Of a stretch of DNA of 64,000 bases, positions 1 through 64,000 are shown piece after piece. Numbering within the stretch: position 1 is the first letter of the stretch; each line of letters opens with the position of its first letter. Under the pieces are notes generated by a model that saw nothing but the letters and a program-made list of their open reading frames with translations, searched no databases and was not told where the DNA came from. This DNA comes from Tetradesmus obliquus (taxonomy: Eukaryota > Chlorophyta > Chlorophyceae > Sphaeropleales > Scenedesmaceae), in assembly GCA_030272155.1 (NCBI GenBank), contig CP126200.1, positions 1,922,001 through 1,986,000 on the forward strand, in the 5' to 3' direction. The position numbers and the translations under genes are program-made.

Positions 1-1071
1 GCTGTTTATGGCGCGCCCGATCTGCATCAGGATGCGCTTGCGCTGCGCCTCCGCGTCCTCCTTCTGCCGCTGCAGCTGGTCCAGCACCAGCGCCCGTGCC
101 GCCCTGTAGTCCGCCTGCAGCTCGGCAAGGCTCTTGTTGCCAGGGCACGCGCCTGAGCGCAGCACCTATGTGTTTGTGGTCAGGTACAGGGAGCACAGCA
201 GCAGTGCAGGGTAAGCGACTGTGTAATGCTGTGGTTCGCATGCACCTCGGCGAGGCGCTTGTTGCCGGGGCACGCGCCGGAGCGCAGCATGTGTCTGTTT
301 ATACTTGCGCCTTGCTGCATCAGAATGAATTGTTACATTTGCAAACGGGGCTCGCCAACCCCAAACCCGAGCCCCAACAACAACACCACAGTATGTTTGT
401 AGTAGGGTACAAGCAGCACAGCAGCAACACAGTGTGAATGGGGGTGTCAGGCAGTATGGTGTAGCAGTAGTGCCATAGAGGCACTGGGCTCATCTCTGGT
501 GCATTACAGCAGCGATAGCGGCTGGTGCGCAGTGCGCACTGTCTGTGTTCAGCTGCAACCCCCACAGATCAACCTCATGATGCGGAAGTCAAAACTTGCA
601 GCGGCGCTGCCCCTCAACCGCAAGCACTCAGGCGCAGCAGCAGCCTCACCTCTGCCAGGCACTTGCCAGCCTCCATGCCCTGGCCATACTTGCCAGTGCT
701 CCAGCCCTGCTTGGCGCCGCCAGTCAGCGGCCCAGTGCCGTTGTAGTAGCTGGCTGCATTGCTGGCCAGCAGCTGCCCGGCTGCTGCTGTCATGCCGCCA
801 GGCAGCCTGCCAGGCAGAGGCATGCTGGCTGCACCAGGGCTCAAGCTCCTGCGGCCTGCTGCAGCTGCTGCTGTTGCTGCTGTTTGCATGCCCTGCAAAC
901 CCTGTATGCTGCTGCTCAAGCTGTCCAGGCCGCCAGTGTGTGGCCCGATTTGCTGGTTGCTGCAGCTGCTTGGTGAGTCTGCACCAGGGACCGGTGATGA
1001 ACACATTTGCAGTGCTGGCAGACCAGCAGCAAATTGGGGTGCTAGCTGTGTGGTGCCAGGAGCGTGCTGCA

Positions 1072-1111
<40 letters not shown>

Positions 1112-2768
1112 AGATGACACTTCTGCAGTGCCAGTGCTTTGCTGGTTATACAGTTGCAGCATCTGCTCAGCAAATGCCCTGCCAGGCAGCTGTGTACTGC
1201 CAGCAGCAGCAGCCTGCCACATCTGCTGCTGCTGCTGCGCCAACTGTGGGTGCTGCAGCAGCTGACTAAATGTTGCTGAGTTGCGCTGACCTGGCACATG
1301 CCCTTGCATGTTATGCTGCTGCTGGTGTAGCTGCGTTGCGCTGTTGCTGGCGCTGACTCCACCCGCAGTGCTTGTGCCCCTAATGGCAGCAACACTTGGC
1401 TTCAGGGATATCTTGTAGCTGGTGTATTGTGACCCTTGCTGCTGCTGCTGCCTGCCCCTGGCACCTGTTGACTTAGCACCTGCACACAAGCAAGCATAAG
1501 CAACCAGCTCCTTCAACCGGCAGCAACCCAGCTCACACATCAAGAAGCAGAACAAGCTACACAACCGCGCTGTAATGCATGCTGGGTCACACAGCACCTG
1601 TCTTTGCATGCAGCTGCTATTTCTCGTCAGATGTCCCATGACACACCACCATGCATCTGCCTTCCATGCCAACAGCCCAGCAGCATGAGAGCCTCACCTA
1701 ACGCTGTTAATATGGCCAGGTGCTGGGCCCACTTGTCAGGGAAGGCTGCTGCCACTTGCTGCTCAATCGCATCATAGTAAGCATCAGATGCGGGGTCGAT
1801 GCCCTGCTCCACCAGCCCGTCATGCACCTGCAACAGCCACACAGCACCGCTGCTCATGCATATACTACATGGCATGGTTTTTGATCAATATGCCGCTCAG
1901 CATAGCGGCAGCTCCATAGGATCAGAAAGAACCAGTTAACGCAATGCAAGGAGCCTGTACGTACGGCAATGCTGCAAGCTCACCTGGTATGCCAGCTGAG
2001 TCATCTCTGTATCCGAGCCGAACCAGCTGTTACGCTCCGCCCAGCTCAATGCCTTGGGCTCCGGTGCAACCTCTGCTGCTGCTGACGGTGATACTGCACC
2101 GCCCTGCTGTTTTGCATCCGCAGCATCAGCTGGCCGCAGCGGCACCGCCAGCGGCCGCACGTGCGTGTCAGCGGCTGCAATCGCAACCATGACTGGGCTT
2201 GCGCCAGGGCTGGTGCCTAGCGTCTCAATGTCTGTGACACTCATGCGCACAGGGACCAGCGTACGAGGCTGGTTGATGGACGCTGGCAGGCCACTGGGCA
2301 TCAGCATGCCTGCAGCACCAGTGCCTTCATAGTGCACAGCATCTGCAGGCGCGCCACCTGCTGCTACTGCTGCTGCCGCTGCGCTGTTTGTTGCCATCCC
2401 AGGTGGGAAGACGCCAGCTGCAGCCATGGCATCTGCATGCATGGTGGCATTATACTCCGGGCCCTGCTGCTGCAGCAGCTGCTGGAACTGCTGCTCCATG
2501 GCTGCCAGCCCAGGGAAATCATCCACCCCACCAAGCTGCTGCTGCTGTTGCTGCTGCTGTATGTAGCTGCCCCCAACACCAACACCGCCATACCCTGATG
2601 GTCCCACAGCCCCAGCTGCCCTGTAGTAGCTACTAGGGCTGACGCTGCTCCCTGCGCTGCTGCCAATACCAGCAGCAGCAGCAGCAGCACCAGGCCTGCC
2701 TGCAGCTGTTGGAAACTTGCTGCTGCTGCCAAGCCATGAGGGCGAGCCGCCGCTGCTACCGCCCAATC

Positions 2769-2815
<47 letters not shown>

Positions 2816-3938
2816 CCACTATACACAGGGCTCATGTGCATTGGCCCTGGGCCGGCACCAGCACGTGAGGCCCCGGTGCGAGGTGGTGTAACAAAAGCTG
2901 GCCAGCTGCTGCGGCTGCTGCTGGCCCCTGGGAAGGCTGGCAGTGAGGCAGCCATCTTGTTCAGCAGCTGCATGCCAGCTGGAGGGCTAGCACCTGCACG
3001 TATACTGTTCAGACATGTTGAGGTATTCCAGTTCTGCTGCTGCTGCTGCCTGGGCTTGCTGCCCGCCCTGCTGCCCTTGCTAGGGCTGCTGCTGCCGTGT
3101 GGGTGGCTGAGCAATGCTGGCAGGCTGTGGCGCAGCAGTGCATCTGCTGAGCTGGGTTTGATCATGCGGCCACCACCCTGCGTGCATACACAGCGAGCGG
3201 CAAAGCCACAAACAAACGTTCATGGAGGCCCTACCAACAGTCATTGCCACACACATAAAGCAACACTGCATGCTGTTTTGCGGCACTGAATTGCAATTTT
3301 TCATTGCAGCAGGCCCATCCGCTTGTAGGAACAACATTCCTCCAAGCCAACAAGCATATCACTGTGCTGCACAAACTAGCGTCCTGCTGTGCTGGTCACT
3401 CCACCAACGTGCTCCGGCATGTGCTGGCAGTGAACTCAAGATCAAATAGTGTCGTGTTGGTTGCCATGCCACCCACCTTGCCTTGCTCCCCACTGCTTTC
3501 GCGCAGCCTGCCGCCCTTCATGCTGCTGGAGCGGCTGCCGCGCTGCTCTGCGGCAGGTGCACTGCTGGAGCCGTAGCGCAGCGCATCCTGCACATAAGTC
3601 GCATGCACTTGCACTTTGTCAAGCTGAGCTGTGACAAGGACCGAATGTGCATTCCCTCCCCCTGCATCGCAGGCAGCCTTAGCGCCGCACTACACTGCCA
3701 CATTCGTTGCAACCTAGCAGCTGGCGTGCTGCTGCATGTTGCATGCATGCAGGGAGCAGACAAGTTGAGCGCAATAACACACCTGCACCAGTGTCGGCGG
3801 CAGCGCCTGTAGCACTGCGCCCACGTCAGCGCCTGGGCTGGTCAGCTGCGTGATGGCACCCGCCAGTGAGCGGCAGTCCTCCTGCAGCGCCTTGATCATG
3901 TCGCGCATCTCAAGCACCATCTGGTCCTGCGGCAGCAC

Positions 3939-3972
<34 letters not shown>

Positions 3973-6245
3973 CCGAGGTCAGCATCTGCTGCACACAATG
4001 CCACATGTTCAGTCGGTCTGCCAGTTGAGTACTGCCTGTCTGTGTGCGGGACACGAAGGCAGCCACTCTTAATCCTGCAAACCTCCCCTGATGGCTTGCT
4101 GTGATGTACTTTGCGCAACTGTCGCTTTTAGCTGCGATAATTGCTCTCAGACGTAGATCAGCTGCGTGCAGCCGCACCTGCGGGTCCATCATGATCACCG
4201 GCTGGCTCTTGATGCGCAGCGCCATGCTGGCAAAGTGCAGCGTGTTGAGGCTCTCCTCGGCATGCGCCTTGAGCGGGCTCAGGCACGCCAGCATCAGCGC
4301 ACGGCCGCCGCCTGCATCAAGTCACGCCAGCAGCCAATGCAAGTATGCCGCACACGCAAGTCTGCTTCGCAACTGTGCATGACCTCTGCAGATGAAGTTT
4401 CTGCCCATGCCCAATTGACTTTTTCAGTGCTGTACACCCAGCCTGACAAGCAGCTGGGTTTTCATATGGAAGACAGGCACTTTACATTTGCCGTACCTCG
4501 CAGGCCGTCCCACAGCAGCTGCGTAAGGCGGCTGTCCCGATATGGCACATGGCCTGTTACGCCGCAGCCACCGCGGACACTCAGCGCTGCAAGCACCTGC
4601 CATGACGCAACAGCAGCAGCAGCACGTACAGGTGTGGTACATGCGGCAGCACAAATGCCTAAGCTGTGCAACCCAGTACCAGCACAGCGACGCCATTCAC
4701 AGCATCCGTTGCATCAATTTATGGTGCCAGGCAACACCCGCGCATCTGCTGCACCCCACCTGTCCCAGTGTGAACAGGCTTTTGTTGATGTGGCCAGTCT
4801 CCCGCACCGCCTCGCGTGCGCTGCTGCCTGTGTCTCGCAGCCGCTCACTGCCAGCAAGGTCAACCAGCACCAGCTTGCCGACCCTGCAGCAGCACGCACA
4901 CAATCACTCAGCAGTGTCAGTACTACAATGAAAAAATGTCTGCTGTAGGCACAACATGTTGTACGTGGTGCAGCTGTCATTCTTGGTGCTAAGAACTTCA
5001 TCCACCAGAGCCAATGCCGACCTGTTGCTGAATGACTCATGCACGTGGCGTGCTGCACGCTGCTTTCCTGCTGACATCTGCAGACAGCGCACAGCCACTC
5101 CAGTTCAGTGGGGCAGCTCACCTGTGCACGCCGCCTCGTGAACCCTGTTGCTGCGCACCAGGCAGCAGCTCCTGCGAGGCGATGTTGAAGGTGATGAGGC
5201 AGTGGCTGCGGCTGCTCAGGCTGTTGAGCTGGTGCGCGCGTGTGTGCCTGTAGCTCAGCGCGTCTGCCATCAGCAGCAGCGCCCGAGCTGCATCTGGCGC
5301 CTCACGCTGCGTAAGACCATCCACATAGAAGGCCTCGTCTGCACCTTGACGCACCTGCATGTGGTACACCCAGCATACCGCTAGTTGATTGCACACCAGC
5401 ATGGGCTGAGATCTGTACGAATTTATGGGATGCCTGCACCACATATTGGCTGTTGATGTGCAAATGTGTGCCGTGTGCGTCCCTGGCTTTCGAAGCAGCT
5501 GACTGTGAAGTGGGCTGCCAGCGGCTGCACAGTGATCAATCAACGCAAAGTCCTGCTCAGCTGATCCCATGCTCAGTCTTGCTACCAGCAGATGCTGCTG
5601 TGCGTCAGCTTTGCCGCAGAGGCAGCGAGTCCATCCAGGCCTCTGCTTACCTGCAGCTGCTGGGACTTGTTGCGGGCTAACAGGTCTGTGACTGCCTCAT
5701 TGTATATCTCGCAGCATGACGCCTGCACACGCCAGGAGCAGTCCTGCTGCCGCGCGTTGATAATGCTGTACAGGTGTGCCACGCAACGCGCAAGCAGGCC
5801 CTCATCTTCCTGCAAGCTAGGCGCTGCAACCCCTGCTGGAGCCGCTGCTGTGCCGCTGCTGTCAGGCCTGCTGCTGTTGCCACTGACACTGCCAAGCTGC
5901 GGCTGATCAGCTTGCATGCTTGCCGCAATGGCATCTGCTCGATGTGCTGCTGCTGAGGAGGGTGTCAGCGGCGTTTGCGGCACTGGTGTTGACCTGCTGC
6001 TGCCTGCTGCTGACAAGGCTGCTTCCTGGAATCCAGCCATGCTGGGTCCAATGATCGTATATGTTTTGCCGCTGCCTGTTTGCCCAAATGCAAACACTGT
6101 GCAGCAGTAGCCATCAACAGCTGCCTCAACCTGCAGGAAGAAATGAAAAGTCAGGGGCCGCAGCAGGTGGTGCATGTTGGTGGGCAGCTGCTGCCAGCAG
6201 GGCACAGCTCAAGCTGCGGGGCTGCTGACAAAAGCCCTGAATTTC

Positions 6246-6277
<32 letters not shown>

Positions 6278-7406
6278 GTGGCAAATGAACTTGCAAGATT
6301 TGGCATTGCCCACATGCCCCGATGCTGCTGGCGCTGCAGTCAACGCCACCTCATGGACAATGGTGAGTGGAACTCCTGGTCGAACCAAACGTCTACTGCT
6401 CAGGAGCTCACCAGTTCATCAATGCCGCAGGTGTCAAACAGCTGGGCCTGCAGCACCAATTGCACAGCATAGATGAGCGTGGCAGGTGGAACCTTCGAGA
6501 TGATGCTTGGTTGCACTGAAAAGGTGCCAGAATACTAGGTAGAGCTCCGCATCTGCTGCTGCGTGCACGTCAGGTGCTTGCTAGCATACTAGCCAGCTGA
6601 CACACAGCACCAGCGTTGTGTGTGAGTGAGTGCGGGCCATTTTTCCCTGCTCACCTGTGTTGTGCTGCCTGTCAGGCATGCGTCAAAAGTATACGCCTTG
6701 GCGTCCGGCCTGGTTGCAGCAGCAAGAGCTGGCTTGCTGGTTTCCCGCTCGGCCAGCGCCACCTAGCGGCCACACAACAAGTGGAGTGTTATCTATCTGT
6801 GGCTTCATGTTGCACAGTAAGAGCATCACCTGTTTCCCGTTGCTTTGTGAAGCTGCTTGGGCGATCACTGGACCATGAACCACCAGCATCCACGTAGATG
6901 CTTCGTTCACGCAGCCTGCAGGAGACCTGTATGCCTGACAATTGTATTCACTGTGTCCGGCATAGCACCTGCTGCCATGGCTCATGGTGCACACAGCCAA
7001 CGCTATTTAGCTAGAGCTGCAGTGCCCACACATGCAATACGACATATTTATATACATCCACCTGCTGTCTCTAATGGAGACACCCACCTGCACCTTGCGC
7101 CCATCTGCTGCGCATGCCACTGCCACTGGCTCTGAAGCCTCATGAGGCAGCACAGGGCGAACCCTTACCGCCACCTGCACCAGTTGCGAGTGAGGAAGGG
7201 CTCATGCTCCCCAGCAACATGCAGCATGCCCCATCATGTGCCACAAGCATGCGGCTTGCACAGTGTGTGCCGCACATGGCATGAGTGCTGTGCTGCTCTG
7301 GGGCTGTGCACCTCGCATACAGCAAGCATGTGCATATGGAGCCTGGTTTAAGTACCTGGATTCGGCTTCCAGCCTCTAGCTCGTCATTTCCAGCCATGTG
7401 TACCAT
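1..7406 (-). CDS. Kinesin motor protein, N-terminal motor, 3' end cut by window
   Basis: Microtubule motor ATPase. Exons by phase-consistent GT-AG joins: 7356-7406, 7088-7174, 6655-6762, 6412-6447, 5651-6130, 5122-5354, 4760-4883, 4497-4596, 4178-4311, 3783-3926, 3477-3587, 1984-3177, 1698-1827, 650-1479 and 1-165 (continuing), giving 1309 codons so far. Start ATG at 7406 (MVHMAGNDELEAGSRIQ) or in frame at 7397. Motor landmarks: VAVRVRPVLP, Walker A GQTGSGKT (about residues 110-117), switch I NSLSSRSH (298-305), switch II DLAGSE (340-345), HVPYRDSRLT, and a neck-side LNTLHFASMALRIKSQP. A low-complexity insertion of about 80 residues follows Walker A, where loop 5 lies in other kinesins. The tail is Gln/Ala-rich; the last visible exon (QADYRAARALVLDQLQRQ) is predicted helical, possibly coiled coil. 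The subfamily is not clear; the neck resembles kinesin-12/KIF12-like proteins, which is only a guess. Confidence 0.9.
241..300 (-). repeat. Copy of kinesin exon 15 start inside the preceding intron
   Basis: About 60 bp closely matching 118-175, which spans the acceptor and first codons (GACPGNKSLAEL) of the last visible kinesin exon. It lies upstream of the real exon in transcription order. Confidence 0.8.
1072..1111. repeat. CTG/CAG microsatellite in kinesin tail
   Basis: Perfect trinucleotide run of about 13 units, read as poly-Gln in the minus-strand kinesin exon 650-1479. Confidence 0.95.
2771..2813. repeat. CTG/CAG microsatellite in kinesin tail
   Basis: Perfect run of about 14 units inside exon 1984-3177, read there as poly-Ala. 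The same triplet encodes Gln in the next exon, so frame is not conserved between tracts. Confidence 0.95.
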
Positions 7407-8122
7407 CAGCTGCAGCACGACTGTGTGCTTCCTTGCCGGCTCTACATCATGAGTCGCAGCCTGCTAATGAGTAAGCAACTTAAATTCATTTCAATACGTA
7501 CATGCGTCAGCCCTGTGTTTCCGCATGCGCTACCAATTGACCGCATCACATACGAAAAGTACAGACGGGTCGATAGATTGCACGCCAGCAACGACACAAG
7601 TAGCGCTCAGGCCACCACGCATAAAACCTAATTAAATTTGTTGCTGTAGTGCCATGCTAAGGGACGGCTGCCAAACTAGGGTTGTGGAGGTGCTTGATCA
7701 GCTGGGGCAGATACCAAGCATGAAGGGCTATATCTGCGAAGCTGGATGAGCAGAAACCAAGCATAACGCACCATAAAAGTGTTCAATCTCTCAGACAGAT
7801 GCCAGAGCATGAATAACCCTGACACAGCTGGCTTGGCCTGGTGGCAGTAATGCTCAACCTCACACATGTACCACACCCGTGTACATGCACAGCCATGATC
7901 ATCGAATACTGCTGTCTGCAGCAAGCCCAAATTGCTGACAGCAACACTTTGTAACACTTTTAGATTGATACTGGAACAGTGTTACCCTCACAGCCCACCT
8001 GCCAACTGTCCTGCAGAAAGCTGGCAGCTTGGTGCACAGGATAGGGCACAGCTAGCTGCACCGCCCCAGACCGCCCTAACAGCTACTGCTTGTATACATT
8101 GCTAAGTGGCTAATGCTGGCGC
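7407..8122. other. Intergenic, kinesin 5' side to DA1-like 3' side
   Basis: Both flanking genes run leftward. I find no convincing exon here and no TTACA (minus-strand TGTAA) close behind the DA1-like stop. Confidence 0.6.
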
Positions 8123-11100
8123 TCATGCGCTCCAGTTTGGCCATTGGCCGTGCGCAATAACATGCTCCACCAACGCCTTCAGCCCCCGCATCTGGAACTT
8201 CTCCATGGCTATCCTGAAGCCATCGCCATACACCTCGCTGGTGTCGGTGCGGATCTGCACACAGCAGTCACGGAGTAGCATTAGAGTTGACTACTGGCAG
8301 CATGGTGACAGCGCGTGCCAGCGTTTGGCTCCACGCCACATTTTTTAAACTAGCAGACTGACAGCTTTTGCCAGCCGGCGCAACGCACCCTGCAAGCGGC
8401 TGGCAGCTCGTGAGGAGGCATGTGGATGTGCAGGCCACTTGGTGCTGCTGGTAGAACTCAGCACAGTACTGGCATGCGCAAAGACAAACCCACATAACAA
8501 ACATTTCTCGTCATTTCTGCAGGCAGGCTCCTCCAGCAGCAGCTGCCACCTGGTAGCCCAGGTACGACAGCAGCCGCTGCTGCTAGTGCCAGCGGGGTTT
8601 AACACAGCAATCTCTCTGTCAAACTGGCATGTAGAAGCCTCAAGTCATAATGCAGGATGTCTCCGCATGCATGCATGCATGCAGGCAGGCGGCAGCAGCA
8701 CCCACCTGGTAGCCCAGGTATGACAGCAGCCGCTCCTGGTAGCCGCCCTGCTGCTGCTTGGCCCAGAAGTCCTGGCTGTCCAGCCACAGCATAGCCACCA
8801 GCTGGCACAGACCCTCCTCAACCTGACAGGGCAGGAGCAAGCCACAGCAGTAAGGCACAGCATCAGTAGCACGCGGCTCAACGCAGCACCAGTGCAGGAT
8901 TTGCTAAGGTCCAGCCACAGCATGGCCACCAGCTGGCACAGACCCTACTCAACCTGGGGCGGCAGCAGCAGCGAGGCACAAATAGCATAACCAGCAGCAG
9001 CACCAGCAGTACAGCAGAGCGCTTGGGCGTCCTCAGATAACAGTCACAGGAACGCACACGGCACAAACACAGTGCTGCGCAGGCATGCCTCTGGGGCATG
9101 AATCTCGTTCAGTGTAAGCAGCAGCATTGTGCCAATCAGATACCTACACCTTTACATGACGCACAGCACAACAGCACCGTGTTTGCATACCAGCCGCAAC
9201 ACATGCCGACACACATGCCTCCTGTACGCAGCCAATCATGCTGCCGCCAATCACCCTTTGCCCACCTGCAGCACTAGCCCCGTCGCGTGCAGCTCTCAGG
9301 TACGCAAGCATCAGCGCATGACCAACAGCACCAAGGGGAAAACCCCCATGTAGATACAAGGCCCACCACACTACATGGACACATACATGCCTCATGCACA
9401 CGGAGACAGCAAGCTCACGCTGCCACCAGTCACCTTGTACAATCCTCAGTCACCCACCTGCAGCGGCAGCCCCGTCACGTGCCGCATGCGCAGGTACGCG
9501 TGCATCAGCTCGTGCGCCACAATGCTGCCCAGCAGCAGCCGCGGCAGCCCATACATCACCAGCAGCGCACTAACGCTGCAGTGCTGCTGCAGCGGCGCCA
9601 TGCGCGTGGCGATGCTGCTGACCGGCGCTGCGCCGAACCCTAGGCCCTGGCCTACTGCACGCACCACAGAGGGGATCGTCCTGCAAGCAGCAACCAAGGG
9701 GGAAGACACAGCAGTGCATGTGTGTCATGTCTGTGCAGGTGTCTGTATGTGTGGCCCCAGCTGAAGCACCAGCAGTCCCACCAGCACAACTCGCGACATC
9801 CCAAGGTTTGCTGCTGCAACAACTCGACTCGATAAAAAAGAATGCGAACCCACTCCAGAAGGTCCAAAGAAAAAACCAACACAGCACTCATGTGTACACG
9901 TGCGCCGCGCAGAGCCCGCGCACACTGAACAGCCTGCTGCTTGGAAGAACAGTGTGTCTCCAGCAGCCACCCCCGCACACTGAACAGCCTGCTGCTTGGA
10001 AGAACAGTGTGTCTCCAGCAGCCACCCCCGCACACTGAACAGCCTGCTGCTTGGAAGAACAGTGTGTCTCCAGCAGCCACCCCCGCACACTGAACAGCCT
10101 GCTGCTTGCAGGACCAATGTGTCCCCACCACACGTCATCCAAAACTTTGCTGCTGCAGAGCAACAAAAGCGGAGAACGCGACCCAACCAAAGGGGCCAAA
10201 GGAGCCGTAACACAGCACTCACGTGTACACGTGAGCCACACAGAGTCCCCGCACGCTGAACATGGGCGTGTGTGCTGCGTCCTGGCGCCGCCCCTCCTTG
10301 TGCGCGTACTCGTCCAGCACCGGGCCCTCCACCAGCAGCAGCGGCGCCTTGTAGGGGTGCGGCATGCCCATGTGCGCAAAGAAGCCCAAGATCTGCAGCA
10401 GGCAGGAGTGTTGGCTGCATAATGTAACGAAGCAAAAAGCAACCCTCATGCCTTCGGCATGCAATGATGCAAAATACTCCCTAGACGTCAGCCGAGCAGA
10501 GGGTTGTGCTGGGGTGGCGCAATGGCACAAAAGAGATGCAGTGCATCACCAGCAGCGATCAAAGTTGGGATTAAGGGTTAGGACAGTGGCAAGGTCTGCT
10601 CACCTCATCGTACAGGGGCTGGGCATCCTTGGTGTCCACCACTAGCGTGTCCAGGCACTCCAGGCACAGGTGGCGGCCGTCCTGCAAGGCAGAATAGGCA
10701 CCCCAGGGGACAAAGCTGTGACTGTATGCCGCAGCAATAGCAGCATTGACCGCAACCGGTGTTGCAAACATGATGGCAGCGCAAATTTTGAGAGAGGATA
10801 GTTACATGTGGGTCCTGGCACCATCTTGGATGGTATGAGCCACAACAGGTTGAACACAGGTCTGAGACCAGAAAAGGAGAGTGAGCACCGTAAAACACAC
10901 TGCACACCCTTGAGCACCAAATGACGAGCGGCAACGCTATTCAATAATGCCCTCCTGGTTTCTGTGCCTTACCTCATCCAGAAGGGCTAGACCAACTGCA
11001 TGCACATGCAGGAGATGTGCATGCGATCTGCCTGTGCATGAAAGCACTTGAAAGGCAGCAGCTGCAGGCTCACAACGCAGCACAGGCCCACCTGCAGAGA

Positions 11101-12977
11101 GGCCCACTCGCGCACACATCATCAGCCTGTGCACGGCGTGCGCATGCAATACGCCCGTACAAATCTCCAAAGATGCGTATGCCTCAAACCCTCAAGGCAG
11201 CAGCCGTGAGCAGCAGGCCCACCTGCAGCGACGCCCACTCATCGGCAAGCGGCTGCAGCCGCCCGCAGCTGCAGCAGGAGACGCTGCTATCCGCGTAGTG
11301 GCTGGGGCACTGCTTCAGCCGCCAGAAGGGGTGCTCGCGCCACTCTGCAGCAGCAGCAACACATGGTCTGGGATGTGAGGTTGCAGTTTGGTTGTGTCCA
11401 ACACTAGTGAAGACAACGACATTGCTAGTTCAACACGGACCGCTGCAGGCGATGTCAATGCGATGCTAGACGTGCAGAAATCAAATCTCAATACAGTGAG
11501 CAAAAGACGAGTGAGCTACATAGCGTGCAGACGTCAGATGGCTGCTGCCACCCGTGCTGCAGACTCCCACAGCCTGCTGCTCCTACTGCTGCAAGCAAAG
11601 CTGCCAGCACTTGCTAGCAGGCTTCCAGCCTGACCACAGAACAATAAACCCTACCCCACCTGTCTGCCCTGAGGGCCCCTCTGGTATGTACTGCTTGCAC
11701 ACGCTGCACACCGGGTGGAACAGCTGCTTGTGGCACGCCTCATGGTACGGCTGCTGGTCGTGGCCCACTGCAAAGGTGTTGGCGCCGCCATTGAGAGTCA
11801 GCGGCTGCTGGCAGCCGGCACACCTGCAGCGCAACATGCGACAGCATGGAACTGTTCAGTGACAAACTGAGCGTGAGAGACACATTCAAGTTGCAGTGCT
11901 GTGACAGGTGTATATCCACAGAGCAGACGTATCAGTCAAGCCAGCAGCCTGCATTGTTGTTTTGAGTGCTGCTGCATTGCAATGCTACACTGCAGCAGCG
12001 CAGCCGCACCTGAAGCACTCAGGGTGCCACTGCTGCCCCAGCGCCCGTACAGTGTAGCCAGGTGCCAGCCCCAGCCACTTGCCGCAGCCGCCGCACTGGC
12101 TGCCTGTCTCTGCTGCCATCTTCTGCATAGCAGAATCTAGCAGCTTCAGTGGCTTCTGCCATAGCGGCTGCTTGGCAGTACCACTGTTGCTGCTGCTGCC
12201 TTGCTGCGGCTGTTGTGTGGTTTGCTGCTGCTGCGGTCTGCTTGGTGCTTGCTGCGGTTGCTGCTGCTGTGGCTGCTGCGGGAGACCTGGCAAGTGCTGC
12301 TGCTGCTGTTGCTGCTGCTCAGGCAGCCTGGGGTACCCATAAGGGGGCTGCTGCACTGCTCCATTGCCGCTGCTGCTGTACGGTGCTGGCCCTGCTGGAT
12401 GGCTGTTGTTGCTGCGTGCAGGTGGTTGCTGCTGTGAGCTGCCGCTGGTGCCGCGTGCTGCTGCTGTGTTTCCTGCACGCGCAGGTAGCAATCGAGTTTG
12501 TGTTGGGAGCAAGAACAGTGCCTGTGCTGGGCTGTGCGTGCTCCAAATGTTGAAAAGGGCTGCCCTTAATGCAGAGAACTTAAACAACATGCAAATAAGG
12601 TGTCACCACAGTGCGACTTCATAAGTAAATGCATGCAGGCACTGGGAGCCCCCTGTGTGCGCTGTACATGGATACTGTGCTGCTGTGCTGCTGCAGATGG
12701 AACAACAAGGCCAATAGAATTGACAGGCTGTGAAAAACTGTTGCTCCAGCCACAAAGCGGCCAACCACAAGCTGGCCAGAACCGGCAAGAGTCTGCAGTC
12801 TTCAAAAACAGGCTGCATGCATGCATGGTAGCTGGCGGTTGTAGCAGTGTGAACAGCAGCAGCAGCTGCTGCAGTACCCAGCCAGCTACCTGCATCAGCA
12901 AGAGACGCTTCCAAAGCCAGCTTCAGCGCCAATTCTTCTTCTTGATCGCTTGTAGCATAGTAATGCCGGTTTGCCAT
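8123..12977 (-). CDS. DA1: DA1-like protein: ubiquitin-interacting motif, LIM domain, zinc metallopeptidase
   Basis: Homologue of plant DA1, a ubiquitin-activated peptidase that limits organ growth in Arabidopsis. Exons 12890-12977, 12010-12472, 11660-11823, 11223-11344, 10604-10681, 10223-10392, 9458-9680, 8706-8822 and 8123-8254 join in phase into 518 residues, close to Arabidopsis DA1 (about 530). Residues 11-29 form a ubiquitin-interacting motif ([17 protein letters not shown]); I see one, where DA1 usually has two. A Gln/Pro-rich linker precedes a LIM domain split across two exons (CGGCGKWLG...WHPECFRC, then CAGCQQP...CSVCKQYI). The C-terminal part has the family features [31 protein letters not shown], active site HELMH (418-422) in [15 protein letters not shown], then [17 protein letters not shown]. 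The protein ends in NWSA. Role in an alga is inferred from the family. Introns contain copies of exons 4, 6, 7 and 8. Confidence 0.93.
8546..8581 (-). repeat. Copy of DA1-like exon 8 end with donor
   Basis: Matches 8703-8740 (the codons for LLSYLGYQ and the donor) but lies downstream in transcription, in the intron before the last exon. Confidence 0.8.
8909..8957 (-). repeat. Copy of DA1-like exon 8 start
   Basis: Matches 8779-8824, the codons for [15 protein letters not shown], and lies upstream of the real exon in the preceding intron. Confidence 0.85.
9259..9322 (-). repeat. Copy of DA1-like exon 7 end (active-site side)
   Basis: Matches 9451-9514, which encodes the segment from HELMHA to the donor. 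It is degenerate and lies downstream of the real exon. Confidence 0.8.
9896..10130 (-). repeat. Exon 6 end copy plus 55 bp minisatellite
   Basis: Bases 9896-9932 resemble the end of DA1-like exon 6 (10219-10262). From 9921 a unit beginning CACACTGAACAGCCTGCTGC repeats at 9976, 10031 and 10086, an exact 55 bp period with near-identical units. The unit contains the exon-derived string that encodes FSVRG on the minus strand. Confidence 0.92.
11085..11112 (-). repeat. Copy of DA1-like exon 4 end with donor
   Basis: Matches about 11214-11242 (donor and the codons DEWASLQ) and lies in the following intron. Confidence 0.65.
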
Positions 12978-15281
12978 GCCAACGTAATCTGCTGCTGACA
13001 GAGAAATGCTCGCTTTCTGCTTTCGCTTGCTGTGCAGAGTAGCACGCCCGTACTCCCCGATAAACGAACTTTGTATGTGTTTATTTAAAGCCCATGTTCT
13101 GCAGCCTGTGCAAGTTACTCGGCAGCGGTGTGTTCACAGCGTCACCACACAGTGGTATGCAATACACAGACCTTGCACTGCAGTGCAGAGGACTATAAGA
13201 AGGGACCAGGCAACAGACACTAAGAGTACTGCAGTTTGACTACAGTGAAGCTCAACAATGCTTTTGATGTGCTGTTGTCATTGAGTCCCATGGTAACATG
13301 ACACGTGACAGTCATGACTGTGATACGCTGACGCAGCCAGGGGTGCATTTCCGCATGTCGGCACGGGAGGAGGGGAAGGGGTCTACTGGCAGCACCTCAA
13401 AGCCATATTCGTTGCTGCAGCCAGCCAGCTCAAGGCTGAGCTCTCACTGCCTTTGTTTGCTGGTTGTTTGGTGGTGACCGGAGTCTCTGCATGTTCAGCT
13501 GACACACTATTGATGTGCTGTGTTGCTCCACACTATCACTCATCAAATACCCACCATTGGGCTGAGGCTGCCTCCAGTGGCCCCAAAACAGGGCTGTGCA
13601 GCCTGCCGTTAGCACTGGATTGTGCGCTTGTTGGCCGTGAACGGATGTGAACTTCACTAAATAATTTACTGACTGGTGGCCAATGCCAGCTGCAGTTCCT
13701 GCGTGCACGCTGTGCACCTGCACCGTACAGCTCACGTTCACAGATACTGCTTTTGGGTACAATTAACCCGGCGAGGGGCACATTCGGCTAATATACACCC
13801 AGCCAGGACAGCAGATGCTTTTTGCAACAAACGTAAGTTTGTGTGTGCATTGCATGCATCCCAGCGCCTGCACCTTCATGATGATTAAGGTTGTTACAAG
13901 TTGAGCCATAGGCAGTTGGCCATCGGTACCCCCATGTGGCTACCTGCACCGCCATGTTTCTTGTTACCCTGTGTTGCTGTCACGGCTGATCAACGGCCGT
14001 GGCCCAGTCCTGCCGGACCAGCTCTGAGATCAACTTGCTCTCTTTTTTTGTGGTGGTTTCTGAACAACAAAATACTACTCTTAGTCCAGCTCAGGTTCCT
14101 GAGACCTCAGCTAAGAGGGATACCATGTGTGCGGAACTGAGTAGCAGAACAGCAGCAGCAGCGGCAGCAGCAGTGGTCACCACTGCCTTCAGTGACGGCC
14201 GCGGCAGCAGGAATGTTCTGGGCTTCATGCTGTCTGTGGTCACGTGCTGTAGAAAGCAAACCCGTGCCCCTGCTATGGAAAGCAGACAACGTTGCTGCCT
14301 TTGTCCCTACAGGAGCCTACTGATGACGGGTTGGCCGAGGTTGACCAATGTTGGAGCTGGCAGCTCCAGCTGGGAGTTTCTGTTGTTACACAACAGCACC
14401 TAATTGCGCAGTGAGTTCCCCTGGAACAGGAGCCCGTCGTTGGGCATGTGTCAGAATTGGCATGCTGAAGCTGCCGCTATCTGGCATGCACTGGTTATCA
14501 AGTGCATGATGCTGGCAGTGGCTGTTCGCCACGTAGCAGTGGCAGATCAGCCAGGCTGGTTGGAGCTGATCGCACTGGGCTAGGCAATGCCCTGCCGCTT
14601 GGAACGCATCAGCTTGTGGCAAATCTACACAGAGTCTCAACTGAGACATCAGGTATTGCGATGTTCTATTGGATTGGCGAGGGTGCGTCTACTGTGGGAG
14701 TTGGCTTGTACTTGCTTGTACTGCCAAACATCCAACTGCTATTGTGCAACCGAATGACGTATGTAAGTAGCTCTCGATGTCCTACTATTGCGGCACTTGT
14801 GCTAACAGGTCAAGCTGCTTGTGATCATCAAGCGACTGGTCGCCAGGCTGGTTGGCTACTTCTACAACACGGTACACGCCCGCTACGCTGACATCTGTCA
14901 CTGAAAAATAACTTTCAATATTTGCAATAGCTTTTACTGTTGCAACCGGACCCAAATGCAGCGGTCAGTGTAAGCTACAGAGCAACACCTGTGAACCCGC
15001 CACAGCTGATGACGCACATGCCCGTGCGTCCTCTGTGTGGCACATGCTCACCAATGCCCCGTTTGATATCGGTACAGTTCTTTTAGCTGCAGCAGTCTAT
15101 GCGGCTGTCGACAGTCCGACAACAGGCTGCACATGTGCGGACTCTTCGTGTCTAGTCCTCTGCGGAGACGTTGGGTTCTAAATTGCTCTTCAAATACTGA
15201 TCGAGCATAATCAGCGTAGACTGAGAGGCGCTGCTTGAGTGGAGGAGCGTGCCTGCTCAGCACTGCCCTGCTAGCAGGGCA
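12978..15281. promoter_or_regulatory. Divergent intergenic region, DA1-like and F-box/LRR genes
   Basis: About 2.3 kb between two genes transcribed away from each other, so it should hold both promoters. I recognise no core element or exon. A 146-codon minus-strand frame at 15048-15488 overlaps the first F-box/LRR exon and is probably chance. Confidence 0.5.
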
Positions 15282-18242
15282 ATGGGTCCACTTGCAGGAA
15301 CGGCCGTATTGTTGTTCCTCTTGGGAGCAGTTGCGTCCGGCTACTGCTTGGGCAGGCTTCTCGGACGACCAAGTGGCTTCGCAGTCGCGCTCTTCTATCT
15401 CACGGTGCTGTTCCATGTCAGCACGGAAAATGGTTTGAGCCTTTCGGCGAGCCAGGTGAGAGTCTGGAGGAGCAGGGCTTGTGCGCAATGCCTTGGACGC
15501 AAGGCAGCTCTTGCCTGAGCAGCTCTAGCTCACTCACGGTGTCGGTATCTGCTGCAGGCTGGCCAAATATCCAGTCTAGGAGCCTTCGAGGCGGTGCTGA
15601 TGGTGCTTGGAGGCGTCATCGTCTTCGAATTCATCAAGAATCAGCTCAGGTGGGTACTGCTGTGCACTGTGCAGCAGGCCTGATCGCATGCACGGCTCGA
15701 TCATATGCTTGGTTGCATTTGCGTTTGAACCTCGTGTGTACTAACAAACCATCATGCTGTGCGTTTGCAGGCAGCAGCCCCAGCTGCAGCAGCCTGAGCT
15801 GCAGGAGCAGCAGCGGCAGGAGCAGCTTGAGCAAGCCAATGATACACAGCACCCAGAGCTAGGTGCAGCAACTGGTGCAGCTGCTGGTGCAGCCATATCT
15901 GCAGCCACATGTGCTGCGCGGGACCAGGCATGGCCCAAGCAGCATGCGCATGCACTGCAGCTGCTGCAAGCCCGCATCAACGAGTACGGGCAGCACGGCA
16001 GCAGCGGCAGCAAATGCAGCATCATCTTGCAGCTGGAGCCAGAGTTTCTGCAAGCAGGCCCAGCAGCAAAAGCCGGCTCAGCAGCTTGTGATGGTGATGA
16101 TGATGAGGAAGAAGTGTGGCGCATGCTGCCGGATGCAGTGTTTGTGGACGTGTACAACAGGCTGCCACCTGCAGCGCAGGGGTGAGTCACGCAAGCAGCA
16201 GTGCGCTGATGCAGAAGAAGCAGATGGGTTTTGGCCGCATGATGAAGCAGCAAAGCTGTTGCTTTGGTGTTGTGAGCTTGCAGCTGTTTGGGGGTGGGTT
16301 GTGCTGCTGCTGGTGCTAGCAGCAGCCAGCAAGCTGGCGATGGGCAGGTGCACCGTGCAGCCGAGCAGCTCCAGTTGTCCGTATGCAGCACAGCCATTTT
16401 GTGTGCTGCATTGCGCAGCATGCAGCTGCATCGTTTGGGCAGGTGCGGCGCACACACGACAGCGTTGCAGTGCGCGCTCCCTGTCTTGCATTCCCTCTGC
16501 CTGGCCTGGCGCGATGCTATGCCACTGTCTCTGCACTGCACTGACCTAGCTTGCTGCACTGCGTTATCTCCTCATCCGTATCTTCAGGGCCATGCGCGCG
16601 GTGTGCACGCACTGGGCTGATGCCGGCAAGCGGACAATCACGCGGCTGCGGCCGCGACAGTTCCCCGTGCAGAACGTGTCCTGGTGCTTCCCCAGCCTCA
16701 AGAGCCTCGACCTGTCTGGCTGCACCAAGGTGGGCGGCGCTGCTGCGCAGTGTTGCTCATCTCAGGATTGCTTGCCGAAAGCACTGCCTGCCTTGCACAT
16801 GCAATGCTGTTCCTGGGCTGCAAACCTTTCGCCGATGCGCAACCTGCGCCGCTTGCCTCAGCAGCCAGTATATTGTTACTTCAAACTGCATGGCCGCTTG
16901 TCAGGAGATTCAAATGTTTGTCGTAAGTAAATGTGTGTGCGCTGCTTGATCCTCTTGCAGGACATCACGCCAGCCAAGCTGCGCCGCCTGCGGGGACCTC
17001 ACCATCTCTTGCACATCATCAACAATCTGTGCTTGCATTGCTGTGCTTGCAGGACATCACGCCGGCCAAGCTGCGCCACCTGCGGGCACTGCTGGGCCTG
17101 CAGGACCTCACCCTGGGCTGCACATCATCAACATTCTGTGCTTGCAATTTTGCCTTGCAGGACATCACGCCAGCAAAGCTGCGCCACCTGCGGGCGCTGC
17201 CAGGGCTGCAGGACCTCACCCTGGGCTGCCACCACAGGCTGATTGCCAGCACCATCACAGATGCCTGCATCGCTGAGCTGGTGGTGCTCACCAGCCTGAG
17301 CAGCTTGAACCTGAGCCAGTGCGTGCATGTGGGCGACGGAGGTGGGCACAGGGCAGCAATTAGTGCAATTGCAGAGTCAGGGCTGCTTGTTGCTTTGTAG
17401 GGTGTGGTTGGTGGCCTATGGCAATATCGTCGCCTTCTGTGCTGCTGCTTGCACTCTGCTCCACACCACCTTCGCTGTGCTGGTCGGTTGGATAGCATGT
17501 TGTTGCAGGCTGCCTATCGCTGCCACTCATGCAGCTCTGGGGTGTGATGTCGTATGTGGTTGCTGCTCCACATGGCATACACACCCCAGAGTTGCATGAG
17601 TGTATTGCTCAAGCCGCTTCTGCCTTGCTGCTTCTCATGCACCCCAGGCGTGTGTTTCTTTCAGTTTGTTTTGTTTTGTGTGCCCTTGGTGTGTGTGCGC
17701 CTGTAGGGCTCATGTCGCTGGTGTACCTCAGTGGGCTGCGCTCGCTAAACATTTCCGGCTGTGTTGCCGTGACCGATCTAGGCGTGATGCTGGTCGCGCA
17801 GCTCACAAACCTGACCAGACTGGACATGCCCTGGTGCGTCAAGGTCACAAACATCGGCATCAAGGCCCTCACACCGCTCACAAAGCTGGCTAACCTCAAC
17901 ATCAGCGGCTGCCAGCTCGTCACAGAGCAGGGAGTGGTGTGCCTGTCAGCTTTCACAAACCTGGAGCGGCTCAGCTTGCTCAACATGGGTTACAGCAAGG
18001 TCTGCGTGACAGACTCAGCGCTGGAGCGACTGTCAGGTTTGACCAAGCTGCGCAGCCTGAACCTGGGCAGCATGCAGCTGAGCAACAAGCTGGTGACAGA
18101 TGACAGCATGCGGCGCATTGCGGCGAGCCACAGGGAGCTGACGCAGCTGGGGCTGATGTCGCTGGACATCAGCGATGCAGGCGTGGCGCAGCTCAGCCAG
18201 CTGAGCAAGCTGCAGGTGCGGGGCGCTGCTTTCCGGCTTCCA

Positions 18243-18277
<35 letters not shown>

Positions 18278-20917
18278 GCTGCTGCTGCTGCTACTGAGCT
18301 GTTGCTTTTTGCAACACCTGTGCAAGCTGCAGTGTCACCAACATCCTTGCTGTCAGCTGTTGTTGTCTACCTGCTCTGCTGTGTTAGAAGCTCAGTTGCG
18401 CTTCGCATGTTGAGGTTTATTTTGCTCCTGCAGATGTACCTGGTGTATGTGCGCCGTATGCCTCACAATCCACCCTCCTTCAACTTAACTCCTTTTGCCA
18501 CTTTCGCTGCTCCTTCTTCTTCCACTTGCCTCTCCGTGCACACAGGCGCTGAACCTGCGCGGCTGCGCGCGTGTGAGCAGCGGCTGCCTGAAGCACCTCT
18601 CAGCGCTGACCGGGCTGACTGACCTGTGCTTGTTACATAACAGCCGGCTGGAGATGGATGACGCGTGCCTTGCCAGCCTCGCCAAGCTGCCCAACCTGCA
18701 GATCCTGGGCCTGGGCAACTTCCAGGTGAGAAATGTTGTGTTATTTCTTGCGTTATATTATGTTTGAATACGTCTGCACAGCAGGTTTTTCAAACATATT
18801 TTGCTGTGCGGTGTGCCTGTTGGGCTGCAGCTGGGCAGGCCTTGTGTGTGTTTGTGCAGGACAGGAGGGCATTGGCAAGGATGCAGTGCAGGCCAGCGCG
18901 TGTTTGCATGTTCAGCGGCAGCGTGTGACGTGCACGCTCTATGGAGCAGCGCAGTATGCTGCGCCAGCCGAGTGCATGCTGCAGTGCAAACGGGACCGAC
19001 TCTGACCAACTTCCTGAAAGCCGCGCGCTGCGTCACGTCAGCTGTCGCTGTCGCCCGAGCACTCACCCCTATGTGTCCACTGCTCCTGTCCTGGCTCTGC
19101 CCTCTACTACTCCACACCTAGGCAAACGCAAGCGCCAGCGACACCTGCCTGGTGCCTCTGGCAGCCTCCCAGCACCTGCTGGTGCTGTCCATCGCCTTCT
19201 TCACTGGCCGCTTTGGCCCTGAGACCTGCAGCATGCTTTCCCGCATGAGCCAGCTGCAGCACCTGGACCTTCAGGGCAGCCAGCACGCGAATGCAACGCT
19301 CCTGCAAGCTGTCGGGCAGATCAGCACGCTGCAATCCCTACACCTGAGCCGCTGCTGCCAGATAGATGATGCTGCGCTGCAACACATCACAGGGCTCAGC
19401 AACTTGCACACGCTGAACATCAGCATCTGCAGCAGGGTGACGGACACGGGGCTGGCGGCAGTGACAAAGCTGCAGAGCCTGACGCACCTGCTGGCGCAGC
19501 AGTGCAGAGATGTGACAGATGCGGGGGTGGCACTGCTAGGGCGGCTGACCAAGCTGCAGGTGGGTGGGGTGATAGGATATTATCAACAAAAGGAGCTGTG
19601 CAAAGCAGCAAAGCGGCTGTTGAGTGCTGTACATGGTGTGCGTGGCGCAGGCAGAGCTGCGCGTGTGCATGCGCAGCGTTTTTTTTGGTGTCGTGCGGTG
19701 GCGCGGCATGCATGTATCTGCCGCTGCTTGCTGGGCCTCATGCGCTGCGCGGCTTATGCCAACTGCAGGCATTTGGTTGCGCGTTGTTGCGCTTGTTTGC
19801 TCATTTCTTGTGTCCTTGTGTTGTGTCTTGCCTGCGCCTGACGTGTTGCTGCATACAACGCATGTTGTGGACCTCTCGCTGTGCAAACGCGTTGCCACTT
19901 GTTCCAATGTTGTGATGTGGCTTCGTGTGATCTCCCCCTGTGTTGCCTTTTCTCACCTATGCTTATTGTTTGGTATGCTACATGCAGGTGCTGGACCTCT
20001 CGCTGTGCGAGCGCGTCACTGGCAGTGGCTTCGCCACCTTTGGCGGCTGCTGCAGCATGGCCACGCTGTCGCTGAACGGCTGTGCCAGCCTGAACGACGG
20101 CGGCCTGCGCGCGATCGGGCGCATTGCTAGTTTGACCAAGCTTGACCTGAGCAACTGCCAGCTCATCACTGATGTGGGTGTGGGCTACCTGCGGGGGCTG
20201 GCTGAGCTGACTGGTGGGTGCTGCGCTGCTGCGTTTTGTTTTTTGTTAGCTTCACACCAGGGTTAGCAGGGGGGTTGGTGTGGTACATGGGATGCAGCTG
20301 GTTTGGTTGGACGTACAGGAGCTTGATGTTTTGTGTGTCGACCAGCAGCAGTAGCGGTGGCAGCAGTGCGGCACAAGACAGCGCGCACCAGCTGTGTTGT
20401 GCCGCATGGTAGCTTGGCATCGCATCAGTTGCGCTGCTGCCAGTGCCCTAAAACCATTGGTTGATGTACTTCCTATTACTGATGTTGTTTGCTGCCTCCT
20501 CTGCCCCCTGCCCATCCTGCTGCAGGCTTGGACCTGGCGCTGTGCATCCGTGTAGGCGACGCAGCCATGGCAGCCATCGCAGCCGCCATGCACCAGCTCG
20601 CCACGCTCAAGCTCAACGGCTGCGTGCGCGTGACAGACCTGGGCGTCTCCGAGGTCTGCGGCATCCCCAGCCTGCTCACGCTGCACCTGGACCGCTGCGT
20701 GCAAATAACAGACCTGGGGCTGGGCTGCCTGACTCGCCTCATTGGGCTGACAAGCCTCAGAATCAGCCGCTGCCCCAATGTGAGCGATGTTGGGGTGTGC
20801 CAGCTCAGCAGGCTGAGTAGGCTGAGCACGCTGAGCCTCGCGCAGTGCCCGAGAGTGACTGACGCGGGCTTGCTGGCGCTGGCGCCGCTCACAACGCTCG
20901 CGAGCCTGGAGTTCTGA
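15282..20917 (+). CDS. F-box / leucine-rich-repeat protein with N-terminal membrane segments
   Basis: Probable SCF-type substrate receptor. Exons 15282-15455, 15558-15649, 15771-16181, 16588-16729, 17161-17341, 17707-18215, 18546-18725, 19122-19559, 19988-20213 and 20526-20917 join in phase to 914 residues ending LASLEF. Residues 1-90 are hydrophobic (AVLLFLLGAVASGYCLGRL, FAVALFYLTVLF and AVLMVLGGVIVFEFI), suggesting two or three membrane helices or an anchor. A Gln/Ala linker and an acidic stretch lead to an F-box-like motif at about 203-245 (EVWRMLPDAVFVDVYNRL, then AMRAVCTHWADAGKR). The rest is cysteine-containing LRRs of the AMN1/FBXL type (SLNISGCVAVTDLGVMLV, NLNISGCQLVTEQGVVCL). Membrane anchoring plus F-box is unusual; the first two exons depend on splice phase and frame alone. 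Exons 5 and 9 have upstream intronic copies. Confidence 0.85.
16961..17120 (+). repeat. Two copies of F-box/LRR exon 5 start
   Basis: Copies at 16961 and 17053 each follow a CAG acceptor and encode DITPAKLR, as the real exon does at 17161. The copy at 17053 extends through the codons for LQDLTLGC. Between copies, the string CACATCATCAACA recurs. Confidence 0.92.
19862..19902 (+). repeat. Copy of F-box/LRR exon 9 start
   Basis: Matches 19986-20026 (VLDLSLCERVTG) with a few changes and lies in the preceding intron. Confidence 0.85.
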
Positions 20918-20963
20918 GCACGCGTCTGGGGAGTCGGAGGTTGCGAGTCTGAGTTTGAGCTTG

Positions 20964-20968
20964 TGTAA
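20964..20968 (+). terminator. Candidate TGTAA poly(A) signal of F-box/LRR gene
   Basis: TGTAA, the usual chlorophyte polyadenylation signal, 47 nt after the stop codon. Confidence 0.5.
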
Positions 20969-21639
20969 ACAGCTGCGGCGTGTTACACAAGCAGCGGGGT
21001 TGTTAGCTGAAGCTGTGGGTGGTCGTGTTCCGAGGTGGCATTACTGCTTGAGCCATGCACATGTCTTGGGTAAAGAGCTGCTGGTGTTGCCAGCGCAGCA
21101 TTGTGCCGGCTGCGCTGCGCTGCCTTGTGGTGCCTCTGTCATGGCGCGTCCGGGGCGTTTGAATGTGATTGCAGGGACGGGGTTTGTGTAATGGTGGGTG
21201 CATGCGGGGAGTTGGCGTTGTGCCGCACTGTTGATTGCTGCCGGCGCTGACGCTGTTTTGTGCCGGTTGTGGCGTCAGCCGCATGCAAGTGGGCTGGCAT
21301 GTGGTGTTTGTGTCGTGTGTGGTGTGGGTAGCAGGCATTAGGTGGGGCGGTATCTAGCCACCTGCAGTTGTGTGGGTGTAGGTATCGCACTGACCCTTTG
21401 GTGTCAGCCCAAACTCTTCTCAAACCGTGGTGGCTGGAGTGTTGTTGGTGGCTGGTGGTGTCTTTTCTACATTGCAGCACTTGGAATTGCGTGCTGCCGG
21501 GTGGGGGTGTAGTTGCGTATGATGTGGTGGGGAGGCCTTCGGCTGTGTATTGTGCATGCTTGTGGGCAAGCCGGTGGGACGGGGGTGCTGTGCGCACAGC
21601 TTGTTGCTCGTGCTGTTGGCCGGGCGGGATGCTGCCCGC

Positions 21640-21775
21640 TTGCTGGCTGGCTGGCTGGCTTGCCCGCTTGCTTGCTGGCTTGCCCGCTGGCTTTGCCTGC
21701 TGTCTTTGCCTGCTGGCTTTGCCTGCTGGCTTTGCCTGCTGGCTTGCTTTGCTTGTTGGCTGGCTGGCTTGGAGT
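21640..21775. repeat. Degenerate TGGC/TTGC/CTTGCC simple repeat
   Basis: A run of GGCTGGCT, TTGCCCGCTTGC and TTTGCCTGCTGGC units. It accounts for the apparent Lys/Pro/Ser/Gln-rich minus-strand frame over this region. Confidence 0.85.
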
Positions 21776-23341
21776 GAAGTGCTTAGGTTTGTGCTTCTGC
21801 AGAGGTATGCGTGGTGTGCCGGTGTGAGCTTGTGCACAGGCACATGTGGTGTGCTGATATGAGCTTGTACATGTGGTACGGTCGACAGGCAACATGGGAT
21901 GCGCGGCACGTGTCTGCATGGCGTGCAGTGCGCGCTTGATGTGTGCGGTTTGACAGTATGCATTGGTTGATGTTTGCGATTCGACAGCCTGCATCGGATC
22001 TGCCAGTGACGGTGGTAATGAAGGTTGCTGCATGATTGCCAGCGGGTTGCGAGTATCGGTTTCGGCAGCGGGGTGTGTGGCGGCAGGCTGCCACTGCAGC
22101 TGCTTTCCGCATGCAGTGGTGGAGGGTGTGCGGGCCATCGGCATTGCACACAAATTCTATGGTCCAGCTGCTGCCGGGTTTGAAGGTTGTTGGTTGCCCA
22201 TCTCTTGCTGCAGGAGGGTGCAGCTTGGCAGCTGCAGCAGCCATCAAGAGTTGAGTGTGGTGCTTGGCTGTGTGCTGCAGCCAAAAGTTGCCGTGCTGGT
22301 CAGTCTGAGGCTACTGCTGTGGCAGCAGGTTGCTATGGGGCTTGAAGCAGCAGTTGGAAATGCTGCTGGCCACGGTCATGGTGTGTGCTGCTGGTTGATT
22401 ATGCGTGGATGGGATCTTTGGAAGGGGCACGTTTGTCTATTGTGGGTTGTGTGTTTGGATACTGCCACATTGCTCAGTGTGTGTGATCGATGCAATGCGG
22501 CTCCGAAACAAAGCTCAACTTTCCAATCAACAGCTTGTTGCGTCTGCTGTGTGGAAGCTTGTATATGCTGAGACAGGCGCTGCTTGCGCTTGCGCATCTC
22601 GGTATGCAGGCGGCAGCGGGTTGCGCCTGGATCAAATGCATGGCCTGCTTAGCAATGCCAGCTGTCTGGACAGTCACCGCATGGTTAGCGCGCTACCCCG
22701 TTAGCTGCGCAAGCTTCTTTTTCTTTTCTTTTTCCCCCAGCCATTTAGGCATCCGTAGCATTGGGTTGTTTTTAGGCGCACCGCGCTTGGCACTGCATTG
22801 TGTATGTGTAGGTGCTCTCCAGCATGCGTGTGCGGCCTGCTGTTACGCTGTGTGGCTGGTTTCCTGCCAGTTCATCTTGGCTGCAGCATGTAGTTGTGCC
22901 ATTGTGCCGGCTTCCTACTGTGCCTGTGAACACGTGTGAGCGGCGCTGTCTGCAGACAATGCTGACTGGCCATGTTTTGAGGTGATCGGATCGCCAACTT
23001 TTTTTCTGTACTGGTGTCTTGGGGTGTGTTTGCGGTGCATTGAGCTTGCATTGCATTGGTGCGCAGCTGCACACAAAGATGTTAGTGTTTCCTCAATAAG
23101 ATAGCGTTCAGTTAGTTCTGGTGCTGCAGCTTACTATATTCCTGCGTGCGAAGTATGCCGTGCTGTTTTTGGCGTGCCTTGCCAGCCGTACTGACCCAGG
23201 TGATTGTTTCGCATTGCAGTAGAGCAGCAAGAGTGCGTTGACGCTCTTGAGCTATTGGGGTGTGCGCAGCACCGCACAGCGCGCGTTTCTGGCGCCACAC
23301 GCAGCAGTTTCTGCTGCTGCTGCTGTTGCTGTCCGCTCGTT

Positions 23342-23641
23342 GTGCACACTTTGCAGAGCTTTCGCTGCTAACCCACACTTGGATCTTGTCCTTGGTTATG
23401 TTGCTCATCATACGTATGCTATGTGTCTGTGGTTATGCTGCAGTTGCAGCGTCGAAACCCCGGGCGTGGCTTTGAGCAGGGCGCATTTGCATTTGTGCAC
23501 ACTTTGCAGAGCTTTTGCTGCTAGCCCACTTGGATCTGTTCCTTCGTTACGTTGCTCATACATATGCTGTATGTCTGTGGTTATGCTGCAGTTGCAGCAT
23601 TGAAACCCTGGGCGTGGCATCTTGCAGGGCGCATTTGCATT
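23342..23641. repeat. Direct tandem duplication, about 150 bp units
   Basis: Units 23342-23494 and 23495-23641 both begin GTGCACACTTTGCAGAGC and both contain GTCTGTGGTTATGCTGCAG. A third GTGCAC follows at 23642. Confidence 0.9.
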
Positions 23642-24063
23642 CGTGCACAACAGATGATACGTGGCGGCTGCTTGCAGCACAGCTGCAGGAGCAACAACTG
23701 CTCGTTCATTGCACTCAGCCATGGGGTACTCCTGCCCCGTGTTGCTGTTGGCATTCTCTCCTTCATACGGCGCGCCATGCCAAAGTGTGAAGCAGAACAC
23801 ACTGAGCGTTGAGGGCAATGGTGCACCTCTTTTCTTTGGTGGTTTTGTATGCAGCCAGCAGCACCTGCTGCAGTTGTTGCCCTGTGGGCACCTTTCAGGG
23901 GCAGGGCGGGACGTCTTTCTTTTTCCTGCCCATGTATCTTGCCTTCCGCAAGTACTGTGCGCTACAGCAGATGCACTGTGTTGACTGCTTTCCAGGCAGC
24001 CGCTGCTTGCGCCGAGTGTGCTGCACTTGCAATTGTTGTCTGCGACAGCATGCTTGTCAAATC

Positions 24064-24163
24064 TCCAGGTTTGCTGGGGCAGGCTGCTGCATCTGTACAT
24101 GCATACTAGGAGCTCCAGGTTTGCTGAGGCAGTCTGCTGCATCCGTACATGCATACTAGGAGC
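24064..24163. repeat. Direct tandem duplication, 50 bp units
   Basis: TCCAGGTTTGCTG starts at 24064 and 24114, and each unit ends with TACATGCATACTAGGAGC. Confidence 0.9.
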
Positions 24164-25027
24164 TTTTGCATACTTCCATTTGTTGCTGGCTGCCCTACCA
24201 CATCTGCATGCTTACGAGATGTGCGGACGCTGTGTCAAGCTGTGTGAGCAGGTCACTGGCGCTGTCTTATGGCACGCGCCGCCTGCTTGTATGTGTCACC
24301 TACAGCATGCTTGCATGCTGCCTTGATCGCCTGTTTTGGTATTGATTATCAGCGACAGTTGCGGCTTTTCTGGGCTTCAGGCCAAGCACTAGTACTATCT
24401 TTGGGTGGTCAGGGCGCGGTGGAGTGAGAAGCCGTTTAAGATGGGTCTCGTATATGGGTTCTCGTCACACACTGCAGCTGGCACCAGTAGACTAGCTGCG
24501 TCAGCTATGCCAGGTCCGCTTGCATTGTAACAATCCTGGACTTGAGCACATCGATGTGGGATACCCGCAGCTTGAAGACATTGCCACACCACTGCAGTAC
24601 ATGAACCAGGTTGGGGTCACCCCAGTTAGTGTCATGTTGCTGCAAGTACACAGCCGTACATGTCGCCAGACATATCTGCATCGATCCACTCGGTTGATCA
24701 GCAGTGACAGCAGAACATCACATCGTCCCTGATAGATCACACCAAAAGAACCATCCGAAGTCTGAGATCTATGCTGTACAGCGCAAGTGCCACACACTGA
24801 TCAACAGCACATCGGCTGTGGGACAGTGCTGATCTAGACAAGCAAAAGCAATACATCACATACAGCGCAGCAACAAACAGCTGTCTCCCTGTCGACAGGG
24901 AGCTCGCATCATATGTCAGCCCTGACCAACCAAACCAAAAGACCCTTCTCCCCCTCGATAACTTTCAATGTGCAGCACAAGCGCCACACACTGATCAACA
25001 GCACAAGAACCTTGGCTGTTAGTCAGG

Positions 25028-25086
25028 TACCTCCAGCCCTAGCGCTGGCAGGCCCTGCTTGATCCACTGCTCGAACTCAGGCATGC
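25028..25086 (-). repeat. Copy of AP2 last exon beyond the stop
   Basis: Matches 25422-25480, which encodes [15 protein letters not shown], and lies about 160 bp past the stop codon. Confidence 0.85.
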
Positions 25087-25164
25087 ATATCAGAGGAGTT
25101 CTGTCAAGGCAACAACACGAGCATAAACAATGCACATAAAACACATGCACATAAACCTGTCATA

Positions 25165-25169
25165 TTACA
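25165..25169 (-). terminator. Candidate poly(A) signal of AP2 gene
   Basis: TTACA on the plus strand, i.e. TGTAA for the AP2 transcript, about 73 nt after its stop. Confidence 0.4.
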
Positions 25170-25241
25170 CATAGCACAGCACTGCTGTGTAGGACACAGC
25201 TGCCGCGTGCATCTCAAAGCCTCCCTAAAAGCATCTGGCGA

Positions 25242-27580
25242 TCATCTCATCAAGTTGGAGCGCAGCAGCACACCAGCCCCCGCCACCTCACCACCAGCTA
25301 CTCCACCACCACCACCACCACCACTTGCTGCTGCTGCTCCTCCCCCTCCTGCCATTGTCACAGCAGCCGCAGCAGCGGCCCCTGTGGTGTCGCTGCGTGC
25401 CATGTCAAGTGCAGCGGGTGACACTTCCAGCCCCAGCGCTGGCAGCCCCTGCTTGATCCACTGCTCAAAGTCTGGCCCTGCGTGGCGCTTGAACAGCTCA
25501 GCGGACACTAGGCCCTCCTCAGCAGACTGCAAGTGCAGCAGGACACGGCAAAAGCAACAGTCAGAACTGCAGACACAGCGGCAGGAAGCACATCACCCTC
25601 TGCCGGTGCGTCAGCTAAAGGCTGCTGCAGCCTTTAAAGGCTTGCAGTTTCAGATAAGCACCTAGACACATGTTGGCTGCACAGACACCCAACCACGGTA
25701 CTTAAGAACAAGCTGAGGCAGTTGTCGGGGGAAAAACGGCTGCGGCACAGGGCTAGCCTGGTGCTTGCCCAACTTGGGTGTGACACCATCATCATAGCAC
25801 GCTTTGTACCAACGCATTGTGCGGTGACGTAAATATACGTGTCTACTGTGGCCTGCTCTCCATCTTGCACTGTCAGTGCTCCGCCAGCTGTCGTGTTCTG
25901 TGCGTTTGAAAGGTCGAAATCACATGAAAATCTGCACACTCGCATGTGTGGCTAGATGGACATTTGGCTCACCATCTTGAGCTGGCAGTGCTCCACCAAA
26001 TTGGCATATACACCATCAAGAAGGAAGGCAGCAAACGCAACACATGACAGCGTGTACATGCTTGTTTAGATGACCCACCATCTTGAGCTGGTAGTGCTCC
26101 GCCAGCTGCTGCTGGTAGCAGGCCAGCGAGTAGTTGGTGGCAGCCCCCATACCCTTGAGGCGCACCAGCGCAGCATCATACGCGCGCGCTGCCTCCTGCT
26201 CCTCAGAGAACAAGCCTGCAGGGTGCATTAAGCAAGGGTTTCCCTTTAAGCCAGCTGGTTTATATAAAACTGCCCTTCAGCAGCCCACATGTAGTGTGTG
26301 TACACCTGGCAACCGATGCACATGTCAAGGTGTTCTCAGGTGATGCTTGTTAAAATGGGCACCGCAATCACCCAGGGTGATACCATGGACAACAGCATGC
26401 ACCTACAGCCCGTCACTCACCCAGGTAGCACGTGTTACGCGTGGCGCGAGAGCTTGGAATATGAGTGCCCTGGCACGACGCTGAGCTGGTAAAGGGATAC
26501 ACTAAACATCAGCAGCAGCAGCCAGCCCCTCGCTCACCCAGGTACGCATGGCGTGAGCCTGGGATGTAGCTGGCCTGGCCTGTGCTGGCAAGAGCATGCA
26601 CAAAACAGCAGCAGCAGCAGCAGCAGCAGCAGCCAGCCCCTCGCTCACCCAGGTACACGTGGCGCGAGCCTGGGATGCCGATGCGGCTCTCCCAGCGCCC
26701 TGAGGGGTGCGCAGTCACGCCCCGGTAGTTGCTGGAGCCACGGGAGAAGCCCTGGCAGCAACAGCAGCAGCAGCAGCATTGCCCATGCCGATGGTCAACA
26801 GCCTGCTCTGCAAGTGGGTGTCGCTGTTGCAGCTGCGAGGGGTGGTTGAAGAAGCCAACCCTGGTGACACAAAATAAGCAGAAGAGAACTGCCTCGCCTG
26901 TGCCACACAACAAGAAAAGCCACTCAAACACTACACTCAAGCCTACCTGGCTCTGGCGCCGCACCGCCATGATGAGCTCTTCCAAGCTCATGGTGCTCAA
27001 GCTGCCAGCCAGGTCAGCGTAGCGCTCGCAGGGGAAGTTGGTGGCACACCCAGCGCCCTTGCACTTGAGCGCAGCCTGCGGTGGAGCAGGCAGGCAGCAG
27101 CAATGCAGTGACATGTGTTGAATCAGGTGCAGACGGGTCGTATAGTGAGCGCTCGCAAGGGAGTAGGTGGCGCAGCCGGGGCCCTTGCACTTGAGCTCAA
27201 CCTGCAATCCAGCAGGCAGGCAGGGCAGCAATGCAGTGAGATGTGGGTAACTTCATGTCATTTGCAGGTGGGGCGTGTGACGTAGCCGCTCGCAAGGGGA
27301 GTTGGTGGCGCAGCCTGGGCCCTTGCACTTGAGCTCAGCCTGTTGCGGCAGCAGGCAGATATAGATGATCAACCAATGGCGCCATGCCAAGCAGTGACTG
27401 TAAGTGCAGGCCACAGTTGAAGTGCTGGTGCAGCCCAGAGTGCAGCAATTGATAGATAACAGTGTGTGTGCTATAGTAGACTGGCAATCACGCACCACAG
27501 TGCAGCGCTGCCCCCCTCACCATGTCGTATGCCTCTGCTGCTGCCTCCTCCAGCTCGTAGCTGCCAAGGTACACCTGCCT

Positions 27581-27611
<31 letters not shown>

Positions 27612-28726
27612 GGAGTGATACGCAAAGAGCTTTTGAGAGCTAGACTTCAGCCGCGTTGAACAGTCGGCAGACTAAACAAGCAGACATGCATGCAACTATA
27701 TTGCAAGGCTTTACTAGCGGAGCAGCAGCTTGTACGACACGCTCAGTCTATTCAACACAATCCCCAGTTCTCTCTGCTAGAAGGGGTCATGCTACCACCA
27801 GACAGCCTGCTGTAGCAGAAATGACATGATGCCAAGCAGGAAATCCCAGCCACATGCCATCATTCTACAAATTGTTGCACTGAAACCACTCTTGCCAGTC
27901 AGCGACTCCCAGTTGTACCTGCCCAGATCTGTCACCCAGCAGACAAATGCATGCGACATTGTAATGGATGAATGCGCAGGAACGCAGTTCGTCACTTTCA
28001 GGAAAGACACACATGCATACATGGCACGCCAGAAATGCAATCATGCCGCACCTGCCCAGATCCTTCACCCAGATGTGTGCCTCCCAACGCCCGCTGCGCC
28101 TGTGCCGCGTCACGCCCCTGTACTGCGAGCGCGTGTCCTCAAACACCGGCTTGCTCCCTGCACCACCACCATTTGCGCCGCCACCAGCACTGTTGGCAGG
28201 GCCCACTGAGCCCGGAGATGAATCTGGAGACAGCTTCTTGCCACCCCTGCTGGCAGCAGCTGCGCCACCTGCTGCGCCACCTGCTGCACCTGCTGCGGCT
28301 GCCTTGTTATTGTTGCGCTGCCGCGCGTTTGCTGCAGTGCGGCGCTTCTTTGCCCTGCGGCGGCCGTTTCTGCGGCCGGATGCGTCATCATCGTCACTCA
28401 GATCGTCAGAATAAAAGTCAGAAGGATCTTCTGAATCCTCATCTGCCCCTGCATCACTGCCCAGTGCAGATTCTGCATCACTGTCGAGTACAAGCCCTGC
28501 TGCCTTGCTGCCTGTGCCAGTCGCAGCAGGAGCGCGGCGCTTGCCGCCGCTGCCGGCTAGGTTCTTGCTGCTGCTGCCACGCAGCTGTGGCAGTTGGTCT
28601 GCATCATCTTCGCTGTCAGCTTCAGCAGCAGCAGCATACAGCGCAGCAGCAGTGCGCTTGATCTGCCTGCGGGGCCTGCTGAGTGCAATGCTGCCAGCCC
28701 TCACAAGCTGGCCAGGGCCCGGCAGC

Positions 28727-28764
<38 letters not shown>

Positions 28765-28840
28765 GGGCAGCAGCTCTGTAGCCTCTGCTGCTGCCCGCTG
28801 ATGTGTCGCTGGACCTGGTGGCTTCTTTGGTGCCCCCGCA

Positions 28841-28876
<36 letters not shown>

Positions 28877-29047
28877 TGCGGCTGCTGGTTCATTTGAGGA
28901 GAGCCTGTTGCAGGAGAAGCAGTGTGACGGCTGCTGCCTGCTTCATTGCTGCCGGCACTAAGGCTGGCAGCAGGAGCTGCAGCTGCTGCTGGTGCAGCGG
29001 CAGCTGTGTTGACTACAGGCAAGGGATCAGGGCGCTGTGGTGGTGTG

Positions 29048-29083
<36 letters not shown>

Positions 29084-29350
29084 GCTGCAGCTCCTGGGAG
29101 TGTCCTGCCCCCTGCGTGCTGCTGCTGCTGCTGTGGCGGTGCCAGCCTGCGTTTGGTCCTTGGGTACACAGTCACAGCTGATGAATGCGGGTCAACCACC
29201 ATCCTGCTGTAGCCATCCAATGCTACAACTTGAGGCTGCACAGACCTGCCGGCAGCATTACTGCCTGACACTTGCGCGCTGCCATTGCTGCTGCAGGGGC
29301 CACCCGCCTGCCTGCCAGTGGCGCCAACAGGCACAAACAGAGGTGCAGGT

Positions 29351-29383
<33 letters not shown>

Positions 29384-30233
29384 CCAGCACCAGCAGCAGC
29401 GGCTGCAGCAGCTGCGGGAGGGCCGGCACCCCGCAGCATCTTGTTGCTGGTAGATCTGGCCCTGTGAGGTGTCGGGCCTGAATCAGGTGCTGCTGCTGCA
29501 GCAGCAGCAGCAGCAGCAGGTGGCGGGTGGCACCAGTTTGCAGGTGGCAGCCTGCTTGCATTCTGTGTTGGCTGGTAAGTGCTGCGGCGCACAGCAGCTG
29601 GCCCAGATGCTGCTGTTGGAACAGGTGTGTGCCCTGTTATAACACTTTGAGTCAGGCCAGGCCTGTGCAGGGCTGACTGAGATGTGGGATAGGAGCCTTG
29701 CTGTGCTTCTGAGGAGGGCATCTGCTGCTGCTGCTGCTGCTGCCCTGGGCTGGTTGCAGGGCGAGGCGCATGCCGCATGCTGCTGCCGTATGTCTGCTGC
29801 GGCTGCCCAGGTGCAAGGTGCTGCACAGCTGCTGCGCCTGCTGCGGCTGCTGGCTGCTGTGGCAGGCTTGCAAACTCTGCATCTGAGTCGTCGCTGCTGC
29901 TGTCAGTCGAGTCGCTGTCAGAGCTGTCATCTGAAGAGGAGTCATCTGAAAGTAATGACTGCAGCCGATTCCCAACACGCCCTCTTGCTGCTGTTGCTGC
30001 TGCTGCAGGGCGTGGGGCTCTCGCCTTAGGCTGGGGCTGGTGCTTCGGCTGCACTATCCAGGCAGGAAGCCGCCTCCTCACATGAGCAGCAGCCAGTTCA
30101 GCAGGATCAACAAGCACATTAAGGCTGCCTGCTGCTGCTGCTGTATCTGCTGCTTCGGCCTCTGCCTCAGCCCGTTCCCTCTGGCGCTTCAAGCGGAGCT
30201 GCCGCAGCATCTCATGCTTGTCATAACCCCTGA

Positions 30234-30265
<32 letters not shown>

Positions 30266-33200
30266 AGGTCGTCCAAGGTTTCAGCATGGTCAAACATGCC
30301 AGGCTGGAGGCCTGACAGGTGCTGACCTGACATCTGACCTGGCATCTGACCTGGCAGCTGACCTGGCAGCTGACCTGGCATATGACCTGGCAGCAGCAGT
30401 GACTGGTGCAGGTAGGGCAGCAGGGCCTCGGGGCCGAGGTGTGTTACATTTGTAACATGTGTGCCAACTGTGACGTTGGTGCGGGGGCCTCGCTTCTTGC
30501 CTGGCTGCCGCTTGCGGGGTGGTGGCTGGGGCTTGTTGGCACGCAGCATGGCCAGGACCTGAGACAGCAGCGGTGCAGCAGCAGCAGCAGCAGGTTGAAA
30601 GTGAAACATGAGCATCATCAGTTGGTTCCAAGGATTGTTGATGCACCATGGTTCACGCATGGGGCAGTGAATAGTGCATGGTGCATGCTTGTTCAACTGC
30701 ACAGTGATCTGGCAGATCATGTTAAGGGAAGTTACACAAGTTCAGGAAGTTATACCGTCTCGGCTCGATGGCATCCAACACAAGTTGACAGCATGGCAGC
30801 GATGGGAATTGTCCACCTGCTACAATTCACACAGCATGCACATCAGCCGCCTTCCAGCACAATCTATGCAGCACAAGGTGTCAATCTGGCTGCCATCCTT
30901 ATGCTGTCTTCACAACAACAAGCTATCAATCAAGCCCTGCTTGCTCACCTGCTTGCGGTGCCGCCTTGCAGCTGCTGCTGCTGCCATTCTCGCTGCACGG
31001 TCAGGCAGCAGCCCTGCGCCCCCAAACAGCCCCTGCTGCCCTCCTGCACCTACTGCCCCCTCTGCACCCCAGCCCACCACCCCAGCCTGCAGCGCAGCAG
31101 GGTTCTCTCCAGGGTTTGTGCAGTTTGCCTGCAGGGTGCCATCAGGTGCAAACTGCAGCACTCCCTGCAGGTTTGTCAGGTCAACTATGCCTGGAATGCT
31201 GTCTGGCAGCAGCAAAAGCTCGCCGCCTGTTGCAAACTGCTGCCCGAATACGCTGCCTTGTGATGCGAGGTGATCTCCCACCCCTGGCTGCAGGATCAAA
31301 GGCACTGCAGCAGCACCTACCCCATCTTGTGCTGTGGTGCTGCCCCCTTGCAGGAACTCTGGCTGCTGCAGGGTGAGGTGGGCCTCACCAGGTGCCGAGA
31401 GAGGCACTGCTGCTGCAGGCTGGAACAGACCCTGCTGCTGCTGCATGTCTGGCTGCTGTTGTGTGGAGCCCCAGCCGCCTGTGGCAGATGGCAGCCAGCC
31501 CTGGACACTGGGTGCTGGCTCAAGCTGGGGGCCCTGCTGGCTCTCTCCACCACCTGCTGCTGCTGCTGCTGCCGCTGCTGCTGGCTGTTCATCCATAACA
31601 GGTCCCAGTGCCCTGCTGCCTGCCTCAGGGCCTGCAGCAGAGCCCAAAGGAGGCCAATTTGTAAAGTCATTGCTGCTGGTCCTGAAAGGGCCTGCACCAG
31701 CCAGCAGCGCAGCCAGACTCGGGCTAAACCCTCCTCCTGTACCCTGACTGCCGAGGCTCTCAAGCCGTGCTAGGGCTAGGGCTTTGGGCGTGCTGAACCG
31801 CTGCTGCTGCTGTTGCTGGGTGCGAGGACTTTGCATGCCTTGCATGATACCGCTGCCGCTGCCACTGCCGCTGCCAGCGGCCCTCTCTAACCTGCCAGCA
31901 GCAGCAGCAGCAGCAGCCGCTATACTGCTGCCAGATCTACGCAGTGTACTGCTGCCGCTGCCTGCCCCCGTGTCTGCTTCCCTGCCTCCACCATTACTCA
32001 GCATACGCATGAGTGAGCAGCTGCCACTGCCTAGGCCACTCAGCAAGCTATCCTGCCGGCCTGCTGCTGCTGCCGCTGCGGCTGCTGCTGCTGCATCAGC
32101 AGACAGCCCAGAGGAAGTCAGGGGGTTCGAGAAGCTGCCACTGCCTTGCCTCATATACTCGCTGTACAGCTCCATGAGGGCATCGCTGCTGTTGCTGCCG
32201 GCACGCTTGTCTGATGTCAGTAGGGGCAGCAAGTCGTCCAGGGTCAGGGGAGTGCTGGGCACAGACCGAAGCGTAGCAGCAGCAGCAGCAGCGGCGGCTG
32301 TTGGAGCTGCATTGGTGCTGGTGGGGGCAGCAGCACCAGGTGCAGCCATGGCCGGGTGTGTGGCTGGCTTGGAGGGGAGCTTGAGGTGCAGCGGTGCTGA
32401 TGGTGCTGCTGCTGCTGCTGCCAGAGTGGCAACGGAGGTTGGCTGGCTTGGGGAGTCTTCAGTGGTAGGTGCTGCCGTTGTTGGTGCCGGATTTGCTTGG
32501 GCATCAGGCAGGGGGTTGGATGTGCGGCTCAGGGGAGCTGGAGGTGATGGTGGGCCGGTGCTGGGGGCCGGGGGGTCTTGGGGGGCAAGGGGCTGGGAAG
32601 GCCCTGAGGGCAGGGCAGTCCCTGCAGGGATAGCAACCCGGCATGTTTCTCAGATGACGCAGAGCGGGTTGGTGCATGGTATGCGTATGCATGTCATAGG
32701 AAGGATTGACATGCTATGTGCGGTTCAGGGGAGCTTGAGTTGGTGGGGGGAGAAGTGCTGGGAGCTGGGGGGGGGGGTCTTGTTTGGCAAGGGGCTGTGA
32801 AGGTCCTGAGGGCAGGGCAGTCCCTGCAGGGAACAGCCAGCCAACATGTTTGCTAGATAAGGCAGACAGACTTGGTACACGGTATGCTTATGCATCTCAT
32901 AAGCAGTTTTGACATGCTATGCTTGTGAACAAGTATGTAACAAACTCATTATGTTATCATCAGGAAACATCCCGCTGTCCTGCAAGCCTGACCATGCACA
33001 GCAGCTCCTTACCCACTGTGCCGCGCCCGTCACTTATGACTTGTGCTGGTTGAGCTGCTGCCTTGGCAGCGTCATCTAAACCTTGAGCGGGAGGTGCTGT
33101 GGTGGCAAGAGCAGCAGCAGCAGCAGCAGCAGCAGTAGCAGGGGTGAGTGTATACACGCACTACGTAGTGCGCTGGAGACGCAAGCCTACACCCCTGGCA

Positions 33201-33309
33201 CATGTGTACTCCTAGCAGTAGAAGCAAACGAGTGAGTAGCCGGTGTAATCTTACCTCTTAAGGTTGAGGCAGCAGTAGCAGCGTCTGCTTGAGCTGCTAG
33301 CCCATCCAT
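25242..33309 (-). CDS. Double-AP2-domain transcription factor (AP2/ANT-like)
   Basis: DNA-binding regulator with two AP2 domains as in the plant AP2/AINTEGUMENTA class. Secure exons: 30949-32621, 28052-30558, 27521-27578, 26947-27075, 26649-26751, 26079-26215 and 25242-25526 (stop). Repeat 1 reads [20 protein letters not shown], then [20 protein letters not shown]; the linker is [20 protein letters not shown] ... [10 protein letters not shown]; repeat 2 is [20 protein letters not shown], then [20 protein letters not shown]. The N-terminal approximately 1,390 residues are low complexity (poly-Ala, poly-Gln, acidic Ser/Asp stretches) plus a short basic [18 protein letters not shown], a possible nuclear signal. 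The 5' end is unresolved: an exon ending at 33013 fits in phase, and a candidate first exon at 33255-33309 ([18 protein letters not shown]) does not join it in phase with the acceptor I can see. Targets unknown. Several exons have intronic copies. Confidence 0.88.
25860..26003 (-). repeat. Two degenerate copies of AP2 exon end (LAEHYQLKM)
   Basis: Copies near 25860-25895 and 25967-26003 resemble 26075-26112 and lie in the intron after that exon. The farther copy is the more diverged. Confidence 0.75.
26414..26580 (-). repeat. Two copies of AP2 repeat-2 exon end with donor
   Basis: Copies at about 26531-26580 and 26414-26460 match 26641-26690 ([10 protein letters not shown] and donor GTGAGC) and lie downstream of the real exon. 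Confidence 0.85.
27148..27339 (-). repeat. Two copies of the AP2 inter-repeat linker exon start
   Basis: Copies at 27284-27339 and 27148-27201 each follow an AG acceptor and read as [10 protein letters not shown]; the real exon (to 27075) reads [17 protein letters not shown]. Both lie upstream of the real exon. Confidence 0.9.
27912..27940 (-). repeat. Copy of AP2 repeat-1 exon end (WVKDLGR)
   Basis: Resembles 28048-28076 and encodes WVTDLGR before a GT. It lies in the following intron. Confidence 0.65.
30318..30395. repeat. 12 bp minisatellite in AP2 exon
   Basis: About six CTGACCTGGCAK-type units, read on the minus strand as repeated MPGQ/LPGQ. Confidence 0.85.
32519..32920. repeat. Direct duplication of about 200 bp at the AP2 large exon start
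   Basis: The unit starting TGTGCGGCTCAGGGGAGC (32521) recurs at 32717. Both copies carry GGGCAGGGCAGTCCCTGCAG, which is the acceptor of the real exon (start 32621) in the first copy. The upstream copy in transcription is intronic. Confidence 0.88.
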
Positions 33310-34772
33310 TCTGCTGCCTGACTGGCCTGCCAGGCTGGCAGTGCAGTAGCTGCTGTTGACACCGACTATTGCGTCAACGAACACGCAGGACGCGCACCAA
33401 ATACACTAAAACGCAATCGGCCATCACGTATTAGGCACACTGCGGAGTATGTTTCAGTTGCTTGCGGGTCGATCACGCACGTTCGAGCGCTTGTACTGCT
33501 AGCGCTGTGCTGGGAGAGTGAGCAACCAGCCTGTGCAATGCATCAGCTGTAAGACAGCCCTTGTCAAGTATAGATGAAGTGGCCTGGCGATTGTGCGTTT
33601 GTTCGGCCAGTCGTGGCAGTTGTTTGACTGTTCTGAGGCACTTGCCCAGACGCACTATCAAGCAGTCAGGAGAGCAAGCCGCATGTCGTCTTGCATTATT
33701 TTATAGCAATAATGCACAAAAGTTGCCTGTTGTAGCATATGAATTGTTCGACACGTCCGACATAAGCACTACTAACCGCCTCGAGGCTGTACGAACTGCG
33801 CAGTCACGCCTTCACCCAACAGCAGTCGAACGCTTCAGCATCATGACGAAACAAACGCAAGTATAAAGAACTGCAGGCAACAGACACATCTCACGAAAAA
33901 CCATCGATTACATGATCAGGTGTCAGACCATTATCCAAGAATGATCGACACACCACTGCAAACTCCCTGTGAACCTTCTACAGGCTGCCCAACCACAAAC
34001 CCTGCTGCTGCTGGGCAGCATGATCGCCATTCACCTCGTGTAGCAACTACAACATACAACGACGGTCATTGACCATCCCAGTTTCAGCAGCACACACTAA
34101 TAACCACTGTCTTTGTATCATGTGCCACTAGCAGTCGCGTGCATGCTGAACATGTGCATGCTGTGCACGAGCACCAGCACGCACCCAAATCATCGCACAC
34201 GCACACCAAGAACTGAGTTCTACCTCAATGGGCGCAAGCAACCTGTTGCATGTTTCTCAAGCGTCAACAGGGGTAACCATGGCCGCCACGACGGTTGTGG
34301 TGGGTAGGGAAAGACGACAGTACATTGACACCAGGCCAACTGATCCAACCAATGCCAGTCTAAGCATGCATGCATGCCCTTTCCAGTCAGAATACAAAAA
34401 GACGCAGCCAATAAAACCAGTGGCCAACAGCAATATACAGATCCCCTGCCATCTGCAGCTGCTGCCACCTTGCGGTGACTGCAGCCATGCCAAGCAGTCC
34501 ACAGCACTGTGACAACGACCATGAAGCGAGCATTGCGGCACACAAGTCGATGGATTGCAGCCAGCCTGCACGTTGTGCCACCTAACACATTGCATCTCCT
34601 GTCCTGTCCTTGCTGTCGACAATCATGAGCACCCATATCGCACACCGCCAATAATGCTGCAGCCAGACTGGAAATGATCTTGAAGATCATCCATCTTCAG
34701 TTGACCCCAATCACAAAAAACAAACAAGAAACAAAAAGAGCGAGGGAGCCACATGCACACCAGACACCAATG
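33310..34772. other. Intergenic, AP2 5' side to RING ligase 3' side
   Basis: Both genes run leftward. Presumably AP2 promoter/5' UTR and the ligase 3' flank. No convincing exon and no TGTAA close to the ligase stop. Confidence 0.5.
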
Positions 34773-37150
34773 CTAGCTCTTGCTGCCGGCCAGCTCCTGC
34801 TGCAGCGCCGCCGCAGCAGCCGCGCCGCTGCTGCTGCCGCCGCCCACCACCCCCTGACTGCCCACGCTGCTGCTGGGAGTCATGCCATTCCCTTTCGTGC
34901 CCTTCCTCTGTATCTTGATGTGCAGCAGCGACTCAATCTCCTCACGGCAAATCGGGCACTTGTTGGTCTGCGTCTTAAGCGCGCTCGCGCAGGGCTGGCA
35001 CATGCACATGTGCCGGCACGGCAGCACGGTTGTATCCCTCTCCGCAGACATGCAGATAACGCATTCCCGCCCTTCCACGTCTTCGGCCACGTTTGAACCG
35101 TTTAAACGGTTTGAATCCATGCCGTAGATCTCCTGCAGCTCGTAACTGACGCCGCCCACCCAGATCTTCTGTTTTGATATCTGCAGCCGCCAGTGGCCCT
35201 CGTCATCCTTGCGCAGCTTGGCATACGTCGTCTGCGCCTGCACCCACGCCGGCAGTGAACCGCCCACCTCCATCTGCAACGAGCACCAGCACCGGCAGCA
35301 CAAGCAAAAATGCAGTTAAACGGAGGGGCCCACGGCGGCAGCAGGCGGCCAAACACCAGCTGCACACAGATGGCATGCAGGTCAGAAGCGAGAATACCCT
35401 CCGCCCTCGTCATCCCTGCGCAGCTTGGCATACGTCTTCTGCAACTGCACCCACGCCGGCAGCGAGCCACCCACCTCCATCTGCATACACATATACAACA
35501 GGCGCAAAAGCACACACGATGAAGCAGATACGCAGGTAAGAGCACTTTCAACTCCATCCACCAGCAGCAGAGCAACACGCAGCCGCATCGCCCTGTCATC
35601 TGCCACGTCTCTCTCGCTTCTCGCTGCTGCAAAACACACTCCGGCATGTACACAAAACAAGCACAACAGCCTGCCGCGATACTACCACACCTGCGCCGGC
35701 TGGCGCCGCTCTGCTGCCGCCGCCGCCGTGCGCAACTCCAGCCGCACCACCCCAGCTGTTGTACAATGCCCCCTGCTCCATACTGCACTAGTCACTACTG
35801 CCACTATGTTCCACCCACCTGCGGCAGCTGCCGGCCCTCGGCCACCTGCTCTCGGCCGGCCTGCTCTGTTAGCACCTCCAGCCGCACCACCAGCGGGTAG
35901 CTGTCACCAGCTGAACCACAACACCCCTGCCACGTCCCAAAACCATACTACCAACTTCTGAAGGCAGCCCACCTGCAGCAGCTGGCGGCCCTCTGCAACC
36001 GCCGGCTCTGCCAGTACCTACAGCCGCACCACCCCCGCTGATCAACAGCACCTCGGCCATCAAACCAAAACGACATCATGGCCCTAACAAACATCACTAC
36101 TGCCACTATGTTCCACCCACCTGCGGCAGCTGGCGGCCCTGAGCCACAGCCTGCTCTGTCAGCTTGCTCTGTCACCAGGTAAAATCACATCAATCCCTGC
36201 CACGTCTCCAAGTCTCACCACCGGACTCAGATAACAACCCACATGCGGCAGCTGGCGCCCCTCAGCATCCACTTGCTCTCTCAGCGCCTCCAGCCGCACC
36301 ATCCTGGCTGAACCCAAACACCCGGCCATGCATCAGCAACCTTAGAGCCCAAACACACGACTCTACAGCCCAAACAGCCCGAACAACCCACCTGCGGCAG
36401 CTGGCGGCCCTCGGCAACAGCCTGCTCCGTCAGCGCCTCCAGCCGCACCACCAGCGGGTAGCTGTCACCAGCAGCCAAGCTCAGCAGCTCGGGATCATGC
36501 TGCCGCAGGCTGATGCCGTGCTGCTGCAGCAGCAAGGCGTCGCCTGGCGGTGGGAACTGGTGATCCATCTGCAGGCAGCGTAGTGCAGGCCAGGTTAGGG
36601 TTTGAGCAATGCAGCTTGTTTGGTGTGGCGAGACTAACGACACAGTCTGGTGGCGCACATGGGTCCCGTGTAAGTAGTTGCAGCAAAGGCGTAAGGCACA
36701 GCGAGTCACAGCGTGCGCTGCACACAGTGCTCCTAACACATATACAGCACAACGTTGCTGTCACACTGCTGCTTGCTGCTGCTGCTGCTGCTGCTGCAGC
36801 CGCCATTCAAATGAACGAGCAGCGCAGGCTCACCCCTTTGGGGTAGTACGCTGCCGGCCGCACGCCCGGCGCTGCTGCCACAATCTTGCAGCCCTGCCGA
36901 GGGTCCTCTGTAGCCAGCAGGAATGTAGTCACCCTGCAGGGCGCTGATGCATCAAACGCAAAGCGCAGTGCAAACTCTGTGTTGCTGCTGCTGTCCTGCA
37001 AGGGCTCCAGCCGCAGCGTCTTCTTTTTGAGGTTGACCTGGTTCTTGATGGTTTGTGTTTGGTGGTACTCGTGCGTGGGGGCTGGCCGCTGCCCGTACTG
37101 CCCTGGTACTGCTGGAGAGGCCTGCACGCCTGGCGGCATGGGCCCTCCCT

Positions 37151-37187
<37 letters not shown>

Positions 37188-37965
37188 GAGGAGGAGGTGA
37201 AGAAGAGGAAGACAGAGACATAGCAAGATGGTGGGATGGCAGGCATGCCAAAGTTATGCTGACTTGGAGTGCAAGATGGCAGCGGCCCACCTGCTGCTGG
37301 CACTGCACGCATGTCATGCGTATGCATGCATGTTGCTTGCTGTGCTTACTGCACTGAGAGGCAACAGCTGGCTGGGACCACAACTGCTCAGCAGCGCTGC
37401 TATTGCTCTGTGCAGCTGTGAGCTCAACCATACCCTGTGCTGGCTCCTGGCACATTGCTCAGCTTCTGGCAATGCCCTTTGACGTTGCCCTGCTGCTGCA
37501 TGGAAGCTCACTGGAACCCGGCAACAACATGCACCAGATAATCAACTGCTAAGCTTGCTACCCTTTTGATGCTGGCCAGCCGTGCCGGTTGCTGCTGGTG
37601 GGACCAAGGCAAGTATCAAAATCAACGGAAGTGCTGGCTAGTGCCTGCACCTTATAAGCAATGAACTGCTGGTGCTCACATAAGGTGGTGCCTGGTAGTA
37701 CCCTCCAAACAGCTGTTGCCCGTTCGTGTAGCCACCGAAGTTTGGGGTGGGATACTGCACACATAGAACAAACGTGCTAAATAGTGCTGCTGGTTGCCTC
37801 TGCGCGACACCAGCAAGCCAAACGCGCCAAGGTTACCTGAGGGCCTTGCTGGATGTTGGGCTGAGCGTACGCAAAAGGTCCCGCAGCACCCTGTTGCTGA
37901 GCGTTTAGCTGCTGTTGCTGTTGTTCGTCAATTCTGTGCCGGTGTCTGCTGCTGGATGACCCCAT
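34773..37965 (-). CDS. RING-type E3 ubiquitin ligase, LUL/LOG2 (MGRN1/RNF157) type, N-myristoylated
   Basis: Membrane-associated E3 ligase family. Exons 37837-37965, 37680-37754, 36834-37148, 36392-36568 and 34773-35273 are all phase 0 and give 398 residues. The protein starts MGSSSSRHRHR, a good N-myristoylation signal, as in plant LOG2. The central domain carries TIKNQVNLKKKTLRLEPLQD and EFALRFAFDASAPCRVTTFL, matching the conserved region N-terminal to the RING in the family. KIWVGGVSYELQEIYGM precedes a C3HC4 RING at about residues 303-341 (ECVICMSAERDTTVLPCRHM ... CPICREEI). The tail is Ser/Gly/Ala-rich. In Arabidopsis LOG2 acts with GDU1 in amino-acid export; the algal substrate is unknown. 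The intron after 36392 holds five copies of the exon end, and the copy near 35400-35485 repeats the start of the last exon. Confidence 0.92.
35400..35485 (-). repeat. Copy of RING ligase last exon start
   Basis: Encodes MEVGGSLPAWVQ then TYAKLRRDDEG, against the real exon (from 35273) MEVGGSLPAWVQ and TYAKLRKDDEG. It follows an AG and lies in the preceding intron. Confidence 0.9.
35691..36300 (-). repeat. Five copies of RING ligase exon 4 end with donor
   Basis: The real exon end starts at 36392 (plus strand CTGCGGCAGCTGGCGGCCCT). Copies start near 36243, 36121, 35973, 35819 and 35691, spaced 122-154 bp. The 35819 copy extends furthest, to the codons for SYPLVVRLE. CTCCAGCCGCACCA recurs in most. 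Confidence 0.92.
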
Positions 37966-40677
37966 GCTGCCTGCCCTTCCTGTCTACGCCAGGTCCCAAA
38001 AGGCGCCCGTTGCTCGATATACTTATGTTTTCTCGTCTTTTACATAAGTAGTGGCAGAAACAGGCAACGCAAGGAGTGGAGCTGGCCTTCTCGCTCTCTA
38101 GTGGCAACAGAAGGCAGCAGAAGGGAACTTAAACAGCTCAGTGCTTGCTGCCCAAATGAACTCACGAACGGAGTGGCAACGTTCACCTCATGAACATACG
38201 ACTTCGACAGCACGATAGTAACAATGAGCAGTGGGACACTGCAGTACCCTGCACCCTGGGCACAGGTGGTACCTGCCCCACACCTCCAATGATGACATGC
38301 CAGCAACTCCTGCTTCTCTGCACACAGCAAGGTGAAGACCTAGACGTTTGTAATGGTCCACGTTACATGCCAGCCAACAAAGCATTCCACTGCTAGCAGG
38401 TACACTGCAGTACAACTGGCAGAGCACTGCCGGATCAACCGGCGGTTGATCATCAACCTTCCACCTGCTGTCTCCAACACAACCGTGAAATTGATGACTC
38501 ACAGTACAGGATGGATGCGCAAACATGTATGTGTAAGTAACAAATGCAGCCCGGTGTACCTAGCTAGAAGCCTTAGCACAGGTCAAACTCACAGCAGGCA
38601 CGTGTTACAAAAGCATCAAACGTTCCCTGCACCCAGTGGCAGGCTGTCAGTTGCAACTGTCATAGCACAACCACCATGCAGAGAATGCCTGAAGCATGAT
38701 CCTGCACATGCGGTGCATATGCAGCACTGCCAAGTCATCAGCAAGCACGTGAAGAGGCCAACCGCACAACACACCTCCAATGACAGACAACAGTGCTGAG
38801 CAATGGGCCTGGCCTGCAGGTCCCAGCAGCACCTACGAGCAGCCAGCCTTTTTCAACAGAAACACAGACAGAACAACACCCACGCACCCTGCTCACTACT
38901 CCCACACCATGCCCTGCTTCTCGGCAAGGCCGCATATGCATCACCCTACTTTACAAGCATACCTCAAGCATCAGCTGCAAAATCCCAGACTCAGAAGCTT
39001 TGTCAGTTCCAGGCCAGCATGCGCAGCTCCCTTGCACCAACCTCGCACAACATGCAATGCTTGAGCGCGTGCCTGTTGCATACCAAGCTACACCGGACAC
39101 ACCCAGGCGCCTAGAACCCTATGCCCCACGCTGCCAGGTCAAGCCTATATGCATCCAGCTTTTGATACACGCTGGCATTAAGCAGAGAGGAGCCAGCAGC
39201 CATGAACAGCACCATCCACGGCAGGAACAGGCAGCACCAGCCGGCAAAGCAGGCAGCAGAGCGGCGCGTGTCTGCAGGATGCAACACACAGCAGGGCAGC
39301 AGCGTCAGGTGTTACTTGTAAAGATGGACAATCTAACATGAAAAAGCAAATCTGCGCACCTTCAAGCAATGCTTGTCCAGGAGACCCCCCGCCCAAGGTC
39401 CCCCAGTGCTCCTAGTGGACTTGTGTTCATGTGCTGCATGCATCTCAAATGTTTTTGTTACTGACACTGCTCACAAGCTGCACATCAGCATTGCTCCTCA
39501 GCTGCGGCTAACCACCTGCTGCTGCTGCTGCTGCTCCTGCATGCAGTAACACCCGTGCTCACATGCGTTCACAACAGCGTCACCATGCCTGAAGTCCGGC
39601 CAGAACATCCACACGTTGACTGCCCACAGCCATGGAAGGAACAGCCAGCCTGCATAAAACAGTGTGGGCAGAAACATTTAATCAAGTCAGTACTGTTGCG
39701 TGTGGCAGACACAGCTGCAAGACAGCATTGGCTCTGCTGCTGCTGCCGGGCGAGCAACACTTATCTCGCTTTGATAGTGTACGAGCGTTGTCCCTTTCTA
39801 AAGGCTCCCCATCCACGGTCTCTACTATTAATCCGTCCATGTTGGCAAGTGCTTAGGCTGAAGTGCAGGCTGCTGCAGCACCAGCTGGTACGGGGCAGTA
39901 GTGCTGTTGATGCTTGTCAGCAGCAGCTGCTGTTGAACAAGCCAGCTGCCCTGCAGCGCTGCCGCCAGCTGCACAAAGTCACACCATCACCGTTTCGGCT
40001 GCAACACGATTGAACCTGGTGGTTTGTATCGCCTGAAAGAGCAACGAGAGTGCACCACGGGGATGTCTTTTGCCAGCCCTTTTTCGTTAGTCAAAGGAAG
40101 CGAACTGCAACGGGAATAGTATCGATTACAGTCTCATACCCCATGAACAGCTCGATATGTCCGTCATGCACAAGCCACAGCCCTGCAACGACATTAGGGT
40201 TCAGGATTGGCTTCCATGCCTGGGCTGCTCAAGTTGAGCACCTCTGGCACCAAGGCAGGCCACAGCATGCGCTGCAACTGCACGAAGCGTATGTCACTGA
40301 CAACCACAGCTGTCACCGCCATCTGCTGATGTTGTACATGCAACCCATTCTTCATGAGGTGATCACTGATCTGCTGATCTGGCAGCGCTCCAATGTAAAC
40401 AGACACCGCTCTGCTCCACAGTATGGCAAGCGATGTGCCAGCATCATAAAGAACAACAGCACGCAGAAATCAGCATTCAAGACAGTTGGCACAACACCAA
40501 CAACACCACTCATCTCCTGCACGCAACTGGCAGTCACTGCCAGAGGAACGGTTCCTCTGCCGACTGCAGCTGCTGCTGCAGCGGCTGCCACATGACTGGC
40601 ACCGTCGCCGCAACTGCCAAAGCTATGTCACATTGCAGCCCACAACCTTGCAAGGATTGGCTGCTGTATGAGTTGGC
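37966..40677. other. Intergenic, RING ligase 5' side to CLP1 3' echo array
   Basis: About 2.7 kb with no convincing exon on either strand. Frames of 60-180 codons occur but lack splice or family support. Confidence 0.5.
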
Positions 40678-41120
40678 TACTACTGTATGAAGGTCTTTAT
40701 GCTGCCTGTCAGCAGCTAGCTGCCAGGCATCTTCTGCAGGCCACATCCTCCGCTCCTACGCTGCTGCCACTGCTGCTGCAGCGGCTGCCACATGACATGT
40801 GACAGTGCCGCAACTGCTGAAGCTGTAACACATTGCAGCCCAGATCCTTGGTTACTGTCACAGCACAGCACAGCTCCTTGACTACTACTGTATGAAGGTC
40901 TTGATGCTGCCTGTCAGCAGGTAGCTGCCAGGCATCTTCTGCAGGCCACATCCTACGCTGCTGCCTCTGCTGCTGCAGCAGCTGCCCATACGACATGTGA
41001 CAGTGCCGCAACTGCTGAAGCTGTAACACATGGCAGCCACGCTTCTTGGCTACTACTGTATGAAGGTCTTGATGCTGCCTGTCAGCAGGTAGCTGCCAGG
41101 CACCTTCTGCAGGCCAGCCA
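40678..41120 (-). repeat. Three copies of the CLP1 stop exon beyond the stop
   Basis: TACTACTGTATGAAGGTCTT, which spans the stop and final codons at 41232, recurs at 41051, 40883 and 40678, each followed by the SYLL-coding string and a CTG-rich tail. Spacing is 168-205 bp. Confidence 0.93.
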
Positions 41121-41233
41121 CATCGTCCGCTGCTGCCTCTGCTGCCTCTGCTGCTGCAGCAGCTGCTCAATGATGACGCAACAGTGCAGTAACTGCTGAA
41201 TGCGTGCCACAAAGCGGCCCAGCTCCCTGGCTA

Positions 41234-43838
41234 CTACTGTATGAAGGTCTTGATGGTGCCTGTCAGCAGGTAGCTGCCAGGCATGGCAGCAGACGTGGGC
41301 ATGAGGCAGGTGACCTTGTTGCTGGTCACGTCCACGCCGTTGATCCACGCAAAGCCAGCCACGTTGCTGGGCAGCAGCTGGTCAGGCACCTGAGCAGCAG
41401 CAGCAGCAGCAGTAGAAGCACCAGCAGCAGCAGGGGCAGATGTTGCAGCAGATGCTGGCCAGACGCCAAGCAAGTACGTGGCTAGGCAGCTCCCGCTACG
41501 CACCACATAAGCTGCAAGGCAGGCTAGCGAGGGGTGCGGCATACGCACGGCACTGCCTCCTGCATGTTTAAACTGCCCACCGCCACGTTGCATTACTATC
41601 CCATGCTTGCCGTTGACTCTCACATTGGCATCACCACGGCCCCAAACCAAGATGAACAACCTGTAAACAAAGTCAAACACGGTCAAACCACAGCAGCCGC
41701 CCACCTGTGCGTGTGACACTGCCAGCAGCGACTGCTCCAGCTCCGGTGACACCACCACGGGCGTCACCTTCAGCGGGTTGGCGGCACGCGCCTGGCCCAG
41801 CGGCAGCGCAGAGCTGGGCGGCCGCGGGCCCGTGCCTGCGCAACATGCAGGAGATACAACATAGCATGATGGAAGGCTCAGTGAGACACCCTGAGCAGAT
41901 TGGCGGCACGCGCCTGGCCCAGCGGCAGCGCGGAGCTAGGCGGCCGCAGGCCCGTGCCTGCAGCACGCACGGCACAGCACACGTGTGAACGGCAGCTGGC
42001 CAACTGTTCGCCCCTCTGGTGAGGAGTAACACTCTTGAGATGCCAGCAAGAGGGACAGGCAAAGGGACACCGACGCAGATTTGACACACATCAACGCCCT
42101 CACCTGAGCGGAACACGCGCATGTTGGTGGCGTCCAGGTCAACAGAGACCGGCTGCAGCCCGCCGTCAGGCCCGTAAAAGTACTCCTTGATGCGCGCCGC
42201 GCGCGCCTGCTGCCGCGCGCTGCTGCTGCGCTGCGCGACGCCGCCCGACTTGTACAGCTTCACGACTGACACAGTCTTACCCATGGCCCCCACCTCACTC
42301 TGCGAGCAGCAGCAGCAGCAGCAGCAGCAAGCAACAGCAGTGTTGCAGCCATTGGGTTGAGCTTCAGTCAGGTGACAGATCAACGAAGTTGGTGACACAG
42401 CTGCACTGCTGCGGATCTGGGCGCTGCTGAACACGTAGCTTGATGAGTGGCTACAGTAGAAACTGCAGGGGGCTGCAAAAGGTGGCACAGAGGAATGACC
42501 TGTGCTGAGCAGACACTGACATTGTGCAGCATGCATGCCAGGGCTGTGTTGCAGCTTATGCTGCAGCTGTTTGCCAAGCTGCTCCTTGAGCAAGCTACAT
42601 ATGAAGATATATTAGACTCACCCAGACCAGAAAAGATTATTCAAGTCATGCTATACAACTCGAATGTGTACGCAGCACACTCACTTTGAGTTGGTTGGTG
42701 AGCTGTGTGAAGAGCCTGTCCTGCTCCATCACCAGCACCACATCAGCCTGCAGTAGCAGCAGCAGCAGCAGCAGCAGCAGAAACAGCAAGTTGTTGCAAC
42801 ATCAACCAATGTAACACTGTCCTGCTCCACCACCAGCACCACGTCAGCCTGCGGGCATCAGCGATGAGCATCAGCATCTTGAACACAACGTGGCCCAAAA
42901 GCTGCAGGGACCGGCTCCGCAGCAGCTCAAAAGCCCACTCCGTCAACATACACAAAACAGCAGCACAACAGTACAGCAGTACAACGGTACAGCACTACAA
43001 CAGCAGCATGGACTGGCAGTACTTTGAGTGACTTGATGGCGTGCAGCAGCAGCTCATGCCGAGCCCGACAACGTACCCCATGGTGCTGACCACCATGCCT
43101 GGGTGATAAGGAAAAGTCATAACCTTGGAATACCAACCATTGTAACACTCTGCCTTCATCATGCCTTGCTTTTCCAGCACGATCCCAACAACTTGAGAAC
43201 AAAGCACGCTGCAGGCACCCACACCAGTACAGCAGGCCAGTTACGATCCAAATCTTGTGGACAAACTCACATCTGTTGTAGCCGCACCTTGAGTGACTTG
43301 ATGGCGTGCAGCAGCAGCTCGTAGCCCAGGCCATCCACGTAGCCCATGGTGTTGACCACCATGCCTGATCGATAAGAACAGCAAACCTTGGAACAACCAC
43401 CTATTTAACAGTCTGCCCTCATCATGCCTTGCTTCTTCAGCAAAGGTCCCAGCAACTTACAAGCTCGCGGCAGGCACAACAGCAATACAGCAGATCAGGT
43501 TTTTGGATCCTGATTACGGTAACACGACTGGTTTGCTGTCTCACCTTGAGTGACTTGATGGCGTGCAGCAGCAGCTCGTAGCCCAGGCCATCCACGTAGC
43601 CCATGGTGTTGACCACCATGCCTGCAGCAGCCACCTCAGGAGAACTGGACGCCCTGCTGTCAAGCACGCTGCACAGCTTGTCCACCAGGTACTGCGGCAG
43701 CAGCAGCAGCAGCAGCAGCTCTATGAGACATCATGCGTTGGGAGTGCATAAGATAACTGAGGGAAGCAGCAGCGAGCTGGAGGCCCTGCTGTCAAGCACG
43801 CTGCACAGCTTGTCCACCAGGTACTGCGGCAGCAGCAC

Positions 43839-43883
<45 letters not shown>

Positions 43884-45658
43884 TCTGGTATGCTGGAGAA
43901 AAGTGTGTACAGCTTGCAGGCACGCACCTCAATGAGACTACAGGGGTTGGGAGTGACATAAGATAACTGAGGCAAGCACCAGCAAAGTGCCAGGCATCAA
44001 TAACGTAAAATTGCCGGCCCTGCTGTTGTATGCACATGAAACGTCACCCAGTTGTTTGTCTGACATATTTGTGTCAGCCAGACTGAGTGCGACGCAATGA
44101 TTCCTAGTAAGACAGCACTTCTTGATGTCAAGATGCGCACCCTGTACAGCTCCTCCTGCTTGTCTGGTGAGGTGTGGCCGAAGAAGTAAACCAGCGGCGC
44201 CTGCAGCACAAAAAGAAAAAAATAACATGATAAATTGTCAATGTTACACAGCAGCAGCAAAAACACCAACGTGGCTTTGCCACAGTTGTTGAAAGATCCC
44301 ATGGAAGCTGCCATGCAGCCTCCCTGCCATAGATTCGGTTGAGACTCGCTTGTAGCATCACAGCGCATACACACATAGCGCCCTGCCCAAATGCAGGCAG
44401 ACGAAGCTGTGCCGTTGCTGCATGTGCCTCAGCAACATCACAAGCGTGCACCTGCCTGTGTGGGGTAGCCTTCCTCTATTGTAATGGGGGCCTCCACAGG
44501 TGTGGCAGCAAGGCACCCGGGCACTGTTATGCTGCCTTGTCCTGCAGGGCAAGCAGCGGCAGGCAGCAGCAAACATGTTTGCGGCTGAGGTTCCTTCCGA
44601 TGTTGCGCATCGTGTGCCACGTGCAACTTGGGTGCAAGTGTCTGAGGACTGGGCAACTTGCAATTGAGAAAAACAAAATGGCGAAGCAAACACAGCAACG
44701 CACCTATGTCCAGGTCCACGTATGTGGGTTGGTGCTGTGCTCTTACTGCCCACTTGAGCAGCATGCGGCACATACTGCTCTTGCTGCTATCCGTGGGCCC
44801 TGCCACCACCACGCGGGGGCCCTGGCTGCCACAAGATATACATGCACACATTTAAATTTCATGCAACATTTCAGCCAGCAACAGCATGCTCTGCAGCTCT
44901 TCAGCAAGCATCAACCAACTGTGAAAAACTGTTTGACGGTTCAAATGCTCACCTATATCTAGGTCCACGTATGTGGGTTGGTGCTGTGCTCGTACTGCCC
45001 AGTTGAGCAGCATGCGGCACATACTGCCGCTGTCTGCTGGCCCAGCCACCACCACGCAAAGCCCCTGGCCGCCACAAGATACACATGTGCACATCTAATT
45101 CCATGCGGCATTTCAGCCAGCAACAGCATGCTCTGCAGCTCTTCAGCAAGCACAAACTAACTGTGAACAACTTTTTGACGATTCAAATGCTGACCTATGT
45201 CTAGGTCCACGTATGTGGGTTGGTGCTGCGCTCGTACTGCCCAGTTGAGCAGCATGAGGCACATGCTGCTCTTGCCGCTGTCAGTGGGGCCAGCCACAAC
45301 AAACAAGCCCAGCACAACACATGCTCTTCAGGCCCCCAGCAAGCATTAGCTGATTCAACATCCTGGCCCATTCATCTACGCGACAGGCCGTTGATTGAGC
45401 CCACCAGTGCCCTAAGGCATGTGCCGCATGAACAAACAACCTACCTATGTCTAGGTCCACGTATGTCGGCTGGTGCTGTGCTCGTACTGCCCAGTTGAGC
45501 AGCATACGGCACATGCTGCTCTTGCCGCTGTCAGTGGGGCCAGCCACCACCACGCGGGGGCCCTGGCCGCCACTCGCTTGCGCCTCCTGGCGCAGGTTGT
45601 GCAGCACTTGGTGGCAGTTGATGTAGGAGACGTTTGGGGTGTCCTCTGCCACGTAGCT

Positions 45659-45703
<45 letters not shown>

Positions 45704-46582
45704 GCAGGAGGTGAGAGGTTGTGCAGCACTTGGTGGCAGTTGATGTAGGACACGTTTGGGGGTGTCCTCTGCCACATAGCTGCTGCAGCAGCAGCAGCAG
45801 CAGCAGTTGCGGAACGTGCCGCGGCAGAGGCGTCAACCGCCCGAAATAATGAGCATGCAGGGTAGCGGGCGTTGATAGAGGCTGTGCTGTCAATCATCGT
45901 CAATCATGCAAGCTGCGACACGCTGGCTCACCAGGAGCTACAGCTTGCAGCACCATCTGGGCAACCAGTTGCGCAGACGGATGTCACCGGCATATACTTC
46001 AGGTCACCTGCTGCTTCTGTGTTTGCCGCTACACAGAAACACTTCTTGCTGGATGCATTGATGTCTGACTATCTAGCCGCTGCCGCTGCTGCTGATTCTG
46101 CTGCTGCCTAAAAGGGCTGGATGTCCCACGTACTTGCTGCAAACGCAGTGACACATTCACATGCGCCCTGGCTCGTCAGCAACAGCCAAGCCTAGAGTGC
46201 CAAACTGTCAAGAGGGTGATGGCACTACGCCAAGCGCCCCGTGCCAACTGACAAGGCTCTATCATTTGCGAAACCCAACATTGGCGTTGCCGCAAACCAC
46301 AAACCCCAGCGTTTTGCCACTCACACAAGGTCTGGCTCTCCCTCAATGGCCAGCTTGCAGGCGTGCCAGGTGAACATGTTTGTTTAACTGAAATGACACA
46401 CCCGGATCACAGGCCAGCCCTTTGCCACTCACACAAAGTCTGGCTCTCCCTCAATGGCCAGCTTGCAGCCGTGCCAGGTGAACACTGCCAGCGCATTGCC
46501 GCGCAGGCTCACTTTGCTGCCCAGCTGCAGCTCAGCACCAAAGATCTCCGCAGAGCCCTCCAGCAGCTGCAAGCAGCAACAG

Positions 46583-46614
<32 letters not shown>

Positions 46615-47253
46615 ATGAGAAAAAGGGTGGTCACGCAAGCAATCAGACTGTTGCAGGCTCTTGCCGGCGCTTGCCGTTGTTGTTGATGCCCAGCAATTGA
46701 AATGCAGCTCCTGCCAGCCGGCATGCATGTGACAGGTGCTGCCCTGCACTGCGTTGCTGCTGCTGTTGATTTCATGCTCCAGTCAGCAAGCTAAGCTGCA
46801 TACGTACGCTTGTCCTGCAAGCGGAACGGTGGTTACATGCACAATGACGAGGGAGTTGCTCGTGCTTGCATGCTGCTGAGCTGTCGCACACTTACTGTCA
46901 CAAACACATCCTTGTCCTTGTTTGCCTCCAGCCGAAGCTCTTGCAGCTGCAAAACATGGGTGTGCATGTGCGTTGATGCACAGAGCGGCAGCAGCAGCAG
47001 CACTGCTGTCAAGGCGCTGAATGGTTGCAGCTGCTGGAAGCCAGAACTACAGCTGCTGCCACGCCCTTCCAATGCTGATTGTTGCGTCATCGCAGAAGAG
47101 TTTACTTCATGCAAGTATCATGGCTGGCCTGTATGCAGCTGACAATTGCAGGGGCGCAAGTCAGCCAGCCTCACAGGCAACAAGTGACAGAGCAAACAGG
47201 CACTGGAGGAGAGGCCAGCTGCTGCTAACCTGTTTCAAGCTATACTCTGTCAT
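41234..47253 (-). CDS. CLP1: CLP1, polynucleotide 5'-hydroxyl kinase / pre-mRNA cleavage factor subunit
   Basis: CLP1 works in mRNA 3'-end cleavage (CFII) and, in animals, tRNA splicing; nuclear. Exons 47230-47253, 46896-46946, 46433-46566, 45445-45656, 44456-44541, 44141-44200, 43545-43691, 42685-42747, 42104-42299, 41705-41835 and 41234-41389 give 419 residues (human CLP1 has 425). Landmarks: [13 protein letters not shown] and [13 protein letters not shown] [10 protein letters not shown] in the N-domain; Walker [10 protein letters not shown] at 109-117; [81 protein letters not shown]; and C-terminal [13 protein letters not shown]. The 8-codon first exon (MTEYSLKQ) is inferred from splice fit. 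Intron 5 appears to use a GC donor. Most introns, and the 3' flank, contain partial exon copies. Divergent from MDH. Confidence 0.94.
41893..41966 (-). repeat. Copy of CLP1 exon 10 start
   Basis: Matches 41786-41838 closely ([19 protein letters not shown] string and the acceptor) and lies upstream of the real exon. Confidence 0.9.
42820..42858 (-). repeat. Copy of CLP1 exon 8 start
   Basis: Matches 42717-42751 ([10 protein letters not shown]) with two changes. Upstream of the real exon. Confidence 0.85.
43018..43375 (-). repeat. Two copies of CLP1 exon 7 end
   Basis: Copies starting near 43285 and 43021 match 43542-43625 ([20 protein letters not shown] to donor). The spacer containing CATCATGCCTTGCTT is also repeated, so the unit is about 260 bp. 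Confidence 0.92.
43782..43836 (-). repeat. Copy of CLP1 exon 7 start
   Basis: Near-identical to 43649-43703 ([14 protein letters not shown] and its acceptor). Upstream of the real exon. Confidence 0.92.
44700..45300 (-). repeat. Three copies of the CLP1 Walker A exon end
   Basis: Units start near 45192, 44950 and 44700; the real exon end is at 45443, so the period is 242-250 bp. Each copy runs from the donor through PTYVDLDIG back to the P-loop codons. The 44700 copy encodes GPTDSSKSS in place of GPTDSGKSS. Confidence 0.95.
45721..45783 (-). repeat. Copy of CLP1 exon 4 start with frameshift
   Basis: Matches 45600-45660 ([19 protein letters not shown]), but one extra G breaks the frame after DTP. 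Upstream of the real exon and also behind a CAG tract. Confidence 0.92.
46313..46376 (-). repeat. Copy of CLP1 exon 3 end
   Basis: About 64 bp almost identical to 46421-46484 ([17 protein letters not shown] and donor). Downstream of the real exon. Confidence 0.93.
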
Positions 47254-47807
47254 GCTGCCAGCGCAGTGGTTCAAGCACCACTAGGAGTTCATGCACTGTC
47301 ACAGTCTGCCTAGCTGGAGATGTAGGGTTGCTGCTGCAGCCCAGTGGCAGTGCTGGCTCTGCCGCAGCGCTGATCCAGTGCACAGCAGTGCAGGCTACCA
47401 CTGCGGCATCATTCAGATGATGTCGTGTCACAATCTAAGCTGATAACACCTCACACGTGGACGAAGACCATATGAAGCAGCAACAGCAGCAGAGTAGCAG
47501 CAGTTCACACACCCTAGGTAGTGGTGAACAGATGGCAGGGTTTGAGGGTAGGTATCCAAAGCATCACTTGAGAGGTAATCTAATGATTCTTTGGATTACC
47601 AGTGCACTTTGCTGATCACGAAATTACGCCGCGCCATGTCATAAAAGTAACTGTCAGTAAGGGTGTGAGAAAGCCCGTGTGAAGTGCAGCCTTGTGCTCT
47701 GATCACCACGCTAACGCCTTTCCTGACTTCAACTGCTCACTGTGACAGTTTAGACGGAGCGCAGTGTCAGCGCTGGAATATTTTCGGTTGCGAAAAGCCC
47801 CAGCACG
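47254..47807. promoter_or_regulatory. Shared divergent promoter region, CLP1 and MDH
   Basis: 554 bp between two start codons facing away from each other. I recognise no TATA box or known site. Confidence 0.6.
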
Positions 47808-48844
47808 ATGCAGCTCAGCGCAGGTAAGACCTTATCACGTTACAGCAGTCTTTTACAAATGAATATGAAGCAGATCTGACGTTCGCGGCTGCATGCACAG
47901 GTCAGACAACCCGGGCAAGCGCCTTTACCGGCCAGCGCGTAGGTGTCCATGCAGTGGCACGCCCAGGCGCTGCAAAGGCGCGCAGGACTATGCCAGTTGT
48001 GGAGGCTAAGCGCGTAGCAGTGCTGGGAGCAGCTGGTGGCATCGGGCAGCCCCTGTCACTGCTGCTCAAGATGAACAAGTGCGTCACGGAGCTGGCGCTG
48101 TTTGATGTGGCTCCCCTCGTTAAGGGCGTTGCAGCAGACCTCAGCCACTGCAACACTCCCGTGCAGGTGGGTGCAGCGACTTCGCTTGAGCTGGCAGCGG
48201 CAGCGGTTGTCAGCAGTTTGCTTGATCAAACGTGACCCGACAGCAAGGGTTTGTTTGCACGGATGGCATGAGTCGCAAAGGGCCAGTGAATGGACGTGTG
48301 ATATACGGGAAAGTGCATTGTGCAGCGCAGTGGGGTGAGCAGCAGCTGGGTGTGTGCATGCTGTGGTGCAGCAGGTCATCGCCCGCAGTGCAGGTGCCAC
48401 TTGAACTGTTTGTCTACTACTAGTGCACTGCTGTAGTCTGCAAATGCCCTCTCTGTTCTACAGTGCACACTGCTATCCATAACCACACATGTGGTTGCAA
48501 GGTAAGCTGCTTGTCGACAGTGCAGCACAGTTGCAGTACACTGAGCAGTTTTGTTGTTCGCCTGCATGCTGCTTACGGTGCCCTCACATCAAAGGACTAC
48601 ATTGCTTCTGCAACTCCACATGCAGCCGTCAGCAGCAGTGCAAACGCCATCGCTTGGCTACAGGCTTGCACTCAGCAGCAGCCTGCTGAGCGTGTCTGGA
48701 CACCTCCTGCGGAGTCTGTTGCTTTGGCTGTTGCCATTTACAACTTCAAAACAGGTGTCAGCGCTCATAGGTGACGCTGCACTTAAGGCATGCCTCAAGG
48801 GCTGCTGCTGTTGCGTCAGTGCTTTAGTTCAGTTCAGTGGAACA

Positions 48845-48881
<37 letters not shown>

Positions 48882-51878
48882 AATCACAACAGGTGTCAGC
48901 ACACATGGGTGACGCTGAGCTGGAGGCATGCCTCAAGGGCTGCGAGCTGTTTGTCATTCCTGCTGCAAAAACACTAGTGATAATGAAGCCAAAACCCTGC
49001 ACCCACCCTCTTCTTACTCCTGCGGCCGGGATGCTGCTGCTGCTGCTGCTGTCTTTGATGCACAGGTGTCAGCACACGTGGGTGATGCAGAGCTGGAGGC
49101 GTGCCTCAAGGGCTGCGAGCTGGTTGTCATTCCTGCTGGAGTGCCGCGCAAGCCAGGCATGACTCGTGATGACCTGTTCAACATCAACGCAGGCATTGTC
49201 ATGAACCTGGTCACCGCCTGCGCAAAGTACTGCCCCAATGTGAGTGAGCATTCAGGTTTCAGGGGTTTTACGAAGGATCCAGTTGTAGTAGCAGCAGCTG
49301 AATGACCTGTTCAATATGTACGCGGGCATCGTGATGCACCTGGTCACCGCTTGTGTGTAGCACTGCCCCAACGTGAGTGTTGTTTGTTCTGCATAGAAAT
49401 TGGGTGGTTGGTGACTGTCTCAGATCAACGCCGTCTTCTTGGTGAAATTGATCACTGCGTGTCCAAAGTACTGCCACAACGTGACAGGTTCTGGACTAGG
49501 GTTATCAGGTACCAGCTGGGTAGGGCGCCTTGAACAGCAGAGGTCAGCAGCGGACGCCTGGTGGTGCAGAAGTTCTGTGTGCACAGCAGACCTATTTTCA
49601 CACAGCAGCACAATTGGGAGCAGCAGAGGCATGGAGCAGCTGCGAGCAAGGGCCTTCTCAAACGTGTTGCCGCTGCTGGTGGTGGTGGTGGTGCTGCTGC
49701 TGCTGCTGCTGTTGTCGCAATGCAGGCCATCCTGGAGATTATCTCCCACCCCGTGAACAGCACGGCGCCTACCATCATGATGGATTTTGATAACTCCACA
49801 AGCAAACACACACCAACACCTGCTGCTGCTGCTTCAATCGCTGTATCACAGGCCATCCTGGAGATCATCTCCAACCCCGTGAACAGCACGGTGCCCATCG
49901 CCAGCGAGGTGCTCAAGGCGGCTGGCTGCTACGACCCACGCAAGCTGCTGGGAGTGACCACGCTCGATGTCGTGCGCGCCAACACCTTCGTGGCGCAGGT
50001 GAGGTTGGAGGTTTGCTATGCATGGCGCCATCTATCCACCATTGTGTGTTTCGCACGGCGCTGCAGCTGCGGCATGAGCTGTCACGTGTGTGGCGCGCAG
50101 GGCCGGATAGCTGGCTGTGAGGTGGTGATATACATGCAGGCTTTGGTATGATATATTTGAGTTGGCAAGCTGCTGGGGGTGACCACGCTGGACATGCTTG
50201 CCGACACCTTCGTGGTGCAGCTGAGCCCGATTGGGGCATGTTCCACGTGTGTGTTTTGTATGGCTCTGCTGCTATCTGTGCAGCTGGAGGTTTTGCTGTC
50301 ATGTTCCTTGCGCCTGGCTGCGGTTTTGCAGTTGGTTACCTGTGCATGTTCTGGTTAAAGCACAGATGTGCAGTCAGGGCTGCAGGTGTCAGTGCCTATG
50401 TGCTGTTCCGCTTCACACGACTGGTGGGCTCATAACCTGTTGAAGGCAACTGGTTGCCAGCCCACCGTGTGCAAGGGACCAGGACAAGCACTGCACCACC
50501 TGCCTTGCTGTAACACATGCATGGTTGCTGCATGCTTTCAACTCTTTGACATAGCTGTTAGTACTTGTCTCCACACATGTCCTTTTTTACTGCTCCATTG
50601 CGCACGGCTGGTGGCTCCTCTTGACCTGCTGATAAGCAGCAGGTTGCAAGGCCACCAGCGGTTTGCATGGGAACAGTGTGTGCACTGCACAACTTGCCTG
50701 CCTTGCTGCGATGCTTGCATGGTAGCTGTTGGTTTTGGTGTGTTGGCAGCGCCTGCTGATGCCAGTGTAAATGTGCTGCTCCGCTGCACACCGCCGTCAG
50801 GACCATACTTGATCAGCGCATCAGGTTGCAATCCCACCCGCGCTGTGCACAGGATCAGTGCACGCGCTGCACTGATAGCTCTGCTGCAATGTGTGCATGG
50901 TTGCGCCAGTGCTGTGGTGCTGCTCTACTGCATACGGCCGGCGAGCTCATAACCTGTTGGATAGCAACTGGTTATCAGCCCATCGGCGCTGTGCATTTGA
51001 ACAGGACGTGCACTCCACCACTAGCTTTGCTCCGCATGCATGCAACTAGTGCACAAGACAACACGTGGCCTGCCAGTTGCTGCTGCAAGAGCGTGCCCTA
51101 TGCCGATGCACATGAGTTATGGGCTCATAACCTGTGGAAGGTTGTGAAGGCCATACCTCGTGTGCTTGAGCATAGCACCATGCACAGCCTGCGCATGGCT
51201 GCGTTGTTGTTCAAACTGCTGTATCTTCTGGGTTTCTGCATCGAGTGCTGTCATGGCATATGGAGGCCTTGTGGTGCATGCAGCGTGCCTGATAGTTGCT
51301 GCTGCAAGTATGTGTTCCTCATAAATGTCCATGTCTAATGGGCTCATAACCTGTGTCAGGTTCCAAGGCCATCAGGTGTGAGCTGTTATGAACAACACAT
51401 ACTTGTTTGTAAGCCACTTCCACATGCAAAATGCTTAACCACACGGCAGTGCTTGTGCTTGCTTGTAGTTTGGGCTTATTGCTACTTTTGCGGGGTTGCT
51501 GCATTCAAGCGCAGTCAGCATGTGACATGTTGGTGGCGTAACCAGACAAGCTTTCATGGCTTAGTTGTGCTACAGCAACAGGTGTGTTGGCCTGCTTGTA
51601 TGCTGATGTATAGTGTGCATGCTACTGCCGCTGCCGCCGTGCTGTCGGTGTGTTGATCCCACGCTGCTGCTGCTGCTGCTGTGCTGACATGTGCTTGTTG
51701 CTGCTGCTGCAGGCCAAGGACCGCGACCCGAAGGAGGTGGATGTGCCATTGCTGCTGCTGCTCTTGCCAAACTGCGAGTTTGGCGCATGCTGCTGCCGCT
51801 GCCATTCTGTGCAGGCCAAGGACCACGACATGAAGGAGGTGGATGTGCCATTGCTGCTGCTGCTGTATCGACTTGTGC

Positions 51879-51932
<54 letters not shown>

Positions 51933-52220
51933 TTCTGTGCAGGCCAAGGGCCTTGACCTGAAGGAGGCGGATGTGCCATTGCCGCTGCTGCCCTTCGCCA
52001 AACTGCGCATGCTGCTGCTGCTGCTGCTGCCTCCATTCCGTGCAGGCCAAGGACTTCAACCTGAAGGCGGTGGATGCGCTGTTGCTGCTGCTGCTGCTGT
52101 ACTGACTTGGGGCATGCTGCTGCTGCTGCTGCCATTCTGTGCAGGCCAAGGGCCTTGACCCGAAGGAGGTGGATTTGCCATTGCTGCTGCTGCTGCTGCT
52201 GCTGCTGTGCTGACGTGCGC

Positions 52221-52266
<46 letters not shown>

Positions 52267-52915
52267 AGGCCAAGGGCCTTGACCTGAAGGAGGTGGATGT
52301 GCCGGTCATTGGCGGCCACGCAGGCATCACCATTCTGCCGCTGCTGTCACAGGTGAGGCATGGTGTTTGTGTCTGTGTAGTCAGCAGTCAAATTTAGTCA
52401 AAGTTGGTTGAACATAGGGTCAGTCACAGCTCAGGGAGGCACAGCCTGCAGCCGGTGCATCACGATCCTGCCGCTGCTGTCACAGGTGAGACACGGTTGC
52501 AACAGCGCCTATGATCAGCAGTCGAAAGCAGTACACAGCAGTGCGGTCCCCAGCTCAGCAAGGCACAGGCTGCAGCCAGTGCATCACCCTGCTGCCGCTG
52601 CTGTCACACGTGAGGCAGGGTGGTCGGCGGTGTGCATTGGCAGTCACACGCAGCAATGAACCTAGTGCAGTCATGCAGCAGGTATGATGCAGCAAACTGT
52701 GTGTTCTGATCATGCCATGTCAGGCCCTCCATGCACTGGGTCTGCGGCAGCAGCTGAAACACACATGTATTTAATCACTTGCATCAAATATACCATCATG
52801 CTCCTGCAGACGGTGCCGTCAGTCACCTTCAGCGACGCGGAGCGCAAGGCGCTCACCAGCCGCATCACACACACTATAATATGGGGTTGATGGCATCAGC
52901 AAACCCTGCTCCGGT

Positions 52916-52948
<33 letters not shown>

Positions 52949-53984
52949 AGACTGTGCCATCAGTCACCTTTAGTGATGCGGAGCGCAACGCCCTCACCAG
53001 CCGCACCAACACACCATAACTTAACAAACCCTGCTGCTGCTGCTGCAGACGGTGCCGTCAGTCACCTTCAGTGGTGTGGAGCGCAAGGCCCTCACCAACC
53101 GCAACACACACTTGATTTAAAAACAATCCTGCTGCTGTGCTGCTGCTGCTGCTGCTGCAGACTGTGCCGTCAGTCACCTGCAGCAATGCGGAGCGCAAGG
53201 CGCTCACCAGCCGCACCAACACACCATAACTTAACAAACCCTGCTGCTGCTGTTGCTGCTGCAGACTGTGCCGTCAGTCACCTTCAGTGACGCGGAGCGC
53301 AAGGCCCTCACCAGCCGCATCCAGGACGCAGGCACAGAAGTGGTGGAGGCCAAGGCGGGAGCAGGCAGCGCCACGCTCAGCATGGCCTATGCTGCTGCCC
53401 GCATGGCAGAGTCCACGCTGCTGGGCATGCAGGTGGGTGGTCCTGGTTGACGCAGCGTTGCTTGCAGGGCTGTCTGTGTCGCATCATACTGGCAGGTGTT
53501 TGTGCTGGGGTTGTTCTCCTTGTGCGGCCCCTGGCTATTGAGTTCTGATGCATTTGGTGGTGGTGGTGGTGGTTGAGGCCAGGGCAGGGGCAGGCAGCGC
53601 CATACCTCAGCATGGCTTATGGTGCTGGCCGCATGGCAGAGTCCACACTGCTGGGCATGCAGGTGGGTGCGGCTGAAGCAAGGCTGTCTGTCATGTTGTA
53701 CACACAAATGCCCCGCTGGTGTGAACGGGTCTCTTGAGCGGCAGCCTGTCTGTCCACACTGCTGGGCATGCAGTGGAGCTTTGCAAGGGAGTCTGTGTTG
53801 TTGTACATGCAGAGGCGCTGTTGTGGTGGGTGCGTGTCATCAGCTTGTCGGTGCTGGGTGCTGCTGCAGCAGCTGGTGTCGGTCTCTTTGCGCAGCGGCG
53901 CTCACCTAAGACCTTCAGGTGTTCGTCGCACCGCAACAGCGGTATCTCTGCATGCTTCGTAACAACTTCGGACTGACGTTGTCA

Positions 53985-54019
<35 letters not shown>

Positions 54020-54255
54020 GCATGCAGGGCGAGCCCAACATGTTTGAGTGCGCCTTCGTGCAGTCGGATGTCGTCCCCGGCTCTCCCTTCTTCGCATCCC
54101 GCGTGCAGCTGGGCCCAGAGGGAGTGGCTAAGGTGAATGGGCTGGGCCAGCTCAACGAGTTTGAGAAGGCAGCAATGGAGGCGATGCTGCCGGAGCTGAA
54201 GGCTCAAATCGAAAAGGGCATTGCATTTGCCAAGAACCCTCCCAAGAAGGATTAG
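47808..54255 (+). CDS. MDH: NAD-dependent malate dehydrogenase, organellar type
   Basis: Interconverts malate and oxaloacetate with NAD. Exons 47808-47823, 47901-48166, 49066-49239, 49852-49998, 52269-52352, 53265-53432 and 54028-54255 give 360 residues. The first about 41 residues (rich in Arg/Ala/Ser, e.g. [20 protein letters not shown]) look like a chloroplast or mitochondrial transit peptide. Motifs: Rossmann [14 protein letters not shown] (from about 44), substrate arginines in [12 protein letters not shown] (122 and 128), [33 protein letters not shown], catalytic His218 in [13 protein letters not shown], and [14 protein letters not shown]. The C-terminus is NPPKKD, with no peroxisomal SKL-type signal. 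Only 1.08 kb of the 6.4 kb gene codes: introns 2 to 6 are packed with tandem copies of adjacent exon edges, listed separately. The real exon in each array is the copy next to the rest of the exon. Confidence 0.96.
48755..48990 (+). repeat. Two copies of MDH exon 3 start
   Basis: Copies at 48755 and 48893, each after ACAG, read [17 protein letters not shown] and [20 protein letters not shown]. The real exon (49066) reads [20 protein letters not shown]. The nearer copy is the closer match. Confidence 0.95.
49303..49483 (+). repeat. Two copies of MDH exon 3 end
   Basis: Copies at 49303-49374 (DLFN to donor) and 49421-49483 (KYCHN to donor) resemble 49171-49242 and lie in the next intron. Confidence 0.88.
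49735..49790 (+). repeat. Copy of MDH exon 4 start
   Basis: Encodes [16 protein letters not shown] behind a CTG tract; the real exon at 49852 has [16 protein letters not shown]. Confidence 0.95.
50162..50222 (+). repeat. Copy of MDH exon 4 end
   Basis: Resembles 49941-49999 (KLLGVTTLD ... NTFVAQ). Downstream of the real exon. Confidence 0.88.
51713..52170 (+). repeat. Five copies of MDH exon 5 start
   Basis: Copies start at 51713, 51815, 51943, 52046 and 52145, each after CAG; the real exon starts at 52269. All encode variants of [12 protein letters not shown] and are separated by long CTG runs. Confidence 0.97.
52456..52613 (+). repeat. Two copies of MDH exon 5 end
   Basis: [15 protein letters not shown] strings with donor recur at 52456-52488 and 52573-52613 after the real exon end at 52352. 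Confidence 0.9.
52810..53222 (+). repeat. Four copies of MDH exon 6 start
   Basis: Copies begin at 52810, 52951, 53049 and 53161, each behind CTG tracts and CAG; the real exon begins at 53265. Copy 1 encodes the identical peptide [19 protein letters not shown]. Confidence 0.97.
53583..53774 (+). repeat. Two copies of MDH exon 6 end
   Basis: 53583-53661 matches the codons from GAGSAT to LLGMQ plus donor; 53752-53774 repeats only STLLGMQ. CTGGGCATGCAG occurs again directly as the acceptor of exon 7. Confidence 0.9.
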
Positions 54256-55568
54256 GTGGATTGAAATGGTAGCACCACTGCTGCAGCTGCACTGCTCGTC
54301 TGTTTGTATGGCAGATGCGTGCGCAGTGCCTGTTGTGGTAGAGGGTGTGTTGTTGGACAGGGCCGTGCAGTGTGGTTGCTGCTGTTGCTGTTGCTGTTGC
54401 TGCTGCTGGAGCAGCAGCGCAGTTGGCGGCGTGGTTTCAGGCGCCTGTGCATCATTTCTTCACCAATTACGTGCTGCAGAGTGCGGCGTGCGCTTGCCTC
54501 TGCTGCCTGTGTGTCTGTGAGTTGGTGTTTTGAGCAGTTGTGGTCGGGGGTTCATGCCAAATTGCGCAGATTGTGACGCCCTGTGGTGGACGTATTGTGT
54601 GCATGGCGGTGTCATGCTCCAGAGGTGGTTGATCATGTTACAACCACAGTTTCAGTGGGCACGTGAAGCATCTCTACATACGTTTGTGTTGATTGGTGGT
54701 AGGCCAGTGACTGAGCTTAGCTGTGATGCTGATGTTGTGCCTGTTCAGCTAGCAGCAGCGCTTTTCCGGTACTCGGGTCTGCAGGTGCGATGGTGCGCCT
54801 GACATGAGGCAGTCATTGGACAGGTGCTAGCTGCTGGCACATTCTGTCTGCATGCTAGCTTTGCAGGGCAGTTACAGCACAGCAGTTACAGCACAGCGAG
54901 TTGCAAGGTGCATGCTGACACAGTGCCGGCAGGTGGTTGCACAGGAGTGCAACTTGCTGTGCTTTTAGCATCTCTTGGTGCATGCCTACACGCATCTTGT
55001 TGGTCAGCTTGGCTGCAGCTTGCAAGCATCAGTTGGCAGCTGAAGGCGCTGCATACATCAGGTGTTGTGATGGTGCTGCACTGTTGCTACCAGCAGTTGA
55101 CAATTGTCTTGCAAGCTGTCTAAACACCGGCACCATTTGCCTAAGAGCGGCGCTGTGGACGGCAGAAAAGCAGCTGCATGCCATGCCAATTGCGCATGGC
55201 AACCCCAGCCGCTTTCGAACCTGCGGTGTTGTGGTGTCTGAGCACTGGCTGCGCTCTGCTGGATTTGGTCGCCTTGTTGTGTGCTATGGTGCAGCTGCTG
55301 GTTGTCATGGTAAACTTTACTCTCCTCAAAAATAGCTTCTTTGCGTAGAGCCTTGCCCCCTCCTGAGTTGCACCAAGCACAGTGCTACAGTGACCCTAGC
55401 TGGCTCTGCCAGCGCCTGTTGAGCCGCCCAACTGCTGAACAGCTTAACGAAACTTTCAGCCAGTGCAAGCTTTGCAGCATGACTTCATTGAGTCGTCCAA
55501 CAGCGGCTCCAGAGCCAAGATCTTGCCTTTCAACTTGACGGCGTAATCATAGTCATGACGGGCCAACA

Positions 55569-55573
55569 TTACA
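55569..55573 (-). terminator. Candidate poly(A) signal of TXNDC17-like gene
   Basis: TTACA on the plus strand (TGTAA in the transcript), about 167 nt after the stop. Confidence 0.4.
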
Positions 55574-55636
55574 GTGTCTTGCGGCGCACCACACAACGCC
55601 TGTGTCCTCAGCACACAAGCTGCAAAATCGCCGTCA

Positions 55637-55672
55637 CTGCGTGTCCAGGAGCTTTGCCACCACGGCCCCCGC
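55637..55672 (-). repeat. Copy of TXNDC17-like coding end in the 3' flank
   Basis: Resembles the codons for VVAKFLLDT (55745-55780), followed by a stop. Confidence 0.65.
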
Positions 55673-55739
55673 CTCACAGCCTATCACACGGTGCAAACCA
55701 CAAATGCGTGTGCTATATGACATCAGAGGCCTCGACATC

Positions 55740-57215
55740 TCAACAATTCGTATCAAGCAGGAACTTTGCCACCACAGCCACTGCCGCAGCAGGCGAGCCC
55801 GCCTTCTCCAATGCCACTCCCAGCTTGGCGGTAGGCCCCTCAGCTCCCCAGCGCATCAAGTCAGGCACACCACCGAGCTTGACAGCAGGGTCGTTCCTGC
55901 AAGCATTTGCATCACAGTTGAGTCAATGTTGGCAGCCAGGCGAACTTCTTTTTGGTGCATGGTGGAGCCTGCACCACTCAGCTTGATGGTGGGGTCGTGC
56001 CTGCGAGCGCTGTTGCACAGCAAGTGTCAAGTATCGAGGTGAATAATGCCGAAGCTGTTACAGTTGGCGGCCAGGCGAGTGCTGCCTGATGCATTGAAAA
56101 AATGCGGCGCTGCTGATGGTGCAATGAAGCATGAACACTGGGCTGTGTGGGTGCCCTGCTCAGATTCATGCGGCAGTGCTGCTGGCTTGCCACTGCCGAC
56201 TTTCGCACTGCTGGGGTGCTGGCTAGCTGGCTGGCTGTGCATGAGTTGCAAGTTGCTGAACAGTGCGCTGCTGCCTTTCCTTCCGGGAAAATCTCGCAGC
56301 CGCTGGCACGGCACGCTGCTGCAAGCAAACTGTCACGTGTGGCATCACTGCATTGCCCAACCCTGCTTGCTGCTCACCTCAGTGGGTGCTGCGGGTCCTT
56401 CCACACCTCCCGCTGCCCCACCAGCACCTCCAGCAGCTTCGCCATGTCATCTATCTAGATACCACCCTGGCAGAAATATGCCTGCTCACCTCAGTGGGTG
56501 CTGTGGATCCTTCCACACCTCCCGCTGCCCCACCAGCACCTCCAGCAGCGATGCACCTTGGTCAGCACACACACGCTTGACAGCAGGCCCGCAGCGCACG
56601 CAGTCGGGGCACCAAGAGACACCTGTGGCTGGGCTGTTGTCTGCGAGGAACACTACATAGTGCGGGCCCGGCAGCTGCAGCAGCCTGCAGGGTGACAAGT
56701 GTGGCAGAAGTGACAAGTTTGACAAGTGGGGCCACAACGGCACGCCTGTGGCTGGGCTGTTGTCTGCGAGGAACACTACATAGTGCGGCCCTGGCAGCTG
56801 CAGCAGCCTGCAGAGTGATGCAGCAGGTGTGGCAATTGTGATGCGTGTGACAAGTGTGACAGCAACAAGAGAACATGCCAATTGCGGTGGTAATATAAAT
56901 GGCATGGACAAATACTAGTGGGGCGAGCTGCTGGTTTGCTGCTGATTGCTGGCTGGATGCCAGCTTTGTGCATGCACCCCTGACGCTTGATCTTGCAACA
57001 GTTGCACATACCAGCACGTGGCGTTGACTTTGCACTGATGCATGGAACATCAGGTCGGATTAGTGTCTGGCTGTGTATGCTGTGCCTGCATAGCGGCAGG
57101 TGACCTTCTGATGCTGCAGGCTGGCTAACTTTGCTGCTGCAGCAAACTGCGCAGCTCACTTGTCTACGCCCTGCTTCAGGTCTGTATAGCTGCAGCTGAG
57201 AGACGCTTCTGCCAT
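55740..57215 (-). CDS. TXNDC17/TRP14-like thioredoxin-related protein
   Basis: Small cytosolic disulfide reductase family. Exons 57160-57215, 56490-56684 and 55740-55896 join in phase (2, then 2) to 135 residues, near human TXNDC17 (123). The start MAEASLSCSYTDLKQG is the only ATG that joins in frame. The TXNDC17 signature active site WCPDC is at 43-47 in GVSWCPDCVRCGPAV; the family's YWKDPNN region is matched by REVWKDPQHPLRND and its VPTLLKYGT by GVPDLMRWGAEG. The protein ends KFLLDTNC. No transit peptide is obvious. It is divergent from the BolA gene with 472 bp between start codons. All four splice or exon-end edges have a nearby echo copy. Confidence 0.92.
55970..56005 (-). repeat. Copy of TXNDC17-like exon 3 start
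   Basis: Resembles 55870-55904 (NDPAVKLGG and its acceptor). Upstream of the real exon. Confidence 0.8.
56371..56440 (-). repeat. Copy of TXNDC17-like exon 2 end
   Basis: Near-identical to 56481-56550 (LLEVLVGQREVWKDPQHPLR and donor). Downstream of the real exon. Confidence 0.93.
56745..56807 (-). repeat. Copy of TXNDC17-like exon 2 start
   Basis: Near-identical to 56617-56690 (LLQLPGPHYVVFLADNSPAT and its acceptor). Upstream of the real exon. Confidence 0.93.
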
Positions 57216-57687
57216 CTTTCGGTTGACGACTTGCACGGCCAAGTTGCGCTTCAGTGGCCTGCATGAATTGCAGGATGATGCATCAGTACCCTGGTCACCA
57301 AGTGATGCAACTGCTGGGGGCATTCATAGCTCTGCATGCTGCTGCTGCACAGCCAAACCTCGGGAGAGGTGGTCGTGTCTGACAGAAACGAGTGAGATTT
57401 CTGGTCTGCGTTGCTGGGACGCGGATCATGCAGGCTTTGGGAGGCGAGTAGCGAGGCAGTACACACAGGGTGCAGCTGAGCCCTAGCGGTGCTGATGCAG
57501 GTGATCGTTCAGCAGGCCGAACAGGTGTTTGGTATAGGTAGCTGTTTGTATTATACATGGTCATCTGGACTTGACTGTGAACAAGCGCGCACATAACACG
57601 TTCCGAGCCCTGAACTCCTTCTGCTGTGCTGACGTGTGCTTGAATCACGGAAGGCATAAGTTTTTAGCATTTGAAAGTAAATAAGTC
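57216..57687. promoter_or_regulatory. Shared divergent promoter region, TXNDC17-like and BolA
   Basis: 472 bp between two divergent start codons. No recognised motif. Confidence 0.6.
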
Positions 57688-58757
57688 ATGGTGACCGCCA
57701 GTGACGTGGAAGTCAAGCTGAAGGAGAAGCTTGATGCAGCAGACGTGGTGGGTGCACACCTGGCCTGTGATGTCTGGTTTGCGGCAGGATTGAGTGGTTC
57801 TGTGGGCCTGCAACTTTTTAACGGTGCTTAATGGTAGTAGTGAGAGGAGACTGCTGTATCAGCCTGATGCCATGTCGGCTGCCACCATTGCTGCCGCTTG
57901 CACTGCCACCTCCGCCACTGCTGCTGCCGCAACTTGCAGACAGTGATTGATACTTCAGGAGGGTAAGAAGCAGCAGTTTTAATAAACCTGATGTCCCACA
58001 ACTGTGGTTGCCCTCAACGCACACCAGCATGACGACTGCTCAGCCTGGACATTTCTGCCAGCACTTTCTTGTCAGGCTGACACCCAAGCGACATCAGACA
58101 CGTATCTCACCACCACAACAGCACACCACTGGCAATGATTGCATGGAGATGACCAGCAGCAGACAAGCATTGTGCACTCAACCTGCAGCCAGCTTCAATT
58201 AACTTTTGTAATGTGTTATTCCTGCAGGTGTGGTGCCAGCTTTGATGTGGCAGTGGTCTCTGATGCATTCAATGGCAAGATGCTCATCGCACGACACAGA
58301 CTGGTAAGACTGCAATCGACACTTGCTGGCTGCTGGCTGCTGTTGCTGCTAGTGTTGCCAGCAATGCACGTGCTGCCTCTACTGCTGTGCCAACTGGTCT
58401 TCAGTGTCTTACGCTGCAAGCAGAGCTTCTGATTGCAGAACTCAGACATCATGCAAGGCGTGGGTCATTCATGCCACCCAACACAGCAGCAAAGACGCCC
58501 GTATCAACGCCACTGTTGCATGCTGCTGCTGTCGTCCATATGATCAAACCTCGTGCATGCAATTCATGCAACTCAAACTCAACAGACCGCTGCTCCTCCT
58601 GCCGCTTGCTACCGGCGTGTTGTAGGTGCATGATGCGCTAGCAGAGCTGATGCCAGACATCCATGCACTATCAATCAAGCGCTGCTGGACCAAGGCGCAG
58701 CAAGCAGCAGCAACACAGCAGGCCGCACCGGCAGCAGCAGCAGCAGGCACCAGCTAG
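57688..58757 (+). CDS. BolA-like protein (BOLA2 type)
   Basis: BolA proteins pair with monothiol glutaredoxins to handle [2Fe-2S] clusters. Exons 57688-57747, 57940-57962, 58228-58303 and 58626-58757 join in phase to 96 residues. Exon 2 is only 23 bp but is needed for frame and supplies TVIDTSGG. Family features: GCGASFDVAVVSDAFNGKML, and RHRLVHDALAELMPDIHALS with the conserved histidine at 51; Cys29 lies in the loop where BOLA2 proteins carry a second possible ligand. There is no N-terminal extension, so a cytosolic or nuclear location is likely. The C-terminus adds an Ala/Gln-rich tail (from QQAAATQQAAP). Unlike its neighbours, its introns contain no recognisable exon copies. Confidence 0.92.
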
Positions 58758-60012
58758 CTACCAGTTGAAACTTCTAGTAATGCCGGGCTGCCTGCGCCAC
58801 ACTATATGGATATTAGGTCTGGCCCTAGGTGGCAATACCATTGTGACGGGGTCACAGAAGAGGTTGCACGTAGGTAGGAGCGTAGCGTGGCGCAGCCCCC
58901 AGGTGCAGCAAGCAGTGTGAACTTCACACGGTTGAAGCGTCAGCCCTGGCCTCGAGTCATGTGCCTGGTGTGCGCCTGTCTGGCGGAATGCACAAATTCC
59001 AACGCACAGCAGCTGCTGCGGCAGCAGCAAGTGCCTACTGTCACTTTGACAGCCATGCTGCGACAGGGTGGCGGGACAGCAGCGCAGCAGGCAATGCCTC
59101 ATGCTGCTGCCAGTTGCAGTCTGTCTCTGGACGCTCTGTGTGTTTGAGGGTGTACCTGCTCTCAGGCCTGCCTTCAGCAGGCTGGCAGTGATACATGGTA
59201 CAGCAGTCGATGCTTTGGTTTTTCTCTCGTCTAGTATCACAGAGTGAATCACTGATGAATTTGAGTTGATGGCTAATGGATTAGGTGGTTGCCTATTGAC
59301 CCTGTCATTGGCTCGAAAACGGGCGGGAACCCAGACCGTACGGGCTTACGCGTGCGTGTAACACACGAATCCTGTGTGCTGGGTTGGGCCCACTTGTTGC
59401 TGCCACAGAACCCTTCCAAGTTCGGGATACCGGGTATGATGCAACAGTACTGTGTTACACGAGACGCATACCATGCATACACAACGCATATCATGGTGCT
59501 GATGGTGTCATGACAGCAGCAGAAACATGGCCAAAATCACATTCAAACAATTGGCTCAACTGGTGACGTGATGATGGCTGCTGATTGTTGTTGCACTGGT
59601 GCTGCGGCACTACCAATGCAATGCCAAAGAATGCCGAGTCAGAGGCTGCTTCCAGCCCATTAGCAGGCTGCACTCTGGCAAGCACCTTGCTTCGTGACCC
59701 GTGACCTTGACTGCACACATGTGTGCACTTGTACACGTGACGCACAACACACCGCCAACGAATCGGGCACGTCGTCCACATGGCTGGCCAATCACAAGAT
59801 CACTGAGCAGGTAGAGCAACTTGCTTGTCTGAAACAACGGGATACCAGAGCTCAAAAGACAGTGCAAACCTCCAGACGAACTTGTAACCAATCACAGCTG
59901 TCCCGTGATGCTAGCACACCTCCCACTGCTGCCGCTGCTGCAACTTGAAGCAGCTAGGGCCGGGTCCACCCATCACCCGTCAGCAGCTGGGCCGCATTGC
60001 TGACCACCACCC
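58758..60012. other. Convergent intergenic region, BolA and LRR genes
   Basis: No convincing gene. Part of it (about 59270-59560) lacks the CAG/CTG richness of its surroundings. A TGTAA lies at 59357-59361, rather far (600 bp) from the BolA stop. Confidence 0.5.
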
Positions 60013-61690
60013 TTAGCAACTGCGCCGTACTGCTGCCCAGAACTCCTTCACATGCTCGTCTGTCACCTGCTCACAGTCATCCACCCGCAACTTCTGCAGG
60101 CGAGACAGCCCAGTCAGCAGCATCAAGCCGTCACGTGTCAGCCCAGCACTACCTGCAAGACCTAGCTCTGTGAGCAGTGTCAGCTGACCAATCGCTGCTA
60201 AGCACACCATGTCGCCCAGCTCACACCACCCCAGGTCAAGGTGCTGCAGCTGCTTCAAGCTGCAGGCCAGCAATGTTGCAGTCGTATCATCCACTGCGGC
60301 CCCCTGCCCTGCCAGCACGAGCCGCGTCAGGGCGGTGAGGGTTGACAGCGCCCGAGCGTCGCCAGGTACTATTGAGTTTGGCGCGATGACGAGGTGTTGA
60401 AGGTTCTTCAGGCCCGCTAGCTTGAGGCACACTGCCACTGGCCGCGCATAGCGATAGTACCCGCTGTCGGATGCCAATGCGTTGATTTGCAGCTTGGTCA
60501 GCTGCGTGCATGGCGCAACCGCATCCAAAATAGCTGCCACGCGGCTCGGCCGCGGCGCGGCATGGGTGATACCTACGTATGCAAACATCAGCTCGCGCAG
60601 CTGCGGCAGCTGCGCCCAGACAGCACCACCTACTGCTGCGTCATAAGGCAGGTGGTACTGCAGGGTCAGGTGCTGCAGGTTTGGCAGCTGGGCCAGCTGC
60701 AGCAGCGGCTGCTGCTCTGTGAAGCCTACCACCAGGCTTAGGCGCTGCAGCAGCTGCAGCGGCAGCACCGCCGACATGATGACCGCGGCGTCAACTGCCA
60801 GCAAGTGCAGCTGCTGCAGCTGCGATGGCAGCACTGATCCCACCGGCAGGTGCTGCCCAATTGTCAGCTGCTGCAGCTGCCGTAGGTTGGACAGGTGGAG
60901 CACTGGCAGGCTGTCATCGGTCTGCAGATCATGGTGCTGCAGCGGCAGCGGCTGCAGCAGCAGCTGCTGCAACTCGTTCTCATCGCCCCACCACAGCCCA
61001 GACAGCCGCAGAGATGTCAGCCGGCTGAGCTGCGCCAGTACTGCGAGGAATCCTTTCATCGGCTGCCGCTGCCACCTTTGTAAGCGCAGCTGCTGCAGGC
61101 TGCTCAGCCTCACAAGCACCGCCGACAGAGCGGCAGCATCTACCGTGCCATAGCATGTCATGCTCAGCTCCAGGTGTGTGAGGCTGTGTGCTGGCAGTGC
61201 AGCCAGCATGCCTAAGTCGCCTGGCTCTCCTAGGCACCTGCTGCTGAAGCTGGCCAGCCGCAGGCCCTGCTGCTGCTGCTGCTGCTGCTTCTGCTGGCGC
61301 TTGGGGGTGCAAGTCCCTGCTGCAACTGCTGCCGTTGCTGTGTTGGCTGGAGGCAAGGCTGCTAGCTGCAAGGCCTGCCGCAGCAGCTGGAATGCTGTCC
61401 TGTAGTGCACCTCTGCCTGCAACCCGTGAATGCCTGTTTTCTGATCCGGCATTCTGCTGGAAGTGATGCTGATGCTCCTGACCAGGCCAGCATGCTGCTG
61501 CAGCCAGTCGCAGAAGCTGCCCAGCTGCAGCAGGCTGCTGTGCAGGTGCAGCTTGATGTCTGTGTTGCAGGCGCTGCACTGCCGCACTGCCTCCCTCCAT
61601 GCCTTGCAGGCACGCGCTGCTGCACAAAGCACTCTGGGGTTGCTGCTGGCTGCTGGATTCTCTAGAGAGATGGCCAGAGCTAAAGATGCG
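60013..61690 (-). CDS. Leucine-rich-repeat protein, F-box-like N-terminus
   Basis: A single long open frame (60013 to at least 61632) of about 540 codons. It has many LRRs of the form LQQLRLQRWQRQPMKGFLAV, LTSLRLSGLWWGDENEL, LQHLDLGWCELGDMVCLAAI and LQKLRVDDCEQVTDEHVKEF. N-terminally, NPRVLCAAARACKAWREAV resembles the second half of an F-box. The frame stays open to about 61710, where an in-frame TAG sits next to a possible AG acceptor; there is no in-frame ATG near there, so a short upstream exon probably holds the start. A poly-Gln run lies near 61275-61300. Substrate unknown. It is convergent with the BolA gene. No intron and no exon copies seen. Confidence 0.75.
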
Positions 61691-62686
61691 CCAGATGGTT
61701 GGTGACTCTATATAGAAAGCAGACCAGCATTGTAGCAACAGCGGCAGCACAGCAGTAAGGCGTTGGCCAAAGCAGTAGCAGCGCCAGCAGTGCACTCCCC
61801 GTGCAGTTGTTCCCACAGCAGCAAGCTAAAAATGAGCGGTTTTGGACAGTTATATTTAGATGTCAATGCCAATTTGCACTGGCATCATTTCCTAGTGTGA
61901 TCCCACGCCACGCAGCTCACCTGCATGTTGCCGTGCGGCACAGGCGTGAAACCTTGTGATAACAGCAGAAGCTGGGGAGTCCATACGATACGATTTCGGT
62001 GGCAGTTGCTGTGAAGTGCTGTTTTCGGAGGCACGCCTACCAAGCACACCGGAGTTGGTATCTGAAAAGTCTCAAAAAGGGTTTCGTCTGTTTAATCGCG
62101 CGCACAACTCCTGACAACGTCGAATGTTGCATATCAAGCTTAAAATTGCATACGTATTTTTAAGTTGCCTGATGCGTAGCTGAAGCGGTGGACAGAAGCT
62201 ACAAATGGCTAGTTACTGTGCAGCAGCCTCATCAGCTCTTGCAATCAACCATAGATGCTGCTGAGTCAGAACTTGCCTTCAAGGCACACGGCGTGTTCAC
62301 TGTATCAGCATTATATGGCACACCATCACCACACTGAACAGCAACAACCCCACCAGCAACAAAAGAGCAGCACAACCTTGGACTCAGTCTGAACAGGAGG
62401 TGTAACACGCACAAGCTGGACAGTGAAGCTGTTCGAACATAGCACACGTGTCTATCACCGTGACGGCGCAGGATACCTGACATATCAACCAATGCAGCGA
62501 ACATCCTACAGCTTCCTGCAGGCCGTTTTATTGCTGTTATGGCTGCGTTACTGCTTTTGTCACCCTCAACACACGTATGTGCATGCATTGTATGCAGCAG
62601 CGCTGATTATTCCAAGGAGATAAAGGGACACATCCACATCAAACTTGCAAATCAGCAGCACCATAGCAGTGTAGCGAATTTTAGAC
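61691..62686. other. Intergenic, LRR gene 5' side to right-edge gene 3' side
   Basis: Probably holds the LRR promoter and any short first exon. Nothing else recognised. Confidence 0.45.
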
Positions 62687-64000
62687 TCAGCTTGTGCGCA
62701 GGCCAGCAGCCTTGGAGGCTTTCGACACTGGTACACCACCGCCAGACCCCGACCCTGGAAATGACAGCGCTGGCAGCGACATGAGGCCAAAGTTTATCTG
62801 GATGCTCTGCTTGGCTGCGCACAGGCTGTCACTCCCTCTGCTGCCAGTCACCTCGACAGCAGCAACAGGCAGCAGGGAGGGTGACAGATGCAGCTCATCT
62901 GTCAGCCCAGCTGAGTGCTGGGCAGGATCCTATGTGTATGCAGCGTCCATCCTGCTGCTGCTTCATCATTTGCACCTGCAGCAGCTGCTGCTGCTGCCGC
63001 TGAACCTGGCTCTGCCCGCAGTGCTGCTGCAGCGGCTGCTATGGAAAGTGGCGTGTTGTCTGCAGCGTTGGAAGGCCCACCCCTGAGTGGCAGCGCCAGT
63101 GGCTTGCTGCTGTGCCGCTTCTGCCACATCTGCTGCTCTATGCTCAGCACACGCAGCTCCTGCGAGGCAAGCACATTTGCAAATCACACTGCAGCATCAC
63201 TGCACCATATATATACTCTTCCTTAGTGACCGTACTGTATGCTCTACAGCATTGAAGGTGCTTAGTTTTGCATTTCCTTGGTCCTCAGAACCCACGAGCC
63301 ATACAATGTCATCCTTCTCCCGTACAGCAGCAACAGCACATGCTAAGCTCTCCAGGCATCCCTTGCAGCCATGCAAGTTTGGCCAGCATGCGCTGCCACT
63401 TAAGGATTAGTTGCGGCGAGACCCACATCCACTGGCGACACAGCAGACTATCAAACACGCTACTAGCCCACTCCAGCTGCTGGCCACTGCTGCTTGCCCA
63501 AACCACAAATCACATGCAGATCACCCCCTGGAAGCCCTGCCGCACATCATGGAGGTCACTGAGGCACATCCTGGCAGTACAACACAGATACACATAACAG
63601 TCCTCTTCACAAAACAAGCCCAGGCCCCCTGCTCCCACCTGGAAGCCCTGCCGCACATCCTGGAAGTCCCTGAGGCACGGCTGCCTGTCCATCCTGGCGC
63701 GCCACTGCTCTGCACGGCTTACAGACACCTGCACCAGGAAACAGCACAGACTCAGGCTTTACCAGCAGGCTTCACCGGCAGGCTGTGTCAGCTCAGGATG
63801 GAGCTCCTCAGGCGCTGCCCGTAGTGCCTGGTCATACTCCCGCTCCTGGAAACACCATTAGGACGATGCCAACGCACAAGCTCTCTACTTGAAGCGAGCG
63901 GATGCACAGGAGCAACAGCATGGAATGAGCATGATGATCACACAAGACACTCCTGCTGTTGAATAGAAAGTCCTCAGCGGCTTGCAAACATTGCTTTTCA
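62687..64000 (-). CDS. Unrecognised gene, 3' part, running off the right edge
   Basis: I cannot name this product. Exons 62976-63159 and 62687-62898 join in phase (g plus AT) and end KASKAAGLRTS then TGA; a further likely exon is 63639-63728 (VSVSRAEQWRARMDRQPCLR, then DFQDVRQGFQ), which joins the next in phase 0. A possible earlier exon near 63780-63848 reads EREYDQALRAAPEELHPEL but its donor phase does not match what follows. The 62976-63159 exon has charged IEQQMWQKRHSSK then an Ala-rich stretch. Support for coding: splice consensus at each edge, continuous frame, and a partial copy of the 63639-63728 exon end at about 63524-63568, the same pattern as at known exons in this window. Confidence 0.5.
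63524..63568 (-). repeat. Copy of right-edge gene exon end
   Basis: Matches about 63638-63685 (FQDVRQGFQ and neighbours). Downstream of the likely real exon. Confidence 0.85.

Follow-up and report, generated by a model that had tools for sequence, protein, structure and literature searches.

Worn copies of exon edges, splice site included, lie in the intron next to as many as roughly one in two splice junctions in some genes of Tetradesmus obliquus. The pattern is genuine, and it probably originated by repeated tandem duplication across coding/intron boundaries, combined with repair, trapping, decay and a further refresh or breakage bias. Copies of an exon start lying upstream of that exon are termed START echoes here, and copies of an exon end lying downstream END echoes.

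A gene finder was trained on the window (the whole 64-kb stretch of DNA under analysis) and five 40-kb genomic blocks of T. obliquus; its splice consensus is CAG/GTGAG for donors and CTGCAG/G for acceptors (slash, junction). In a first edge test on the raw models of six blocks, 40-mers from exon starts and ends were compared with the flanking introns. START 40-mers matched the upstream intron in 18/242 cases and the downstream intron in 0/242; END 40-mers matched downstream in 16/242 and upstream in 1/242. Reverse-complemented 40-mers gave no intron matches in these blocks, nor did dinucleotide-shuffled introns, and random other introns were matched at a rate of 0.08%. Exon-edge matches in flanking introns are thus commoner than in shuffled introns, as the sequence-only reading of the window had predicted. 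The main edge test used corrected models from nine genomic blocks (264 kb) and exon-edge queries of up to 100 nt. Block B5 (C16:1.00-1.04 Mb), which is tandem and satellite-like, was left out of the main nine-block counts and included in the first test, in the older edge scan described below and in the orientation self-comparison below 1 kb. Echoes were found at 31/294 acceptors and 35/286 donors, i.e. at 66 of 580 junctions. The geometry, previously described as strict, is very strong but not absolute, with wrong-way copies at 3/208 START and 5/222 END edges (8/430 in total); a reverse-complement search of the 580 junctions found no inverted copies. Self-comparison of the window gave direct repeats with spacings below 3 kb in 69 cases and wider ones in 7; within 1 kb there were 62 direct and 0 inverted. 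An older edge scan had near-equal counts up- and downstream (A_up 42, A_dn 40, D_dn 47, D_up 40, each of 320) and is superseded by the main test; it is uninformative on geometry because its long queries spanned whole short exons or satellite arrays and the search passed beyond the adjacent intron.

The exons of CLP1 and of a malate dehydrogenase gene (MDH) were fixed via protein homology, and the remaining gene models are finder predictions. In these two genes START echoes lie upstream at 8/16 acceptors (wrong way 0/16) and END echoes downstream at 7/14 donors (wrong way 0/14). An artefact of assembly or gene models could be suspected from the finder calling some echoes exons, as in the raw MDH model and a Tra1-like gene in block K3 (C3 in the scripts), and from the few copies that are identical to the exon. 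It is extremely improbable given a geometry of 15/30 against 0/30 in the two protein-fixed genes, and assembly repeats are excluded by the divergence of most echoes from their exon, which reaches 27%.

The CLP1 gene (41234..47253, minus strand) has 11 exons (47253-47230, 46946-46896, 46566-46433, 45656-45445, 44541-44456, 44200-44141, 43691-43545, 42747-42685, 42299-42104, 41835-41705 and 41389-41234), and its translation is identical to T. obliquus OEZ86_005348 (419/419). END echoes follow exon 3 (46325..46376, identity 0.96, GTGAGT intact), exon 4 (45195-45294, 44953-45046 and 44704-44803; identity 0.95, 0.85 and 0.88; period ~245) and exon 7 (43288-43367, 80 nt identical, and 43024-43101, both from the main edge test). 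START echoes precede exon 4 (45716..45779, identity 0.95, with CTG tract and CAG), exon 7 (43774..43823, 0.96), exon 8 (42817..42848, 0.94) and exon 10 (41887..41957, 0.90). Downstream of the gene, 40686..41102 holds three tandem copies of the stop-codon/3'UTR edge (0.93-0.98 over 44-45 nt), with stop codons and following sequence visible. The echo duplication therefore extends beyond splice junctions. A public CLP1 model (P0122) contains an apparent misreading close to an echo-bearing junction.

The MDH gene (47808..54255, plus strand; exons 47808-47823, 47901-48166, 49066-49239, 49852-49998, 52269-52352, 53265-53432 and 54028-54255) encodes 360 aa that align without gaps to the MDH of Scenedesmus sp. 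NREL 46B-D3 (344/360 identical) and match PDB MDH entries. Exon 3 has two START echoes (48755-48805 and 48893-48965, identity 0.78 and 0.93, with their own ACAG acceptors) and one END echo (49302..49371, 0.81, GTGAGT intact). Exon 4 has a START echo at 49726..49769 (0.93, period 126) and an END echo at 50165..50220 (0.83, donor lost). The START array of exon 5 spans 51713..52179 (starts 51713, 51815, 51943 and 52145; identity 0.89-0.97), each copy with a CTG tract and GCAG; an additional copy at 52046 was seen by eye, and two END echoes lie in 52457..52608 (0.93 each). Exon 6 is preceded by four copies in 52810..53215 (52810, 52951, 53049 and 53161; 0.91-0.95, CTGCAG acceptors intact) and followed by an END echo at 53569..53662 (0.88 over 93 nt, CAG/GTGGGT intact). 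Comparison with T. obliquus and Scenedesmus sp. proteins showed both products, CLP1 and MDH, to be free of echo-derived residues. Copies derived from exons, spacers excluded, make up 721 of 4760 intron bases in CLP1 and 807 of 5365 in MDH, which bears out the earlier suggestion of intron growth.

Among the predicted genes of the window, the main edge test placed echoes in model 24632-37317 (minus strand), probably a fusion of an E3-ligase-like and an AP2 gene: START echoes at 27148-27199 and 27281-27339, END echoes at 26538-26566, 25973-25998 and 25861-25890, and further copies at 32718-32823, 35403-35474, 35973-36014, 36001-36033 and 36244-36301 (matched from two neighbouring edges). Exon calls within 35792-36472 are uncertain because the finder reads some copies as exons. 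A model on the minus strand with Pfam DA1-like and Kinesin matches has END echoes at 9266-9315 and 8550-8586 (identity 0.81 and 0.92) and a START echo at 8909-8953 (0.96). An LRR gene on the plus strand carries START echoes at 16961-17037 and 19868-19892 (0.73 and 0.92), and model 60013-63728 (minus strand) an END echo at 63528..63567 (0.93, donor lost).

In total, the window contains 43 echo matches (24 START, 19 END) at 30/125 junctions. The sequence-only reading had counted about sixty copies in eight of eleven genes; the 43 are those at threshold, and further, more worn copies are detectable by eye below it. Echoes occur in 6/7 gene models, and eleven genes are plausible since some models fuse neighbouring genes. 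For arrays, first given as one to five copies with periods of roughly 50-265 bp, 1-4 copies each were detected, with a median period to the nearest copy of 128 bp across the nine blocks (10-90% range 100-229). The exon portion in echoes is about 20-100 nt, the main search allowing no more than 100. Mostly, part of an exon at one edge is copied (within the 100 nt searched) and not a complete exon with both splice sites; a few exons below 70 nt in predicted models are copied almost whole. Within that search range, the pattern does not fit whole-exon duplication or mutually exclusive exons.

Matches starting more than 5 nt off the junction (15/100) were removed, and the 85 echoes kept were used for the flank, spacer, period, decay, extension, simulation, array-trend and splice-site-strength tests. 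After filtering, echo junctions number 28/125 in the window; of the other blocks, one has 13/28, another 9/97, and three together 0/198. In B4, one of these three, the filter removed a single match 13 nt from the junction. Echoes are therefore clustered by gene and region, and a lineage-wide process is too strong a description for the sampled T. obliquus blocks, three of nine being free of them. No dispersed element or introner was found behind the echoes when two echo-rich queries were searched against the genome, with common words skipped by the search and 40 of 268 first-look candidates scored; the dispersed element named beforehand as a refutation did not appear. By query coordinates, the off-locus matches of these two queries are confined to simple-repeat stretches (CTG/CAG or otherwise), the exceptions being two to the real MDH exon 5, which are probably paralogues. 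A CTG tract is present at 13/28 echo acceptors and 74/266 other acceptors, a weak link with START echoes.

The echoes decay in a neutral-looking manner. Splice dinucleotides are intact in 73/85 echoes against 69.6 expected from decay (AG 34/39 against 32.2; GT 39/46 against 37.4). Mismatches at codon positions 1, 2 and 3 number 73/1170, 88/1177 and 177/1170, and, given the changes at the first and second positions, the idea that echoes are kept as coding sequence by purifying selection was rejected. Periods are multiples of three in 25/85 cases, with a flat distribution modulo 3. Within arrays, the nearest copy is more similar than the farthest in 12 cases and less similar in 4, with 2 ties (sign test p 0.08), a weak trend. 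Selection on echoes as decoy or alternative splice sites, a role raised in the sequence-only reading, could be argued from the strength of most echo sites (29/39 acceptors and 35/46 donors lie above the 10th percentile of real sites). It is nonetheless highly improbable: dinucleotide retention equals the decay expectation and gives no sign of decoy selection, frame bias and codon-like constraint are absent, and neither the CLP1 nor the MDH protein includes echo residues.

Intron-side homology extends further than by chance, with a median of 23 nt against 5 for END and 33 against 12 for START echoes. Spacers are homologous at p<=0.05 in 37 of 83 cases (about 4 by chance); the remaining 46 lack homology at that level. 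Because homology often runs on into the intron, tandem duplication across the junction, as first proposed from the sequence, is the likeliest origin. A first interpretation of the flank profile, in which homology ended sharply at the splice site, was dropped, and junction-exact copying is no longer claimed, since gap-tolerant alignment and extension found intron homology in many pairs. Some young copies have a faithful intron part, and one at exon 14 of block K3 is alike on both sides (exon 35/35, flank 53/54); in the pooled set, divergence is far greater in the flanks than in the exon part. The leftmost copy of this young array lacks the spacer present between copies, which means that the first duplication did not carry it along. 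Filler-like spacers are present in young copies.

That tandem duplication leaves exactly this pattern was too strong a statement, as two quantitative tests go against plain neutral duplication. If duplications fell uniformly along genes, junction copies would be conspicuous only through purging in exons and exon conservation, with neither junction preference nor conversion. This accounts for the geometry, the arrays and the neutral decay, and intron-internal and intergenic tandem duplications were found in the same blocks. However, the identity of END flanks just past the donor is too low, 0.58-0.65 in 5-nt bins against 0.83-0.85 in simulations with the gap rate matched to exon parts, and 0.48-0.52 at +6 to +8 against 0.77-0.80; a harsher simulation (0.79-0.82 and 0.65-0.79, respectively) still exceeds the observed values. 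Junction-crossing and intron-internal copies stand at about 58:11, a ratio that combines two different detectors with approximately matched thresholds and in which the 11 are 15 rows merged by hand, whereas simulation with matched detection gives 0.66-1.74. Very high intron indel rates lift the expected ratio to 2.26. The p-value of the junction excess is 1e-4 to 4e-14 (11/69) or 2e-3 to 4e-12 (15/73); for an expected ratio of 2.3 it is 0.005. Uniform duplication by itself is accordingly unlikely.

In the Rogers model, duplications give new introns, the duplicated AGGT segment providing both splice sites. As it predicts, the 15 nt at the end of the last MDH intron, CTGCTGGGCATGCAG, recur at the end of the upstream exon, and an acceptor-crossing duplication is described as the source of a new intron in potato (PMC4974935). 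Yet START echoes mostly include an acceptor of their own and END echoes mostly a donor, from which it follows that they copy pre-existing junctions, and no residues were added to the CLP1 and MDH proteins. No intron bounded by two copies supplying donor and acceptor, one each, was identified, the last MDH intron being a possible exception, and intron gain of this kind is a very unlikely general explanation.

Under the favoured origin, repeated duplication across coding/intron boundaries, a short segment of exon nucleotides and a variable intron part would be copied in tandem, sometimes with unrelated filler separating the copies, a footprint expected when staggered breaks or paired nicks are repaired. 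Where an acceptor or donor is crossed, one intact exon would remain if the 5'-most donor is spliced to the 3'-most acceptor; the outer copy would be trapped and lengthen the intron, and duplications internal to exons would be purged. The exon part would stay recognisable since the trapped copy decays without selection and the exon is unchanged. Any coding edge could be hit, and the copies at the CLP1 stop codon/3'UTR would thus be expected. To account for the exon-edge excess and the poor flank homology, a further step is suggested: the exon part may be refreshed by exon-to-echo gene conversion (or unequal exchange), or breaks may start preferentially in exons; each could explain both features, and neither is proved. 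Counted toward conversion were the first END echo of CLP1 exon 7, identical in its exon part (79/79) but not in its flank (75/111), and the first two of exon 4, whose flanks are alike at 106/119 positions (real versus first flank 37/63), the exon part of echo 1 matching the exon at 95/100 and echo 2 at 86/94. More tentatively, exon edges may be preferred duplication sources in parts of the genome and echoes may exchange sequence with the exon by conversion, a possible conveyor adding splice-site-bearing sequence to introns that splicing ignores.

Intragenic duplications involving exon-intron boundaries have already been described. Partial exon-edge copies arranged in arrays at many junctions of a single gene are not known to have been reported. 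The entries listed by full-text literature searches, and passages of PMC4974935, PMC2809761, PMC8355091 and PMC4202315, contain no description of the pattern, an absence that is not proof; word searches of PMC12571836 and PMC7955037 gave no match for 'intron' or 'splic'. In potato RdRp, one tandem duplication of an intron-exon boundary produced a new intron in a single event (PMC4974935), whereas in T. obliquus existing introns appear to have been lengthened many times per gene, with the two checked proteins unchanged. Neo-introns of Daphnia are attributed to staggered double-strand breaks, and recurrent breaks are proposed to make introns longer (PMC4202315). In both cases exon ends recur as direct repeats on either side of inserted sequence, but the Daphnia repeats are 4-12 bp, exon-derived and at new introns, and those of T. 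obliquus mostly 25-100 bp, at established junctions and in arrays. Small tandem duplications, mostly under 100 bp, are reported to arise at breaks with complementary single-strand overhangs (PMC8355091, citing Vaughn and Bennetzen 2014 on rice); they are short and tandem like the echoes, but are presented there without a link to splice junctions. The echoes are probably an extreme form of a known process.

The echoes offer a natural experiment on intron growth, in which part of the added sequence is traceable to its source, and on the choice of the spliceosome among near-identical sites, 64/85 echoes having a site that outscores the weakest tenth of real sites. Protein evidence indicates that CLP1 and MDH use the outermost splice-site pair despite strong echo sites, and echo sites probably go unused in T. 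obliquus. Gene finders in these algae are liable to call echoes exons.

Copies of exon edges within the adjacent intron, here termed echoes, show a directional geometry. In the corrected gene models (264 kb in total: the window, B1-B4 and K1-K4), the upstream intron repeats exon-start sequence at 31 of 294 acceptors and the downstream intron repeats exon-end sequence at 35 of 286 donors. Wrong-way matches, i.e. start copies downstream or end copies upstream of their exon, are rare (3/208 and 5/222). Inverted copies were absent from these models and from the first scan with the trained gene finder, and inverted repeats were rejected as an account. In the cleanest set, CLP1 (window 41234..47253, minus strand) and malate dehydrogenase (MDH; 47808..54255, plus strand), with exon borders taken from proteins, 8/16 and 7/14 junctions are positive and 0/16 and 0/14 are wrong-way. 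The strict direction claimed in the sequence-only reading is upheld in these two genes, but overall it is a strong tendency with the few exceptions counted. Exon-edge matches are indeed commoner in flanking than in shuffled introns, which yielded zero matches in the first scan; among random introns, 0.08% matched.

The genome comprises 104.66 Mb in 17 contigs, with the window at C10:1,922,001-1,986,000. B1-B5 are 40-kb blocks from contigs C1, C2, C4, C9 and C16, and K1-K4 are 10-kb stretches, one each from C3, C6, C8 and C12. Training the gene finder on the window plus B1-B5 reached convergence, and the splice signals it learned were very strong. After a 5-nt filter, 58 of 580 junctions in the nine blocks are echo-positive: 28/125 in the window, 9/97 in B1, 2/96 in B2, 0/66 in B3, 0/116 in B4 (one match before filtering), 0/16 in K1, 2/17 in K2, 13/28 in K3 and 4/19 in K4. 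The K3 counts are rough because its model takes some echoes as exons, as is evident in the translation. The scatter across 41 genes exceeds every one of 5000 binomial simulations. Echo-rich genes include a pyruvate-dehydrogenase-like gene in B1 (Pfam E1_dh domain) and one with a Tra1 ring domain in K3. A family search gave four tandem matches, i.e. three extra, sharing profile positions ~263-289 in a kinesin gene (C2:7430665-7431399); these are likely start echoes at the protein level.

Echoes occur singly or in arrays, the nearest at a median of 128 bp, and most include the splice site. Whole-exon duplication was rejected as the main account, since the copies take ~20-100 nt of exon (100 nt being the upper limit of the search) reaching the junction, to within 5 nt in 85/100 matches. 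Rogers-type intron creation was rejected as a general account, the last MDH intron being the one candidate exception. The proposal of decoy splice sites did not survive the tests applied: intact dinucleotides (34/39 acceptors, 39/46 donors) are as expected of copies decaying like their exon part. Most echo sites are strong, 29/39 acceptors and 35/46 donors exceeding the 10th percentile of scores for real sites, a result in favour of that proposal. Echo and exon differ at ~6-8% of first and second codon positions and 15% of third positions, the pattern of a free copy alongside an exon accepting mainly silent changes.

Tandem duplication across a splice junction would predict the observed geometry, and intron-side homology was found in many exon/echo pairs. 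In neutral-duplication simulations with the indel rate matched to exon parts, the expected identity of the intron part beside end copies is ~0.8, versus 0.48-0.65 observed; harsher indel settings give 0.65-0.82, still higher. The ratio of junction-crossing to intron-internal copies is ~58:11 (the 11 being 15 rows merged by hand), versus 0.66-1.74 simulated and 2.26 in the harshest setting. Both results suggest that the exon part has a more recent origin than the remainder or is hit more frequently. Conversion is proposed, favoured by the CLP1 exon 7 echo (exon part 79/79 identical, flank 75/111) and by the CLP1 exon 4 array, in which exon part and flank disagree. Filler may also have been inserted during duplication, to judge from young copies like those at K3 exon 14. 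The CLP1 stop-codon/3'UTR edge is itself repeated in three tandem copies 3' of the gene (window 40686-41102, minus strand); the duplication process is not restricted to splice junctions.

A search of the genome with two echo-rich stretches revealed no dispersed element among the matches listed, since off-locus matches fell in simple repeats, CTG/CAG or other, apart from two sites matching real MDH exon 5; within that list, the same copies did not recur at many unrelated loci. The two sites, C2:3746663-3746746 (80%) and C5:4354289-4354374 (77%), are probable MDH paralogues. Known relatives are a potato case (PMC4974935), a Daphnia case (PMC4202315) and break-repair duplications (PMC8355091). 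From these, T. obliquus echoes differ in density per gene and copy length, features that are new as far as the literature searches show.

The CLP1 translation is identical to the public T. obliquus protein OEZ86_005348 over 419 residues, on which the species assignment rests. By the public protein, intron 5 would be of the GC-AG type (CAG|GCAGGT, donor at 44455). In another public T. obliquus CLP1 protein, A0A383VI97, 11 other residues replace those of exon 6, apparently because its gene model runs on through an intronic CTG tract. The last MDH intron ends (54013-54027) in the same 15 nt, CTGCTGGGCATGCAG, as the preceding exon (53418-53432), which may be a remnant of intron creation or of an end copy having replaced the acceptor. 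Pfam matches in the window comprise MDH, an LRR protein, a TXD17-like protein and a DA1-like LIM protein adjoining a kinesin; AP2 and E3-ligase-like genes are our reading of the translations rather than family matches. Large tandem arrays with periods of ~279, 350 and 1689 bp occupy C16:1000001-1040000, the 1689-bp copies being 100% identical across the compared stretches. Window 296-390 (~95 bp) is probably a dispersed repeat, since at least 5 other contigs hold sequence matching it at 87-97%.
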